The notes under the pieces were generated by a model that was not told where the DNA came from, ran no database searches, and worked only from the letters and a program-made list of their open reading frames with translations. The position numbers and the translations under genes are program-made. From contig NZ_KI912107.1 in NCBI RefSeq assembly GCF_000517085.1, positions 2,539,980 through 2,603,979 on the forward strand: 64,000 nt of DNA, read 5' to 3'. This stretch comes from Saccharicrinis fermentans DSM 9555 = JCM 21142 (GTDB lineage: Bacteria; Bacteroidota; Bacteroidia; Bacteroidales; Marinilabiliaceae). Positions 1 to 64,000 of the stretch are shown here, piece after piece; the first letter of the stretch is position 1, and each line of letters starts with the position of its first letter.

Positions 1-191
1 TATCGTAAATATGCTTTCCGCTTGAAGATTTTCTATAGGATACGATCTGGAAATAATCTAATATCCCTTCTGGTAAGAATAGAGCCAGTAGCTCCGATGA
101 TAGTTCTTTTTTCTCAATTTATTAAATCCGTTTCCATTTAACAGCTAAACAAATACTTTTTTTAACAGACCCAACTTTTTTGCGTGATCCC
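1..191 (-). mobile_element. Left end of an ISAon1-like insertion sequence, running off the window
   Basis: Read on the minus strand, positions 191 to 165 form a terminal-repeat-like end (core AAAAGTTGGGTCTG) that also occurs at 24703 and 54752. It is followed by an open frame reading ELSSELLALFLPEGILDYFQ and onward to the window edge. That frame resembles the N-terminal helix-turn-helix protein of ISAon1-family elements. The codon where other copies have GTG is GAG here, so the start may be lost. The rest of the element, if present, lies outside the window. Confidence 0.65.
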
Positions 192-238
192 TTTTATGAA
201 ACGAGGCATAGTATTTCTAATACATATCTTAAAACAAG

Positions 239-270
239 AAACCCCGTTTTGTTTGGACAAAATGGGGTTT
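239..270 (-). terminator. Rho-independent terminator-like hairpin
   Basis: A 14-bp stem (AAACCCCGTTTTGT against ACAAAATGGGGTTT, one G-T wobble) has a 4-nt loop. It lies just past the stop of the minus-strand gene at 294-767 and is followed on that strand by a T-rich stretch. Confidence 0.7.
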
Positions 271-293
271 TATTTTCAATATTGTATAACAGA

Positions 294-767
294 TTAGTCT
301 TCCGGCCAGATATACTCTTCTTTTTCATCATCCCAAATAGGACCATACTGTATCTCAGTAACAGCTCCATTCTCAAGCCAGAAATTAACACTGGCTTCAT
401 AAAAGGAAATGACTTCATGATCGGGACTCTCCGGAGAGGAAACATCTTCTCTATCATACTCTCCCAAGTCCAAGACCGATACCTTAGCCAGTAGGTCATC
501 ATCGGTATTACCAACTAACTTCAGCCCTTCTAAAACAGCATCCGAGGTGCTCACAGCAATAGACCCCAATCGCCAGTCATCCAGCTCATCAAAAGAAACT
601 GAAAGCTCCAGCTCATCATAATGATAGGCTTCCGTATTATCCTCTGCCTCTTCGCTACTGGCATAAGCGTCAATTTCATCAGGCTCACCTAAAATTGCTT
701 TCACTTCTTCGCGGGTCATACCGAAACGAATCTCATCAAACCCCTTACCAATTAAAATCTCTTTCAT
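294..767 (-). CDS. Hypothetical acidic protein, start placed at the end of a dispersed repeat
   Basis: I do not recognise this 157-residue protein. It is acidic, has no signal peptide or membrane segment, and near its N-terminus reads FGMTREEVKAILGEPDE. That resembles the short 'GMT-EEV-ILG-P' signature of SmpA/OmlA-type and immunity-like proteins, which is weak evidence only. The frame is open up to an ATG at 794, but the first nine codons of that longer version (MAVKSKFRR) are repeat sequence shared with other loci. The ATG at 767 therefore fits better as the start. A terminator follows at 239-270 and the gene appears monocistronic. Confidence 0.6.
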   Translation of the reverse strand: MKEILIGKGFDEIRFGMTREEVKAILGEPDEIDAYASSEEAEDNTEAYHYDELELSVSFDELDDWRLGSIAVSTSDAVLEGLKLVGNTDDDLLAKVSVLDLGEYDREDVSSPESPDHEVISFYEASVNFWLENGAVTEIQYGPIWDDEKEEYIWPED

Positions 768-849
768 ACGTCTAAATTTGCTTTTAACGGCCATATGAAA
801 CTCGCCACCTTAGTCATTTTCCTATGTGATAAGAGCTTACTCATGGCTC
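765..849 (-). repeat. Dispersed 85-bp module, copy E1 (ends on a start codon)
   Basis: On the minus strand it runs from GAGCCATGAG through CACATAGGAAAATGACTAA and GCGAGTTTCATATGGC to the ATG at 767, the probable start of the next gene. From the ATG inside the head a 26-codon frame (MSKLLSHRKMTK...) is open. Its TGA stop overlaps the gene's ATG as ATGA. Confidence 0.7.
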
Positions 850-853
850 ATTG

Positions 854-939
854 CATATACTTACATTTTATTTCCAATAACCATACTAAACTCACCAATA
901 GAATCATCTACCTTAGTGAGAACAAGTCTCTCATGGCTC
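854..939 (-). repeat. Dispersed module, copy E2, in tandem with E1
   Basis: An 86-bp unit with head GAGCCATGAG and tail GAGTTTAGTATGG...GTATATGCAA lies directly upstream of E1, with a period of 90 bp. The head ATG opens an eight-codon frame (MRDLFSLR) that ends in TAG. A further ATATGCAA precedes it at 944-951, perhaps the tail of a third, decayed unit. Confidence 0.6.
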
Positions 940-1186
940 CTTGCATATATTTTCCAGCTAAAAAAATAAAAATAGTCTGCAAAGAAACAACATCTCTTTA
1001 TTACTTAGTCCTTCTTTTACTTTTTTAGCGTGCACAATATAAGTCAATAATTATTGAAACCTATAATCACGATGCAAATTTTACACAAAATTCACAATTA
1101 AAATTCACTTCACTTTTAAGCAACACAACGGGGGACACATTCATACGCTGAAGTAAACGAATGCAAACAGTAATATCACTGCAAAA
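940..1186. other. AT-rich intergenic stretch
   Basis: Apart from the possible repeat tail at 944-951, I see no gene, hairpin or recognisable promoter. The plus-strand open frame across 795-1028 is the complement of the E1 and E2 repeats. Confidence 0.5.
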
Positions 1187-2065
1187 CTACAAGGTATGCA
1201 ATACCGCCCTAAAATCGCTGGCACTAGATATCAAATGAAAACCATCCGGAATCATATGTCCATGATTTTTGACCTGCAGTCCCGTAATTAGAAAAGGTGT
1301 ATCTTGTAAGCCTTCTTTATATGATTTTAATAGTGCTTCCAAATCCCCTTCTGATGAGGGATTAATAAAGGATGTAAAAAATGCATCAGCTTTTTGTATT
1401 TGATTAATTGCCTTTAAATCCTCAAAGGGAACCGATACACCTAAATATATAACGCGAAATCCTGCCTTACGGGCTAGTAGACTATAAAACAACAGTCCTA
1501 TTTCATGTAATTCATCTTCTGCCAAAAAGAAGGTTATTTGCTTTGCATTTTTTTCCTTCACCATTTCATTATCGATGGCAACAATTAACTTTTGACGTAT
1601 CAGATTACTAATAAAATGTTCCTGTGCCGGATTAATTGTACCTGCTTGCCACAACACACCAATCCTGTCTAAAAAAGGAAACAGTATTTCTTCCACTGTA
1701 TTTTCAAACCCCCTTTTTATGATAGAAGTCGTTAATACATTGTTGAACTTATATTCATTAAGTTCCAACATCGACACCACCAGACTTTCTATTTGTATAT
1801 TTGTATTTCCATGATCCAAGCACAGGTCAATAACCTTTTCTTTTAACTGATGATTGTCTAGGTTGGCAATTTTAGAAATCTTAAAACCATTTTGATTGAG
1901 TATAGAAATATTTAATATACGCTTTAAATCATCATCGGAGTATTTTCTTATATTGGTATTGCTACGCATAGGCTCGATCACCCCATACCTTCTTTCCCAA
2001 ATACGAATAGTATGCGCTTTTATACCTGAAATTTTCTCTAAATCTTTGATCGAATATATGGCCAT
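1187..2065 (-). CDS. MerR-family, cobalamin-binding transcription regulator (CarH/LitR type)
   Basis: The 292-residue protein has an N-terminal MerR winged helix (about 1-70, with IRIWERRYGVIEP), a helical B12-binding cap (about 95-165) and a C-terminal Rossmann cobalamin domain (about 172-292). It carries W139 followed after nine residues by E149-H150, the W-x9-EH spacing of CarH photoreceptors. It also carries ExHxxG with H187, the expected lower cobalt ligand. CarH proteins repress in the dark as adenosylcobalamin-bound tetramers and release DNA in light. That this one is a light sensor is inferred from these residues. It lies downstream of, and on the same strand as, the fasciclin gene, whose leader holds repeated motifs. 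Confidence 0.8.
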   Translation of the reverse strand: MAIYSIKDLEKISGIKAHTIRIWERRYGVIEPMRSNTNIRKYSDDDLKRILNISILNQNGFKISKIANLDNHQLKEKVIDLCLDHGNTNIQIESLVVSMLELNEYKFNNVLTTSIIKRGFENTVEEILFPFLDRIGVLWQAGTINPAQEHFISNLIRQKLIVAIDNEMVKEKNAKQITFFLAEDELHEIGLLFYSLLARKAGFRVIYLGVSVPFEDLKAINQIQKADAFFTSFINPSSEGDLEALLKSYKEGLQDTPFLITGLQVKNHGHMIPDGFHLISSASDFRAVLHTL

Positions 2066-2284
2066 TATCTCCAGTCCTGTATTTTTTGTTAGCTTAATTC
2101 CAATGCTCCTGTTTACTCAAATCCCTAAAGGATGTTGAATATAATGAATTACTTTTCCCTAACGAATGATGTTTTGGTTTTGTTCATCAAATTTACACAT
2201 TTATTTAGCAAAACAGAATACATATATACAGCGAAAGGTTGGCTTGTAAAACAAACCAACCTTTCTATCAACAACTGAACCCGG

Positions 2285-3637
2285 TTAAGGAACAATTACT
2301 TTATCAATTGCATGAACTACGCCATTGGTTCCTTGCACATCTGCTATTATGACACTGATATCACCATCAATCATAACTTTACTGCTAATATCGATGGTCA
2401 GATCTTTTTCTGTGTTCAAAGTAGGCACACTACCATTACTCAAATCCGACGATCTCACATTACCACTTACCACATGTGCTAATAATATAGGTGTCAAAGT
2501 TTCTTTACTCAAATCTTCAATTCCATTTACATTAAGAGTAGCAAACAAAGCTTCAAAAGCTGCATTAGTAGGAGCAAATACGGTAAAAGGACCTTCGCCA
2601 GAAAGCGTTTCTGCTAATTCTGCTTTAACTACAGCTTCAACTAATATTGAAAAAGCAGTGTTATTCATGGCCAGGTCAACCACGGTATTGGGCATAAGTA
2701 CCTGATCAATTACATGGACAATTCCATTGGTGGCCACCACATCCGTCAAAACTACAGTTGCCTTATTCAGCATCACCGTTGAGTTGCTAACATCAATATT
2801 AGCACTCAAATAATTATCTTGCCCCATGGCCAAAGCACTCACATACCCAGAAGTAACCTGAGCAGCTGGAACAAAAGCATTAACCACATGATATAACAGA
2901 ATAGGTGTAAGAGCCTCCTTACTAAGATCATCCAAGGTGACATCTAGATCTTCAAATAACATTTCAAAGGCATCATCTGTGGGGGCAAAAACAGTGAAAT
3001 TGTTTTCATCGTCATCTAAGGTTGTAGCCAACTCTGCTTTTACAACGGCTGCCGTTAAACTGGACAAGGCAGGATTGGCAATGGCATGATCTGTAATAGA
3101 CGGTGGCAACATTACAGCATCTATTATGTGAATATAACCATTGTCGGCCATCACATCGGCCTGTGTGATGCTCGCAGCACCGTTGAGCATCAAGTCTTCC
3201 TTGTTAAAATATATGGAATAGTAATAACCACCTTCCTTTTCACTGATAGAAGGATAATAACCTGTAGATAATACTGTAGATGAATTAGCTCCTGCAACCA
3301 CATGATAAAGCAATATTTTAGTCAACTCATCCTTCGAAATATCGTCCAAAGAGGATGCTCCAAGTTCACTTAACAAAGCCTCAAAGGCAGTATTGGTTGG
3401 CGCAAAAACAGTATACTCAGTACTCCCACTTAAGGCTGAAACCAAATCGGCCTTTGTAAGCGCCTCTACTAAAATTGAAAATGTAGCATCTGATGATGCA
3501 ATGTCTACAATTGTATTTGTTTCCTCCTTAGGGTCTTCTTTCCCTGTATCATCGTCATCATCACAGCTTGTTAAACCCAAGTTTAAAGTTAAAATAATGA
3601 CTACTAAAAAATACCAGTTGATTTTAAGAACTTTCAT
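2285..3637 (-). CDS. Lipoprotein with three fasciclin (FAS1) domains
   Basis: The 450-residue protein begins with a lipoprotein signal (LGLTSC, then a run of Asp), so it should be anchored in a membrane facing the periplasm or outside. Three FAS1 repeats follow. Each has a FAPT-aAFE motif (about residues 73, 215 and 355) and a later H-V-x-G/N segment with VIHIID, VHVID or VHAID. FAS1 domains mediate adhesion or matrix contacts, and in bacteria they often have no defined ligand. The gene precedes the CarH-like regulator on the same strand, with a gap of about 220 bp. Confidence 0.85.
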   Translation of the reverse strand: MKVLKINWYFLVVIILTLNLGLTSCDDDDDTGKEDPKEETNTIVDIASSDATFSILVEALTKADLVSALSGSTEYTVFAPTNTAFEALLSELGASSLDDISKDELTKILLYHVVAGANSSTVLSTGYYPSISEKEGGYYYSIYFNKEDLMLNGAASITQADVMADNGYIHIIDAVMLPPSITDHAIANPALSSLTAAVVKAELATTLDDDENNFTVFAPTDDAFEMLFEDLDVTLDDLSKEALTPILLYHVVNAFVPAAQVTSGYVSALAMGQDNYLSANIDVSNSTVMLNKATVVLTDVVATNGIVHVIDQVLMPNTVVDLAMNNTAFSILVEAVVKAELAETLSGEGPFTVFAPTNAAFEALFATLNVNGIEDLSKETLTPILLAHVVSGNVRSSDLSNGSVPTLNTEKDLTIDISSKVMIDGDISVIIADVQGTNGVVHAIDKVIVP

Positions 3638-3707
3638 GATTTTTGTTTTAATGTTGATTAAACTTTTTTTTAATTAATCTGCGCATCAATTAATTATAAC
3701 CAGATCC

Positions 3708-3805
3708 GTTGTGTTGATTTGTATATTGTTTAATCATCACAACTATTTATTAAACACAACGACTGTGTTTTTGTTCAATTATTTTTCATTTTTATTAAAC
3801 ACAAC
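3708..3805 (-). promoter_or_regulatory. Repeated operator-like motifs upstream of the fasciclin gene
   Basis: On the minus strand the 11-mer GTTGTGTTTAA occurs at 3805-3795 and 3760-3750, each followed by TAAA. A looser GTTGTGATGATTAAAC lies at 3743-3728 and an inverted CAACACAAC at 3716-3708. Direct repeats upstream of a gene paired with a CarH-like regulator fit multimeric operator binding. That these are its sites is inference. Confidence 0.45.
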
Positions 3806-3858
3806 TGATAACATCATCACCCCTACACTATATATAATGAGAGTTTAATATAAAAGAT

Positions 3859-3866
3859 TAACTTTG
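3859..3866 (+). promoter_or_regulatory. Bacteroidota -7 box (TAACTTTG) for yicC
   Basis: TAACTTTG matches the TAnnTTTG consensus 25 bases before the ATG at 3892, so the leader would be short. No clear -33 TTG is seen at the usual distance. Confidence 0.5.
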
Positions 3867-3891
3867 TGCCTTCAATAAAATGTATATACAA

Positions 3892-4767
3892 ATGATTAAA
3901 TCAATGACCGGATTTGGCAAGGCAACTTGCGAACTTTCCGACAAAAAAATAAGCATTGAAATTAAGTCGCTCAACAGCAAGCAGCTGGACGTAAACATGC
4001 GCCTCCCTAACATTTACAGGGAAAAAGATTTGATTCTTAGAAACGAACTTGCCAACCAATTAGGAAGAGGAAAGGTTGATGTTGGATTTTACGTTGACTA
4101 TCTCGGAGCTGAAAAAAATGCATCTATCAACTCCCAGGTCATTGAAACTTATTATAATCAACTATCCCCCATTGCCGACAAGCTAGGTTTATCAGGAAAC
4201 ACCGACATATTAAGAGCCATTATGCCCTTACCAGACACGGTTAAGATTGAGCAAGCCGAATTAGACGAAAGCGAATGGGCTACCATTTTCGACACTTTTA
4301 AGTCGGCCTTAGATAAACTAAATAGCTTTAGGGCGCAAGAAGGCAAGGTACTTCAAAAAGACATTGTAGAACGTATCGCTAATATCAAAAATTACCAGAA
4401 GGCTGTAGAACCCTATGAGTCGGAAAGAATAGAAAAGGTAAGAGAGCGCATTCTAGACCAATTAAATGAGCTCAAAGAAAAAATTAACCTTGACAAGAAC
4501 CGGTTTGAGCAGGAAATGATCTTTTATCTGGAAAAACTGGATATTACGGAGGAAAAAGTGAGACTAAAAAATCACTTAAATTACTTTATTGAAACCATTG
4601 AAAACGAAGAATTGGTAGGTAAAAAATTAGGTTTTATCACCCAGGAAATTGGTCGTGAAATTAATACCATGGGGTCTAAGGCCAATCACTCCGAAATACA
4701 AAAGTTAGTCATTCAAATGAAAGACGAACTGGAAAAAATAAAAGAGCAAAACTTAAACGTGCTTTAA
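3892..4767 (+). CDS. yicC: YicC/YloC-family endoribonuclease
   Basis: The 291-residue protein starts MIKSMTGFGKA, the hallmark N-terminus of the YicC family. It keeps the family's central coiled region and the C-terminal acidic block (EIGREINTMGSKANHSEIQ, the DUF1732 signature). I chose the ATG at 3892 over the in-frame ATG four codons earlier because family members begin at MI-SMTGFG. YicC proteins are endoribonucleases linked to RNA turnover and stationary-phase fitness. It heads an apparent operon with gmk and nadD. Confidence 0.9.
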   Translation: MIKSMTGFGKATCELSDKKISIEIKSLNSKQLDVNMRLPNIYREKDLILRNELANQLGRGKVDVGFYVDYLGAEKNASINSQVIETYYNQLSPIADKLGLSGNTDILRAIMPLPDTVKIEQAELDESEWATIFDTFKSALDKLNSFRAQEGKVLQKDIVERIANIKNYQKAVEPYESERIEKVRERILDQLNELKEKINLDKNRFEQEMIFYLEKLDITEEKVRLKNHLNYFIETIENEELVGKKLGFITQEIGREINTMGSKANHSEIQKLVIQMKDELEKIKEQNLNVL

Positions 4768-4828
4768 CTTATTTGCAAGATATATTTATAAACACCATAA
4801 TTTCTTTCTTAAAAAAATCCAGAGACAA

Positions 4829-5410
4829 ATGACCAACACCATGAAAAATGGCAAATTGATTATTTTTTCAGCCCCCTCCGGTTCGGGCAAGACTACTATT
4901 GTCCGAAAGCTGCTTGAAAAGGATCTCAAAATGGAGTTTTCTATATCTGCAACCACAAGAGCTCCGCGTGGCAATGAAAAACATGGCGTAGATTACTACT
5001 TTTTAAGTCCGGAAGAGTTCCGGACAAAAATAAACAAGGGCGAATTACTTGAATGGGAAGAAGTATATAATGACAAATACTATGGCACTTTGAAGAGCGA
5101 AGTAGAACGCATTACCTCAAAAGGTAATAATGTAGTGTTTGACGTAGATGTGGTGGGTGGACTAAATATAAAAAAAATGTATGGCAATAGAGCTATTGCC
5201 ATTTTCATCCAACCTCCTTCAATAGGCGAGTTAAAAAACAGGTTGGAGATGCGCGGAACAGATTCAAAGGAAGTTATTGAACAAAGAGTCAACAAAGCCG
5301 AAAAAGAATTGACCTACGCCCAGGATTTCGACCAGATCGTTGTTAATAACAACCTGAATAAGGCCATTGAACAAACAGAAAAACTACTGAATTGTTTCTT
5401 GAATGCCTAA
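4829..5410 (+). CDS. gmk: Guanylate kinase
   Basis: The 193-residue enzyme phosphorylates GMP to GDP with ATP. The P-loop SAPSGSGKTT is near residue 14. The GMP-binding region reads SISATTRAPRGNEKHGVDYYF, with the lid following. Length is normal for the family. A second ATG four codons in could also be the start. The 3' end overlaps nadD by 8 bp, so translation is probably coupled. Confidence 0.95.
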   Translation: MTNTMKNGKLIIFSAPSGSGKTTIVRKLLEKDLKMEFSISATTRAPRGNEKHGVDYYFLSPEEFRTKINKGELLEWEEVYNDKYYGTLKSEVERITSKGNNVVFDVDVVGGLNIKKMYGNRAIAIFIQPPSIGELKNRLEMRGTDSKEVIEQRVNKAEKELTYAQDFDQIVVNNNLNKAIEQTEKLLNCFLNA

Positions 5411-5990
5411 TATGGATAAAAATATAGGCCTGTATTTCGGCTCCTTTAATCCGGTTCACGTAGGCCATCTAGCGCTGGCAAATTTCATAGTGGAAAATAC
5501 CAGCCTGGATGAAATTTGGTTTATTGTCAGTCCACAAAACCCCTATAAAAATGCTACTGAACTATGCAATGCCAGCCATAGGGTCAATATGCTAAGGTTA
5601 TCCATCAGCCAATACACCAAATTCAAAGTCTGCGATATCGAATTAAAACTGGCCACCCCTTCATACACATATGCGACTATGCGGGAACTAAGAAAAACAC
5701 ACCCTGAGCATCGTTTTACAATCATAATAGGCAGTGATAACCTGCCCCACCTCAGAAGATGGAAAAATGCAGAAGAAATCATAACCCACCACTCATTTAT
5801 CGTATATCCTCGTCCTCTTCATCCCATAAACCCACAAGATCTATCAGATCAAATTCAGGTATTTAAGGCACCTGTTTTTGACATTGACTCCACAAGCATT
5901 CGAAAAGGAATTCGTAATGGCAAAGACTACCGTTTTCTAGTTCCCCAAGAGGTATTTCAGTATATAACTGATAATCATCTATTTTTATAA
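5403..5990 (+). CDS. nadD: Nicotinate-nucleotide adenylyltransferase
   Basis: The 195-residue nucleotidyltransferase makes nicotinic acid adenine dinucleotide from NaMN and ATP in NAD synthesis. It has the N-terminal GSFNPVHVGH motif (HxGH) and the C-terminal STSIRKGI motif. The start overlaps the end of gmk, so it is the third gene of the yicC operon. A second ATG lies three codons in. No obvious terminator was seen before the convergent gene at 6096. Confidence 0.93.
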   Translation: MPNMDKNIGLYFGSFNPVHVGHLALANFIVENTSLDEIWFIVSPQNPYKNATELCNASHRVNMLRLSISQYTKFKVCDIELKLATPSYTYATMRELRKTHPEHRFTIIIGSDNLPHLRRWKNAEEIITHHSFIVYPRPLHPINPQDLSDQIQVFKAPVFDIDSTSIRKGIRNGKDYRFLVPQEVFQYITDNHLFL

Positions 5991-6095
5991 ACTACCCTAC
6001 ACAACAGTACAATTATTTCAGAGACAATACAAGATTCCAAGGTAAGCAATCTGTTATCCATACCCCCTGAGCAGCTATATTAAATGGCCTCATAT

Positions 6096-6488
6096 CTAGT
6101 GATTTCCACATTGATGCCCCTCTTCATCATGCGGAGGACACACTTCTGAATTACCCTTATTACCACTTAGCCATTGCGCAAGCACTTGATCTGTGGCACC
6201 ACTAAACCCCATAAATACTTCAACATTGGCTGCCTTCAACTTAACAATAGCTCCCTGCCCTATTCCTCCGGCTAACAAAACCTCAACACCCTCTTTAGCC
6301 AGCTCCTCTGCAAGATTGGACTTACATCCACAATCCTCTGCCCCCTCATAAAAAGAAGTATTTAATATTTTATTCTGTGCTGACAATGTATAAATGACAA
6401 ACTTTTCACAATGCCCAAAATGTTTATCTACCTGTTCTCCCTTAAAAGGCAATGCGACTTTTTTAGTACGTAACTTCAAATCTAGCAT
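6096..6488 (-). CDS. NifX/NifB-type (dinitrogenase Fe-Mo cofactor) domain protein
   Basis: The 130-residue protein has the NifX-like core (VALPFKGEQVDKHFGHCEKF, EDCGCKSN, then LLAGGIGQGA). It ends in a Cys/His-rich tail (CPPHDEEGHQCGNH) that could bind metal. Small proteins of this family outside nitrogen fixers are thought to bind Fe-S or Mo clusters, usually with no proven role. It follows the DUF134 gene by 39 bp on the same strand, a pairing common in anaerobes, so the two are probably co-transcribed. Confidence 0.8.
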   Translation of the reverse strand: MLDLKLRTKKVALPFKGEQVDKHFGHCEKFVIYTLSAQNKILNTSFYEGAEDCGCKSNLAEELAKEGVEVLLAGGIGQGAIVKLKAANVEVFMGFSGATDQVLAQWLSGNKGNSEVCPPHDEEGHQCGNH

Positions 6489-6527
6489 AACTCACACCTT
6501 TATTGTATTAATTTTATATATCCTTAC

Positions 6528-6806
6528 CTACCTTTCCTCAATGACTAACACATACCCATTAACCAATGCAGTTGCCACTTTTTCCCGCGCTTTTTCTAAT
6601 ATACGTCCAAAAGTCTGACGTGAAACACCCATCTTTTCCGCGGCTTCTGCATGATACAGGCCCTGCTCATCCGCTAAACGGATGGCTTCATACTCATCTA
6701 ATGCAACGCTTACTTGCCGCAACTTACAAGCCTGAATACCCGCCGGTTTAAATACATAAGCATTCGGAAATTGTCCGATCTTTCGGCATCCTTTGGTACG
6801 TGACAT
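6528..6806 (-). CDS. DUF134 family helix-turn-helix protein
   Basis: The 92-residue protein starts MSRTKGCRKIG and carries the DUF134 body (FKPAGI, then VSVALDEYEAIRLAD) with a C-terminal sigma-like helix-turn-helix (AAEKMGVSRQTFGRIL). I placed the start at 6806 because the family begins with P/S-R-x-K-x-CR-I. The frame is open to 6908, but that extension has no resemblance to the family. It probably regulates, or acts with, the NifX-like protein encoded just downstream. Confidence 0.8.
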   Translation of the reverse strand: MSRTKGCRKIGQFPNAYVFKPAGIQACKLRQVSVALDEYEAIRLADEQGLYHAEAAEKMGVSRQTFGRILEKAREKVATALVNGYVLVIEER

Positions 6807-7003
6807 AACAATCAATTTTTGCACGAAAATAGGCATATGACCACTGTATTGCAATAGCATGTTTTTATTCAGAAAGATTCCATCCTGCAGAAGCATTCCC
6901 TCATACAATGCTCAAAAAGCTCAGAATTAACTGAACTTATCAACTAATCTATTTGTATATTAGAACAAATAAAAATTGATCATAACTATTAAAATTATTT
7001 CAA

Positions 7004-7777
7004 ATGAATTTGAATATAAAAAACCAAACTTTTTTGGTATGTGGAGTGACCAGTGGTTTTGGAAAAGCTACCGCAGCACATTTAATAGCAGAAGGTGCAA
7101 AGGTAATTGGGGTGGCACGCACGGAGTCTGCACTCAATAAACTAAGTAAAGAACACAAGGAAAAACTCATCCCTTATTGTGGCGACCTAACAGATACCGA
7201 CACAGTTATAAAAATAGCTAAAATAGCCGCATCCAGCAATATATCGGGTGTATTCATCAATGCAGGAGGACCTCCTGCCATGCTATTTGAAGAAACTGAA
7301 CTGAAAGACTGGGATAAAGCATACCATCAACTATTACGCTGGAAGGTAGCGCTTACGCAGGCTTTACTACCTCATTTTAAAGAAAAGCAATACGGCAAAA
7401 TTGTATACCTAGAAAGTGCTTCCGTCAAACAACCCATTGATTATCTCATACTCAGCACTTCACTTCGCTTATCGGTAGTAGGTATGATGAAAACCTTGTC
7501 ACAAGAAATGGCAGGAAATGGTATCACTTTTAATATGCTTGCCCCTGGTTACCATGCCACCCCAGCCATTGAGCGCTTAATACAAAAATCTGCCGACCAA
7601 CAAAAAATAAGTTTTGAAAGCGCTCAAAAAAATCTGATAAACCAACAACCAACACAAAGCATAGGAAACCCAGAAAACCTGGCTTCACTTGCTGCTTGGT
7701 TACTTTCTCCTCTATCTGAATTTGTAAATGGTCAGATATACGCCATCGAAGGTGGAACACTGAAAGGAACACTATAA
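7004..7777 (+). CDS. Short-chain dehydrogenase/reductase with altered active site
   Basis: The 257-residue SDR has the Rossmann motif VTSGFGKATA and an NAG-like NAGGPPA segment, and ends in the usual FVNGQIYAIEGG. The catalytic Tyr-x-x-x-Lys is not seen. The aligned position reads LSTSLRLSVVG, that is Ser-x-x-x-Arg, as in a known SDR subgroup with divergent chemistry. The substrate cannot be named. It stands alone between a divergent DUF134/NifX pair and the SulP gene. Confidence 0.8.
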   Translation: MNLNIKNQTFLVCGVTSGFGKATAAHLIAEGAKVIGVARTESALNKLSKEHKEKLIPYCGDLTDTDTVIKIAKIAASSNISGVFINAGGPPAMLFEETELKDWDKAYHQLLRWKVALTQALLPHFKEKQYGKIVYLESASVKQPIDYLILSTSLRLSVVGMMKTLSQEMAGNGITFNMLAPGYHATPAIERLIQKSADQQKISFESAQKNLINQQPTQSIGNPENLASLAAWLLSPLSEFVNGQIYAIEGGTLKGTL

Positions 7778-7993
7778 ATTCAAATATACCAGCGAAAAGA
7801 AAATCATCTCAAATGACAACACCACGTTGGTTATAGTTTTACTATGACTACGAAGAAAAATACAAAAAACTGATCCATATAATAGCATATACAAGTCCTT
7901 GCCCAAACAACCCCGTTAGTATTTTTTAACATTAATTAGTTTGTTATAAGTACTTACACTCACATCCAATCGTCCAACATAACGTCTTTTTAC

Positions 7994-8001
7994 TAATTTT
8001 G
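7994..8001 (+). promoter_or_regulatory. Bacteroidota -7 box (TAATTTTG) for the SulP gene
   Basis: TAATTTTG matches TAnnTTTG and lies 67 bases before the chosen ATG at 8069. It also argues against the TTG at 8012, which would sit almost on the transcription start. Confidence 0.5.
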
Positions 8002-8068
8002 CGGGCTGGTTTTGTTAAGAACAGTATTCTTCAATCCCAGTAAAAAAGTAAACGAAAAACCTTATATA

Positions 8069-9658
8069 ATGAAATCTACTTTCTCTTTTATTGACAAGCG
8101 ACAAGGATCCGTCAAAGATGATATACTTTCAGGAATAACCGTTGCTTTAGCACTAGTACCCGAAGCAGTGGCGTTTGCCTTTGTGGCTGGCGTATCCCCC
8201 GTAATAGGTCTTTACGGTGCTTTTATGATGGGCTTAGTAACATCCATATTAGGCGGTCGTCCAGGCATGATATCGGGTGCAACAGGAGCCTTGGCTGTAG
8301 TAATGGTAAGTCTAATAAAAGAAGGTGTTGACATGGGTGGAGAATCTGCTGGTGTACAATACCTGTTTGCTACCATCATCTTAGCCGGAGTTTTTCAGAT
8401 GCTCGCAGGCCTTCTTAAACTGGGTAAATTTATCCGCATGGTACCACAGTCGGTAATGATGGGTTTTGTAAATGGCTTAGCAATCGTCATATTCACCTCA
8501 CAACTAGGTATGTTTAAAGTAGATGGAGAATACCTATCTGGCTCTCCCTTGTGGGTCATGCTAGGCTTGGTCGGCTTAACCATGGCCATCATGTACCTAC
8601 TGCCTAAATTCAGCAAAAAAATTCCGGCTGCCTTGGTCGGCATCGTTGTTGTTTCCCTCATCGTAATACTAGGAGGAATAGAAACCGAAACCGTACGTTC
8701 CTTTGTTGTATCCAAAGGAGGAACCGGGATCAAAGCCGGATTACCTGATTTCAATATACCAATGATACCCTTCAATATGGAAACCCTGCGTTTTATAACT
8801 CCCTATGCATTGATACTGGCTATGATTGGGCTCATTGAATCATTGATGACCCTAACTTTGGTTGACGAACTAACCGAAACACGAGGTAGTGGCAATCGCG
8901 AATGTGTTGCCCAGGGAATAGCTAATATTACCAACGGATTTTTTGGCGGCATGGGTGGTTGTGCTATGATAGGTCAAAGCATCATTAACATTAAGTCGGG
9001 TGGTAGAGGCCGTTTGTCAGGTATAGTTGCCTCGCTGTCTCTTTTAGCCTTTATTCTTTTCGCATCCACGTACATTGAGATGGTTCCCATTGCGGCACTT
9101 GTTGGTGTTATGTTCATGGTCGTGATTGGAACCTTTGCCTGGAGTACCTTTAAAATTATCAACAAAGTACCCGTGGCTGACGTAATTGTGATTGCTTTAG
9201 TAACCATTCTAACCGTAATATTCGATTTGGCGCTTGCTGTAGCTGCAGGAGTTATTGTAGCAGCTCTGGTTTTTGCATGGGAAAATGCCGTAAAAATACG
9301 TGTCACAAATGTAACCGACGATAAAGGTGTGAAACATTATATTGTACACGGCCCCTTATTTTTTGCTGCTACTACTTCTTTCATCTCTAAATTCGATGTA
9401 AAAAATGACCCCAAAGAAGTAGTAATCAGTTTTGAAGACTCCAGAATTATGGATCAATCAGCCATCGAGGCCATTAATAAACTGGCAGAAAAATATCAGT
9501 TAATTGGAACCAATGTTCATTTACGCTATTTAAGCCATGATTGTGTGAAATTAATTAAACGAGCAGAAAAAATATGTGATGTCAACATACTCAAAGACCC
9601 GGATTATCATGTGGCCATCAACGACTATCGAAAGAAAGTAGAACTCTTAAAAGACTAA
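8069..9658 (+). CDS. SulP-family inorganic anion transporter with STAS domain
   Basis: The 529-residue inner-membrane protein has the SulP opening (DDILSGITVALALVPEAVAFAFVAG), about eleven or more hydrophobic segments, and a cytoplasmic STAS domain from about residue 430 (VVISFEDSRIMDQSAIEAI). SulP proteins move sulfate, bicarbonate or related anions, and the substrate is not decided by sequence. I chose the ATG at 8069. An upstream TTG at 8012 adds 19 residues unlike the family. Confidence 0.88.
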   Translation: MKSTFSFIDKRQGSVKDDILSGITVALALVPEAVAFAFVAGVSPVIGLYGAFMMGLVTSILGGRPGMISGATGALAVVMVSLIKEGVDMGGESAGVQYLFATIILAGVFQMLAGLLKLGKFIRMVPQSVMMGFVNGLAIVIFTSQLGMFKVDGEYLSGSPLWVMLGLVGLTMAIMYLLPKFSKKIPAALVGIVVVSLIVILGGIETETVRSFVVSKGGTGIKAGLPDFNIPMIPFNMETLRFITPYALILAMIGLIESLMTLTLVDELTETRGSGNRECVAQGIANITNGFFGGMGGCAMIGQSIINIKSGGRGRLSGIVASLSLLAFILFASTYIEMVPIAALVGVMFMVVIGTFAWSTFKIINKVPVADVIVIALVTILTVIFDLALAVAAGVIVAALVFAWENAVKIRVTNVTDDKGVKHYIVHGPLFFAATTSFISKFDVKNDPKEVVISFEDSRIMDQSAIEAINKLAEKYQLIGTNVHLRYLSHDCVKLIKRAEKICDVNILKDPDYHVAINDYRKKVELLKD

Positions 9659-9747
9659 AACATACCCACAACCTATAATAAAATACAAATTGGCTTTAAA
9701 CTTTTTTCTTTTTACTATGTTTACATTCTAAACAAAATAATTAAACA

Positions 9748-10260
9748 ATGAACAAATTAGATGTAAAAGTAACCTTCGCTGGTAACCCGGTAACTATTTT
9801 AGGAAACGAAATAAAAGCAGGTGACAAAGCTCCGGATTTCACCGCTCTCAATAATAAATTAGAACCCGTAAAACTATCCGACTTTGATGGAAAAGTAAAA
9901 ATAATAGTGGTTTATCCATCTATTGATACGGGTGTATGTGCTGCCCAAAACAGACGTTTTAATGTAGAAGCCAACAACTTAAAAGATGTGGTTGTTCTTT
10001 CTGTCTCTGTTGATTTACCCTTTGCCCAATCGCGTTTTTGTGGTGCAGAAGGATTGGATAGTATCATCACCTTATCTGATCATAAAGAGTTAGATTTTGG
10101 CGAAAAATATGGTTTTGTGATTGAAGAATTACGATTATTAACCCGTGGTACTGTAATTATAGACAAAGATGGAATAGTAAAATACATAGAACATGTTCCA
10201 GAAATCACCAACGATCCTGATTACGAAAAAGCATTGGAAGTAGCCAAAAGCTTAATTTAA
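9748..10260 (+). CDS. tpx: Thiol peroxidase (Tpx-type peroxiredoxin)
   Basis: The 170-residue protein keeps the Tpx plan: GDKAPDF, a peroxidatic Cys in SIDTGVCAAQNRRF, and a resolving Cys in QSRFCGAEGL. It reduces hydroperoxides using thioredoxin. Family members more often read DTPVC, so the Gly before Val-Cys is a small deviation. It is monocistronic with a strong terminator. A weak promoter candidate (TATGTTTA at 9716) lies upstream. Confidence 0.93.
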   Translation: MNKLDVKVTFAGNPVTILGNEIKAGDKAPDFTALNNKLEPVKLSDFDGKVKIIVVYPSIDTGVCAAQNRRFNVEANNLKDVVVLSVSVDLPFAQSRFCGAEGLDSIITLSDHKELDFGEKYGFVIEELRLLTRGTVIIDKDGIVKYIEHVPEITNDPDYEKALEVAKSLI

Positions 10261-10280
10261 AAAACATACACCTTGCTTAT

Positions 10281-10318
10281 AAAAACCGCTTACGAAATAT
10301 CGCAAGCGGTTTTTTTTT
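10281..10318 (+). terminator. Rho-independent terminator of tpx
   Basis: An 11-bp stem (AAAAACCGCTT against AAGCGGTTTTT) with a 12-nt loop is followed by a run of T. It lies 20 bases past the tpx stop. Confidence 0.9.
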
Positions 10319-10401
10319 GCCTTGTATATCCTACTTTCTTACTTTTAATTCCCCAAACGCATATAGAATGCACTACGATTTAAAATGACTGCCAATAGAG
10401 C

Positions 10402-10487
10402 CATAAGTACACTTATTTTTCAACGGCCATCTGTAACTCGCTAAAATTATTCACACTTCTCCGTGTGAAATACTTTATCACGGCACC
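10402..10487 (-). repeat. Dispersed 86-bp module, copy I (no gene at its end)
   Basis: On the minus strand it runs from GGTGCCGTGA through TTTCACACGGAG and AGCGAGTTACAGATGGCCGTTG to CTTATGGC. It aligns along its length with the copies at 50461 and 765. Its terminal ATG opens only a 19-codon frame. Upstream, 10488-10530 resembles the second module (TGTTGAAATGAG, then GCTATGGTGA). The remainder of the gap from 10319 to 10676 holds nothing else I can name. Confidence 0.6.
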
Positions 10488-10676
10488 ATTCAATCACCAT
10501 AGCAACCCCATTACTCATTTCAACATTAAATTAACTTATCGATAGATAGCTCTTTTCAATAAAGGCTCATCTCTACAATTTCTAGTTAAATAAAAATACT
10601 ATATTTGTTATAATCCGGTGCGAGCATAAAAATGTGCGTATAAAACTCTGCCAAGCAAAAACTAACAGCATATGCC

Positions 10677-11729
10677 ATGTATAGACTTATACTTCTTACA
10701 GCACTTAATTGTATGGTCATCAACGCCATTTCACAAGTCACACTTTCTGCAGACGGTACTACCGACACCTATCAACTTATTAACTCAGTTTTGGCTCCGA
10801 ATTACAATGTAATAGAGGTTCCCGATTGCGGCCACATAGCGTTTGGACCACACATAGATCAGGTATATGATGACGATCTAAAAAAATATGTTTTTCGCTT
10901 TCATATCCATACTGCTTACGACTCAGACAGGTGTATAAACTACGATAGACAAAGATGTGAAATAAAGACCTACGACCAATCGCCTGATCATCTAAAAGGT
11001 ACATTGGGAGAAACAGTTACATACAAATGGCTCTTTAAATTGGAAGATGCATTTGCAGCAAGCAGCAGCTTTACGCACCTTCATCAATTAAAAGCCGTTG
11101 GTGGCAGCGAAGAAAGCATGCCCTTAATAACACTAACAGCAAGGAAGGGAACACCTGATCAACTGGAGCTTCGTTATGCAGAAGCATTATCACAAACCTC
11201 AATTTACAAAACAAGTCTAGAGCCCTTTAAAGGCGCTTGGGTGGAAGCCACAGAAGTAATAACTTACGATGAAGATGGAGCATACAGCATAATCATCAAA
11301 ACTTTAAACAACGAAGAAATACTTTTCGAATACAGTTCCAAGGCTATTCGCACTTGGAAAACAGATGCCAGCTTTATTCGTCCTAAATGGGGTATTTACA
11401 GAAGCTTAAACGATTCTGATAATCTAAGAGACGAGATCATACATTTTGCAGACTTCCGCATCATAGAATCGGGAGGTACCCCGGTAACGAATCTATATAA
11501 TCATGAAGAAATTATCATCTATCCAAATCCGTGCAAGGGTCACTTCACCTTGTCAAATACACTAGGCAAAGATATACTTATAAGTTCTTCAAACGGTGAA
11601 ATTATATATACTAAAAACAAACTAACGCAAAATACGCTGGAGTTGAACAAACTACCACCTGGCGTTTATATCATAAAATTAAGCACCCATAAGGATATCT
11701 ACTCACGAAAAATAATAGTAAACCCTTAG
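10677..11729 (+). CDS. Secreted jelly-roll protein, polysaccharide-lyase-like, with T9SS sorting tail
   Basis: The 350-residue protein has a signal peptide (about 1-19), a beta-sandwich-like body, and a C-terminal type IX tail (about 272-350: IIIYPNPCKGHFTL, then ELNKLPPGVYIIKL). It should therefore be exported and attached to the surface or released. The body (RCEIKTYDQ, FTHLHQLKAVGG, FIRPKWGIYRSL) resembles concanavalin-like carbohydrate-active proteins such as heparin- or glucuronan-lyase relatives. I cannot assign a family or substrate with confidence. It stands alone with a short AT-rich leader. Confidence 0.65.
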   Translation: MYRLILLTALNCMVINAISQVTLSADGTTDTYQLINSVLAPNYNVIEVPDCGHIAFGPHIDQVYDDDLKKYVFRFHIHTAYDSDRCINYDRQRCEIKTYDQSPDHLKGTLGETVTYKWLFKLEDAFAASSSFTHLHQLKAVGGSEESMPLITLTARKGTPDQLELRYAEALSQTSIYKTSLEPFKGAWVEATEVITYDEDGAYSIIIKTLNNEEILFEYSSKAIRTWKTDASFIRPKWGIYRSLNDSDNLRDEIIHFADFRIIESGGTPVTNLYNHEEIIIYPNPCKGHFTLSNTLGKDILISSSNGEIIYTKNKLTQNTLELNKLPPGVYIIKLSTHKDIYSRKIIVNP

Positions 11730-11770
11730 CAACAACAAGAAAGTTCTTTACTTTCTTTAATGACATTTAG

Positions 11771-13159
11771 CTATGATTCTTCACTGACATACTGGTCAAT
11801 AATAACAGAAACTGAGGCATCTCCAGTCACATTCACCGTTGTCCTCACCATATCCAAGATACGATCTACAGGTAAAATAATGGCAATCCATGCAGGATTC
11901 AATCCTACCGACTGCAACACCACCATCAGCATCACAATGCCCGCACTAGGAATTGCAGCGGAGCCGATACTGGCCAGTGTAGCTGTTAACACCACTGTAA
12001 TTTGCTGCCCCAAGGTAAGATCGATCATATGCAATTGCGCCAAAAACAAGACAGCAACAGCCTGATACAGACTGGTTCCATCCATATTAACCGTAGCGCC
12101 TATAGGCAATACAAATCCGGCTGTTTTTTTATCTACACCCAAATTCTCCTCAACACATTCAAATGTCACAGGTAAGGTAGCAGCACTGGAACTGGTAGAA
12201 AAAGCCAAGGCCTGTGCAGGACTGATACCACGTAAGAACTCAAAGAACTTTCGTTTAGGCACCAATAACTTTAAAACACCCGGATAAATAGCAAAGGCCA
12301 TTAAGAGCAAGCCAATTAGAACGGTCAACGAATACCATCCCAGCCCCTTAAAGATCTCTACAATTTTAGCAGGATTATCTCCTGCAATATCATTCACTAC
12401 GCCTGCCATCAAAGCAAAAACAAAAAAGGGAGCTCCTTTCATGATAATATCAACCATTTTGATAAAAACTTCCGAAGCGCCATCCACAAACTGAATGATG
12501 GTGCGGGATTTATCTGCAGGAATATACAATAAGGCTATTCCAAAGAATATTGCAAAAAAGATGATCTGAAGCATAGAACCGTTACCTGCTATTGCATTAA
12601 AAGCATTCTCTGGCACCAAATCAACCAATGCCTGCAACGGCCCTTGTTTTTTTTTAGGCTTCAATTTGTCCACTATTTCATTTTCACGCTCTATTTGTAA
12701 CAGCGCCTCCTTCACCTTAACAATATCTTTATTTTCGGGGCTATCAGAAAATCGCAGACCATCTTTTATCTCTATCTGGTTGTTATCAGCCCACAATTCA
12801 TAAGCAATTCTATTTTCCAATCTCACCTCATCAGACAATGCCTTACCTGGCTTAAAAGTATTTACCAGCACTAAACCCAATGACACAGCTACCACGGTGG
12901 TAAGCAAATATAAACCAAGGGTTCTCACTCCTAATCGTCCCAAATCTTTGGGGTTACCCAAGCTCACAATCCCACTAATAATAGAAAACAAAATCAGCGG
13001 AATCGCAATCAACTTAAGCAGTTTGATAAATATTTTACCAAAGGGATCAATCCAGTCGCTCGTAAAGCCCTGCCAACCCAAATAACCGGACAATATTGCC
13101 CAAATAGCCCCCAGAACAATACCTGCTATTATTTGTAAATAAAGAGGTACATTTTTCAT
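11771..13159 (-). CDS. Dicarboxylate/amino acid:cation symporter (DAACS family)
   Basis: The 462-residue inner-membrane transporter has the family's serine-rich hairpin (STSSSAATLPVTFECV) and the NMDGTSLYQ motif of the substrate/Na site. It imports C4-dicarboxylates, glutamate or aspartate with H+ or Na+, and which one is not decided here. An insertion of about 80 charged residues (about 105-185) between early membrane segments is longer than in GltP. Its ATG is the end of a dispersed repeat that fills the gap after aroC. Confidence 0.9.
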   Translation of the reverse strand: MKNVPLYLQIIAGIVLGAIWAILSGYLGWQGFTSDWIDPFGKIFIKLLKLIAIPLILFSIISGIVSLGNPKDLGRLGVRTLGLYLLTTVVAVSLGLVLVNTFKPGKALSDEVRLENRIAYELWADNNQIEIKDGLRFSDSPENKDIVKVKEALLQIERENEIVDKLKPKKKQGPLQALVDLVPENAFNAIAGNGSMLQIIFFAIFFGIALLYIPADKSRTIIQFVDGASEVFIKMVDIIMKGAPFFVFALMAGVVNDIAGDNPAKIVEIFKGLGWYSLTVLIGLLLMAFAIYPGVLKLLVPKRKFFEFLRGISPAQALAFSTSSSAATLPVTFECVEENLGVDKKTAGFVLPIGATVNMDGTSLYQAVAVLFLAQLHMIDLTLGQQITVVLTATLASIGSAAIPSAGIVMLMVVLQSVGLNPAWIAIILPVDRILDMVRTTVNVTGDASVSVIIDQYVSEES

Positions 13160-13200
13160 ATGATTATAATTTGTTTTTCAGTTGCCATATGGAACTCGCA
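13157..13200 (-). repeat. Dispersed module, copy F, 3' half (ends on a start codon)
   Basis: On the minus strand, GCGAGTTCCATATGGCAAC, then TGAAAAACAAATTATAATC and ATATGAA, matches the tail half of the module. The final ATG is the start of the symporter gene. The head half is missing or lies inside the end of aroC. The whole aroC-symporter gap (56 bp) is taken up by it. Confidence 0.6.
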
Positions 13201-13215
13201 AGAAAATTCTTAGGT

Positions 13216-14292
13216 TTATGAATACATTTTATTCAGATAAATCATATCTACCATGACCATCGCGGCCATTGCTTCAACAATAGGCACTGCACGTGGCAAC
13301 ACGCATGGATCGTGACGTCCCTTAACGGTAGTAGCCACTTGCTCCCCTTGTTTATTCACCGTGTTCTGTTCTTTCAATATAGTCGCAATAGGTTTAAAAG
13401 CCACATTCATATAAATATCTTCTCCATTGGTAATCCCTCCCTGAACACCTCCAGAGCGATTTGTTCGAGTTCTCACTTTATCACCGTCCATATAAAACTC
13501 ATCGTTGTGCTGTGTTCCCTTCATCTCTGTGGCCTTAAAGCCCATACCGTATTCAAAGCCTTTAACAGCATTGATACCCAACATGGCCTTACCCATTTGT
13601 GCATGAAACTTATCAAAGACAGGCTCTCCTAATCCAACGGGAGCATTCTTCACCACACAGGTGATTACACCACCCACAGAATCCTTATCCTGACGAACCT
13701 GATCAATATATTGAATCATCTTCCCGGCTACCTCAGCATCCGGACAACGCACTATGTTTTCCTCTGCTTTTGACAAATCCATTTCGGCATATGATTTTTC
13801 TAACTTAATGGAACCTACTTGCGAAGTATAGGCATTGATTTGAACACCATACTGTTTCAAAATAAGCTTGGCTATAGCTCCGGCAACTACCCTGGCTATC
13901 GTCTCACGCGCCGAAGAACGACCGCCTCCCCTATGATCGCGGATACCATATTTTTGCTGATAAGTATAATCTGCATGCGAAGGACGGTATACATCCTTTA
14001 TGTTACCATAATCCTTAGAACGTTGATCTGCATTCCAGATTAAAAAACCAATCGGTGTACCCGTGGCTTTTCCGTCCAGAACACCAGATAAAATCTCCAC
14101 CCTATCTTTCTCGTCACGCGGTGTTGTGATCGTACTTTGTCCAGGACGACGGCGATTTAACTCACCTTGAATAAAATCCATATCCAATACAACCCCTGGC
14201 ATCACTCCCTCTATAACACCACCTACTGCTTTTCCATGTGACTCCCCAAAAGAAGTCAATTTATAAAAATTACCAAATGAATTTCCGGCCAT
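13216..14292 (-). CDS. aroC: Chorismate synthase
   Basis: The 358-residue enzyme converts EPSP to chorismate, the last step of the shikimate pathway, using reduced FMN. Family motifs are clear: [21 protein letters not shown], and [17 protein letters not shown], plus [13 protein letters not shown] for FMN/substrate binding. Length is typical. It precedes the symporter gene on the same strand, separated only by a repeat. Confidence 0.97.
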
Positions 14293-14388
14293 ATGTTTAT
14301 TCGATTAAGTGATTTTTTTGACATAAAACATCAGGTAAAACAGAGAATTAATCAAAAATCATTACCCAATGCTATAAAATAACATGAT

Positions 14389-14520
14389 CTAAGTCACAAA
14401 AATAGAAAATTGATTGGCTTTACGATAAGGTTTCCCATAAAGTTCACTATGTTTTTTTTCAGAAGAGAGACACCTCAGGTATAAAGCCAGACAGATAGCC
14501 ATTATAATACCAACCAACAC
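14389..14520 (-). CDS. Possible small single-pass membrane protein
   Basis: In the 324-bp gap between aroC and the FKBP gene, a minus-strand frame from a GTG encodes 43 residues. It has a hydrophobic stretch (LVGIIMAICLALYLRCL) and then a charged tail with YGKPYRKAN. The composition is unlike random AT-rich sequence, but there is no promoter, homologue or conservation to support it, and it lies beyond the FKBP terminator. It could also be a relic. Confidence 0.3.
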   Translation of the reverse strand: MLVGIIMAICLALYLRCLSSEKKHSELYGKPYRKANQFSIFVT

Positions 14521-14531
14521 AATGACTTTAT

Positions 14532-14570
14532 CCCAAAAAAAAGCTTGTTTTCAATTGAAAACAAGCTTTC
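14532..14570 (-). terminator. Rho-independent terminator of the FKBP gene
   Basis: A perfect 30-bp palindrome (AAAGCTTGTTTTCAA and its complement, 14540-14569) is followed on the minus strand by a T-run. Confidence 0.9.
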
Positions 14571-14616
14571 ATATCACTCATGTCTTTATTTATTATCCGA
14601 TTTAGCTTCACCGGAA

Positions 14617-15207
14617 TTATGAACATCCACAACCTCCTGAACCTGATCCATCTGAACCACAAGATCCGCTATCACAACCAGCTTGTTCTCCACTTCCACA
14701 ACCACAGCCAGATCCACAACCGCCACCGCCAACAGCAGCCATCATTTCTTCATCTGTAGCTTCACGTACCTCCTTAACGGCACCTGAAAAATAAAGATCG
14801 TCACCAGCTAAAGGATGGTTGAAATCCATTTTTACAGTATCATCTGTAATATCCAACACAATACCATTTAAACGATTTCCTTGGGCATCTTGCATTGGCA
14901 CCATATTTCCAACTTTAATCAAGTCTTCATCTATTTTACCATCCACCTCAAAGATATTCTTTGGAATATCCACTTTAGCCTCTTCATTCACCTGACCGTA
15001 GGCTTCGTCAGCGCTTAATTTAAAACTAAAATCATCTCCAGCTTTCAATCCGTCCAACTTTTCTTCGAACATCTGTAGCATACGTCCTGTTCCAAAAATA
15101 AACTCTAGTGGTTTATCTTCGGTAGTTTCCTCTACAATCTCTCCCTCAAACCCTTGTAATCTTAGTACGTAAGATAATGTTACGAACTTGTTTCTAGTAA
15201 TTTCCAT
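14617..15207 (-). CDS. SlyD-type FKBP peptidyl-prolyl isomerase with Cys-rich tail
   Basis: The 196-residue protein has the SlyD layout: a split FKBP domain (about 5-70 and 125-150) around an insert-in-flap chaperone domain, with LSYVLRLQGFEGEIVEET and NHPLAGDDLYF. It should isomerise prolyl bonds and assist folding in the cytoplasm. The last 37 residues are Gly/Ser-rich with seven Cys and no His. E. coli SlyD has a His-rich nickel tail there instead, so a metal-binding or redox tail is likely here. Confidence 0.88.
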   Translation of the reverse strand: MEITRNKFVTLSYVLRLQGFEGEIVEETTEDKPLEFIFGTGRMLQMFEEKLDGLKAGDDFSFKLSADEAYGQVNEEAKVDIPKNIFEVDGKIDEDLIKVGNMVPMQDAQGNRLNGIVLDITDDTVKMDFNHPLAGDDLYFSGAVKEVREATDEEMMAAVGGGGCGSGCGCGSGEQAGCDSGSCGSDGSGSGGCGCS

Positions 15208-15339
15208 ATGTATAAACTTTTATTTTTTTTAATTCTAATTATAATGCAAAGAAAGCGAGTTTTTTAGAATATGCAAAAAGCACTCCAAAAAAACAGACAT
15301 TCTTATCTGAATTATTAAATCTATTCATAAACAATGTAT

Positions 15340-17289
15340 TTAATTGTTGAATGAATTTAACATTCCAAAATGATGGGAATAGGTGAGCATTTGTTCCGAA
15401 TAATCTGTATTATAATCAACAATCACATCCTGAATAACTCCCCCTTCTTTACGTAAGCTCAAATTAGGATTTAAAAATCCAGTAAAAGGTGGAAGATCTA
15501 ACTTTTTAAACCTATCCAACACCTCACGATGAAGCCCTTGATCTAATTTAACACCGTAAGCCTCCACAATGTTCTGTGCAGCTTCAAAATCACCTTCTGA
15601 TTTTATTCGTTGAATTTCTCTCAGCATGTGGCCAAATAAATCTCTCAACCTATCAAAGTCATTGATTTTAAAGTACGTTTTACCGTTTTCAATAAACTTT
15701 TCAATCACTTTACCCTCACCTTTTTCAAACACCCAGGCAGCAATAAGTTGTCGATTACGCATATGCGCCTGTTGAATATCTTCGCCCAATTTAATACGCG
15801 TCATCTGAGTCAACAAACCGTTGCGGATATAGGCGTTATAATGCGACTGAGCGGCATCCAGACTGGGCAATAAACCCAGCTCAACCATTTTAGCATCGTA
15901 CATAAAATACAGTCCGCACAAATCAGCCCTTGCTTCCTCAATAACCGAACCATAATTTTTTAGTGCTTCTGAAGTCACCCCTGGCAACATTTTCCCTGAA
16001 CCGTGGCCAATACATTCGTGCAGATGAGTATGCAAGTTATCAGCAATGGCACCATATTTTTTTTCCAGCTCCACCTCCCGGGCGCTCCCTGCAAATTCCT
16101 CTATAAACCCAGAACTAAGCGATGCTTTATGGTGGGCATTTGAAATATTAGTAAGCGTAACTGATTTGGAGCCATGTTTTTCTCGAATCCATTCCGCATT
16201 AGGCAGGTTAATACCCAAGGGACTTGCAGGATAACAATCTCCACCCAGCATAACAGCACTAATAGCCTTTAAAGAAACACCCTTTATTTCCTCTTTTTTA
16301 AAACGTTGCTCAGTGGGTGATTCCCTTTCGAACCACTGTGCATTTTGGGCAATTATCATGGCCTTACGCGTTTCTTCCTGATCCACCAATTGCACAAGTC
16401 CTTCCCATGTGGCTTTCATACCCATGGGGTCTCCATATGTTTCAATAAAACCGTTGATAAAATCCACATCTCCACTCAAAGCGCCAACCCATTTAATGGA
16501 AAAATCATCAAAAGATTTCAGATCACCACTTTCGTAAAATTCGATCAATAAACGTATGATGGAGGCCTGTGTTTCATTTTCAGCGTAATCCAGCGCCCTA
16601 TTCAGATTCAAACAAATACCCTCCAGGGCAGCACTATATTTACCTCCTATTTTATATACTTGTTCAACGATTTTCCCTTCCGTTTTTACTAGTTTAGTAT
16701 TCAAACCCAATGACAAGTTTTCATTTAGATGATTCGCTTTTTGCTTCTGGTAATAATCCTCTACCTCTGCCTGTGAAACATTCTCATAAAAATTATTGCC
16801 TGAAGCTTTTATCAAATCAACACATGAACTGGTATCCACCCTTTTGGGCAAAAAATCCTTATGGAAAATTATTTTTTTAATAAGAGATAAATGATCAGCT
16901 TCCAAGTGACGTTCCGTTATTTTTCCCACACCAGGACTTAATTCTGCCAACCACGAGTTAAACGATTCTCTTGAAAATTCTGGCTCAAACTTATCTGAGC
17001 TATAATGATGATGCGGACCACTAGCAAACCACACTTTTTTCAGGTAAACCACAAAACGATCCCATTCCTTCCCTTTGGCATCTTTATTTTTAAGATAAAT
17101 AGCTTCCAAAACATCCCGCAATAACAAGTTATACTTACCATGTTGATCCCACAGAATGTCTCTTCCCGCCAACGTGGCTTGCGAAAGGTAATAAATCAAT
17201 AATTTTTTATTCAAAGAAAGATCCTCAAAGCCAGGAACTTCAAAACGCAATATCTTTATATCATCAAATTTTTCTGCAAAAACTTTCAT
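15340..17289 (-). CDS. Dipeptidyl-peptidase III (family M49)
   Basis: The 649-residue zinc peptidase has the M49 motif HECIGH (HExxGH type) followed by GSGKML, and the second zinc-ligand motif EEARAD about 30 residues later. It cleaves dipeptides from the N-termini of short peptides. Unlike many Bacteroides homologues, it shows no signal peptide (it begins MKVFAEKFDDIKI), so it is probably cytoplasmic. No neighbour suggests a special role. Confidence 0.92.
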   Translation of the reverse strand: MKVFAEKFDDIKILRFEVPGFEDLSLNKKLLIYYLSQATLAGRDILWDQHGKYNLLLRDVLEAIYLKNKDAKGKEWDRFVVYLKKVWFASGPHHHYSSDKFEPEFSRESFNSWLAELSPGVGKITERHLEADHLSLIKKIIFHKDFLPKRVDTSSCVDLIKASGNNFYENVSQAEVEDYYQKQKANHLNENLSLGLNTKLVKTEGKIVEQVYKIGGKYSAALEGICLNLNRALDYAENETQASIIRLLIEFYESGDLKSFDDFSIKWVGALSGDVDFINGFIETYGDPMGMKATWEGLVQLVDQEETRKAMIIAQNAQWFERESPTEQRFKKEEIKGVSLKAISAVMLGGDCYPASPLGINLPNAEWIREKHGSKSVTLTNISNAHHKASLSSGFIEEFAGSAREVELEKKYGAIADNLHTHLHECIGHGSGKMLPGVTSEALKNYGSVIEEARADLCGLYFMYDAKMVELGLLPSLDAAQSHYNAYIRNGLLTQMTRIKLGEDIQQAHMRNRQLIAAWVFEKGEGKVIEKFIENGKTYFKINDFDRLRDLFGHMLREIQRIKSEGDFEAAQNIVEAYGVKLDQGLHREVLDRFKKLDLPPFTGFLNPNLSLRKEGGVIQDVIVDYNTDYSEQMLTYSHHFGMLNSFNN

Positions 17290-17375
17290 ATTTATATCTT
17301 ATGTAAAAGATGCACATAAATTCTCCCAATACCCTTCTACCAGAGAATGTGCACATCTCAATTATTTTAACAAAC

Positions 17376-18623
17376 TTACTTCTCTTCTACTTTAGGATTT
17401 CTAACATCCACATTTTTATATAGTACCCATTTCCCTTTTTCGTAAACATAGGCATCATATGAAAAATCAGGACCATAAAACCTAAAGTTATCCTGATAAA
17501 GAGGGCTCGATGGTGCCAGATGATCCAAAATAATTCGTTTCTCATCTTTGTCGTACCGTAACAACATATTGCTAGCAGCAGTATATTCAAAAACCAGCCG
17601 TTTCATCACATACCTGTCCTTTTGAAAAACAGAATGACCAAAACGTACTTGTCCATTACCCACTACTTGCATCGTTTCAATCACCTTTTTCTTGGTCATC
17701 TCATTGTTGGGCTTATACCCCAATAACACATAGTATTTTCTCTTTTTACTATCCTGTGTACTTATCAGGTCATAATAAATAGCTCCATACCATTTTTTTG
17801 CACTCAACGAAGAACGCTCAGGCGATCGAATCAGCTGCGTATTGTCCACCAACTTAGATACCTTAATACCTCGATCTGTTTTAACAATAACAGCCCCATA
17901 AAAGTTATTGGATGCATTGGGCAAAGGCAAGTTCCAAGTACATACTTTTACTTTTTTATCATCTGAAAACAAACTCGAAATACGTTTTAAACCTTTAAAA
18001 TCGTTTGAAAAATTCTCTGGATTATTCCATAGAATAGTCATCCTTTTTTCTATTTCATCATTAAGTTCCACCCTCTTTCCGGAGGTGTTCAATTTTAATA
18101 TCTCTTCGAATAAACACATGGTAGCCACGTCGCAAAATTCCAAATAAATCTTCCCTTCCGAAACAAAAGAAAATGTAAGAGGATAAAAGGTCATACCTTC
18201 TTCGTTTAATCTGGACAGACTTAAACGAAGCGCTCCATTGCCTTTTCTGGAATGATGTCTTATTTTATCCTGATAACCATGTATACACTTTTTTTCGCCC
18301 GTTTCTCCATACAAAACAAACCAATCAACTCGATATATGACCTCCTCCTTAAAGGTATTGAAATAAAATATTTCATATTTCGAGTCACTTGATTTCGTAT
18401 ACTTGATATAGGTTGAATCATTTATATGACTGGATGAAGAAGCATAGGTCAAAAATTCACTAAAATCCTTAGCAAACTCAGCCAATTGGTATTTTTTCTC
18501 ATTCATATCCACCTTTTCTGAGATAGACCTTGCGCGCATATCATATTTTTGAAAGCTCTCCTGTCCTGAAACACTCAGCGAAAAAAGAAATATCAAAAAA
18601 AATACTACTCTACATATATACAT
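17376..18623 (-). CDS. Secreted hypothetical protein
   Basis: I do not recognise this 415-residue protein. It has a cleavable signal peptide (VVFFLIFLFSLSVSG, then QESF) and no other membrane segment. A central to C-terminal part (KKWYGAIYYDLIS, then YYVLLGYKPNN) looks like a compact beta-rich domain common in uncharacterised Bacteroidota exported proteins. No sorting tail or lipobox is seen, so the periplasm is the likely location. Confidence 0.7.
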   Translation of the reverse strand: MYICRVVFFLIFLFSLSVSGQESFQKYDMRARSISEKVDMNEKKYQLAEFAKDFSEFLTYASSSSHINDSTYIKYTKSSDSKYEIFYFNTFKEEVIYRVDWFVLYGETGEKKCIHGYQDKIRHHSRKGNGALRLSLSRLNEEGMTFYPLTFSFVSEGKIYLEFCDVATMCLFEEILKLNTSGKRVELNDEIEKRMTILWNNPENFSNDFKGLKRISSLFSDDKKVKVCTWNLPLPNASNNFYGAVIVKTDRGIKVSKLVDNTQLIRSPERSSLSAKKWYGAIYYDLISTQDSKKRKYYVLLGYKPNNEMTKKKVIETMQVVGNGQVRFGHSVFQKDRYVMKRLVFEYTAASNMLLRYDKDEKRIILDHLAPSSPLYQDNFRFYGPDFSYDAYVYEKGKWVLYKNVDVRNPKVEEK

Positions 18624-18720
18624 TTATAAATATTTTAATACTTTTATACCCTAAACCATATCAAATCATCGTTGGATTAAAAATTCCACATAAACACAAT
18701 CACAAATTCTGTTCGAAATT

Positions 18721-18912
18721 ATGAAGATTTGGGAGAAAATAAAAAAACAAAGACCACAGCGAATTGTTTTAGCTATAACAATTGGTGCAGTATTGGGGTA
18801 TGCTTATTATTATTTCATTGGGTGCAGTACAGGAAGCTGTCCCATCACATCGAATCCTATAAACAGCATCTTATATGGCGGATTTGCCGGATTGGTTGTA
18901 AGTATTCAGTAA
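18721..18912 (+). CDS. DUF6132-like small membrane protein
   Basis: The 63-residue protein has two hydrophobic segments around a conserved GCSTGSCPITSNPINSILYGG core, the pattern of DUF6132 proteins. The two Cys in CSTGSC could bind metal or form a disulfide. The function is unknown. The ATG follows an AT-rich leader, divergent from the secreted hypothetical gene. The 170 bp after it hold nothing recognisable. Confidence 0.8.
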   Translation: MKIWEKIKKQRPQRIVLAITIGAVLGYAYYYFIGCSTGSCPITSNPINSILYGGFAGLVVSIQ

Positions 18913-19084
18913 TGAATCTATACAAGGTCAACGGTCTACAACCACCCCCTTCAAAAAAAGTGCACCAATAAGCCATCGCCTATCTGACCGAACAACAGAC
19001 CGTTTCGGCTTTAACAAGAGGCTACCAAGGACTTTTAAAGCAGCTCTGAGTGGTCAACATTTAGCTTATCCTGCATTCACAAAC

Positions 19085-20119
19085 CTATTCCCAATTTAAA
19101 ATTACTTTTCCACTATTACCTGTTTCCATCACATCAAATCCTTTTTGAAAATCATCAATTGAATATCGATGGGTTATCATAGGCGCCAGATTGATACCCG
19201 AAAGTAACATCTGTTCCATATGATACCAGGTCTCAAACATTTCTCGTCCGTAAATTCCTTTCAGGGTAAGTCCTTTAAATATCACCTTACTCCAATCAAT
19301 TTGAGTATTAGACGGTTGAATTCCCAGTAGAGATATTTTTCCCGAATTATACATATTATCTAACATGGAATTAAAAGCTACAGGGTTACCCGAGCACTCC
19401 AAACCGATATCAAAACCCTTCATATTTAATTCTTTCACCACATCCTTCAGGTCTTCTTTCAAAGGATTCACCACACGCGTGGCACCCATTTTTCGAGCCA
19501 GCTCAGCTCGGTAATCATTGGTTTCTGTAGCCACCACAAAACGTGCGCCTGCAAATTTAGCAATGGCCACACACATACTTCCAATCAGGCCACTTCCGGT
19601 GACAATCACATCTTCGCCAATAATAGGAAAACTTAAGGTAGTATGGGTAGCATTTCCAAAGGGATCCATGATGGAGGCAATTTCATCAGGTATTTGGGGA
19701 TGTACCTTGACTATATTATGTGAAGGCACTTTTACATATTCGGCAAACGCTCCATCAATATTTACACCAATACCAATAGTATTTTCACAAATATGCTGAC
19801 GTCCTCTTCGGCAATTTCTACAATGTCCACAAGCAATGTGACCTTCACCAGTAACCCGATCTCCTTCCTTTAGCTCCTTTACTTCAGAGCCCACTTTAGC
19901 TATATATCCCACATACTCATGACCAATAGTCATAGGAGTTTGAATGGTTTTACGCGCCCATTCATCCCACAAATAAATATGCAAATCAGTACCGCAAATA
20001 GCTGATTTTACAACTTTTATCAACACCTCATTCACGCCTATTTGTGGCACATCCACTTCCTGCATCCAGATACCTTTCTCTGGTTTTGCTTTTACCAATG
20101 CTTTCATCTTTTCCATCAT
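19085..20119 (-). CDS. tdh: L-threonine 3-dehydrogenase
   Basis: The 344-residue zinc medium-chain dehydrogenase oxidises threonine to 2-amino-3-oxobutyrate with NAD. It has the catalytic zinc site ([23 protein letters not shown]), the structural four-Cys lobe ([15 protein letters not shown]) and the GSGLIGSM nucleotide fold. The WDEWA segment is characteristic of Tdh among relatives. Start could be the first, second or fifth codon (MMEKM). No kbl partner is adjacent. Confidence 0.93.
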
Positions 20120-20269
20120 CTATAGCTAATTAAGAAATGATTATATGATTAACATGAAGATTTCAAAGTTGTGGATATAGTTACTCTTGTTCAATGACAA
20201 ATCTCAATAATTTCAAAAGCTTTGTATTATTATCAAGTACATATCAAAAATTTACGCATATATATTACA

Positions 20270-22312
20270 CTAACTATCACGCAACCATTTATAAAACTCC
20301 ATTTGGGCTCTGAACGCCGGTGCATCTTTGTCTGCATTTCTAATTTTATTCTCCAAATCATTATTTAAATCTCTGGCAGAACAATTATCTTTCATTTGCA
20401 TATCCAGTTGCATCATAATTTCCCGTTTCAATTTTTTATCGTAGATAGGACATGCCACCTCAATACGGCGATCCAGATTTCGAGTCATCAGGTCGGCCGA
20501 CGAGATATACATTTTCTCGTTTCCATTATTATGGAAAACAAAAATACGTGAGTGCTCCAGAAATCTATCGATGATACCAATAGATTCAATGGCATTTTCG
20601 GGTTTATCAAATTCTGAGAATACAGAAAACATACCCCGTACATTTAAACGCACTACAACACCAGCCTTTTGGGCTTTATAAAGCATTTGAATCAGTTCAA
20701 AATCGACCAAGTTATTCACCTTAATATATATGAATGCCTTTTTCCCCTGACTCGCATTTACAATTTCCCGCTCAATATTATTCTCCAGGGAATTCCGCAA
20801 ATAAAAAGGAGATACCAATAGATGATTAAAGAAGGGTATATTATAATTCTTATTAAAAAACTCAAAGATAGAGGCTATTTCGTTGGCTATGCCAATATGC
20901 TTGGTAAACAAAAGGTGGTCGGCAAAAATACTGGCCGAGTCCTCATTAAAATTACCCGTACCCACACATACATAGTTTGCCAATCGACTTCTTTCTTTTC
21001 GCACCACCAAACACAATTTGGCGTGCACTTTTAAGCCTGGCACACCAAAAACAACTTTCACACCAGCATCTTCTAGACTATTGGCCCACTTAATATTTGC
21101 CTTTTCATCGAAGCGTGCCTGCAACTCCATTACCGCAGTCACTTTTTTACCATTACGCGCAGCGTTTTTAAGTGCTTTCATCACACCCGAATTACGTCCT
21201 ACACGATAAATAGTAATTTTTATCTCCCTCACAAAAGGGTCAATGGAGGCTTCACGCAAATAGTCAATAAAATGATGAAACGAATGGTATGGGAAATGAA
21301 GCAAAATATCTTTTCTGGTAACAACCGAAAAAAATGATGTTTGCGGTTTAATGTCTTTATGGGCAATGGGAGCCAATGACGGATAGGTCATCTTTTTATT
21401 ACCAAATTTAGGGAATCCGATAAAATCTTTAAAATTATGATACCTCCCCCCCTTGATAACCGAATCATCAGTTGTGTAGCGCAGCTTTTTCAGAAGCATA
21501 TTCAACATATCTTCGGGCATTAACTTATCGTATACAAAACGGACAGGGTGAGCTTCCTTCCTACGTTCCAATCCCTTCGAAATTTTCTTCACATAGCTTT
21601 CAGAAATATCATCATTGATATCCAGTTCTGCATCCCTTGTTAGCTTAAAGGTAAAAGCACTAATCTCGTCGAACTTGAACATATAGAACATATCATACAA
21701 TTCGTAGCGAATCACATCATCCAAAAGCATCACATACTTTTTTCCATCGTTGGATGGCAACAAAACAAAACGATCCAAGCCCGACGGAATTTCCACCAAA
21801 GCATAATTAACCTTGTTTTGTTCCGTATCTTTTAAATACACGGCCAAATAAATACCGTCATCGGCCAAATCAGGCAGAGGTCTTCTTTTATTAATAATAA
21901 TGGGCATTAAGTTACCACGAACCTTTTTTTCGAAATAGCGATTCACAAACTCCCCTTGATCATGGGTAAGGTCTTTTTCATTAATCAAATAGATATCTTC
22001 TTTGGCAAGATCAGCAATTATTTTGTCGTATGTTTCACCAAACATCTTTCCCTGCTTAATCACGATCTTATGGATCTCCTTCAGTATTTCCTGAGGTGAA
22101 CCTCCTTCAAATACGGTTGTTTTATCCAGCTGTACAATCCTTTTTAATATGGCAACACGTACACGGAAAAATTCATCCATATTGTTGGAATAAATTCCCA
22201 GAAACTTTATCCGTTCAATTAGCGGAACATTATCGCGGGAAGCCTCCTGCAACACCCTTTCATTAAAAGACAACCAGCTAATTTCCTTACTTCTAAAGTT
22301 TAGTACGCTCAT
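20270..22312 (-). CDS. ppk1: Polyphosphate kinase 1
   Basis: The 680-residue enzyme makes polyphosphate from ATP. It has the N-terminal WLSFNERVLQEA segment, the phosphohistidine region GVPGLKVHAKLCLVVR, and the second conserved His region FHNNGNEKMYISSADLMTRN followed by RRIEV. Length is normal. It has no ppx neighbour here, though two phosphoesterase genes lie a few kilobases away in the SusC/D locus. Confidence 0.95.
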   Translation of the reverse strand: MSVLNFRSKEISWLSFNERVLQEASRDNVPLIERIKFLGIYSNNMDEFFRVRVAILKRIVQLDKTTVFEGGSPQEILKEIHKIVIKQGKMFGETYDKIIADLAKEDIYLINEKDLTHDQGEFVNRYFEKKVRGNLMPIIINKRRPLPDLADDGIYLAVYLKDTEQNKVNYALVEIPSGLDRFVLLPSNDGKKYVMLLDDVIRYELYDMFYMFKFDEISAFTFKLTRDAELDINDDISESYVKKISKGLERRKEAHPVRFVYDKLMPEDMLNMLLKKLRYTTDDSVIKGGRYHNFKDFIGFPKFGNKKMTYPSLAPIAHKDIKPQTSFFSVVTRKDILLHFPYHSFHHFIDYLREASIDPFVREIKITIYRVGRNSGVMKALKNAARNGKKVTAVMELQARFDEKANIKWANSLEDAGVKVVFGVPGLKVHAKLCLVVRKERSRLANYVCVGTGNFNEDSASIFADHLLFTKHIGIANEIASIFEFFNKNYNIPFFNHLLVSPFYLRNSLENNIEREIVNASQGKKAFIYIKVNNLVDFELIQMLYKAQKAGVVVRLNVRGMFSVFSEFDKPENAIESIGIIDRFLEHSRIFVFHNNGNEKMYISSADLMTRNLDRRIEVACPIYDKKLKREIMMQLDMQMKDNCSARDLNNDLENKIRNADKDAPAFRAQMEFYKWLRDS

Positions 22313-22505
22313 ACTTAAATTGGATTGAATGACAGATTATGATAAAAAAACATACGACTCACAAACGAGCCCTTAAAAATAGAAAATATCTTGTGAACAT
22401 TGCTGTTGTTTATCCACAAAAAAGATGAACAAATGATTAAACTATCGGTTGTAATACAGATTCCACCACAAGGATATAAACGATCAAAATATAAGAATTA
22501 TAAAA

Positions 22506-23171
22506 ATGAATACAAGTAGAAAGAGGTTAAACCTACATGAAATATTAGAGATAAGACACTTAACAGACTCAACGTTTGTGATTAGGTTCGAAAAAAACAA
22601 CATGAATTTTTCGGCTGGACAACACGTATGTGTGGGTCCACCCAATGGTATTCACACCCGCGAATACTCTATTTACAGCGCAGAGGATGCTCCTTTTATT
22701 GAGATTTTGGTAAAAGAAGTTCAAAATGGATTAATTACGCCTGTATTAAAAAAATTAAAAGTCGGCGATTCTGTGGTTGTTGAGGAACCCGTTGGATACT
22801 TTGGCTTAAATAACAAAGAAAAATTCAACAAAAAATATTTGTTTATCGCTACCGGCACCGGCATCTCCCCCTTTCATTGCATGGTGAAATCTAACCCCGA
22901 CTTAGATTATAGAATAGTTCATGGCGTAAGAACAGCCAGCGAAGGATATGAAAAAGATGAATACGATGCATCGCGCTACACCCTATGCTCCTCAAGGGAT
23001 ACCAGTGGTGATTACATCGGTCGTTTGACAAATTATTTGCAAGAATTAGAGATTGATAAAGATTCTGAAGTATATTTGTGCGGAAATTGCAACATGATAC
23101 ACGATGCTTATGATATCCTAGAAAACAAAGGAATACCGAATGAGCAGATTCATGCTGAGGTTTATTTTTAA
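22506..23171 (+). CDS. Ferredoxin-NADP reductase-like flavoprotein
   Basis: The 221-residue protein has an FAD-binding barrel (REYSIYSAED, the R-x-Y-S motif) and a NAD(P) domain (IATGTGISPF, ending with LCGNCNMIHD and the terminal VYF). It lacks an iron-sulfur domain, so it should pass electrons between NAD(P)H and a separate carrier. It precedes the miaB-like gene by 85 bp on the same strand and might feed electrons to that radical-SAM enzyme. That link is inference. Confidence 0.85.
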   Translation: MNTSRKRLNLHEILEIRHLTDSTFVIRFEKNNMNFSAGQHVCVGPPNGIHTREYSIYSAEDAPFIEILVKEVQNGLITPVLKKLKVGDSVVVEEPVGYFGLNNKEKFNKKYLFIATGTGISPFHCMVKSNPDLDYRIVHGVRTASEGYEKDEYDASRYTLCSSRDTSGDYIGRLTNYLQELEIDKDSEVYLCGNCNMIHDAYDILENKGIPNEQIHAEVYF

Positions 23172-23256
23172 AGCAGATGGTGAAATAATGGAGAATAGAC
23201 ATCAGACTAAATTCCACTATCTCTAATCTCAAAGTTTAATTATCTAATAGAGAATT

Positions 23257-24597
23257 GTGAAGTACTTTTTAATGACACTGGGTTGTCAAATGAACATGAG
23301 TGATTCGGAACGCGTGGCATCTGTATTGGATGCAGCGGGATGCGAAAAAGTAGATACAGAGGAGGAAGCAAATTTCATAGGGATACTTGCATGTTCGGTC
23401 CGACAAAAAGCGATTGATAAAGTCTACTCCAGAATATCGAAATGGAACAAGTGGAAGAACAAGAAAAACTTGGTTACTTTTATTTCGGGCTGTATGCTTC
23501 CCGACGACAAAGAAAAATTCTTGAAACTCTTTGATATTGTTTTTACGATGCCCGAACTACCACAGCTGCCTCGTATGCTAGGTGAGTATGGCATCTCTAA
23601 TCCTTTATCTCTGATAGCCCAACCTCAATCGCCGGTTGACGAAATCAAACTATTCTGGAAAGTAAAACCTAAGTACGACAGTACATTTGAAGCCTTTGTT
23701 CCTATTCAAAATGGTTGCAATAAGTTTTGTACCTATTGTGCGGTTCCTTACACCCGTGGGAGAGAGATATCCAGACCTTCTGAAGAAATATTAGACGAAG
23801 TAAGAATCCTGGTGCATAAAGGGTATAAAACCATCACCCTGCTTGGACAAAATGTGAACTCCTATGGATTAGATAAAAATGGTGAGGAAATGAGTTTTCC
23901 AGAATTGCTGGAAAAAGTTGGCCAAATAGGTGAAGAAACAGACCATGAATTTTGGGTATATTTCACCTCTCCTCATCCGCGCGACATGACAACCGATATA
24001 TTCCATATCATTGCCAAATACCGCTGTTTAGGAAAACAAATTCACTTCCCCCTTCAAAGTGGCGATGAGAAGGTTCTGATTAAAATGAACCGCAAGCACT
24101 CTCTGGCCAAATATCGCGAAAGCATGGTAGCCCTGCGTGAAATTCTTCCGCAAGCAACTGTATTTACCGATATCATTGTTGGCTTTACGGATGAAACGGA
24201 AGAACAGTTTGAAAATACACGCAAAGTTATGGAAGAGTTTAAATACAATATGGCATATATTGCCATGTACTCTCCTCGTCCAGGAGCCGCTTCTTATAGT
24301 TGGGAAGACAGCATTGCTATGGAAGAAAAGAAAAGAAGATACGCCGTTTTAAGTGAAGAACTGGCCAAACATACCTACGCATACAATCAATCTTTAATTG
24401 GTAAAACACTAAAGGTATTGGTGCGTGAACACGACCGAAAAGACGGCTACTTATCGGGTCACACCGAAGGAAAACTGGTAATTCGCTTTAAATCTAGCGA
24501 CGAAAACCTCATCGGCCAAATCATTGAGGTCAAAGTAACTGAAGCTGCCAAATTTTCCTTGGAAGGGGAACGTATTGCTGTAAAGAGTTTACAATAA
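23257..24597 (+). CDS. miaB: MiaB-like tRNA methylthiotransferase
   Basis: The 446-residue radical-SAM enzyme has the N-terminal MTTase domain with cluster Cys in LGCQMN, LACSVRQKA and SGCMLPD. The SAM motif CNKFCTYCAVPYTRGRE and a C-terminal TRAM domain follow. It should add the methylthio group to i6A37 of tRNA. The start is GTG at 23257 (MKYFLMTLGCQMN), and an ATG at 23272 would cut into the first strand. The wording of the N-terminal domain differs from the usual Bacteroidota MiaB (which begins like YIETYGCQMN), hinting at another lineage. Confidence 0.88.
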   Translation: MKYFLMTLGCQMNMSDSERVASVLDAAGCEKVDTEEEANFIGILACSVRQKAIDKVYSRISKWNKWKNKKNLVTFISGCMLPDDKEKFLKLFDIVFTMPELPQLPRMLGEYGISNPLSLIAQPQSPVDEIKLFWKVKPKYDSTFEAFVPIQNGCNKFCTYCAVPYTRGREISRPSEEILDEVRILVHKGYKTITLLGQNVNSYGLDKNGEEMSFPELLEKVGQIGEETDHEFWVYFTSPHPRDMTTDIFHIIAKYRCLGKQIHFPLQSGDEKVLIKMNRKHSLAKYRESMVALREILPQATVFTDIIVGFTDETEEQFENTRKVMEEFKYNMAYIAMYSPRPGAASYSWEDSIAMEEKKRRYAVLSEELAKHTYAYNQSLIGKTLKVLVREHDRKDGYLSGHTEGKLVIRFKSSDENLIGQIIEVKVTEAAKFSLEGERIAVKSLQ

Positions 24598-24648
24598 ACT
24601 AGCTCATAAGTAAGCATTGCTTACAAAATACGATACTTACACCATAGA

Positions 24649-24686
24649 CAAAGCCGATCATCCTCTGATCGGCTTTGATTTTTTCC
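24649..24686 (+). terminator. Rho-independent terminator after miaB
   Basis: A perfect 12-bp stem (CAAAGCCGATCA against TGATCGGCTTTG) with a 5-nt loop is followed by ATTTTTT. Confidence 0.92.
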
Positions 24687-24702
24687 GTACAGCTCTTTTT
24701 AC

Positions 24703-24803
24703 GGATCACGCACAAAAGTTGGGTCTGTAAAAAAAGTATTTATTTAACTGTCAAATAGAAACAAATAAAATAAATTGTGAAAGAAGAATTACCATCGGAG
24801 TAA
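24703..24803 (+). mobile_element. Left-end relic of the ISAon1-like element
   Basis: The terminal-repeat-like end (GGATCACGCACAAAAGTTGG) and the A/T-rich leader up to GTGAAAGAAGAA match the copy at 54752 closely. The element breaks off after about 100 bp, where the first reading frame hits a TAA. From 24804 to 24844 nothing is recognised. Confidence 0.7.
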
Positions 24804-24844
24804 AGCCTGCTGGCCCTGATACAACATAGCCAGTAGAAAAAAAA

Positions 24845-24958
24845 CTAAAACTCCACCCTATACGTAAAATAAGGATACACCATTGTTAAACCATGTTCAA
24901 CCTCCTTGCTCTTTTCAAAATCATAAGCCCAAAATAATCTCCTTGTATAATCTGAGAA
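24845..24958 (-). pseudogene. C-terminal remnant of an outer-membrane barrel protein
   Basis: Right after the phosphatase stop, a minus-strand frame reads VKFSDYTRRLFWAYDFEKSK and ends YPYFTYRVEF. Alternating aromatic residues and a terminal Phe are the mark of a final outer-membrane beta-strand. No start or upstream part exists because the phosphatase gene occupies that DNA in another frame. It is probably what is left of a further gene of the locus, deleted near the IS relic at 24703. Confidence 0.5.
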
Positions 24959-24974
24959 TTTTACATTACTGTAA

Positions 24975-26510
24975 TTATTGAGGTATTGCATATTTGGGCA
25001 TTTTCTCCCCTTTGTGCGAAGCTTCAAAAATCTTTTCTGCTTGGTAGTCACTGATGGTATATCCGGTATGTTTTTCCACATTTTCCTTTAAGGCACGAGG
25101 AGAATCTGACATCCCAAATATTTGCGACAAGGAACGATCTTGCGCTGCCATCTTTCTGAAATTTTCAAAAGAAAGCGCCTTGGTAATGGTTTCCCACATT
25201 TCTCCATTTACACATTTAAATGATTCTTTTTCATCTGAATCTACTTTGCGATAAGCAATACCCAGACCTCCTGTTTCATGATCAGCACAAAAAATAAGCA
25301 AAGTCTTTTTAGGTCGTTGTTGATACAACACATAGGCATCTTTTAGCACCTCATCCATTTCTACCACAGCCCTATACACTGCACCTACATCATTCGCATG
25401 TGCTTCCCAATCTATACGGGCACATTCTATCATTGTAAAAAATCCATTTTTATGGTTGTTAGAAACTAGTTCCAGTGCTTTTTTACTCATTTGTGCCACC
25501 GTGGGTATTTCCTTGTTCTGCAGGTTCCTATCGATGGGTGCCGGAAGTCCTCCGACAGAAAAAAATCCTACCACCGGTGATCCAACCTTTAACTGCTCCA
25601 TTTGGCTCGTATTATGAACCATTTTATATTGCTTCTTCATAAAAATATCCAGCAGGTTTTTATCATCTTTACGAGCAGACATGGACTGTGAAAAATGGCT
25701 ATCTTCAAATCCTTCCATATCTTTGAATCGACTATCGTGTGGGATAAAATTTTCTGCACCTCCGCCAAATATAATATCGATACGGTTATCTTCCGCCAGT
25801 TGCCTGGCTATTTCCGTCTCGTTATTACGATCTATCGAATGACCATAGAAAGCGGCTGGTGTAGCATCTGTGATAGCAGCATCAGTCACCAAAGCAGTCT
25901 TCATTCCTCTACGCACTGCTATATCCATAACACTTACCAATGGTTTTCCTATGGTATCCACACCTACCATATCCATACGTGTTTTGGTACCCGTAGCAAT
26001 GGCTGTTCCTGCAGCAGCCGAACCGGTTACCAGTCCTCCGGCCGGATTGGTCAACACATATCCACAATCGCCTTCCTTCATAATTTTCTCAAACATGGTT
26101 ATTTGTTGATCTCCATTAGCTTTGCGCATATACACCGGCAATGTCATATGGACGGGGCCCATACCATCACCAATCACTAAAATAACATTTACCTTATTTT
26201 CAACGGCCTGCTTCATAACCTCAGCTATTTGGGTATTGGAAATAATCCCTTTGAGTTGTTTGGTATATTTTTTAGGCCCCACACTCCCTATGGGAATGGG
26301 TGTAGCCGTATGAAAAGACGTCGACCACACCACCTGACTTTGTGAAAAAGTAGCTCCTTTATATAAATAATAAGGCGTCGAATGCGGATACCAAATAGAA
26401 GTCTCAGGGCAATACATGGCCAAAGAATCTGCCAAAATGCTTTGCGAAAAAGCAGGGACATAGCTGCTAAACACTAACAAGGTAATGCTTAATATTTTTC
26501 GAATCATCAT
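24975..26510 (-). CDS. Exported alkaline phosphatase (PhoA superfamily)
   Basis: The 511-residue protein has a signal peptide (LSITLLVFSSYVPAFS) and the alkaline phosphatase metal ligands: GDGMG (Asp), a nucleophile Ser in TGSAAAGTA, ATPAAFYGHSIDRN, CARIDWEAHAND, and CADHETGG. It should release phosphate from monoesters in the periplasm. Two departures stand out: the Asp that usually precedes the Ser is Gly, and the usual EGGRID reads ECARID. It is the last intact gene of the SusC/D locus, 123 bp after the phosphodiesterase gene and behind a hairpin. Confidence 0.88.
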   Translation of the reverse strand: MMIRKILSITLLVFSSYVPAFSQSILADSLAMYCPETSIWYPHSTPYYLYKGATFSQSQVVWSTSFHTATPIPIGSVGPKKYTKQLKGIISNTQIAEVMKQAVENKVNVILVIGDGMGPVHMTLPVYMRKANGDQQITMFEKIMKEGDCGYVLTNPAGGLVTGSAAAGTAIATGTKTRMDMVGVDTIGKPLVSVMDIAVRRGMKTALVTDAAITDATPAAFYGHSIDRNNETEIARQLAEDNRIDIIFGGGAENFIPHDSRFKDMEGFEDSHFSQSMSARKDDKNLLDIFMKKQYKMVHNTSQMEQLKVGSPVVGFFSVGGLPAPIDRNLQNKEIPTVAQMSKKALELVSNNHKNGFFTMIECARIDWEAHANDVGAVYRAVVEMDEVLKDAYVLYQQRPKKTLLIFCADHETGGLGIAYRKVDSDEKESFKCVNGEMWETITKALSFENFRKMAAQDRSLSQIFGMSDSPRALKENVEKHTGYTISDYQAEKIFEASHKGEKMPKYAIPQ

Positions 26511-26588
26511 AATAAGTCTGTTATAGAAGGCTTAATGAATGCATAAAACATTCATCATAAAACCCGAATATATAAATTTGGAATAGTA

Positions 26589-26621
26589 AAAGTTCTGCAA
26601 CCCACAAGGGCACAGAACTTT
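26589..26621 (-). terminator. Hairpin between phosphodiesterase and phosphatase genes
   Basis: A 9-bp stem (AAAGTTCTG against CAGAACTTT) encloses a smaller CCC/GGG stem, with TTTTA following on the minus strand. It may terminate, or partly terminate, transcription from the SusC/D genes. Confidence 0.6.
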
Positions 26622-26633
26622 TTGAAGCTTTAT

Positions 26634-27413
26634 TCAATCATTAAGAAAGGCATTAAACTCATCTGGTTTATCAACACCCATCAAATCCACCTTTTCATTT
26701 TGGAACAATTGCCAAAAGCTTAGGCTTTGCGGTAATCGTCCCGGAGTATTCCAAAAACGTAACAATTTATGCTGCTCATGGCATTGATTTACAATGTCTC
26801 TTAATTTTTGGCACTCATGGGGAGTCATCGCTCCTTCTCCGTCCCAGCTAAAATGCTTTTCCCAATTATCACTCACCAAAGGATAAAAGGTATAATCATA
26901 AGCAAAACTAATGGAGTCAATTCGTCCATCCAGCGCACAATACCTGAATGTTTGCTCAAATATAGTGCTCGGCCTATCACCGGACAGAATAATCGTGACA
27001 TGATTTTTCTGCAATCTATGCTTAGCAAATACGCTAAGCATAGGCCTGTAATCATCCAGTTTACTTTCTAATATCCGATAACTCTCTTCCCCTTTTTCCT
27101 TTATATCAACCATTAAAATTAGCGTATCCAACTGTTTATTTCGATACAGTTCATAAAGGGGCATCAGATACAACTCCTCCAGACTTTTATACTCACTCAG
27201 CTCCCCTAAGGAATGTCCTACCAATAGTCGATCGCCCACAGGAAACACATCCGCCTCTACCGATACCATACCCCATCGCAATGCATCAAACAAGGGTCTG
27301 GGATGGTAGTAGTCGTTATGAGAATGTCCGCCTTTTATTTTTAATCCTTCAGTTGGATGGCAAGCATACATGCTCACCACGCATAGTAATAACAAGATCA
27401 TTTTTAAAACCAT
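26634..27413 (-). CDS. PI-PLC/GDPD-like phosphodiesterase lipoprotein
   Basis: The 259-residue protein has a lipoprotein signal (VVSMYAC) and the TIM-barrel phosphodiesterase signature: GGHSHNDYYHPRPLFDALRW, then VEADVFPVGDRLLVGHS, and VDIKEKG. These match the group joining PI-specific phospholipase C and glycerophosphodiester phosphodiesterases (the AIM6-like group). It should cleave a phosphodiester at the cell envelope. Placed between susD and an alkaline phosphatase, it suggests stepwise breakdown of a phosphodiester substrate. Confidence 0.82.
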   Translation of the reverse strand: MVLKMILLLLCVVSMYACHPTEGLKIKGGHSHNDYYHPRPLFDALRWGMVSVEADVFPVGDRLLVGHSLGELSEYKSLEELYLMPLYELYRNKQLDTLILMVDIKEKGEESYRILESKLDDYRPMLSVFAKHRLQKNHVTIILSGDRPSTIFEQTFRYCALDGRIDSISFAYDYTFYPLVSDNWEKHFSWDGEGAMTPHECQKLRDIVNQCHEQHKLLRFWNTPGRLPQSLSFWQLFQNEKVDLMGVDKPDEFNAFLND

Positions 27414-27426
27414 AGTTACTTATTTT

Positions 27427-27461
27427 TTCATCCAATCCATATTTTAGGAATTGGATGAAAC
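27427..27461 (-). other. Intercistronic hairpin between susD and the phosphodiesterase gene
   Basis: TTTCATCCAATTCC pairs with GGATTGGATGAAA with one bulged T. No T-run follows on the minus strand, so it looks like an RNA-stabilising or processing hairpin, not a terminator. Confidence 0.5.
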
Positions 27462-27488
27462 GTGCATATTATTGATTCCATTAAGTTA

Positions 27489-29042
27489 TTAATAACCCTC
27501 ATTTTGCAACAATACTTTACTTTCTTCAATCTCTTGAGGAGGAATGGGCCACACATGGTTTACAACGGGATCATAACTACGTGAAGACCATACCTCCTTC
27601 ACTTCAAATGGTGAGTCAGGATCCGATAAATTACTATGAATACGTCCGTGCAATGGCTTAGCATAAGTAGCTTCAGCATCGTGCCAGCGTACCAAGTCTT
27701 GATGCCTGTCAGACCATTCGGCTGCCAACTCAACCCTTCGTTCGTGCTTTAAGTCGTCCATTGTTGCACCGCTAATAAGTCCCAAACCAGCTCTTTTACG
27801 CACTTCATTCAAAGGAGCATCGCCATTTTTTCCTTGCATCAACAAGCCTTCCGCTTTAAAAAGCAATACCTCAGCGTAACGTATCAATGGCATATTAAGG
27901 TCGGTCGTGGGGTAATCTCCATTGGGATTCACAGTGGTTCCTACACAATCTGCGGTTCTATAAGGATCCATAAATTTATTAAATTGGAAACCTGTACGGT
28001 TATTGGTGGAATAATAACGTATATTCTCTCCAAAATACTGAAAATCATCACCAAACTTAAGAATCGTAGCTTCGCGTCGCTCATCGCCATCTTCGTACTC
28101 TTCGTACAATTCATTGGTGGCATGCCAGTATCCCCATCCATTGAACTTACCCCAACCTTTGTTCTCTAAAAATACAGATGGTGTAATACACCCCCTTTCA
28201 TCACTACTTACAAAAGACCAAATATACTCCTTACTCCAGTTATTCTCTATCTTAAACACATCGGCATAATCATCCAGTAATTCATGTTGATTGGTCCCGA
28301 TTACCTTATCGGCATACTCCACTACTTTTTCATAACTTGAAGCATCGTACTCTGCATTATACAAATATGCTTTGGCAGCATAAGCCCAACACGCTGTTTT
28401 ATGAGGTCGACCATAATCTTCAGCCTTCAGCTCATCAAAATAGGGTAATAAATCAGCCGCCTTATCAAAATCACTAACACACTGCATATAATTATCGCTC
28501 ACATGAGCCGCTCTAGCTACATCCAATTCCGTTACTGGCGTTCCCTCTGGTACAATAGGTATACCTGCTCTGTCATCACCATATCGTGGAGCCAGCCACA
28601 TATATGCCCATCCTCTTAAAAAATAAGCCTGTCCTACTATAAAATCCTTCAAGTCGGCATCTATATCCATACCCGGAACATTTTCCATAATAGCATTGGC
28701 TCTAGCAATAACACGATACATCAAGCGCCAGTTATTAGCAGTATAACTATTTGAACCGTCATCAATAAAGTTTTTCATATTTACCGACTGGGCCTTATCC
28801 CTTCCTACCACCATATCGTCACTGGCGCAGATATACCACATAAAACCTCGGCCTACCACACCATCATCGGTAAAGTGTGTATAAAGTGCATTCACAGCTG
28901 CTTTGGCATCCCCTTCTGTATTCCAGAAGTTATCGGTTGCAGCAGCCCCGTACTTGTCGTTTTGCAAAAAATCATCGGAACATGCGAAAGAACTTACTGC
29001 CAGCATCAACACCAACACAAATTGATATATTGTTTGTTTCAT
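27489..29042 (-). CDS. SusD/RagB-family outer-membrane lipoprotein
   Basis: The 517-residue protein has a lipoprotein signal (LAVSSFAC) and the SusD plan: an N-terminal TPR-like region (FWNTEGDAKAAVNALY, then YFLRGWAYMWLAPRYGD) and a C-terminal block with NEVRKRAGL, HERRVELAAEWSDRHQDLVRW and WPIPPQEIEES. It forms the hinged lid over the SusC pore and captures the ligand. It follows susC by 36 bp, as is usual for the pair. Confidence 0.95.
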   Translation of the reverse strand: MKQTIYQFVLVLMLAVSSFACSDDFLQNDKYGAAATDNFWNTEGDAKAAVNALYTHFTDDGVVGRGFMWYICASDDMVVGRDKAQSVNMKNFIDDGSNSYTANNWRLMYRVIARANAIMENVPGMDIDADLKDFIVGQAYFLRGWAYMWLAPRYGDDRAGIPIVPEGTPVTELDVARAAHVSDNYMQCVSDFDKAADLLPYFDELKAEDYGRPHKTACWAYAAKAYLYNAEYDASSYEKVVEYADKVIGTNQHELLDDYADVFKIENNWSKEYIWSFVSSDERGCITPSVFLENKGWGKFNGWGYWHATNELYEEYEDGDERREATILKFGDDFQYFGENIRYYSTNNRTGFQFNKFMDPYRTADCVGTTVNPNGDYPTTDLNMPLIRYAEVLLFKAEGLLMQGKNGDAPLNEVRKRAGLGLISGATMDDLKHERRVELAAEWSDRHQDLVRWHDAEATYAKPLHGRIHSNLSDPDSPFEVKEVWSSRSYDPVVNHVWPIPPQEIEESKVLLQNEGY

Positions 29043-29078
29043 TGTTTTATTATTTAATATCTAATTTGAAATAAAAAG

Positions 29079-32000
29079 TTAAAAATTGACATTTACACCC
29101 AAAGTAAACTTACGTACCACAGGGTATTTAGCCACATCAATGCCATAGTTAGCCACTTCAGGATCCATCCCTGAATAATTTGTAATGGTAAATAGGTTCT
29201 CTCCACTGGCATAAAACCTTAATTTAAGATGGTGGGCCTTTATCTTTGCCGATAAAGCATCGGGTAAGGTATAACCTACAGTCAGGTTTTTCAACCTTAC
29301 ATAAGAACCATTTTCCAAAAACCAATCAGAATTGGTCTGGAAATTTTTATTGGGGTCGGTGGCTGAAATACGTGGGATATCAGAATTTACATTAGACTCC
29401 GACCAAGCATTTAAAATTTCTTTATCCATATTGTATCCTTGCTCAGAAGCAGTATAGGCAACACCCTTATAAGCATTAAAAACATCCCGATCAGCCGCTC
29501 CTTGCCACAACATAGACAAATCAAAGCCCTTATATTGGAAGTAGGCATTGAAACCATAGGTTATTTTTGGGGTCGCGCTACCCATATATTCACGATCTTC
29601 ATCGTTTATTAAGCCATCTTCATTTTTATCAATAAATTTCAAATCACCAGCAACGGCATCGGGTTGAATTCTATTTCCGTCCTTATCCACATGGGCAGCT
29701 GCTTCAGCATCGCTCTGAAAAATACCATCCGTTTTTATCAAGTAATAAGAATGCCATGCTTGGCCTACAGAGTTGTTAATAGGACGAAGCACTTGACGAA
29801 CGTTGGAGCTCAAAAAATAACTCTCACGATTGCCGAGATCTTCAATCGTATTTTCATTGGTTGAAATATTAGCTCCTAAGCTATAGGTAAAATCGCGATG
29901 GGTATTGCCATAGGACATGGACAGTTCAAAACCCTGATTCTTCACTTTCCCAATATTTCCTTTAGAAGCTAAGCTGGCGCCAAAACTTGCCGGGTTAGGT
30001 AAATCATCAATAAAATCTTTGGTATATTTTAGATAATAATCAGCTGTAACATTTAATTTATTATTGAACATGTTCATATCCAAACCAATATCTGTTTGTT
30101 CCGATGTTTCCCATGTTAAGGCAAGGTTAGGAATCTTCTGCATCCCAAGTCCCGATAAGGTCGTCGGATCCTCTCCTAACACAGTCCCTCTAGTTGCTTC
30201 CAGGTTAGACACATAGGCATAATTATCTACCGAATTCACATTTCCAATTTGCCCCCAACTGCCACGTAATTTTAACATATCAATAAAGTCCACATTAAAA
30301 AAGTCCTCTGATGATATCTTCCACGCAGCCGACATGGCCATGAATGTTCCATCATTATTATGCATATACAATTTAGAAGTAGCATCATTACGAATGCTTC
30401 CCGTAAAATAATACCTATTGTTAAACGAATAACTTAAGCGTGAAAACATAGAAGTTGACGACAGTTCGCTCATGTTTTCATAGGGCTTACTTTTACTCCA
30501 GTCGGAGGCATTCACCAAATGACGTGCCGTTTCATTCTCACTATCAAACCCATAGACAGTCAAGCCAAATCCTTTTGTTTTCTGATAAGAAGCACTGTAT
30601 CCTCCCATCAAAGTCAATTGGTGATTATTAATCATTTTCTTATAGGTGATCACATTCTCTGACAGCCATTTATTGGTAAATCCAGTGCTCATCGACTTAC
30701 TATTCTCATTCAAAGGCTTACCGGGTTCCGGACGTTTAACACTAAACTCCTCATTTAAATTTTGGTCTGTACCTAATGTAAACATGCTCTTATAGGTCAA
30801 CCCGGAAGTTATTTTCACCTCCAAAGAAGAAGTAGAACGTAAATAATAGCTAGGATTGTATTGATCTTTTCTTTTTAACGTAGCTACAGGGTTTACAATA
30901 TCACCATATGCTCCTGCATAAGCTAAATTACTAGCAGACACGACCCCTCCATAGCTACCATCTTCATTATAGACTGCGGCAGAAGGAGGCATATAAATAG
31001 CACTTATGATAGCTCCTGTATAACCCGAATAGGTATCATTGGAATATCCTCTTGATGTTCCAGCCTGCACCCATTCCGAAAATTTGATTTTATCAGTCAG
31101 CTTAAAATCTACATTCACACGACCTTTTACCGATTTTTTAAAGGTATTAAGCAGCACCCCCTGTTCATCATCTACTTGAATCGAAGCCAATGCCTTCATA
31201 TACTCCGAACCACCCGAAAGACTAAGCGCCAGACGTTTGACCTTTCCCATCCTAAAAATCTCTTCCATCCAGTTGGTTCTAGAAACCGCTCCATCAGGAT
31301 AGATATTTGCATTAAAGGCATCACTTCTCCCTTGTCCTGCATTATCAGCTGCAAGGTTTTTAACCGCATTAAACTCTTCCGCATTCAATGCCTCAGGCAA
31401 ATTATAGGCTTTTTGAATACCGGTATACAAATTAGCCTCCACCTTTGTCTTCCCTGCCTGGGCCTGCTTGGTACTAACTACAACTACACCGCCAGAGCCC
31501 ACACTAGAACCATAGATAGCAGCAGAAGCTGCATCCTTTAACACCGAAACAGACTCAATATCTTCGGCGTTTACAGGAGCTCCCGGAACACCATCCACCA
31601 CCCACAATACCTGATCGCTGGGCGAACCCAAACCACGTATAACGATATTCGCTGGTGACCCTGGATCACCTCCTTGATTCATCACATTGACTCCAGCCAT
31701 GGTACCTTGTAATAAACCAGTAGTAGATACCGGGCGATTTTTCAATTCCTGAATACCTTCCAGTGACCCAACGGCTGTTGACAAATCGTCCTTTTGAACA
31801 GATCCATATCCTATCACGACCCATTCATCCAGCCCCATCATAGCCGATTCCATCATAATCTCAAAATTCTGATCCCCATCAAATGCGATTTCTTGATCCT
31901 GAAAACTAACAAATGAGAAAACAAGCGTTCCTCTATTGGTATCTGTGTTTAGATGAAAATTTCCATCTATATCACTGATTGTACCTTGTGTAGTACCTTT

Positions 32001-32129
32001 TACATACACACTGGCACCAACCAAAGCTTCATGGGTGGAGTTTTCAATAATCTTACCCGATAAAACAGCTTGGGAATACACTTCTGTTATACTCACAATA
32101 GACAACAGAAGTAAAAATAACTTTTTCAT
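29079..32129 (-). CDS. SusC/RagA-family TonB-dependent transporter
   Basis: The 1016-residue receptor has a signal peptide, a carboxypeptidase-regulatory-like domain (about 20-100: SGKIIENSTHEALVGASVYV), and a plug (about 110-230 with VVIGYGSVQKDDLSTAVGSL, SPANIVIRGLGS and VLKDAASAAIYGSS). A barrel follows, ending VRKFTLGVNVNF. It lacks an STN domain, so signalling runs through the HTCS encoded next to it. The ligand cannot be read from the sequence. The phosphoesterases downstream suggest a phosphorylated one. Confidence 0.95.
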   Translation of the reverse strand: MKKLFLLLLSIVSITEVYSQAVLSGKIIENSTHEALVGASVYVKGTTQGTISDIDGNFHLNTDTNRGTLVFSFVSFQDQEIAFDGDQNFEIMMESAMMGLDEWVVIGYGSVQKDDLSTAVGSLEGIQELKNRPVSTTGLLQGTMAGVNVMNQGGDPGSPANIVIRGLGSPSDQVLWVVDGVPGAPVNAEDIESVSVLKDAASAAIYGSSVGSGGVVVVSTKQAQAGKTKVEANLYTGIQKAYNLPEALNAEEFNAVKNLAADNAGQGRSDAFNANIYPDGAVSRTNWMEEIFRMGKVKRLALSLSGGSEYMKALASIQVDDEQGVLLNTFKKSVKGRVNVDFKLTDKIKFSEWVQAGTSRGYSNDTYSGYTGAIISAIYMPPSAAVYNEDGSYGGVVSASNLAYAGAYGDIVNPVATLKRKDQYNPSYYLRSTSSLEVKITSGLTYKSMFTLGTDQNLNEEFSVKRPEPGKPLNENSKSMSTGFTNKWLSENVITYKKMINNHQLTLMGGYSASYQKTKGFGLTVYGFDSENETARHLVNASDWSKSKPYENMSELSSTSMFSRLSYSFNNRYYFTGSIRNDATSKLYMHNNDGTFMAMSAAWKISSEDFFNVDFIDMLKLRGSWGQIGNVNSVDNYAYVSNLEATRGTVLGEDPTTLSGLGMQKIPNLALTWETSEQTDIGLDMNMFNNKLNVTADYYLKYTKDFIDDLPNPASFGASLASKGNIGKVKNQGFELSMSYGNTHRDFTYSLGANISTNENTIEDLGNRESYFLSSNVRQVLRPINNSVGQAWHSYYLIKTDGIFQSDAEAAAHVDKDGNRIQPDAVAGDLKFIDKNEDGLINDEDREYMGSATPKITYGFNAYFQYKGFDLSMLWQGAADRDVFNAYKGVAYTASEQGYNMDKEILNAWSESNVNSDIPRISATDPNKNFQTNSDWFLENGSYVRLKNLTVGYTLPDALSAKIKAHHLKLRFYASGENLFTITNYSGMDPEVANYGIDVAKYPVVRKFTLGVNVNF

Positions 32130-32283
32130 TCTTTACAGTTTGAATTTCAGTTACAATACACGAACACCATTTCTCTTAGCGTTATCATCTTATCCGCTCT
32201 ATTTAAAAATTCAAGAACGTACATCAGATTTATTGTTGAGAATAGAATCCGTTAGATTCATTTGTTTGATATTTTACACTGTC

Positions 32284-32291
32284 AAACATAG
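32284..32291 (-). promoter_or_regulatory. Bacteroidota -7 box (TATGTTTG) for the susC operon
   Basis: On the minus strand TATGTTTG matches TAnnTTTG about 155 bases before the susC start. It would give a long leader, common for HTCS-controlled susC genes. No clear -33 TTG accompanies it. The 295-bp gap holds nothing else I can name. Confidence 0.4.
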
Positions 32292-32424
32292 AGAAGGAGC
32301 TAGAAAATGAGGTGAAAAATCGTATTCGTTAAGGTGGACTATTTGAACAACGTGTCGAAAATACTAACTCAAAAGGAGGACAATGATCGCATTAATATTC
32401 TCTCCATATTTGCTTGATTTTAGC

Positions 32425-35400
32425 TTAACATGTAGCTCGTTCTTTTTCTTGTTTATGTTGTAGCTGAAATTCACTAGGTCTTAATCTAAAAGCCTTTTGA
32501 AAACAACGACTAAAGTATTTGGGATCATTAAAACCAACCATAAAACAAACTTCACTTATTCTATAATTTCCATCTTGTAGCAACTGCCTTCCTCGCTGCA
32601 AACGAAACTGCTGAATTAATTCATTGGGAGTAATACCTGTTGCTTGTTTTACTTTTCGATAAAGCTGCATTTTACTCCACCCCATCTTTTCGCCTAAGAG
32701 GTCAGGACTGAAATTTGCATCTGACAAATGATCATTGATTACCAGAGCTATTTTTTGCGATACACGTTCTTCCAGACTGGGCACTTTTTGTCTTTCAGCT
32801 TGCAAATGCTTAGAAATATTAAACGCCTCCAACAAGGCCTTCTCTCTTCTAATCAAATTATTTACTTTGGTTAATAGCAAACGGTTTGAAAAAGGTTTGC
32901 TGATAAAATCATCAGCCCCTTTTTGTAAAGCTTTAATTTGATGACTTTCATTACTAAGTGCGGTAATCAAAATAAACGGTATTTGTTGCCACCTTTTGTT
33001 TTCCTTTATTTTTTCGCATAACATCACACCATCCATCTGTGGCATCAACCAATCGCATAATATAAGGTCTACCTTCCTATGCTTTATGAGTTTTAAAGCC
33101 TCTAAACCGTTCCCGGCTGTAAATACCATGTATTGATTCTCCAAAATACCTTTTATATGCCACACAATATCCGGATGATCATCGACCACCAACACACACT
33201 TTTTGTTATCGTTTTCATCCTCTACCAAAGCACTTTGCTTTTGTTTTTGATCCATTTTATATTCAGATGAATTTAAGGCAACACCTTTATCTTCTTCATA
33301 AGCCTCATACGGAAAATTGACTATAAAACAGCACCCCTCACCCTCTCGACTTTCTACACCTATATTTCCGCCATGTAACTCAACCATTTTTTGACAAAGA
33401 GACAGTCCTAAACCCGTACCTGGCTTTGTTAAATCTAAGGATTGACCTGCCTGATAAAAACGTTGAAATATATTCTGAATATGAGCTTCAGGTATACCTA
33501 TGCCATCATCAGCGACCTTTATCACCACCTTATTCTCTTCATCATCAACTTCCAGACTAACTACAATATGCCCCCCTTTGTGTGTAAATTTAAATGCATT
33601 CGAAAGCAGATTAACCAAGATCTGCCGTATCTTCTCATGATCAAAATAACAGTTGATCTCCTCACGAGTAGAAATAAAACGCAGGGCGATTTGCTTGCTA
33701 TCCGCCTCCAATTCAAATCCACCCATTATATTATTACAAAAAGATATTAAGCCTCCAGATTCTTTTCTCAATGTCATATATCCACCTTCCAGCTTTTTAA
33801 AATCCAACAACTGATTCACCAATTGAATCAATACATCCGTCTGTGTTTTTATGAGTCTAAGTACATTCAGAAGATGATCGGTGCCATGCTCATCAGCCAG
33901 AAGTTGTTCCACCGGACCAGCAATCAGGGTTAAAGGAGTTCTAAATTCGTGTGCTAGATTGGAAAAAAACTGCATCTTCATTTCATTGACCTCTTTAAGC
34001 TGCTCGTGCATTTGAAGTAAAACACCGTGTTGTTTTGATATTTTATTTTTTTGCTCCAGTACACTCTGGTTAGAAACAGCTAACTCTCGATTTATTTTTT
34101 GCAAAGCTTTCTGATTATCTTCCAATTGCTGCGTACGTTGTTTAACGAGCTGCTCCAGTTTTCTGCGCTTATAACGTTCCATACGCACTTTTAAACGCAG
34201 TAGTATAGACAAGCCTAACAAAAAGAAAATCATAAAAGCCAATTGATAATATACATTAAACCAGATCGGTGGCTTTACTACAATTTTTTTCTTCAACAAA
34301 GAGCCCCATTTTCCATCGGCGTTGGCCATTTTATATTGGAGTTCATATTCGCCAGGTTTTAGCCTCTCTCTTTGGACCTTTGCCTGACTCCCTTGCACAT
34401 ATATCCAGGCAGAATCGCTGGGCCACAAACGGTATTGAATTTTATTTTTAGAGGGTTCCAAATTATGAAAGGCATGTATGTTTAAATGCAGTCCTTCGTT
34501 AAAATAGCCTAAGTTTATTTGCTTATCGCCGTCTGCTGATTTAGCATTATTCTTTTGATTATCAAATCCCAGGAAAGCTTTGGGAGCAATCTCATTGTTC
34601 ACAAAATCGTGGGGCTGAAAAAAATTAATACCCTCATTACCACCAAAAAACAATGTTCCATGGCTACTCTGAAAAAAACCACCCTCACACATTTGTTGGC
34701 TTACCCAGCCATCTCTACTGTCAAAAACACGAGATTGCGTTAGTGCTTCATTATATCTAACCACACCTTTTCCAGTATTAATCCAGTAATTACCACCTTT
34801 ATCCTGCAATACCCCATAAATTAAATCAGAAGGAAGGTTAAGCTGTAATTTTTCAAAACTTTTTTCTTCGGGTTTATATACGGTAATTCCACTAAATGTA
34901 GAAATCCAATAATCCCCCTTTCTATTTTGTATGATATGAAATAAACTATTACAACTTAATGGAGACTGTTGATCTGTATTCTTGATTATCTCTATCTGAC
35001 CTGTTGTCAGATTGTATTTGTTGATGCCTCCAAATTCAGTAGCAATCCACAATATTTTCTTATTATCCAAATACAAATTTCGAATATGTATATCACTTAA
35101 CTCCGTACTTAGCACATGTGTTATGGCACCTGTACGGATATTAATTTTATCCAGTCCTCCCCAACCGCCCAACCAAAGAAAACCTTGTTCATCTTCAACC
35201 ATGCTATAAATCCGTGATAATTTATACTGACCAGAAGCTTCGGCATTGAAATATGACTGCCTTCCATTGATATCGACCTTCAACAAACCGGCATAACTGC
35301 CAATCCACATACTACCATCTTTGGATTTATAAATACAACGAATCCTTTCCCAATCATTATTGAATTGCCTTTTTACAACTACTTTTTCAAATGAGTCTTC

Positions 35401-36321
35401 CTCCTTATTGTAAATAAATACTCCTTTATCGTATGTACCCACCCACAAACTATTTTTATCATCATTTGCCATGGCTCTAATAGGAGATTCTGGCAGTTGA
35501 TGGCGATTTCCTTGCCTAAAAGAAAGCGTTTGAATATATGACAATTGAGGCAGAAGTTTACTGAGACCCCGATCTTTCGTTCCTACCCATAATATACCTA
35601 CATTATCCACAAAAGAGCAATATGCCTCATCACTGGCAATAGAAAAGGGATTATCTTTATGATGACGTATATGCTCTACATAGAAATTACCTGCATCATG
35701 CTTTTTTACCACATGAAACAAGCCTTTATACCTAGATCCACACCAAAACTCATTATCACCCACCTCAACACCTCCCATAAAAGCAACATGAGGATACCTT
35801 TGTCTTAAGTATTCCCTCTGTAAAGAACCTTTTTTCTCCATGGGGGGCTTTTCAGCGCGAACAAATTGATCCCGCTCACTGAGAAAACAATAATAGTCTC
35901 CGTTCACATTCACCCATACATCTCCATCACCTGTCACTTCTAATGTACCATTAGATAAGTTTAGATAGGTCTTAAAAATTCCCTTTTGTACATTTACCAG
36001 TCTGCTGATAATTCCTCTACCAAGTTGCACCCAAAGATTTCCACTTTTATCTACATCTAAAGCCAATACTTGGTTGTCCGGCAGTGAGGTTTCTGGTTTC
36101 TTTGCATCATAATTAAATGACTTATAACGAATACCATCAAACATACATAGTCCGTCATAAGTACCAAACCACATCCGCCCAATACTATCCTGAGCTATGC
36201 ATAAAACAGAATTATTAGGCAAACCATCCTCCATGGTGATGGTTTTAAAATTATATTTAGAATGGGCTCGAATCGATAAAACAACGAATAACAAAAGAAG
36301 GAGTATAGTACAGTGCTTCAT
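32425..36321 (-). CDS. Hybrid two-component system regulator (HTCS)
   Basis: The 1298-residue one-protein sensor-regulator begins with a signal peptide. About 14 two-component-propeller repeats follow (WFGTYDGLCMFDG, LWVGTKDRGLSKL), then a Y_Y_Y domain and one membrane helix (YQLAFMIFFLLGLSILLRL). Next come HisKA (LAHEFRTPLTLIAG), HATPase (DDGIGIPEAHIQ, GTGLGLSLC), a receiver (VVDDHPD, CDWLMPQMDG) and an AraC HTH (VCFMVGFNDPKYFSRCF). It should bind a periplasmic ligand and activate the susC operon just downstream. Confidence 0.95.
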   Translation of the reverse strand: MKHCTILLLLLFVVLSIRAHSKYNFKTITMEDGLPNNSVLCIAQDSIGRMWFGTYDGLCMFDGIRYKSFNYDAKKPETSLPDNQVLALDVDKSGNLWVQLGRGIISRLVNVQKGIFKTYLNLSNGTLEVTGDGDVWVNVNGDYYCFLSERDQFVRAEKPPMEKKGSLQREYLRQRYPHVAFMGGVEVGDNEFWCGSRYKGLFHVVKKHDAGNFYVEHIRHHKDNPFSIASDEAYCSFVDNVGILWVGTKDRGLSKLLPQLSYIQTLSFRQGNRHQLPESPIRAMANDDKNSLWVGTYDKGVFIYNKEEDSFEKVVVKRQFNNDWERIRCIYKSKDGSMWIGSYAGLLKVDINGRQSYFNAEASGQYKLSRIYSMVEDEQGFLWLGGWGGLDKINIRTGAITHVLSTELSDIHIRNLYLDNKKILWIATEFGGINKYNLTTGQIEIIKNTDQQSPLSCNSLFHIIQNRKGDYWISTFSGITVYKPEEKSFEKLQLNLPSDLIYGVLQDKGGNYWINTGKGVVRYNEALTQSRVFDSRDGWVSQQMCEGGFFQSSHGTLFFGGNEGINFFQPHDFVNNEIAPKAFLGFDNQKNNAKSADGDKQINLGYFNEGLHLNIHAFHNLEPSKNKIQYRLWPSDSAWIYVQGSQAKVQRERLKPGEYELQYKMANADGKWGSLLKKKIVVKPPIWFNVYYQLAFMIFFLLGLSILLRLKVRMERYKRRKLEQLVKQRTQQLEDNQKALQKINRELAVSNQSVLEQKNKISKQHGVLLQMHEQLKEVNEMKMQFFSNLAHEFRTPLTLIAGPVEQLLADEHGTDHLLNVLRLIKTQTDVLIQLVNQLLDFKKLEGGYMTLRKESGGLISFCNNIMGGFELEADSKQIALRFISTREEINCYFDHEKIRQILVNLLSNAFKFTHKGGHIVVSLEVDDEENKVVIKVADDGIGIPEAHIQNIFQRFYQAGQSLDLTKPGTGLGLSLCQKMVELHGGNIGVESREGEGCCFIVNFPYEAYEEDKGVALNSSEYKMDQKQKQSALVEDENDNKKCVLVVDDHPDIVWHIKGILENQYMVFTAGNGLEALKLIKHRKVDLILCDWLMPQMDGVMLCEKIKENKRWQQIPFILITALSNESHQIKALQKGADDFISKPFSNRLLLTKVNNLIRREKALLEAFNISKHLQAERQKVPSLEERVSQKIALVINDHLSDANFSPDLLGEKMGWSKMQLYRKVKQATGITPNELIQQFRLQRGRQLLQDGNYRISEVCFMVGFNDPKYFSRCFQKAFRLRPSEFQLQHKQEKERATC

Positions 36322-36546
36322 ATTTCAAAAACTTAGCAAAACCCTGATAAGCAATGCAAATATTTTTTCTGGTTTTACCAAGGTATTTTTTACCCAACAA
36401 AGATGATCATATTGCTTGCACGAAAGTTAAACTGAAAATGAAATAAACATTAAGTATTACTTCTTCATTCTATTAATTTTACAAAAAATAAATGGACGAA
36501 ACTTGGCATATAATTGATAATAGCACTTTAACTAAAACTAAAAAGT

Positions 36547-37026
36547 CTACAACCCCATCTTCATTTGAATTTCGGTGATTGCCTGATCAGGGTGATTGTT
36601 ATTTGTAAAATCCTTATCAAACAAATTACTTACAAAGGCATTGGATGCCTTACTGAATATCATATCGTGACCAACACACAAGCCCATTGAAATATTCAAG
36701 TCAGTATTTCTTTGGTTCAAAAAATGCGCTTGTCCGGCAGGATTACATAAAATACGACTACCAGATCCGCCCAACAGATCTTTTTTTTGTAGACGCCCAT
36801 ATTTACAATCCACCGTGTACACGTCAAAACATTTAGAGAAATACTTTTCTAACAATTCAGCTTCGTAGCCAAATGTGATACAATGCGCTATCCCAATACG
36901 TTTAAAATGGGCGCCTTTGGCAAAGTTCATAAGCTCCTCCACACGATTAGAACGCATGCTGGTTGTATCATAATTTACTTGCATTATGTCTCTAAATGCT
37001 TTTGTATATAATTCCGTCATATTCAT
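36547..37026 (-). CDS. DUF1847 family protein (putative metal-binding)
   Basis: The 159-residue protein has the DUF1847 core: KRIGIAHCITFGYEAELL, then VDCKYG, ILCNPAGQAHFLN and LNISMGLCVGHDMIF. Four well-spaced Cys (in AHC, VDC, LCNP and GLC) suggest a metal site. The function is not established. It starts 5 bp after the stop of the disulfide-reductase-like gene, so the two are co-transcribed. Start is either the first ATG (37026) or the third codon. Confidence 0.8.
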   Translation of the reverse strand: MNMTELYTKAFRDIMQVNYDTTSMRSNRVEELMNFAKGAHFKRIGIAHCITFGYEAELLEKYFSKCFDVYTVDCKYGRLQKKDLLGGSGSRILCNPAGQAHFLNQRNTDLNISMGLCVGHDMIFSKASNAFVSNLFDKDFTNNNHPDQAITEIQMKMGL

Positions 37027-37031
37027 CTATT

Positions 37032-38378
37032 TTAAACGTACATTTGTTGCACTGCGCTCATAGCAGCTAACACAATAGGATAATTGCCCGGCCCGGCTGT
37101 AAGCATTGGCTGCGTGCCATATTGCATAATAGCCAATTCTGAAGCAGTCATATGCTTCTGTATGGCTAATCCTAGGATATTAATCATTTCACCGGTTGAC
37201 TGTCCTCCTATAATCTGTGCCCCTAAAACAACTCCGCTTCCTTTTGAAAAAATAAGTTTCACCTTTTGTTTGGAAGTCTCTGGCAGTTTAGCAGGATGAT
37301 GGTCAACGCCCTCATTTCGACCTACAACTATCTGAAAACCTTCGGCATTCGCTTGCTTTTCTGTTAATCCGGCCGCCCCCATTGAAATATCACCCAACGA
37401 GCTTGAAAAAATGGCAATACTGCCTTTTGTTTGCCTAATCACTCTTAAATTATACAGATTCATACCCGCAATTCTGGCTTCTGAAGCACCGGTAGAAGCA
37501 AGCATTAGCTTGGATTGTTTCCGTGTAAAAAAATCTCGATGCTCCACACAATCACCAACGGCATAGATATCTTTTATAGATGTTCTAAGGTATTCATCGG
37601 TGACAATACCACCATAAATTCCAATTTGAATTCCTCCTTCTTTTGCCAAAGAAACATTGGGCTGATATCCTATGGCCAGAATTACATTATCAGCCTTTAT
37701 AACCTCCCCACTCTGAAGTTGAACGCCTGATAACTTGCCCTCTTTTCCAAGTATTTTATCCACCATTGTATCGGTGCGTATGGTAACTCCATGCTTTGCT
37801 AACACATCTATGGCAGGACTTATCATATCATTATCAAAAGCCAAAGGTAAAATGGAATCCATGGCTTCAATCAAGGTAATGTTGGCCCCCAGTTTCACGA
37901 GTTCATCACTCATCTCCACACCAATAAATCCAGCACCAATGACAACAATCTCCTTTCCTTTATTCAATTTTGATTGAAGCGCTTGAATATATTCCAATTC
38001 CTTTCGAATTGTTACCACGCCTTCTAAATGGATCCCCTTAATAGGTGGTATAAATGGTGTTGAACCCGTTGCTATAATTAACTTATCATAACTTACAAAA
38101 CGATTACTTTTCAAATGCAAACGCTTTTGATTACTATCAATTGCACTTACCTCATCAATTAAAAAATCAATTCCCATATTTTTTGCAGGCTCAATACTTT
38201 TAATATTGTCTTCTACAGAATGCAGGGTCCCAAAAGTATATGGTATTCCACAAGGTATCAGTGACTGCTCTTCTTTTCTAATAACCAATACCGTCTTATC
38301 TTTATGAAGCATTTTTGCGGACGAGGCAGCTGCCCCTCCTGCTGGGTTTCCCCCAATTATAACAATGTCGTATTTCAT
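37032..38378 (-). CDS. CoA-disulfide reductase/NADH oxidase-like flavoprotein
   Basis: The 448-residue FAD enzyme has an N-terminal FAD fold (DIVIIGGNPAGGAAA), a single redox Cys at residue 43 (SLIPCGIPYTFG), a central NAD fold (EIVVIGAGFIGVEMSDEL) and the second FAD contact (DIYAVGDCVE). The lone Cys43 is that of CoA-disulfide reductases and NADH peroxidases. I start at 38378. The frame runs 28 codons further up, but that part is the dispersed repeat. It is divergent from a Crp/Fnr regulator about 400 bp away. Confidence 0.88.
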   Translation of the reverse strand: MKYDIVIIGGNPAGGAAASSAKMLHKDKTVLVIRKEEQSLIPCGIPYTFGTLHSVEDNIKSIEPAKNMGIDFLIDEVSAIDSNQKRLHLKSNRFVSYDKLIIATGSTPFIPPIKGIHLEGVVTIRKELEYIQALQSKLNKGKEIVVIGAGFIGVEMSDELVKLGANITLIEAMDSILPLAFDNDMISPAIDVLAKHGVTIRTDTMVDKILGKEGKLSGVQLQSGEVIKADNVILAIGYQPNVSLAKEGGIQIGIYGGIVTDEYLRTSIKDIYAVGDCVEHRDFFTRKQSKLMLASTGASEARIAGMNLYNLRVIRQTKGSIAIFSSSLGDISMGAAGLTEKQANAEGFQIVVGRNEGVDHHPAKLPETSKQKVKLIFSKGSGVVLGAQIIGGQSTGEMINILGLAIQKHMTASELAIMQYGTQPMLTAGPGNYPIVLAAMSAVQQMYV

Positions 38379-38460
38379 ATACTCTAATTTAATTACAATG
38401 GCTCTATGGAGATCCTCTGAATTAATCATTCTCCTGTGTGTAAATCCATTCCCATGGGTC
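38376..38460 (-). repeat. Dispersed 85-bp module, copy D (ends on a start codon)
   Basis: On the minus strand it runs from GACCCATGGG through ACACACAGGAGAATGATTAA and GGATCTCCATAGAGCC to GTATATGAA. The last ATG starts the flavoprotein gene. An 18-bp stretch (ACACACAGGAGAATGATT) is identical to copy C at 41100-41183. The head ATG opens a nine-codon frame, MGMDLHTGE, then TGA. Confidence 0.65.
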
Positions 38461-38711
38461 ATTTCATCCCATGTATTTATATATTTCGCAAATAGTGCGT
38501 ACTACCAAGCATTGATATCTGATCGCCATATCGTTTCAGGACATCTGCCTTTTGGGATATACAATCAAACATGCTGTTAATATTGTTCCATCACCGACAG
38601 GGCAAAAATAGAGCCTTAAGATGCTCAGCACAAGAAAGTATAACGGTAGTATTTTGCAAAAAAGATTGAAATATGATAATTATTTTATTACGGAATAGTA
38701 ATCTTTAAAAT

Positions 38712-38745
38712 TTGGCCAATACAAAGTTGCTTTGTTGTACCTTTG
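38712..38745 (+). promoter_or_regulatory. Bacteroidota promoter for the Crp/Fnr gene
   Basis: TACCTTTG (38738-38745) matches TAnnTTTG. A TTG lies at 38712-38714, 23 bases before it. The box is 29 bases ahead of the TTG start codon at 38775. Confidence 0.6.
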
Positions 38746-38774
38746 TATATAATTTACCATAAAGTTGTATCACT

Positions 38775-39467
38775 TTGGAAAAACATAATCAAAACAATAC
38801 AGTCGACCTAGAAAACACATCTGCATGTTTCCAATCTTTAGAAGCAGAAGATTTGCAAATTATCAATAAAAATAAAACCCAATTATCTTTTTTCAAAGAT
38901 GAAACAATATTCAAACAAGGAGCATTTGCTACCCATGTACTGTTTGTAAATAAAGGTTTGGTTCGAATTTATCTTCAAACAGACACGAACAAACAAGTAA
39001 ATATTCGTTTGGCTAAACAAGGTGATTTTCTGGCATTTTCATCAGTCTTTGGAAAAAACACATATTTATATTCTGCCATTTCTCTTAAAGATTCAACCAT
39101 ATGTATGATTGACAAAGAAGCTTTAAAGAAATTATTAATAAAGAATCCGGGATTTGCCATGCAGATTAATTCCAAAAATTGCCATAACGAAGATCGCTAC
39201 CTCAACATCATCCATAATATTTCCCACAAACAAATGAGAGGTAAATTAGCTTCCGCTTTAATATATCTATCTTCCAACGAATTCAAGGATGAAAATGTTT
39301 TTGAATACTTAACGCGCCAGAACATTGCAGACTTCGCTTCCATCAGTGTTGAAAGTGCAGTGAAGTTCATCAAAGAGTTTGAAAAAGAAGGCATGTTAAA
39401 ATTGGAAGGAAAAAACATTCAAATAACGAACATCAACAAATTACAAAACATTGAATTAAGAGGCTAA
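38775..39467 (+). CDS. Crp/Fnr-family transcription regulator
   Basis: The 230-residue protein has an N-terminal cyclic-nucleotide-like beta-barrel (FFKDETIFKQGAFATHVLFV, KQGDFLAFSSVFG) and a C-terminal winged helix (LTRQNIADFASISVESAVKFI). It has no FNR-type Cys cluster at the N-terminus. TTG at 38775 is the only possible start, because an in-frame TAA lies 13 bases upstream. Its position opposite the disulfide-reductase/DUF1847 pair suggests it controls that pair, perhaps in response to redox or metal stress. Confidence 0.85.
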   Translation: MEKHNQNNTVDLENTSACFQSLEAEDLQIINKNKTQLSFFKDETIFKQGAFATHVLFVNKGLVRIYLQTDTNKQVNIRLAKQGDFLAFSSVFGKNTYLYSAISLKDSTICMIDKEALKKLLIKNPGFAMQINSKNCHNEDRYLNIIHNISHKQMRGKLASALIYLSSNEFKDENVFEYLTRQNIADFASISVESAVKFIKEFEKEGMLKLEGKNIQITNINKLQNIELRG

Positions 39468-39621
39468 GAAGCAACTCCTTTCACAAAAATAATAGCTTAA
39501 AAATCATTAAGAAGAAGCAGTGCACCACAAAGATAAACTGAAACTAATTAACTAATAAATTAGCAACCAATACCTTCATTAATAAAAGAAGTCTGGAATG
39601 CCCCATGAAGATATATAGCTT

Positions 39622-41040
39622 TTAATGGGAAACGATGGGAATAATCTTCAATATTTTACCTGGATTTTCAATCGCCACATAAATATAGCCATCGGGGCTC
39701 ATTTCTACATTTCGCACACGGCCAACTCCTTCCAGCAGTTTTTCCTGCTTCACTACTTGTTTACCATGTAACACAACTCGATGTAAATACTCAAAACGAA
39801 GGGAACCTGTTAATATATTATTTTTCCAATTGGGATAACGATCCCCTTTCACAAAGGTCATACCACAGGGAGCAATGGAAGGAACCCAATACAACAGGGG
39901 CTGTTCCATACCTACCGTGGCTGTATCCTTGGTAAAAGTCGTTCCATTATAATTGATACCAAACGAAATCACCGGCCATCCGTAATTCTTGGCCGCTTCA
40001 ATAATATTTATCTCATCACCTCCTTTGGGGCCGTGTTCATCTGACCACATTTCTCCGGTTACAGGATGCATGCACACACCTTGCGGATTACGATGACCAT
40101 AAGAATAAATAGAAGGCATAGCGCCTTTCTTACCAACAAAAGGATTTTCTGGAGGTATACTCCCGTCATCATTTATACGATGAATCTTTCCACAATGATT
40201 ATCCAGCGATTGGGGATTACGATCCCGGTTGCCACGATCGCCCACCGAAATGTACAAATAGCCCTCTCTATCAAATTCCAACTTACTACCATAGTGATGG
40301 CGCTTATTGGTCTCAGGCATGGCTTTGAAAATACGTTGTTTATCAACCAATGCATTCCCCTTCAGCCGAGCCCGCATCACTGCAGTGTTGGCCAGGTTAT
40401 TGTTTTGCTCATTGGGTGAGGAGTATGAAAAATACAACCAACCATTTTTTGCATAGTCGGGATGAAGTTCAATATCTAGTAAGCCCCCTTGTCCTTCTGC
40501 TATAATAGGAGGCAAACCTGTTATTTGCTGCAATTTACCATGAGTGGTAAAACGTAATAATTCTCCTTTTCTTTCGGTGATCAACAAATCGCCATTGGGC
40601 AAAAACTCAAGTCCCCAAGGAACATCTAATCCATCCACAACAGTATCCACCCTGAACTTCATATCTTCACTTTGCTCCACTCCCTCCTCATGCACCGTAA
40701 TAAGGTCAGTATTTACTAGAGGCTTCATATCCATTTTTAAGATATAATCAACTAGGTCATATATAGTTGTATCTGTCAATCCTTCAGCAAAGGCAGGCAT
40801 TCCATAGGCTACTCGTCCATATTTTATACTTTTAAAAAGCTCGTCTCTTCCCTTCCCCCAAAGCCATGTTCGCTCAACAAAAGAAGATTTACCATCATTA
40901 TGACATCCCAAACAAAAGTTTTGAAAATGAGACTCGGCATTGGTGCCTGACTGAAAACCACGCTTAGTATCATTCTGGGTTTGGCAGGACACCCACAAAT
41001 GAAAAGCAACCACCATAACAAAAAGAAATATATGCTTCAT
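39622..41040 (-). CDS. PQQ-type sugar dehydrogenase fused to cytochrome c, lipoprotein
   Basis: The 472-residue protein has a lipoprotein signal (FHLWVSC), a small cytochrome c domain (CLGCH near residue 45, with Met ligand candidate YGMPAF) and a C-terminal six-blade propeller of the soluble aldose dehydrogenase family (PWGLEFLPNGDLLITERKG, HHYGSKLEFD, WSDEHGPKGGDEIN, YGWPVISFG). It should oxidise sugars in the periplasm and pass electrons to its own haem. The natural sugar is unknown. Confidence 0.88.
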   Translation of the reverse strand: MKHIFLFVMVVAFHLWVSCQTQNDTKRGFQSGTNAESHFQNFCLGCHNDGKSSFVERTWLWGKGRDELFKSIKYGRVAYGMPAFAEGLTDTTIYDLVDYILKMDMKPLVNTDLITVHEEGVEQSEDMKFRVDTVVDGLDVPWGLEFLPNGDLLITERKGELLRFTTHGKLQQITGLPPIIAEGQGGLLDIELHPDYAKNGWLYFSYSSPNEQNNNLANTAVMRARLKGNALVDKQRIFKAMPETNKRHHYGSKLEFDREGYLYISVGDRGNRDRNPQSLDNHCGKIHRINDDGSIPPENPFVGKKGAMPSIYSYGHRNPQGVCMHPVTGEMWSDEHGPKGGDEINIIEAAKNYGWPVISFGINYNGTTFTKDTATVGMEQPLLYWVPSIAPCGMTFVKGDRYPNWKNNILTGSLRFEYLHRVVLHGKQVVKQEKLLEGVGRVRNVEMSPDGYIYVAIENPGKILKIIPIVSH

Positions 41041-41099
41041 ATTTACGAATACTATTTACTCAATAAAACGATCTCATCATGCCTGTTGGGGGTATAAAA

Positions 41100-41183
41100 C
41101 ACCCTCACAAATTCTGCTTCCGCCATGGCTTTAAGCCACAAATTTAAATCATTCTCCTGTGTGTTCCATTATTCTCATGACTC
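41100..41183 (-). repeat. Dispersed 84-bp module, copy C (no gene at its end)
   Basis: On the minus strand it runs from GAGTCATGAG through ACACACAGGAGAATGATT to a tail of GCCATGGCGGAAGCAGAATT that ends GTG where other copies have ATG. The head ATG opens MRIMEHTGE, then TGA, closely parallel to copy D. An internal ATG (41126) opens a 24-codon frame (MAEAEFVRVF...) that stops at 41052, before the sugar dehydrogenase start. Confidence 0.6.
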
Positions 41184-41185
41184 GC

Positions 41186-41260
41186 CTCTATTCACCATAG
41201 CGATGCCATGCCTCTTTATACAAGTACTTGACTGTTTGCACTTTTAATCCTCACAACGAA
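41186..41260 (-). repeat. Second dispersed module (about 75 bp), copy next to C
   Basis: On the minus strand GAGGATTAAAAGTGCAAAC, then TACTTGTATAAAGAGGCATG and CGCTATGGTGAAT, aligns with the stretch at 47751-47822 on the plus strand. It leads directly into copy C of the 85-bp module, so the two modules can form one longer element. The rest of the gap to 41410 holds nothing I can name. Confidence 0.55.
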
Positions 41261-41410
41261 GTTCTAGTACATCATTAAAGCCTAAAAGATATAACACACA
41301 AAAACACGAATTGTTTGTAAACACAACAAGAACCATATTTGGATATTATAAATATCACTCTTGTCATGATGTAGATACTCATACACCAATATGAAACCAA
41401 CGAAACAGTT

Positions 41411-42826
41411 TTACTTTATTTCTACGAAACTAGTCTCCATATTCTTGCCTGCATAAGGCGCCAATTCAACGGTAAAATGTCTTAATATAGGAGCTTCATT
41501 TACAATTCGATAACCAGATTTAATCTTTTTCCTCCTATCATACACATTTTTAAGAGCTACTGCGATCACATCCATATGATTATTGGTATATACCCTGCGG
41601 GGAATGGCCAAACGTAAGAGCTCCAGTTTTGGATATCTATTTTCGTGCGTAACAGGATCTCGGTCTGCCAATAGTGTTCCTATCTCCACACCTCTCACCC
41701 CGGCTTCTTTATATAACTCTACAGCTAAGGTTTGTGCTACAAATTGATCCACTGGTATTTGCGGCAAAAATCGTCTAGCATCCACAAATATGGCATGACC
41801 TCCAAATGGCTCCTGTACAGGCACACCAAACTCTTTTAGTCGTTGACCTAAATAGGCCACCTGTTTAATGCGGGTCTCCAGGTAGTCAAATTCAGTTCCC
41901 TCATCAAGCCCCTGAGCCAAAGCATTCATATCACGCCCCGACATGCCACCATAGGTAATGTATCCTTCGTAAATAATATTAAACTGTGCAGCTTTTTTGA
42001 ACAGTTCTTCCTCCCGTAAAGCAATAAATCCACCCATATTCACAATAGCATCCTTCTTACTGCTCATAGTCATTCCATCAGCATAGGTAAACATCTCTGC
42101 TACAATCTCTTTGATGGTTCTATGGACATATCCCTTCTCACGGGTTTTAATAAAATAAGCATTCTCTGCAAAGCGAGCCGAATCAAAAAGCACTCGAACA
42201 CCATACTTTTTACTTAATTCATAAACATCACGTAAGTTTTGCATAGATACAGGTTGTCCTCCTGAAGAATTACAGGTAACCGTAACAATAACGCATGGTA
42301 TTTGCTCCGCAGGATATTTCAGGTAAATTGACTCCAGCTTATTTAAGTCCACATTGCCTTTAAAAGGATGCTGAAGTGTAGTATCAAATGCTTCGTCAAT
42401 GGAACAATCAACAGCCCTTGCTTTGCGAAACTCAATGTGCCCCTTTGTGGTATCAAAATGAGTATTTCCTGGTATGATGTCACCTTCTGAGATAAGCGCA
42501 GAAAACAAAACATTTTCGGCAGCGCGTCCTTGATGTGTGGGTAAAAAATAATCAAACCCCAATATATTTTTTATGGCCTGTTTCATATTATAATAAGAAG
42601 TAGCACCAGCATAACTCTCATCGCCCAACATCATACAAGCCCACTGACGGTCGCTCATGGCTCCCGTTCCACTATCAGTTAACAAGTCAATAAAAACCTG
42701 ATTGCTCTTCAAATTAAACAGATTATAAGCTGCGTTTTTAATCCAACGTTCCCTTTCTTCTCTGGTACTTTTTCGGATGGGTTCAACCATCTTTATTTTA
42801 TAAGATTCTGAAAAAGGTAATTCCAT
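41411..42826 (-). CDS. tnaA: Tryptophanase
   Basis: The 471-residue PLP enzyme splits tryptophan to indole, pyruvate and ammonia. The PLP lysine lies in TMSSKKDAIVNMGG. Tryptophanase was chosen over tyrosine phenol-lyase because the specificity loop reads GVEIGTLLADRD (phenol-lyases have Met-Glu-Arg there) and the C-terminus has LRHFT with His, where phenol-lyases have Phe. No TnaC-like leader peptide or tnaB permease is seen nearby. Confidence 0.93.
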   Translation of the reverse strand: MELPFSESYKIKMVEPIRKSTREERERWIKNAAYNLFNLKSNQVFIDLLTDSGTGAMSDRQWACMMLGDESYAGATSYYNMKQAIKNILGFDYFLPTHQGRAAENVLFSALISEGDIIPGNTHFDTTKGHIEFRKARAVDCSIDEAFDTTLQHPFKGNVDLNKLESIYLKYPAEQIPCVIVTVTCNSSGGQPVSMQNLRDVYELSKKYGVRVLFDSARFAENAYFIKTREKGYVHRTIKEIVAEMFTYADGMTMSSKKDAIVNMGGFIALREEELFKKAAQFNIIYEGYITYGGMSGRDMNALAQGLDEGTEFDYLETRIKQVAYLGQRLKEFGVPVQEPFGGHAIFVDARRFLPQIPVDQFVAQTLAVELYKEAGVRGVEIGTLLADRDPVTHENRYPKLELLRLAIPRRVYTNNHMDVIAVALKNVYDRRKKIKSGYRIVNEAPILRHFTVELAPYAGKNMETSFVEIK

Positions 42827-43628
42827 GACTAATTTTATTTATGATGAAAAAAAATGGTATTTAGCCTTTGCAAGAAAACTCCAAATACTGCGTTATTCTC
42901 ATTTTTGAAACAGTCATTTACAATCAGTAAACTCCTTGGTTTCAAAAATATCGAAAGCCTTGTCTTTGAAGCTTTTTTATCAAAGACAAAAAAAAACAGT
43001 TGTTTTCTTGCAGCCACTATTTATGAGCCACAGCAATATCTATTGCGTAACATATGCCGAAAACATGATTGTGAACCGTGAAAAGACTTGGTACGGGTGA
43101 CTCCTAATTTTTAACCTTTAGTGACCTGGAATTCGTCTCGTCGTTTAACATTTAGGAACAAACGAAAGGATAGAAATGATATGAGATCGAGATTCTTATG
43201 CATACTCAAAGTAAAAGCAATAGTCCAAATTTAAAAAATTTAACCATAAACTACACCTATTATTTGTCATGTTACTATGCTCATTGTAATAATTCATAAA
43301 AATCTCGTCTACACAAAATATACATTCATCAACAAAACTAATTCACTAACATATTCCACAAAAATATCATCAATATAACAAAACTATTTTTATAAGCCAT
43401 TTAAACAGGTGGTTCCAAACTCACCAAACTACTCTACATAAACAACATACAACAATAAACACATCATCTATTCTTTACAAAACATCATGAATCATAACAC
43501 CCTACTTCCATATCTCACTTCTTTCACTCCCTCAAAAACACACATGTTTACTGCAACCTTCGTTTCATTTATTCGAATACAATGTTCAAATACCTAACAA
43601 AATTCGTATAAAACTTACTCAAAGAACT
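42827..43628. other. 802-bp non-coding stretch
   Basis: No convincing gene lies here. A perfect 10-bp hairpin (TTGTCTTTGA against TCAAAGACAA, 42960-42989) has an A-run, not a T-run, on its plus-strand side. From 43090 on the sequence is very AT-rich, with many short A and T tracts, and leads into the YfiR-like gene. It could hold that operon's regulatory region, but no TAnnTTTG box stands out. Confidence 0.5.
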
Positions 43629-44135
43629 ATGAAGAGAAGACAGTTGATGGTAGGAATAATGATGATAATGTCACTAACCATCCATGGTCAACAGTCCATG
43701 TTTAAGGCACTGTTTATGTTTAACTTTGCTAAATACATCGTATGGCCAGACCAGGCAAAGCAAAACGAGTTTATTATCGGTGTATCCGGAAACGATGCCA
43801 TTATTTCGGAATTGAACAAACTAGCAGCAATCAGAAAAATTAATGGCAAGCCCATTGTAATCAAAAAGGTGAAATCACCATCCGAAGCTCCCAATGCAAA
43901 TATGTATTACATTCCCGCCTCTAACTCAGGAAAATTATCTGAGGTTACGACTTATTTCGCGGGTAAGCCTACGCTAATTATTACCAACAAAGATAACTTA
44001 TGTAAAAAAGGTGCTTGCATCAACTACGTCAACCGTAATGGCAAGCTGAAATATGAAGTAAACCAAGCCAACATCAAATCACACCAACTGAATGTAGATC
44101 CTAAACTTATCGCGCTCGGTATCGAAATAAAATAA
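43629..44135 (+). CDS. YfiR/HmsC-like periplasmic protein (DUF4154)
   Basis: The 168-residue protein has a signal peptide (VGIMMIMSLTIHG) and the DUF4154 pattern: FMFNFAKYIVWP, FIIGVSGNDAI, then CINYVNRNGKLKYEVNQ and LNVDPKLIALG at the end. YfiR in Pseudomonas is a periplasmic repressor of a diguanylate cyclase. In Bacteroidota, relatives sit next to TonB receptors or sensor kinases with no proven role. It is followed after 11 bp by a TonB-dependent receptor gene, so the two are probably one operon. Confidence 0.82.
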   Translation: MKRRQLMVGIMMIMSLTIHGQQSMFKALFMFNFAKYIVWPDQAKQNEFIIGVSGNDAIISELNKLAAIRKINGKPIVIKKVKSPSEAPNANMYYIPASNSGKLSEVTTYFAGKPTLIITNKDNLCKKGACINYVNRNGKLKYEVNQANIKSHQLNVDPKLIALGIEIK

Positions 44136-44146
44136 ATTAAACACAC

Positions 44147-46618
44147 ATGTTACTACGAAAATATATATCACTCATTTTATGGATGGCCGTTACCATCTCC
44201 GTATATGCACAAGAAAACAAAATAGACATCCATAGTATTAGCCGAGAACAAGTACTAGAGATGAAAATAGAGGAACTAGCGCTATACGATTTAGACGAAC
44301 TTTCCCAATTAATGGATATAGTCGGAGCCTCCAGTCTGGATGAATTATATGACTTACTATTAAACAAAGAGGTTACCTCTGCTTCTAAAACAGAAGAAAA
44401 TCTATTTGATTCACCCTTATCTACCACTGTTTTAAGTCACGACCAAATAATTGCATCCGGAGCCACCTGTATTGAAGAAGCGCTGCGCCTGGTTCCTGGA
44501 GTTATCGTTCGAGAAAAAACCAATGGTAACTACGACGTTCACATTCGAGGTAACGACAACCTTCCTTCTAAAAACATGCTATTATATTCTGAAAATATGA
44601 ATACCTTGGTTATGATAAATGGCCGCCCGGTATTTAATTATTCACATGGCGGTACAATATGGGAGACTCTACCAATAGGCTTTGAAGATATAGATCGAAT
44701 AGAGGTTATACGCGGCCCTTCCAGTGCTTTATATGGTCCTAATGCTGTTTCTGGTGTCATCAATATTATCACACAAATGATAACTTCTGAAACACCGCTT
44801 ATTTCAGGCAACTTTCAAGGTGGCTCTTTAAGCTCATACATTGGTGATATAGCCTTTAGAAAAAAAATAAACAAAAAATGGAGTATAGGAGTCACTGGCA
44901 ATTACGAAATACGCAAACGAGAAAGAGACGATTTATTTATATATAACGGAGAAGATGATAACGGAAATCTTTTATATACTTTAGATGGTAAACCCACCGG
45001 ATCCGGCTACTATACCAAAGATGAAATCAGTAAAATGTATAAAGGGCAATACCAACTATGGGCTCCTTATATGGTGGGCAAGCAAACCTACGACATAAAC
45101 ACCTCATTTCCTAACCCTCAACAATCAAAAGAACGCATTGGGGTAAATGGATATCTGCATTATGCACCAAATAAATACACAACAATACAGCTTTCTGCAG
45201 GCTCACAAGAGTCAGAAGCATTGTCCTCAACAATGGGCGATGTACCTACACCCTACTCCACAAAAAAAGCAGCTACCCAATACATAAATTTACATACTAC
45301 TGTAAAAAACTTTTCATTACAAGCCAATTTCAACACCGGAACCATAGATTACATGACTGGAAATGAAGGATTTGAACTTGACAACAAACAATACAATATT
45401 CAAGCTGAATACAATTTTAAAATAGGCGGTTTAGATATACGTCCTGGCGTAAGCTATCAAGCCATGACCTATGATGATTCTCCGCATATTTCAGAAAATG
45501 GAAAAGGTTATTTAAATGGGGAAAGCACCATCGATATTCTAGCTGGCAGTATGCGACTCGATTACAAACCAACTGACAAATTACGTTTTGTTTCCGCCTT
45601 GCGTGCCGAAAAATATAACCACCCTGACGATATTTATGCTTCTTGGCAATTTGTAGCTTCCTACAAAATAAACGATCACAACCTATTAAGAGCTGTATAT
45701 TCAAGGGCAAACCAGTCGTCATTTATCGTAAACACCTATTCAAACTACACATGGAATATAGTCAATCGCCCTTATCCCCGGGTGATGCAATTTGGAGGAG
45801 AAATCAATGATTATGACCTTAAAACCATGGATATGTTTGAATTGGGTTACAGACTAAGGCCTGTAAAAAACATATTGTTGGATTTCGAGGCCTTTTATCA
45901 TGTATCAAAAGACTTCGGTGCCTTAGCACCCGATTACACCGACTACGTCGTATATAATCCTTTGCAGGCTATCATGGGGCAAGAAGCCATAGGACGTCCC
46001 GATTCAGTACATATTCAATACCAAAACTATGATCTAAAATCGAAGCAGCTAGGACTCAGTATAAATATGGATTGGGTAATTAATGAGAAATTAGTAGTAA
46101 ATGCTAACTTAACACTTCAACAAACCCACCTTGACCATTATCAGCCTGCCAGCAGAGACGATATTATTTTACATCAAGCCACGGTAGCTGGAGCTAAGGT
46201 ACAAACTGCACTGGAAGAAATTGGTAGTCAACTATTGTCAGGAGAAATCACACCAGAACAGGTTCCAACCTTTGTGAAAGCATCTTCTACCTCATTACCT
46301 GAAAATAACATCAATAATTATCAGTACAAGGGCACTCCTTCGTATTTTGGTGGATTTTCAATTACATATCGCCCCACTAAAAAAATAGAATTTTTTCCTC
46401 AGGCATATTTTTATGGTAAACAAACGTTCGAAAACCAATACTATGCCGAAGAAATTGATGGTAAAATATTACTAAACCTAAAAGCGTCTTACAAAACCTC
46501 AAATCATTTAACTCTCTATATAAATGGAAAAAATTTATTAAGCCAACAATCAAGAGAATTTGCCTTTATGGACCAAATACCTGTGATGATTTTAGCAGGG
46601 ATTCAGTTCAAATTGTAA
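44147..46618 (+). CDS. TonB-dependent outer-membrane receptor paired with YfiR
   Basis: The 823-residue receptor has a signal peptide and then an acidic linker (ELALYDLDELSQLMDIVGAS) of unusual content. A plug (about 85-210: STTVLSHDQIIASGATCIEE, LVMINGRPVF, IEVIRGPSSALYGPNAVSG) precedes a barrel ending IPVMILAGIQFKL. There is no SusD partner and no carboxypeptidase-like domain, so it is a siderophore/colicin-type receptor. Its tight link with the YfiR-like gene suggests the pair shares a signal or ligand. Confidence 0.88.
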   Translation: MLLRKYISLILWMAVTISVYAQENKIDIHSISREQVLEMKIEELALYDLDELSQLMDIVGASSLDELYDLLLNKEVTSASKTEENLFDSPLSTTVLSHDQIIASGATCIEEALRLVPGVIVREKTNGNYDVHIRGNDNLPSKNMLLYSENMNTLVMINGRPVFNYSHGGTIWETLPIGFEDIDRIEVIRGPSSALYGPNAVSGVINIITQMITSETPLISGNFQGGSLSSYIGDIAFRKKINKKWSIGVTGNYEIRKRERDDLFIYNGEDDNGNLLYTLDGKPTGSGYYTKDEISKMYKGQYQLWAPYMVGKQTYDINTSFPNPQQSKERIGVNGYLHYAPNKYTTIQLSAGSQESEALSSTMGDVPTPYSTKKAATQYINLHTTVKNFSLQANFNTGTIDYMTGNEGFELDNKQYNIQAEYNFKIGGLDIRPGVSYQAMTYDDSPHISENGKGYLNGESTIDILAGSMRLDYKPTDKLRFVSALRAEKYNHPDDIYASWQFVASYKINDHNLLRAVYSRANQSSFIVNTYSNYTWNIVNRPYPRVMQFGGEINDYDLKTMDMFELGYRLRPVKNILLDFEAFYHVSKDFGALAPDYTDYVVYNPLQAIMGQEAIGRPDSVHIQYQNYDLKSKQLGLSINMDWVINEKLVVNANLTLQQTHLDHYQPASRDDIILHQATVAGAKVQTALEEIGSQLLSGEITPEQVPTFVKASSTSLPENNINNYQYKGTPSYFGGFSITYRPTKKIEFFPQAYFYGKQTFENQYYAEEIDGKILLNLKASYKTSNHLTLYINGKNLLSQQSREFAFMDQIPVMILAGIQFKL

Positions 46619-46637
46619 CCTGAATGACGTATAAGAA

Positions 46638-46698
46638 CCTCGTCATGAGGATCAAAAGTGACTACAAGCCAGAACTTGCTGGCATGAAGCATAACACC
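46638..46698 (+). repeat. Second dispersed module, copy A
   Basis: CGTCATGAGGATCAAAAGTG, then CAGAACTTGCTGGCATGAAG and CATAACACC, aligns with 47751-47810 at roughly three bases in four. It follows the TonB receptor stop. From its ATG a 38-codon frame (MRIKSDYKPE...) is open. The rest of the gap up to 47133 holds one terminator and the possible repeat at 47066. Confidence 0.5.
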
Positions 46699-46823
46699 TC
46701 TTTATTAAATTGGAACACGTTAGTCCACAACTTGATGGGCAGCCATTTTAATGCGTAATATATTTTTTAATAACTCTTGGAGTTTTAAAGAAAAAAAAAC
46801 ATCTACATAATTTTACTCCACAA

Positions 46824-46858
46824 GGGCTGTCTCTAGACTAAAGAGGCAGCCTTTATGC
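46824..46858 (+). terminator. Terminator-like hairpin after the YfiR/TonB receptor operon
   Basis: GGCTGTCTCT pairs with AGAGGCAGCC (one wobble) around a 7-nt loop and is followed by a short T-run. It lies about 200 bases past the receptor stop. Confidence 0.65.
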
Positions 46859-47065
46859 ATTAACTCGCTTTTTAAAGATTTGGCCTAACACTTGTAATAT
46901 TTATATATACATCAGGATCAAAAATAACTTTAAACACTAACTATCAATATAATACAATAAATACAACCTATTTGAACCCTACATAATGGTAATAAATAGG
47001 CTAATTTATTTACATATTGGTAACATATACCGAAGTAAATGACGAACCTGAAACCAATCTTTGCA

Positions 47066-47136
47066 AAAAGTATTACACTTGGCAATGATTGAATTCTCTT
47101 GTGACACACAAATGACCATTAAAATAATTACAAATG
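47066..47136 (+). repeat. Possible diverged copy J of the 85-bp module
   Basis: GATTGAATTCT, then CAAATGACC and ATTACAAATGAAA, lines up loosely with the tail of the copy at 50461, and its last ATG would be the start of the NifX-like gene. The match is weak and could be chance in AT-rich DNA. Confidence 0.25.
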
Positions 47137-47535
47137 AAAGCATGTATCCCAATTATGGGCAACAATACCCTTCAGAAGGAACGCGTTGCCAACGATTTTT
47201 ACAAAGCACAACATTATTGCATTTATGATTTTGACACAGACGCCTCCGTCATCTATTCCTTGTCGGATACCAATACCATATACATGTCCCTCAGTGAAAT
47301 AAAAAAACAAGGCATTCAAATCATCATCACCCCTAACTTACGACCTATGGCTGCCAAAATTTTATTTGAAAATGAAATAGAAGTATACAAGGCTGTTGGA
47401 AATGTAACAAAAGAAAATATTGACCATTACAAAAGAGGCTTACTACAGGATTTCACCGAAACTATGATTGAAAGCAAAAAAGACTGCGCTTCTCAATCTT
47501 GCGCTTCCTGTTCTTCATCAGACAGCTGTCATTAG
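47134..47535 (+). CDS. NifX/NifB-type domain protein with Cys-rich tail
   Basis: The 133-residue protein has a shortened NifX-like fold: MKACIPIMGNNTLQKERVAN, FYKAQHYCIYD, then IIITPNLRPMAAKILFENEI. A tail with five Cys follows (KKDCASQSCASCSSSDSCH). The usual HFGHC and GG segments are missing, so any cluster would have to use the N-terminal Cys or the tail. It is a distant relative of the protein at 6096-6488 and has no nif neighbours. It is flanked on both sides by copies of the second dispersed module. Confidence 0.65.
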   Translation: MKACIPIMGNNTLQKERVANDFYKAQHYCIYDFDTDASVIYSLSDTNTIYMSLSEIKKQGIQIIITPNLRPMAAKILFENEIEVYKAVGNVTKENIDHYKRGLLQDFTETMIESKKDCASQSCASCSSSDSCH

Positions 47536-47750
47536 TTGATTATTCATAGGGACTCCTGATCAAATATAAATTTTTATTGGTGGTTGGGTACTCAAATGCG
47601 GATTACTCATTTATTGAGAATTACGAAATATGGTTATGGAAAAATTGCATCCCTCTATGTTTTTACATGAATATGTTTTCAAGATTGAACTGTCCTCATA
47701 TGTTCTTTTTATTCGGGAAGGTTTATTTTTAAAGGCCCTCATGACAACTC

Positions 47751-47822
47751 CGTCATGAGAATTAAAAGTACAATCAATCAATAACTTGTTGAAATGAGGC
47801 ATAGCACCAGCTATGGTGAATT
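47751..47822 (+). repeat. Second dispersed module, copy B
   Basis: CGTCATGAGAATTAAAAGTA, then AACTTGTTGAAATGAGGCAT and AGCACCAGCTATGGTGAAT, aligns with copy A and with the minus strand at 41186-41260. It lies in the 380-bp gap between the NifX-like gene and the rpoD terminator. The rest of that gap has no gene I can support. Confidence 0.55.
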
Positions 47823-47856
47823 AAAGAAAAGTAACGAAGTGATCTCGAATGACACC

Positions 47857-47892
47857 ATAAAAAAAAGGCCATCTCATCAGAGACAGCCTTTT
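47857..47892 (-). terminator. Rho-independent terminator of rpoD
   Basis: On the minus strand AAAGGCTGTCTC pairs with GAGATGGCCTTT (two wobbles) around TGAT and is followed by TTTTT. It lies just past the rpoD stop. Confidence 0.88.
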
Positions 47893-47915
47893 ATATATTT
47901 TATACGCTATTAGGA

Positions 47916-48776
47916 CTAACCTAAATACGATTTCAACAATTTACTTCTGGAAGTATGTCTCAATCTACGAATCGCTTTTTCTTTTATTTGTCGAACCCTT
48001 TCACGTGTTAAACCGAAGCGTTCACCTATCTCTTCCAAGGTCATTTCTTGTGTTTGAATACCGAAGAACAGTTTAATAATATCCGATTCACGCTCAGTCA
48101 AAGTAGCTAAAGCTCTTTCAATCTCACGTGCCAAGGACTCATTAATCAAAGTTTTATCAGCATTCGGAGAATCACCGTTCACCAAAACATCCAGCAAGCT
48201 ATTATCCTCACCTTCCACAAATGGGGCATCCACAGATATATGCCGACCAGATACTCGCAAGGTATCTGCCACCTTATCAACGGGCAACTCTAACTTATCC
48301 GCCAACTCCTCAGGAGATGGCTTACGTTCATTTTCCTGCTCGAATTTAGAATAGGCCTTATTGATTTTATTCAAAGAACCAACCTGATTCAAGGGTAGAC
48401 GCACAATCCGGGACTGTTCGGCCAAAGCCTGTAGTATGGACTGACGAATCCACCACACCGCATAGGAAATAAACTTAAACCCACGCGTTTCATCAAATTT
48501 TTCAGCTGCTTTTATCAAACCAAGATTACCTTCATTGATCAAATCAGGAAGACTCAACCCTTGATTTTGATATTGCTTAGCAACCGAAACAACAAAACGC
48601 AAGTTAGCCCTTGTCAGCTTCTCCAAGGCTATTTGATCACCTTTTTTAATTCGCTGAGCCAATTCTACTTCTTCCTCTACGGTTATCAATTCCTCACGAC
48701 CGATTTCCTGAAGATATTTATCTAAAGAAGCACTCTCGCGGTTAGTAATTGATTTTGTTATCTTAAGTTGTCTCAT
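47916..48776 (-). CDS. rpoD: Primary sigma factor RpoD/SigA
   Basis: The 286-residue sigma-70 protein is the short form typical of Bacteroidota: no long region 1.1, then regions 1.2-2 ([40 protein letters not shown]), region 3, and region 4 with the [23 protein letters not shown]. It should direct transcription of housekeeping genes from TTG/TAnnTTTG promoters. Its own gene has a textbook example of such a promoter. Confidence 0.96.
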
Positions 48777-48798
48777 ATCCTATATGCAAAATGTGGCG

Positions 48799-48829
48799 CA
48801 AAATTATACTTTTTTAATCTAATATCCAA
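48799..48829 (-). promoter_or_regulatory. Bacteroidota promoter of rpoD
   Basis: On the minus strand TTG (48829-48827) is followed after 20 bases by TAATTTTG (48806-48799). The spacing and both boxes match the Bacteroidota housekeeping consensus. The leader would be about 20 bases. Confidence 0.75.
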
Positions 48830-48865
48830 TTATTATACAAAAGAGTGAGACAAATTAAACGAATA

Positions 48866-50341
48866 CTAATCCTGTAGATTAATAGCGTAATAGGCAACTT
48901 GTCCGTTTGGATAAACTCCTGTGATAAACAAACCTCCATCGGTAGATGCAATCACATTTTTCAAATCCTTCACACTGCTTATGGGTTCTCGATTGGCCTT
49001 TAAAATGATAAACTCTTCACCTACACCACTTTGTTTTAATTTACCGGTTTTAAGTTTAACAATTTTCATACCATAATCTATTCCTAACTTTGCCTTTTCC
49101 TGATCTGTTAATTTACGCAACTCCGCACCTAACAAATCGGATATTCCTTCTTTCTCTTTCACTAAGTCAGTAGAACCATAACTATTACGTAAAACTACGG
49201 TAAATTGTTTTCTTTTTCCACCCCTTTTTACAACTAAATGCACTTTATCTCCAGGACGGTGCTGACTCACTTGCTCAATTAGTTCAGAATTTGTATTAAC
49301 TTTCACATCATCTATACTAATTATCACATCTCCTTCCTTAACACCAGCGGCATCTGCACCGCCATTCACAGTAACAGCACTCACATACACACCTTCCACT
49401 TTGTCCAGGTCATATTGTTCTGCAATCTCTGCAGTAACACCTACTATCTGCACGCCAATAAAGGCACGTTGCACTTCTCCAAACTCCATAAGGTCGGCCA
49501 CTACTTTTTGAGCTATACCCACAGGAACGGCAAAGGAATAACCAGCATAAGAACCCGTTTGCGAAGCAATGGCGGTATTAATACCAATCAGCTCACCGCG
49601 TGTATTAACCAAAGCCCCTCCACTATTTCCAGGATTTACAGCCGCATCCGTTTGAATAAAAGACTCAATACCCATTGGTTGATTTCTGTTGGCCAGAATA
49701 TTGATGCTTCTGGACTTAGCACTCACAATACCAGCTGTTACTGTAGAAGTTAGGTTAAATGGATTACCAACTGCTAACACCCATTCTCCAATCCTAAGAT
49801 CATCTGAGCTTCCATAAGTCAAAAACACAAGTCCCTTTTCTTCAATTTTCAAAAGAGCAATATCGGTCGTTGGATCCGTGCCCACCAGGGTAGCTGTATA
49901 AGAGCGCCTGTCATTAAGTATCACTTCTATTTCATCTGCATTATCTATCACGTGGTTATTGGTAATAATATAACCATCTTCAGATATAATTACACCCGAA
50001 CCAGATCCCATAACAGGACTTCTATCCGGCATTGTTCCACCCCTTGGTCCAAAAAAGAAATCATAAAACGGATTATTTTGTGAATATCCGTTACCGGAAA
50101 CATTCGCTTTGGTCATCACGTGAACCACAGCTTCCACAGACTTCTCAGCAGCTACCGTAAAATCGGGCACCCCCACAGGCGCGGCAACTCCCATGGAAGC
50201 ATATCGGGCAGCCGGTACCACAGGCCGCTCAACAGCAACGATCTCTTGATCAGGTTTCACAAATAACACAAACGCATACACCCCAACAATTCCACCGAGT
50301 ACAGCTGTCAGGAACACAAAAAATATTCTTTTAACATTCAT
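48866..50341 (-). CDS. htrA: HtrA/DegP-family periplasmic serine protease
   Basis: The 491-residue protein has an N-terminal membrane anchor or signal (IFFVFLTAVLGGIVGVYAFV), then a trypsin-like domain with His in ITNNHVID, Asp in TDPTTDIALLKI and Ser in NPGNSGGALV. Two PDZ domains follow (about 295-380 and 405-490). It degrades or refolds damaged envelope proteins. I use the ATG at 50341. A longer version from 50377 adds 12 residues before the hydrophobic anchor. Confidence 0.93.
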   Translation of the reverse strand: MNVKRIFFVFLTAVLGGIVGVYAFVLFVKPDQEIVAVERPVVPAARYASMGVAAPVGVPDFTVAAEKSVEAVVHVMTKANVSGNGYSQNNPFYDFFFGPRGGTMPDRSPVMGSGSGVIISEDGYIITNNHVIDNADEIEVILNDRRSYTATLVGTDPTTDIALLKIEEKGLVFLTYGSSDDLRIGEWVLAVGNPFNLTSTVTAGIVSAKSRSINILANRNQPMGIESFIQTDAAVNPGNSGGALVNTRGELIGINTAIASQTGSYAGYSFAVPVGIAQKVVADLMEFGEVQRAFIGVQIVGVTAEIAEQYDLDKVEGVYVSAVTVNGGADAAGVKEGDVIISIDDVKVNTNSELIEQVSQHRPGDKVHLVVKRGGKRKQFTVVLRNSYGSTDLVKEKEGISDLLGAELRKLTDQEKAKLGIDYGMKIVKLKTGKLKQSGVGEEFIILKANREPISSVKDLKNVIASTDGGLFITGVYPNGQVAYYAINLQD

Positions 50342-50460
50342 AACGTATAATTTTAAATTTACATGTCCGTAAGACATCTTATTATTATTTACCTTTTTAT
50401 CCGATTCATGATCAGATTGTCATTTTTTATGACCATTGATAAAGTTTAACCATATCAGAC

Positions 50461-50547
50461 GAGCCATGAGTAATATTTCACACACAGAGGGGTGATTAAT
50501 TCTGGCGAGCTCCAAATGACCCTTGATAGATAAACTTTAAACATATG
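50461..50547 (+). repeat. Dispersed 87-bp module, copy G (no gene at its end)
   Basis: It runs from GAGCCATGAGTAATATTTC through ACACACAGAGGGGTGATTAA and GGCGAGCTCCAAATGACC to AAACATATGAA. Its last 45 bases match the copy at 58192 closely. The terminal ATG opens only a 22-codon frame, and the head ATG opens MSNISHTEG, then TGA. It lies in the divergent htrA-dapF gap, ahead of the dapF promoter. The stretch 50342-50460 holds nothing I can name. Confidence 0.65.
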
Positions 50548-50631
50548 AAAATCACGGTTCAAAAATGGCAAATTATATGCCCTTATTATGCCAGAATAAG
50601 TACCTTAACCTAATTTTAACTGATTTTTCGT

Positions 50632-50639
50632 TAACTTTG
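50632..50639 (+). promoter_or_regulatory. Bacteroidota -7 box (TAACTTTG) for dapF
   Basis: TAACTTTG matches TAnnTTTG about 68 bases before the dapF ATG at 50707. No clear TTG at -33. Confidence 0.5.
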
Positions 50640-50706
50640 TTCATCTTTTTTCAGACAGGTATCATTTAAAAGAATCTAATTATCAAATACTTTGAATATA
50701 AACATA

Positions 50707-51498
50707 ATGCAAATTGAATTTTATAAATACCAGGGCACAGGCAACGATTTTGTGATTATCGACAATAGAGATGGAAATTTTGACAGCAAAAACATTGATC
50801 TTGTCAGTTATTTATGCAACCGAAGAATGGGTATTGGTGCCGACGGACTCATGCTACTTGAAAAACACAAAGCAGAAGAAGTCGCATTTACCATGCGTTA
50901 CTACAACAGCGATGGAAAGGAAGCTTCTATGTGTGGAAATGGTGGAAGATGCATAGCGGCCTTCGCCGTAAAAGTAGGCGCTGCAGATCCGTCAAAACCC
51001 TTCTATTTTGAAGCCGTTGATGGCATGCACATTGCCAAATACAACAATGGCATTGTTAGTCTGCAAATGACAGATGTTAAAACCATTGACATCAATGATG
51101 GATACTACTTCTTAGATACTGGTTCTCCCCATTACGTGGCCCACAAATCCAATATAGACACCCTTGACATTGTAAAGATAGGCAGACAAATAAGGCATTC
51201 AGATACTTTTAAACCTGCTGGCACCAACGTTAATATAGTAGAAGAAATTGCACCTGATCACATAAAAGTAAGAACCTATGAAAGGGGTGTTGAGGACGAA
51301 ACCTATTCGTGTGGAACCGGAGTGGTTGCGTCGGCAATCAGCACTTTCACAAAAAACAATGAGTGCCGCGACTTCAATATAGACGTGAAAGGCGGAAGGC
51401 TACAGGTATGGTTTGAAGGTGACACAGCTGGTGGATTTAAGAACATCTGGCTTACAGGCCCTGCCACTTTTGTCTATAAAGGCAATATCACTGTATAG
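50707..51498 (+). CDS. dapF: Diaminopimelate epimerase
   Basis: The 263-residue enzyme interconverts LL- and meso-diaminopimelate for lysine and peptidoglycan synthesis. The two catalytic Cys are seen in SMCGNGGRC and SCGTGVVAS, and the N-terminus reads FYKYQGTGNDFV as expected. The ATG at 50707 fits the family; a TTG five codons earlier is less likely. It is convergent with mltG, another cell-wall gene. Confidence 0.96.
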   Translation: MQIEFYKYQGTGNDFVIIDNRDGNFDSKNIDLVSYLCNRRMGIGADGLMLLEKHKAEEVAFTMRYYNSDGKEASMCGNGGRCIAAFAVKVGAADPSKPFYFEAVDGMHIAKYNNGIVSLQMTDVKTIDINDGYYFLDTGSPHYVAHKSNIDTLDIVKIGRQIRHSDTFKPAGTNVNIVEEIAPDHIKVRTYERGVEDETYSCGTGVVASAISTFTKNNECRDFNIDVKGGRLQVWFEGDTAGGFKNIWLTGPATFVYKGNITV

Positions 51499-51564
51499 CA
51501 AGAACCTGCGAGCCGATGGTCACTGTCTCATATATATAAGCATGACTATCTGCCCGCTTCCATC

Positions 51565-52638
51565 TTACCTCCTTATACCTCTCCTATTGAGTTCTCTGCG
51601 ATATCTAGCAGCATTTGCATTATGTTGCGAAAGTGTTTTGGCAAAATTATGGTATCCAGAAAAATCTTCTTTAGCACACATATACAAATATTTATGCGAC
51701 TTAGCATTTAACACTGCATTTAATCCAGCCACAGAAGGAATTCTCACAGGTCCGGGTGGCAAACCGGCATACTTATAAGTATTATACGGGGAATCCACTT
51801 CCTTATCTGCATTCAAAAGCCTTTTAATGGAAAAATCACCCAAAGCATATTTCAAAGTAGGATCAGCCTGCAAACGCATCCCTCTCTTGAGTCGATTCAA
51901 ATACAAACCAGCCACCATCGGTTTTTCATCAACCATCTGCGTTTCCTCATCCACAATGCTAGCTAAAATAGCTACCTCAATCATTGTCAACCCCTTTTCT
52001 CTTGCCTTACTTTGCTTCTCCGAAGTCCAGAAACTATCATATTCCCGTTTCATCCTTTTCACAAAACCACGCGCATCAGTATTCCAATATAGCTGATAGG
52101 TGTTGGGTAAAAACAATGCAGGTAAAGTATATCTATCAAAACCCAAGGTACCGATATATTCATCATTAACAAATAAACTCATAAGCTCAGCAGAGTCAAC
52201 CATCAACTTCCCTCCCACGATCTCAGCCAAACGCTCCAGTTCTCGTATATTGTTGAATGTAACATTCACCGGTTCCTGCTTGCCACTTCGTAACATATTC
52301 ACCAACCGATTATTAGACATGCCATCTTCCAGCTTATAACGACCGCCTTTTATGCGGTTAGGATATTCCTTTTTTTGGGCTACCCATTCAAAACTTACCA
52401 TATCCTTGATAACTCCTGAACCTTCTAATATGGCCTTAAGCTCACTAAAACTGGCACCATTGGGAATATAAATATAGGGTGTTTCCACATGAGACAGATC
52501 TACATTAGCCGCATTAATATACCTATAAAACCTACCACCAAATAAAACAGCAATAAGTACCAAAACAATGAAGAACAACCCCATTCTCTTAATTCTACGG
52601 GTCATTTTCCTCTTCGTCTTCTTAACTTTATTTTTCAT
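51565..52638 (-). CDS. mltG: Endolytic murein transglycosylase MltG
   Basis: The 357-residue YceG-family protein has a basic N-terminus and one membrane helix (MGLFFIVLVLIAVLFGGRFY). A LysM-like region (YIYIPNGASFSELKAILEGS) and a catalytic domain with the key Glu in LASIVDEETQM follow, then RLQADPTLKYALG and YNTYKYAGLPPGPV. It cuts nascent glycan strands at the inner membrane and so helps set their length. Confidence 0.95.
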   Translation of the reverse strand: MKNKVKKTKRKMTRRIKRMGLFFIVLVLIAVLFGGRFYRYINAANVDLSHVETPYIYIPNGASFSELKAILEGSGVIKDMVSFEWVAQKKEYPNRIKGGRYKLEDGMSNNRLVNMLRSGKQEPVNVTFNNIRELERLAEIVGGKLMVDSAELMSLFVNDEYIGTLGFDRYTLPALFLPNTYQLYWNTDARGFVKRMKREYDSFWTSEKQSKAREKGLTMIEVAILASIVDEETQMVDEKPMVAGLYLNRLKRGMRLQADPTLKYALGDFSIKRLLNADKEVDSPYNTYKYAGLPPGPVRIPSVAGLNAVLNAKSHKYLYMCAKEDFSGYHNFAKTLSQHNANAARYRRELNRRGIRR

Positions 52639-52798
52639 TTAAAATATCTAGAGTGAACATTCAAATATAACAGAATATTCCGTTCTGCAATTACCTTGCA
52701 ATACATTAAACTTAGCGAAATAAAAATAAATAAAAAGTTTTGCAAAGAATATTATATTTTTGAAGAATCAAAATCAGAAATCAATAAAACTAAATACA

Positions 52799-53236
52799 AT
52801 GTATAAATTATTTCTATTGACTACCCTCACGCTAAGTGTAATTAGCTGCAGATCATTAAAAGACTCCGGGAGTTCTAGCTTTAGCGACAGCGACTCCCCC
52901 TATGTTCAGGAAGAACCAGTGGTAAAACCAAAGGTGAAACCAAAACCAATAGTAGTAAAAGAAGAAAAGTTTAAAGTAATTGAGTCTGAAGACGATATTG
53001 CATACAAATATTATGTGATTATTGGATCCTTTAAAGTGCTGAATAATGCACGAACTTACAAAAACACCTTAATAGAGGAGGGATTTACTCCTGTAATACT
53101 GGAAAACGAAAATGGGCTTTATCGTGTCTCCGTATCTGCATATAAGAATGAAACGGATGCAAGAAACAAGGTTGGTTATATCAGAACAGAATTCGAAAAA
53201 TACAACGACACTTGGCTTTTAATAAGAAAACGTTAA
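52799..53236 (+). CDS. SPOR-domain lipoprotein
   Basis: The 145-residue protein has a lipoprotein signal (LTLSVISC), a Ser-rich and then Pro/Lys/Val-rich linker, and a C-terminal SPOR domain (about 70-140: YYVIIGSFKVLNNARTYKN, GLYRVSVSAY). SPOR domains bind denuded glycan at division septa. The ATG at 52799 is used. A TTG 13 codons earlier would lengthen the signal peptide, and the TATTTTTG at 52755 would overlap it. It is divergent from mltG. Confidence 0.85.
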   Translation: MYKLFLLTTLTLSVISCRSLKDSGSSSFSDSDSPYVQEEPVVKPKVKPKPIVVKEEKFKVIESEDDIAYKYYVIIGSFKVLNNARTYKNTLIEEGFTPVILENENGLYRVSVSAYKNETDARNKVGYIRTEFEKYNDTWLLIRKR

Positions 53237-53290
53237 AGTATTATACAAATCATTTCGCCCGCCAATATTTCATGGGCTAAATGTTTTATA

Positions 53291-53298
53291 TATTTTTG
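53291..53298 (+). promoter_or_regulatory. Bacteroidota -7 box (TATTTTTG) for the flavodiiron gene
   Basis: TATTTTTG matches TAnnTTTG 38 bases before the ATG at 53337. Confidence 0.5.
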
Positions 53299-53336
53299 TA
53301 GCAAATCAATACCGAAATAACAAATAAAATATAGAT

Positions 53337-54536
53337 ATGTACAAGCCGGTAAAACTAACCGATGATGTTTTTTATGTTGGTGTTAATGACAGAAGAACAC
53401 ATCTTTTTGAGAACATATGGCCTATAGAGCGTGGCGTTGCATATAATTCATATGTAATTGCGGACGAAAAAGTAGCTCTTATTGACTCCGTTGAAATAGG
53501 ACAAGTTGAAAAATACCTAAAGAAAATAAAAGCTATTATTGGAGATCGCCCCATAGACTACCTTGTTGTTAACCATATGGAACCAGACCATGGCGGCTCT
53601 ATAGACATCATCCGAAAAATGTATCCTGAAATACAGATTGTAGGCAACAAAAAAACCTTACCCATGCTGGAAGGATATTTTGGCATTTCAGATAATACAT
53701 TAGAAATTAAAGAAGGAGACTGCCTTCATTTGGGCAAGCACACCTTAAACTTCTACCTGGTACCTATGGTACACTGGCCCGAAACAATGGTCACCTACGA
53801 ATCTAAAGAACAAATATTATTCTCAGCTGACGCTTTTGGTTCTTTTGGAACACTGGATGGTGCTATCTTTGATGATGAATTTGAATTTGAGTATTATCGA
53901 GATGAGATGCGTAGATATTATTCAAATATTGTTGGAAAATATGGTTCCCCAGTACAAAAAGCACTTGACAAACTGGCAAACCTGGATATCAAGATGATTG
54001 CCTCCACCCATGGCCCCATCTGGAGAAAATACATCAAAGAAGTCATTAACTACTATGATAAGTGGAGTAAGTACGAAACCGAAGAAGGTGTTGTGGTTGC
54101 TTACGCATCCATGTACGGAAACACTGAAGAAATGGCTGAAGCTGTTGCCCGTGAACTAGCAGAAAACGGTATTAAACACATCCGTGTTCACGATGTATCT
54201 AAATCACACGCCTCGTTTATTATTTCCGATATTTTTAAATACAGAGGGGTTATCTTAGCGAGTCCTACCTACTGTAACGAACTCCATCCAAATATGGAAG
54301 CGTTGACTTCCAAATTAGTACATATGGGCGTTCAGAATCACTACCTGGGCATACTAGGATCATTCTCTTGGTCCGGTGCTGCCGTTAAAAAACTCACGGC
54401 CATCGGAGAGCAACTTAAATGGGAAATTGTTGGCGAAAGTGTTGAAGAAAAACATGCGCTCAAGTCAAACAAATACGACGCTTGCTTAAAGCTAGGGACT
54501 GCTATGGCTGACAGACTAAAACAAGACAGAAAATAG
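53337..54536 (+). CDS. Flavodiiron protein (FprA, class A)
   Basis: The 399-residue protein has an N-terminal metallo-beta-lactamase domain with diiron ligands (VVNHMEPDHGGS, PMVHWPET, SADAFGSFG) and a C-terminal flavodoxin domain (ASMYGNTEEMAEAVARE, LASPTYCNELHPNM). It has no rubredoxin extension. Such proteins reduce oxygen or nitric oxide to protect anaerobic metabolism. It is monocistronic, with a hairpin after the stop. Confidence 0.94.
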   Translation: MYKPVKLTDDVFYVGVNDRRTHLFENIWPIERGVAYNSYVIADEKVALIDSVEIGQVEKYLKKIKAIIGDRPIDYLVVNHMEPDHGGSIDIIRKMYPEIQIVGNKKTLPMLEGYFGISDNTLEIKEGDCLHLGKHTLNFYLVPMVHWPETMVTYESKEQILFSADAFGSFGTLDGAIFDDEFEFEYYRDEMRRYYSNIVGKYGSPVQKALDKLANLDIKMIASTHGPIWRKYIKEVINYYDKWSKYETEEGVVVAYASMYGNTEEMAEAVARELAENGIKHIRVHDVSKSHASFIISDIFKYRGVILASPTYCNELHPNMEALTSKLVHMGVQNHYLGILGSFSWSGAAVKKLTAIGEQLKWEIVGESVEEKHALKSNKYDACLKLGTAMADRLKQDRK

Positions 54537-54567
54537 CATCCACAAAACAAAATATTACCAATTGGAC

Positions 54568-54610
54568 AGCTGTGTCAGAGAGACATCCATGAAATCTCCC
54601 TGACACAGCT
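54568..54610 (+). terminator. Long hairpin after the flavodiiron gene
   Basis: AGCTGTGTCAGAGAGA pairs with TCTCCCTGACACAGCT (one mismatch) around an 11-nt loop, 32 bases past the stop. No T-run follows, so termination is likely but not certain. Confidence 0.6.
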
Positions 54611-54751
54611 CCCAAACTACATATCATACAATTCCACACCAAAGCGATTCGTCTTATCCACCTATGCGGTAATTCAAAAACCTATTGCCATAAAACAAAC
54701 TAGCTAACATCTTAGTTATATGTAATTTTAATGCATCTTTGGGCTAATTCC

Positions 54752-54947
54752 AGGATCACGTACAAAAGTTGGGTCTGTTGAAAAATAAGTATTTATTTAG
54801 CTATTAAATAGAAACTGATAAAATAAATTGTGAAAGAAGAACTATCATTGGAGCCATCGGTGGCTCTATTTTCACCAGCAGGAATATTAGATTATTTCCA
54901 GATCGTATCCTATCGGAAATCTTCAAGCGGAAAGCATATTTTAAACT
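54752..54947 (+). mobile_element. Left part of a broken ISAon1-like element
   Basis: The terminal-repeat-like end (GGATCACGTACAAAAGTTGG) and leader match the relics at 24703 and 165-191. From GTG at 54832 the first frame reads VKEELSLEPSVALFSPAGIL and stops at a TAA after GKHILN. This is the DNA-binding N-terminal protein of the element, truncated. After 54947 the element sequence is lost, and an open stretch of about 47 codons (KYNESLYNLSNHIQEL...) up to 55089 is unidentified. Confidence 0.7.
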
Positions 54948-55088
54948 AAGGATTTGAAGTTAAGGGTGTTGATATTCTATTTTAATAATAATTTCAAGTA
55001 TAACGAAAGTCTTTACAATTTATCCAACCATATTCAAGAACTCTCATCTAAAGGATATCTCCTATTAATGTACAAAGCTATCAATTAA

Positions 55089-55288
55089 TGAACCGCAGGG
55101 TTGGCCAGAACAATAGCCCCGGGGCCGGCGTTGGCGAGAAGCTTCCCTGGGCGCACTTGAGGTGGTAGTGCTGTTGGCCTAGCGCGAAGGAAGTGTGCGC
55201 CGGACGGAAAGGGAAGTTGATGCAGGGCAGGTAGTGATCTATTGTTCTAGACCTTTTTGGTCCTTTTTATGGCAATGATAAAAAGGAC
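55089..55288 (+). other. GC-rich block ending in a perfect hairpin, unidentified
   Basis: Between about 55089 and 55240 the base composition jumps to roughly 60% GC in a genome that is otherwise AT-rich. It holds GCCCCGGGGC (55116-55125) and a 7-bp stem GGCGCAC/GTGCGCC (55150-55156 with 55195-55201). It is followed by a 10-bp perfect hairpin, GTCCTTTTTA with TAAAAAGGAC (55260-55288). No frame is open throughout. I have the impression of a dispersed structured element found in other Bacteroidota, but cannot name one. Confidence 0.45.
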
Positions 55289-55319
55289 ATTAACGCAAGT
55301 TCCAAAAGCAAAGAAAATT

Positions 55320-55520
55320 ATCATATAAGTTAGAAACATTGTTCTCGATTAGATAACGGAAGTACCAATGCTGCAGCAGAATCTTTCAATGCAAAAGTAA
55401 AGGATTTCAAAAGGCAATTCCGAGGTGTTGTTGATGTAAAATTCTTCTTATTCAGATTAACAAAAATATTTGCATGACAACTATAAACAACATTTACACC
55501 CAACTTTTGGCACTGACCCT
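55320..55520 (+). mobile_element. Right part of the broken ISAon1-like element
   Basis: A frame ending at 55477 reads NGSTNAAAESFNAKVKDF and RQFRGVVDVKFFLFRLTK, the conserved C-terminus of ISAon1-family transposases. The upstream codons are frameshifted. The right end CACCCAACTTTTGGCACTGA (55497-55516) is the inverted partner of the left end at 54752. The middle of the transposase is gone. Confidence 0.75.
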
Positions 55521-55614
55521 AATTCCATTCGACACATAACCCCTTCTTTCAAAAACAAACACACAACCACCACATTCTCATGAGGTGATTTCATCGGTTT
55601 TATATTAAGCAAGT

Positions 55615-57984
55615 TTAACGTCTTCGTCGCCCGGAGTATTCCATCGCTTCACCATCTCCAAAGCCATAACTTATACCAAAGGTAAAAAACCTACGACCTT
55701 CGGTTAAACCATAGAGATAATAATCACTATCATGGTTTTCATATTCCGATTTCCGTGAGGCAAAAACATCTCTTACACCCAAGTTTACAACTACCCTCCC
55801 TTTCATCATCTTTTTTCTGAGACCTAAGCTGGCATATAAATTATCCTCATATTCCCACTGTACCGTTTTTCGCTTGGACCGATAATTTCCGGTTATCTCA
55901 ACTTCTACATCAGCAGGAAACTTAAGTTTAGACACTAATTTCGAGGACCATTGATCCGCATTAAAATCGAAGGATGAAGCATCATATTCTCCTTTCCTGT
56001 TAAAATAGCTATAGTTAAAGTCGCCATTAAACGACAACCAATTATTAGGACTGTACTTTCCGTTAAACTCGATACCACCCGCATGATTAATACCAATATT
56101 CATTGGCATAGAGGTATTCACATTGTTCTCATAAACCGAAACATTTTCTACGGCATCAGTTGTATATCGATAATAAACACCAAAGTTCAATGAAGCCTTG
56201 CTGAGCACATAAATACTTGTCAATTCATAAGAATCAGTATACTCAGGCTGCAAATCGGGATTGCCAGCTCTGACGCTGTACGTATTACGAATATTAAAGA
56301 ATGGGTTTAGATCCCACAATCTGGGTCTGTATATCCTTTTGGAATATCCTGCCTGAAGAGAAAAGTGGCTGGTCAGTTTTAATGAGGTATGGATGGATGG
56401 AAAAAAATTATAATAATTCTGATCATTAGACTCTTGCGTATTGATAAGCAAAGTCTTCAAATCGGTTTGTTCTATCCGCAGGCCGAGCTTTAATCCCATT
56501 TTTTTCCCTTCATAAGATGCGGTTCCATAGAGCCCCAATACTTTCTGATCATATTCAAACACATTGGTTAAGCCATCGTCCGCTAGCCATTGCATATTGT
56601 CCCAATTGCTCACCTCATAATCATTATTTACATCTTGCAACACATACTGTCCTCCGGCTTCAATCATAATCTCCTCTGTTAAAGGATTCGTATAGTCCAG
56701 GTTAAAAGTATATTTAGCTTCCTGAAAGTCGGTTGCTGTCTTTTGGTCAGCTCCATCAACATTGCCAAAATTAACTGTATTTGTAAACACCGATGATTGA
56801 TCTTTACCGAAGAAATTACCCAAAGCACTAAATAATAACTGATGTTCTTTGTCATCCTTAAAATTCTTCACATACTGCAGCTCATATCTCCATTTAGGGT
56901 TTGTGGCATCTGTTGTCTCGTCCCTAAACCAGCGAGCCTCTTCCACTCCGTTGACCAACTGACTGTAACGAATCAACGAAGGCTGATCTTCAACTTCATA
57001 GGCTACATTTCCTGAGAGGGTCAATATGTTATAATCATTGATGTGATAATCGGTTCCTAATATAACATTGTAGAAAGTCTCTTTTCTATATTCGGTTCCT
57101 TCGGTAACAATGGATGAATGATTGATCAAATCACTATTAATACTTTTTTTATCCCTTGGCATTTCTCGTCGCCCAACACCAAGCTGACTAAACAAATTAA
57201 ACTTTTCTGTTCGTCTATTGAGACTAACGCCCACACTATGATTAGCAGGACTACCGGTATTCAAGGAAAGAGAACCATTGAGACCTTTTCGTTCATCCTT
57301 TTTAATCACAATATTAATAATACCAGAAGTTCCTTCTGCATCATATTTGGCTGAAGGATTAGTGATCACTTCTATCCTCTCTATCATTTCAGCAGTGATC
57401 GTTCCCAGCGCATTGCTTTCATCGCTGGCTATAACAGATGGTTTGCCATTAATCAGAATCTGAACGCCTTCGCTGCCACGTAGACTGATAGCACCTTCTA
57501 TATCCACATTTACCGATGGCACATTATTAAGAACCTCCATGGCACTCATTCCTGTACTGCTAATATCTTTACCTACATTAAAAACACGTTTATCAAGTTT
57601 AAATTCCGTTTGAGACTTCTCTGCCCTAACCACAACTTCTCCCACTTGATTATTACTTTCGTTTAAAGTTATCGTGCCCATATCAACCCTTCCATTAACA
57701 ACTTTTATATTTGTTAAAACCACGGGTTCATATCCTAAAAAGCTAACTTCCACATAAAAGTTATCCGACACTGTCGCAAGCTCAAAGGCGCCATCATCGC
57801 CAGAGGTCGTTCCGGTAACATTCGTATTTGTAAGCTTATCTTTGATAATAATGGTGGCAAACTCAACAGGTCTGACAGCCCCATCAACAACAACACCCTT
57901 CACTATGACCTCTTTTCCTTGCGCGTTAACACCCATGGGCAAAGAAAACAAGATCAACCATACAATGAAATTAATTATTCGCAT
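55615..57984 (-). CDS. TonB-dependent receptor, OMP_b-brl_3 type
   Basis: The 789-residue receptor has a signal peptide (IINFIVWLILFSLPMGVNA), a carboxypeptidase-regulatory-like domain (VIVKGVVVDGAVRPVEFATI), a plug (LDKRVFNVGKDISSTGMSAM, IEVITNPSAKYDAEGTSGII) and an outer-membrane barrel. The final residues RRRR are unusual for a barrel that normally ends in Phe, so the last strand may lie slightly inward (FTFGISYGF). The start is the ATG at 57984; the ten upstream codons are Lys-rich. It is divergent from a LytS/LytTR pair. Confidence 0.9.
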   Translation of the reverse strand: MRIINFIVWLILFSLPMGVNAQGKEVIVKGVVVDGAVRPVEFATIIIKDKLTNTNVTGTTSGDDGAFELATVSDNFYVEVSFLGYEPVVLTNIKVVNGRVDMGTITLNESNNQVGEVVVRAEKSQTEFKLDKRVFNVGKDISSTGMSAMEVLNNVPSVNVDIEGAISLRGSEGVQILINGKPSVIASDESNALGTITAEMIERIEVITNPSAKYDAEGTSGIINIVIKKDERKGLNGSLSLNTGSPANHSVGVSLNRRTEKFNLFSQLGVGRREMPRDKKSINSDLINHSSIVTEGTEYRKETFYNVILGTDYHINDYNILTLSGNVAYEVEDQPSLIRYSQLVNGVEEARWFRDETTDATNPKWRYELQYVKNFKDDKEHQLLFSALGNFFGKDQSSVFTNTVNFGNVDGADQKTATDFQEAKYTFNLDYTNPLTEEIMIEAGGQYVLQDVNNDYEVSNWDNMQWLADDGLTNVFEYDQKVLGLYGTASYEGKKMGLKLGLRIEQTDLKTLLINTQESNDQNYYNFFPSIHTSLKLTSHFSLQAGYSKRIYRPRLWDLNPFFNIRNTYSVRAGNPDLQPEYTDSYELTSIYVLSKASLNFGVYYRYTTDAVENVSVYENNVNTSMPMNIGINHAGGIEFNGKYSPNNWLSFNGDFNYSYFNRKGEYDASSFDFNADQWSSKLVSKLKFPADVEVEITGNYRSKRKTVQWEYEDNLYASLGLRKKMMKGRVVVNLGVRDVFASRKSEYENHDSDYYLYGLTEGRRFFTFGISYGFGDGEAMEYSGRRRR

Positions 57985-58191
57985 TTTTACATTTATTTTA
58001 TTCTTAATTACCACAAAAAACAGGACTATTCAGCAATTAAAAAAAAATGATCTTTGAACGACACAAATGAAGCGCTCAATGACCCATTCAATTTGACAGG
58101 TAATACACTGTTGTTGGACGTATCAAACGAGCGGTTGCGGGGTTAAATTTCTTCATTTAAAACAAAGCCATTACTTTTAATTTGATAAGAA

Positions 58192-58277
58192 GAGCTATAA
58201 GTAAAACTTTCTCTCACCAACCAATGATGAAGATAAGGAGTTCCATATGGCTATTGAAAGATAAATTTAAACATATG
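58192..58277 (+). repeat. Dispersed 86-bp module, copy H (ends on a start codon)
   Basis: It runs from GAGCTATAAGTAAAACTTTC through CTCACCAACCAATGATGAAG and GGAGTTCCATATGGCTATTG to AAACATATGAA. The terminal ATG starts the LytS-like kinase. Here the frame that begins in the head (ISKTFSHQPMMK) stays open and joins the kinase frame, unlike in copy E1, where it ends at the start codon. Confidence 0.7.
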
Positions 58278-59300
58278 AACAATAAACTTTCCCGTAAATC
58301 CATATCCATTCAGGAAATAATATTCCAATTCATCTTAAACATTTTGGCTTTTGTTTTTTATTCTTTTGACAAACACAACCCCCAAATAGCGCTTCATCAA
58401 ATCGTATTTTTTATAAACTATGCCACCATCGCGTTCCTGATTAACTACGTCTTTTTACCTAAATTTTTCTATCAAAAAAAATACATACAATTCTCCCTTA
58501 TCATTATTCTATTAACTTCCATTTCTATTATCATCGAGGAATTTGTTTTGGAACAAATATTCTTTCCCGATACCAGAGGCCGAAAATTTGCAGGTATGTT
58601 TTATACCTTATTAAACGGAATGCCCGTTATAACCATGCTATCGGGATTTAAATTTGCCTGGGATGCACTAATGAAGCAACATGAGGTTGAAAAGTTAGAG
58701 GCTGCCATTAAGGACAGCGAACTACGTTTCCTAAAATCTCAGATCAACCCCCATTTTCTTTTTAATAACCTCAATAATCTATACGCCTATGCCATTGAAA
58801 AATCGCCCAAGACACCCGAAATTATTTTGGAATTGTCTGCAGTACTAAGATATATGTTGTATGAATGTAAAGAGAAATTTGTTTTGTTGGAAAAAGAAAT
58901 AGAACTCATTCATCACTACATGCAACTCAACGAATTACAAATTGAAGATCGTGGAAAAATTCACTTCACCAAACGCAACATTGATGGCTCATTCTATATT
59001 GCACCCATCATATTAATAGTATTTATTGAAAATGCCTATAAGCATAGTACGGCCAGTCAAACAAAAGATATTTTAATCGATGTAGAAGTAGAGCTTACCC
59101 CCAACGGTGTATTAAAATTCATTTGTAAAAACTCTTTTCAACAACTATCCAATACAAATGATTTATCAAGTGGCATTGGCTTAGAAAATGTAAAAAAACG
59201 ATTGCAATTAATATATCCCAATGCGCATGAATTAAAAATAATTCGAGGCGATGAAACATTTGAAGTATATTTGTCTATCAATTTACATGAAGTTATATAA
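58275..59300 (+). CDS. LytS-like sensor histidine kinase
   Basis: The 341-residue kinase has about four N-terminal membrane helices (about 15-135), a short coiled stretch (HEVEKLEAAIKDSELRFLKS), the His_kinase motif QINPHFLFNNLNNLYAY and an ATPase end with GIGLENVKKRLQLIYP. It lacks a periplasmic sensor domain. I place the start at 58275. The longer frame from 58182 is repeat sequence. Its partner regulator follows after 36 bp. Confidence 0.9.
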   Translation: MNNKLSRKSISIQEIIFQFILNILAFVFYSFDKHNPQIALHQIVFFINYATIAFLINYVFLPKFFYQKKYIQFSLIIILLTSISIIIEEFVLEQIFFPDTRGRKFAGMFYTLLNGMPVITMLSGFKFAWDALMKQHEVEKLEAAIKDSELRFLKSQINPHFLFNNLNNLYAYAIEKSPKTPEIILELSAVLRYMLYECKEKFVLLEKEIELIHHYMQLNELQIEDRGKIHFTKRNIDGSFYIAPIILIVFIENAYKHSTASQTKDILIDVEVELTPNGVLKFICKNSFQQLSNTNDLSSGIGLENVKKRLQLIYPNAHELKIIRGDETFEVYLSINLHEVI

Positions 59301-59336
59301 AACAAAGCCTTGAGGCCAACAAAAAAGTAAGGATTT

Positions 59337-60044
59337 ATGATGGACTGCATCATTATAGAAGACCAGCCACCGGCGCAAAGAATTTTAAAAAAATATATCG
59401 CCGACATAGAAATACTACACCTAAAAGCCTGCTTTTCAAATGCAATAGAAGCTATGGCCTTTTTAAAAACAGAGCAGGTTGGTTTGATTTTCCTGGACAT
59501 CCACCTACCTAAGATTTCAGGCATGGATTTCTTGAAAATGATACCGCAACAAACACACATCATACTCACTACTGCATTTCCCGATTACGCACTACAAAGC
59601 TACGAATACAGCGTTGTGGACTATTTGCTAAAACCTTTTTCGTTTCAACGCTTTGTAAAGGCCATCCATAAAATACCCATTACCAGCAAGCCTTCCTCTG
59701 ACACAAAAACTCAGAATCAAATCCCCGAATTCCGCAAAGAGCTTTTTATAAAATCAGGACACGAACTCTACAAAATCATCACAGACGACATTATACTGAT
59801 AAAGTCCGATGCTGATTATACCGAGATCATAACCACCCCTAAAAAATACTTAGCAACAGAATCCTTGCGACATTGGGAAGAAAAATTAAACATGAATCAA
59901 TTCGCCCGCATTCATAAATCCTTCATCATTAACACTGCTAAAATTGAGAAGATTTCAGGCAACCAAGTGTATCTTACCAACCACACAAAGGTACCCATCG
60001 GTAGATCCTATAAGACAGATTTTATAAAAAGATTTGTAGAATAA
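59337..60044 (+). CDS. LytTR-family response regulator
   Basis: The 235-residue protein has a receiver domain (MDCIIIEDQPPA, phospho-Asp in LIFLDIHLPKISGMDF, then DYLLKPF) and a C-terminal LytTR DNA-binding domain (about 135-235: IILIKSDADYTEI, FARIHKSFIIN, VPIGRSYK). With the kinase before it, it forms a two-component pair. The divergent TonB receptor is a natural candidate target. Confidence 0.93.
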   Translation: MMDCIIIEDQPPAQRILKKYIADIEILHLKACFSNAIEAMAFLKTEQVGLIFLDIHLPKISGMDFLKMIPQQTHIILTTAFPDYALQSYEYSVVDYLLKPFSFQRFVKAIHKIPITSKPSSDTKTQNQIPEFRKELFIKSGHELYKIITDDIILIKSDADYTEIITTPKKYLATESLRHWEEKLNMNQFARIHKSFIINTAKIEKISGNQVYLTNHTKVPIGRSYKTDFIKRFVE

Positions 60045-60069
60045 AACCAGACAAAGCTAACCTGATTTA

Positions 60070-60196
60070 AGGTCAGTGCCAAAAGTTGGGGATAAATGTT
60101 ATTTATAGTTGTCATGCAAATATTTTTATTAACCTGATCAAAAAGAACTTTACATCAACAACACCTCTGAATTGCCTTCTGAAATCCTTTACTTCA
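60070..60196 (-). mobile_element. Right-end relic of the ISAon1-like element
   Basis: Read on the minus strand it carries the last codons of the transposase (GTTGTTGATGTAAAG, then AAAATATTTGCATGA) and the right end CCAACTTTTGGCACTGACC, matching 55400-55520. Only about 125 bp remain. Confidence 0.72.
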
Positions 60197-60232
60197 AACC
60201 CTTAACTTTAAAGTGCCAGACTAAATATTTCC

Positions 60233-60264
60233 AAAAAAAAACGCCCTTTAAGCAAGGACGTTTC
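60233..60264 (-). terminator. Rho-independent terminator of gyrB
   Basis: On the minus strand AAACGTCCTT pairs with AAGGGCGTTT (one mismatch) and is followed by eight or more T. It lies 20 bases past the gyrB stop. Confidence 0.88.
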
Positions 60265-60283
60265 TTTAAACCTGAATAATATA

Positions 60284-62257
<1,974 letters not shown>

Positions 62258-62569
62258 TTATAGATTTCTCGTATAAAAACTTCTTGTTTTATGCTGCTCT
62301 TACAAAGTGTACGATGCCACTTGTAAAGCCTTACAAAGATAACAAAAATAGTGGCTTTAAAAAGCGCTTGAAGTAGGTTTTTATTAACACCATAAAACAC
62401 TCACAAACTGCATGTTATAATGATTTTAACAGGACCCCATTTTTAGTCCACACATATGAAACTCCATCACACAGAATTCCATACAAAATCATTCGTACGT
62501 TCATTTGCTTTTCACAAACCAACATACTCAATAAGAGACGATAACATCAGCACGCCCTACTTCACCTCA
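62258..62569. other. Intergenic stretch upstream of gyrB
   Basis: It contains the gyrB promoter (62334-62341). On the minus strand GAGTTTCATATGTG (near 62456-62469) recalls the tail of the dispersed module, but the rest does not follow, so I do not call it a copy. Nothing else is recognised. Confidence 0.4.
62334..62341 (-). promoter_or_regulatory. Bacteroidota -7 box (TATCTTTG) for gyrB
   Basis: On the minus strand TATCTTTG matches TAnnTTTG about 77 bases before the gyrB start. No clear -33 TTG. Confidence 0.5.
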
Positions 62570-64000
62570 TTAAAAAGAATATCCTACTCCCGCTCTTAGG
62601 TTTAATCCTTGCAAAGGATAGCCATTATACTGATAATACTTACCAATAAGAAGGTTATTCACATTTGCAAAAAGCGTCCATTTTGAACTCATATAATAGT
62701 TAAGTCCCATATTCAAGTCAATCACTCCCTTCAATTCCTTCTCCTCTTCACCAAGCACATCCCAAGCATATCGTTTGCCAATAGAATACATACTGAGATT
62801 AAACCACAAATCATCAGCAAACTCATAATTAGCAGATACTCCCAATTCCATTTCAGGCTTATGCCAGGCCTGAGCCAGTCGATCCATATTCCAACCATTA
62901 TATTTTCCCTTCAACAGCATATTAAAACTAGAAGAAGGCTCGTATTTCAGCTCACCAGAAATGCTCAACAGACTACCATCATCATATTCAACATCAAATA
63001 TATTAGACTGATATATCTGACCCGATACAGCAGATAGAGGGCTAACATCTGCGTAAGATCTATTTATAAAAAAGTGTTCATTCTCAAATGTAGAATAGTC
63101 TAAACGGGCGGTAAAGCTAGTCTGCGAGCTAAAGTTACCACGTAGCCCACCAAAAAGATGAATACCGTGAAAGCTATTATTTACATTTACATCAGCCGAA
63201 ACAAATCTATTTTCGCGCTGTATCTTTTCGTAATTATTTATATAATAATCCCCTTTTACTCCGGCAAAAGCAGTAACGATACCCTCTGCTATCTCCAAAT
63301 CAGCTTCCAAATGGGGTGACACATTAAAATCATCATCCTCCCCGCCTAATTGGGCAAAAATATCCAATCCTATTTTCACATTAGCCCCTTCAAACTGAAA
63401 ACCCAGAGCAGGCGATAAATTTACCACTGTCATACTACGGTCTACAAATTGATACAATGGAGAAATAGAATCAGGAATAGAAGTACCGTAGTAATCAAAA
63501 CCACCCACCACATCAACAAACATATCATTCATATAGCTACGCACTGTTCCATTTAAGCCAAAATGATTTTCCTGAACACCGGTCACATTACCAAAGGTTC
63601 CAAACTCAAATTCAGCATCAAAAGGAGTTCCGGAATCATCCAACACTTTATTATTCAAACCTACAGACAAGTCAAAAGAACTCAAACGCTGTCTTTCGTC
63701 CGCCATCAAATCCTCACCCAAGAAAGGCTCCAAGGGATAGGTCAAACCATAGTAAGAATCTGTTTCTTCCAAATTTTGATATCCGTAATAATGATATATA
63801 TTATGCAAAAAGTCAGCATCTATCGAAAGGGTGTAATCTTTCCAAAAGCGGCGAAAATACAAAGAGGCCCAAGTATCATGAAAAGGAGCATCCACTTTTG
63901 TATCATCTTCCAGTTCAACATCTCCTGCAGAGGTAATATGCCCCAGATTTAAGCCTACCGCATATTCCTCAGAACGAAGGACATTATAATTTAGCTCGCC
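62570..64000 (-). CDS. Outer-membrane beta-barrel protein, 5' end outside the window
   Basis: The frame is open from the window edge (GELNYNVLRSEEYAVGLNLG) and runs 476 codons to the stop. Repeated amphipathic strands with aromatic girdles and a last strand ending NLRAGVGYSF mark an outer-membrane barrel. A segment near the end (SKWTLFANVNNLLIGKYYQY) is the 'NLF-kYY' motif of TonB-dependent receptors. No plug is visible because the N-terminal part is missing. Confidence 0.8.
   Translation of the reverse strand, partial: GELNYNVLRSEEYAVGLNLGHITSAGDVELEDDTKVDAPFHDTWASLYFRRFWKDYTLSIDADFLHNIYHYYGYQNLEETDSYYGLTYPLEPFLGEDLMADERQRLSSFDLSVGLNNKVLDDSGTPFDAEFEFGTFGNVTGVQENHFGLNGTVRSYMNDMFVDVVGGFDYYGTSIPDSISPLYQFVDRSMTVVNLSPALGFQFEGANVKIGLDIFAQLGGEDDDFNVSPHLEADLEIAEGIVTAFAGVKGDYYINNYEKIQRENRFVSADVNVNNSFHGIHLFGGLRGNFSSQTSFTARLDYSTFENEHFFINRSYADVSPLSAVSGQIYQSNIFDVEYDDGSLLSISGELKYEPSSSFNMLLKGKYNGWNMDRLAQAWHKPEMELGVSANYEFADDLWFNLSMYSIGKRYAWDVLGEEEKELKGVIDLNMGLNYYMSSKWTLFANVNNLLIGKYYQYNGYPLQGLNLRAGVGYSF

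Follow-up and report, generated by a model that had tools for sequence, protein, structure and literature searches.

Several classes of short repeat bear comparison with the one described here. REP elements with RAYT and the derivatives of IS200/IS605 are short, hairpin-forming, non-autonomous and high in copy number, and the attC sites of integrons, which end in AAC/GTT, fold into a stem containing a mismatch and topped by a variable apical stem. The MIRU of mycobacteria occur as head-to-tail tandem copies. In the part of the published account drawn on here, these are short, dispersed mycobacterial repeats that appear mobile, insert at start codons while doing the gene little damage and couple to it by a -4 nt ORF overlap (PMC12548453). 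Also from part of the source, start codons in Beggiatoaceae, Cyanobacteria and some Bacteroidetes are preceded by direct repeats of TAACTGA, for which the authors considered mobility (PMC4679880).

Here we follow up a dispersed repeat, family A, in a 64 kb stretch of the genome of Saccharicrinis fermentans DSM 9555 = JCM 21142 (the window, 64,000 nt in full). No paper describing it was found, as far as titles and the starts of abstracts show. We conclude that family A is very probably a non-autonomous mobile element that inserts around an ATG start codon or directly before it, with ATGAAA preferred.

Results

Copies in the window and their dispersal

A covariance model (R1) was built from an alignment (A3) that held no window sequence, and the window was scored with filters off over the 64 kb. 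The patterns by which the A3 copies were gathered require GAGTTCCATATG and tolerate no more than one change in it, which overstates conservation in A3. The copies, with their R1 scores, are:

762..856, minus strand: family A copy, 73.0 bits, ending at ATGAAA 767-762, the start of ORF 294-767
851..946, minus strand: second family A copy, degenerate, 48.5 bits when searched alone (861-946, 33.4 bits over the window)
10399..10493, minus strand: weak family A copy, decayed and not followed by a gene, 29.6 bits (E 4.5e-4 in 64 kb)
13154..13232, minus strand: family A copy, 3' part intact and 5' part lost, 49.3 bits
38373..38467, minus strand: family A copy, 59.2 bits
41100..41183, minus strand: partial copy limited to the head and the CACACAGGAGAATGATT core, 12.3 bits (E 3.6, model positions 7-55)
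50454..50550, plus strand: full family A copy, 68.7-68.8 bits
58185..58280, plus strand: family A copy, 56.7-56.8 bits

Seven of the eight copies listed in the original prediction were thus recovered by R1; the remaining one, 41100-41183, had been taken for a full copy, but only its head and core are kept (model positions 7-55) and the GAGTTYCATATG tail is not. The degenerate copy at 851..946 stands head to tail in tandem upstream of that at 762..856, with one ATG common to both. The genes behind the copies are unrelated, as had been claimed. The gene at 767 has BamE as its best Pfam match, below the cut-off for that family, and its start is ambiguous because the frame of ORF 294-767 is also open from ATG 794; ATG 13159 starts an SDF symporter, ATG 38378 a pyridine nucleotide-disulphide oxidoreductase and ATG 58275 a His_kinase-domain protein with AAC as its second codon (all Pfam). 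The terminal ATG of the copy at 50454..50550 opens 22 codons only.

The genome-wide search that had been proposed found many further copies: GAGTTYCATATGGC with up to 2 mismatches occurs at 249 sites in the window's genome, against 33 for the reversed control, and the covariance model gave at least 150 family A matches there, all scored ones with E 1.8e-5 or better. The rigid length originally described is only roughly true, since elements are about 85-95 bp as a rule and the model's matches in this genome run from 87 to 115 bp. Matches were present in 35 of 61 genomes, the window's own included, and a search of species genomes returned 82 matching stretches, with Bacteroidota named in 78 of the 80 titles listed. 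No match was found on plasmids or phages (one 96-base query each) or on viral contigs (one exact gapped pattern). Rfam gave no match in the window at gathering score and, for 14 fetched loci, just two weak matches (E 0.84-0.89), far below that score. Family A copies stack head to tail, and near-identical copies and genome-specific subfamilies are present at unrelated loci; the copies share kinship, and counts of them are not counts of independent events. A second family, B (16 matches, 8 of them ending at a gene start), behaves like family A, and the core CACACAGG.GAATGATT is common to both.

Empty and filled sites

Comparison of orthologous loci with and without a copy revealed insertion as filled versus empty sites, and family A presence is a genuine insertion. 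Relatives have the leader followed directly by the ATG of the gene; carriers have the leader, then ATGAAACGAG...CAT, then the ATG of the gene. The 3' edge of the element hence abuts the host gene's own ATG, and its 5' edge bears the element's own ATGAAACGAG. All eight relatives were empty at pepT, all seven at ksgA and seven of eight at OTC, where the eighth has a decayed copy, and the loci of 7/7 relatives lack the element at the window's SDF symporter. For the gene at 38378 no orthologue was found in the genus, the query matching the window's own genome only, and hence there is no empty site.

Seven copies of genome G005 were set against G002 and G006, and the 140-330 nt upstream were inspected by eye for insertion. 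Clean empty sites were seen at four of the seven (L127/L265, L135/L257 and L254, L137/L261 and L258, L141/L268), and the leaders there align closely, L137 excepted. The junction at L131 is empty, though G002 has another array upstream; L139 is occupied by another copy in G002, and the seventh pair, L143/L269, was left out of the judgement.

These empty sites, together with the near-identical copies and subfamilies at unrelated loci, support the idea of a mobile cis-element bringing a 5' leader with it. The accompanying idea, that it also supplies the start codon, is not supported: the start codon belongs to the host gene, since the ATG is already there in empty relatives and carriers keep a non-AAA second codon at fucP, ptb and purT. 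At fucP the empty site (G004) starts ATGAAT and the carrier retains ATGAAT, with the element's 5' edge reading ATGAAAC; ptb has ATGGAC in three relatives and ATGGAA in the carrier; and purT has ATGACT in the carrier and ATGAAT, ATGAAC or ATGAGC in seven relatives.

Position at start codons

In 1.264 Mb the covariance model gave 82 family A matches (E up to 0.1), from which 63 strong copies were taken (E 1.6e-5 or better, minus L241, which is cut by the end of its stretch). The predicted excess at start codons was found, the terminal start codon opening at least 60 codons in 38 of the 63 (37 at one model position) against a background of 520 of 1961 ATGAAA sites (p 1.8e-8). ATGAAA stands at 31 of these 38 starts, compared with 170 of 835 called genes. 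This could partly reflect selection after insertion; counting against a pure insertion preference, 7/8 relatives lack ATGAAA at pepT, and the purT carrier's ATGACT is absent from relatives. By eye, another element family comes next at 8 of the 25 strong copies with no such ORF.

Replication-strand bias was not apparent in 58 of the 63 strong copies, the window left out (41:17, versus 106:64 for genes starting with ATGAAA; p 0.27). Nor was there a clear bias in operon position when 34 gene-start copies in 1.2 Mb were compared with all called genes, the upstream gene being co-directional at 29 and divergent at 5, as against 644 and 190.

Two covarying stems

Family A has two covarying stems. In HP1 the 5' ATGAAAC pairs with an internal GTTYCAT, and in HP2 the internal CATxyG pairs with the 3' end and the start codon. 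HP1 was found unaided by RNAalifold and shows 35 cells in which both sides have changed (0 of 500 shuffles), but two of five measures do not exceed those of shuffles (255 and 343 of 500). For HP2, 157 tails comprised CATATG/CATATG (100), CATCTG/CAGATG (6), CATGTG/CACATG (4), CATAAG/CTTATG (2), CATCCG/CGGATG (1) and 44 that are not fully complementary; the C:G association has p 7e-9, and the covariation score of 0.038 on A3 is equalled by a slide of -3 (0.039). Single copies fold modestly better than shuffles (z -1.3 to -2.8 as RNA, -0.3 to -2.7 as DNA), and in 5 of 7 copies HP1 and HP2 occur side by side in the predicted RNA fold. A count bearing on the folding strand gave 17 A.C mismatches versus 11 G.T (p 0.34). 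A conserved C lies opposite A in 149 of 163; on the complementary strand this would be a G.T wobble.

The inclusion of the start codon in a covarying HP2, the joint predicted folds and the core shared by both families would also suit a cis-regulatory RNA leader (a thermometer or protein-binding site) of a large regulon, whose copies would be kept for the translational control that HP2 exerts by masking the start codon. However, the genes behind the copies are unrelated, 25 of the 63 strong copies are not followed by any ORF of at least 60 codons, and the element is missing from most same-genus orthologues examined. A regulon alone does not explain the tandem stacking or the genome-specific subfamilies either, and we judge this explanation distinctly unlikely; a mobile element could also bring about translational control as a by-product.

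Reading frames within the element

Frames were counted in 63 A3 rows, 62 with an intact terminal ATG and 56 with an internal ATG (CATATGRC) too. The frame from the internal ATG overlaps the gene by -4 in 20/56 and is in frame with it in 16/56, giving 36 that reach the gene against 18.6 expected (0 of 500 shuffles), an excess that speaks for a MIRU-like element surviving by translational coupling, with the TGA of an internal ORF overlapping the gene's ATG. On the other hand 17/56 stop before the gene and 3/56 run past it, a chain that sets out from the 5' ATG gets as far as the gene in 15/62, frames between the conserved ATGs are mixed, and the copies are related, so the excess does not come from independent events. 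Survival by such coupling is therefore doubtful. Also rejected was a relay of stop-start overlaps (ATGA) beginning at the 5' ATG, which looks appealing by eye in the youngest G000 subfamily but lacks conservation.

The original prediction had allowed for a decaying family of small protein-coding genes. Seven of 62 copies do open in frame from the 5' ATG into the gene, but the reading frame is not conserved, inter-ATG distances falling in all three classes modulo 3, and base pairing in HP1 and HP2 covaries, which leaves this option hardly credible.

Search for an enzyme

An element of REP/RAYT or IS200/IS605 type moved by a Y1 transposase would be in keeping with the hairpins and high copy number of family A, and Y1_Tnp matches occur in 51 of 61 genomes, the window's own included. 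Pairing of a guide with the element's ends also recalls the guides of IS200/IS605. Yet PF01797 (Y1_Tnp) is absent from G014 (98% complete, 32 copies), G022 (76% complete, 56 copies) and G023 (95% complete, 22 copies), two of the four matches in the window's genome have internal stops, and a family A copy is nearby at only 2 of 30 Y1 loci. We consider such an origin unlikely and rejected the Y1 transposase as partner, as it is neither consistently present nor linked, although the copies could outlive a lost enzyme.

An autonomous parent with the same ends was likewise rejected. Of 121 heads in fetched loci, 12 had no tail within 120 nt, and the sequence at these looks degenerate, palindrome-filled or cut by the end of the locus; no longer autonomous version was noticed among the 121, inspected unsystematically for ORFs between separated ends.

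Discussion

For the mobile element that we favour, the pairings suggest how insertion might be directed. The internal GTTYCATxyG would act as a shared guide, pairing with the 5' end ATGAAAC in HP1, and its TTYCAT could alternatively pair with a target ATGAAA beside the element's 3' end in HP2, which would explain the ATGAAA preference. Movement would probably proceed via folded single-stranded DNA (or RNA), with an enzyme acting in trans. Insertions at start codons would survive, the gene keeping its ATG and receiving a new A-rich leader, and insertions inside genes would be lost to selection; with the start codon partly sequestered in HP2, an effect of the element on the tuning of translation is possible too. 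We tentatively suggest a class of guide-carrying elements in which GTTYCATxyG forms pairs successively with the two ends and with the target ATGAAA, base pairing directs insertion to start codons and the enzyme is novel, families A and B having the same core and behaviour but different stems; this seems to us possible, if somewhat short of probable.

Start codons are a rare safe harbour for insertion, with the leader replaced and the protein untouched. A Bacteroidota-wide element that numbers at least 150 copies in a single genome would continually provide new 5' leaders, and could serve annotators as a marker of true start codons. It makes testable the idea of a selfish element driving repeated rewiring of translation initiation outside mycobacteria, and, if an internal guide does direct insertion by pairing, this would be a new insertion principle.

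Like REP/RAYT elements and IS200/IS605 derivatives, family A is short, non-autonomous and high in copy number with conserved hairpins (HP1 and HP2), but it inserts at start codons and has no consistent or linked Y1 transposase. With integron attC it shares a folded stem, an internal mismatch, a variable apical stem and AAC/GTT ends; unlike attC it occurs as dispersed single or tandem copies, with no apparent cassette array and no RYYYAAC/GTTRRRY boxes by eye. The TAACTGA repeats, in the part of their description used here, are similarly dispersed and closely precede start codons, in Bacteroidetes among others, but are seven-base units in direct repeats, and empty and filled insertion sites do not feature in that part (PMC4679880). 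MIRU appear to be the nearest known system in behaviour. Family A differs from them in belonging to a different phylum, preferring ATGAAA, having two covarying stems and showing the -4 nt ORF overlap in just 20/56 copies. It resembles them in its mobile insertion at start codons, seen in empty versus filled orthologous sites, and in its head-to-tail tandem copies.

Copy number and anatomy of family A

The ~90-bp family A element is inserted precisely before start codons, for which it shows a preference, grows in tandem and carries covarying stems. In a search of the whole 5.98-Mb Saccharicrinis fermentans genome (G000), of which the window represents 64 kb, GAGTTYCATATGGC was found at 249 sites with up to two mismatches versus 33 for the backwards pattern, and a covariance model (R1), built from 63 copies chosen by sequence pattern (alignment A3) and none from the window, gave at least 150 matches, so that the dispersed module originally predicted does recur beyond the window. 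R1 recovered seven of the eight window copies listed in that prediction, and at 41100-41183 the 5' half matched and the remainder did not. In 1.264 Mb, window included, there were 82 R1 matches (E up to 0.1). The unit, as read from 30 exact sites and their flanks, comprises ATGAAACGAGCCATGAG, a variable stem, CACACAGG.GAATGATTA, then GGCGAGTTCCATATGRCC, an A-rich tail and a CAT abutting the ATGAAA of the gene; adjoining tandem copies have one ATGAAA in common, with a period of 87-90 bp. Since 10 of 63 strong G000 copies have a neighbour of at least 95% identity, against a median of 78% for identity to the closest copy, the genome holds both young and old copies. Two very weak R1 matches in the window, either decayed copies or ordinary A-rich leaders, stop exactly at the ATG of an ORF:

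47048-47139, plus strand, 19.5 bits, at ORF 47134-47535
44062-44152, plus strand, 14.2 bits, at ORF 44147-46618

Two covarying stems

Unaided, RNAalifold on A3 joined the 5' end to the middle of the element, forming HP1 (ATG.AAC with GTT.CAT, a GA/GA mismatch, then GCC/GGC). For the named HP1 pairs, none of 500 shuffles reached either the covariation score (0.138) or the number of cells with both partners altered (35), and 82% of cells were paired versus 20-38% when slid. Two other measures, the pairs in which both partners vary and the additional pair types, were not above shuffles (255 of 500 and 343 of 500, respectively). A conserved C stands opposite A in the outer stem in 149 of 163 copies. 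The second stem, HP2, pairs an internal CATxyG with the 3' end of the element, its final three bases being the start codon of the host gene. On A3, HP2 support is thin, with five cells changed on both sides (0 of 500 shuffles) and a score of 0.038 that was equalled by a slide of -3. Covariation between internal and terminal letters is seen when all loci are pooled (157 distinct tails):

Internal and terminal letters of HP2 among 157 tails
CATATG with CATATG, 100
CATCTG with CAGATG, 6
CATGTG with CACATG, 4
CATAAG with CTTATG, 2
CATCCG with CGGATG, 1

Complementarity was incomplete in the other 44, most commonly as CATATG/CACATG (11). An internal C occurred with a terminal G in 8/9 tails versus 7/148 otherwise (p 7e-9), some compensated copies being close kin (L066/L097 from one genome, two of L064, and L070/L109). 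Both stems were predicted in five of seven single-copy RNA folds.

Position at start codons

The terminal start codon, deduced from ORFs instead of annotation, opened an ORF of at least 60 codons in 38 of the 63 strong G000 copies, 37 of them at an identical model position and one with TTG, against a baseline of 520 of 1961 ATGAAA sites in 1.2 Mb (binomial p 1.8e-8). An earlier sample had such an ORF within 50 nt in 36 of 53 copies. ATGAAA is preferred as target start, being present at 31/38 gene-start copies (the first six bases differ in the other 7/38) versus 170/835 genes from crude ORF calls. The AAA second codon was absent from 7/8 pepT relatives.

Empty and filled orthologous sites

Sites were scored by eye, and the existence of empty ones at orthologous genes gives the direction as insertion. 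When G005 was compared with G002 or G006, four of seven loci were clean: in the relative the leader is followed directly by ATG, and in G005 by the element. Leader alignment was close at L127, L135 and L141 but loose at L137. The other three loci fell short of this, with a filled site, a confounding array upstream or no basis for comparison. Same-genus loci were empty at OTC (7/8, with a decayed copy in G008), pepT (8/8) and ksgA (7/7), one mgsA gene copy in G007 was filled and another unfilled, and the element preceding the window symporter gene was present at 0/7 relatives' loci. No orthologue of the gene at 38378 was found among the relatives searched. Because the relatives are distant, most empty sites give the junction and not the exact ancestral leader.

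Edge comparisons at three genes assign the 5' ATGAAAC to the element and the 3' ATG to the gene. At fucP, ATGAAT is found both in the empty G004 site and at the 3' edge in G000, where the 5' edge has ATGAAAC; ptb has ATGGAC in three relatives and ATGGAA in G000; and purT has ATGACT in G000 and ATGAAT, ATGAAC or ATGAGC in seven relatives, so this start was altered at some time. Possibly the ATG alone of the 5' ATGAAAC is a copy of the target.

Neighbouring families and repeats

Family B (ATGAAACTGGCATGGCCAGNGCAAAT..CACACAGGTGAATGATTG..ATTTGCACYGGTTAGTGAAGTTTCGCTAATTTTTAAACATATGAAA) stands behind several family A copies, and the two have in common a CACACAGG.GAATGATT core and GAAAC/GTTTC ends. 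Its profile, from 13 copies, gave 16 matches in 1.264 Mb, eight ending at a gene start and five, by eye, running into a family A copy. A possible third family (ATGAAACAAGCTAGTYGGC...CAATTTTAATTC) was seen by eye behind family A copies, and GC-rich REP-like palindromes (CCCCGAA..TTCGGGGCAGGC; CCTGTCCCGCC..GGCGGGAGG) are nested within element copies, recurring after GAGCC, after GAGTTCC and before GGGAATG. The window also holds a separate dispersed repeat (..AATAAAATAAATTGTGAAAGAAGAATTATCA.CGGAG..; 84-93% alike), with similar letters in L022, and a 131-bp inverted repeat pair.

G000:C3 297853-297961, 870214-870323, 788318-788428 and others, family B
L138, L144 and L150, family B upstream of family A
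G000:C3 near 704130, 71118 and 171659, possible third family
L127, L135, L137, L141 and L143 (G005), L253 and L267 (G002), REP-like palindromes in upstream copies
Window 7-164, 24726-24800 and 54779-54941, ~73-81-bp repeat
Window 55395-55525 and 60064-60194, inverted repeats, 4.5 kb apart, 90% complementary

Distribution

Among 84,980 species genomes, a gapped exact family A pattern matched 82 stretches, and among the matches listed 78 of 80 titles named Bacteroidota (Marinilabiliaceae, Prolixibacteraceae, Proteiniphilum, Breznakibacter, Carboxylicivirga, Marinifilum, Aquimarina, Flavobacteriales and others). The remaining two were 'Bacterium BMS3Abin03' and a Kineothrix, the latter likely a chance match as no head is visible. 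R1 matched 35 of 61 genomes, namely G000 itself and others of its genus, family and order (E up to 0.001). Within the genus, copy number ranges from 9 to at least 68, and particular spacer variants belong to particular genomes (TTATTTTCTGG in seven copies of G005, ATCACGG in many of G000). Judging by positions and sequences in common with records matched by the pattern, G005 is probably Saccharicrinis LH_M89, G008 a Plebeiobacterium and G009 a Breznakibacter.

Proposed mechanism and comparison with known systems

An internal guide common to both stems may direct insertion; the mobile form is probably a folded single strand, joined by an enzyme that would act in trans. Across the genomes and Y1 loci compared, Y1 transposases (PF01797) had no consistent partnership with family A; only 2 of 30 such loci (L296 and L299) had an R1 match nearby, which may be chance given the copy number. 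An internal ATG leads to that of the gene, either in frame or with a -4 overlap, in 36 of 56 copies versus 18.6 in shuffles. Since neither this translational route (56 copies) nor an ATG chain from the 5' ATG of the element is conserved, we regard the A-rich tail as a leader directly usable by the gene, with translational coupling as possible added help.

Neither the window nor the 14 loci tried matched any Rfam family, and no description of family A was found in the literature searched, which takes in few subscription papers. As described in PMC12548453, mycobacterial interspersed repetitive units (MIRU) are like family A in kind of behaviour, but their coupling hallmark does not hold in family A as a general rule. 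The TAACTGA repeats (PMC4679880) have a location in common with family A but differ from it in anatomy.
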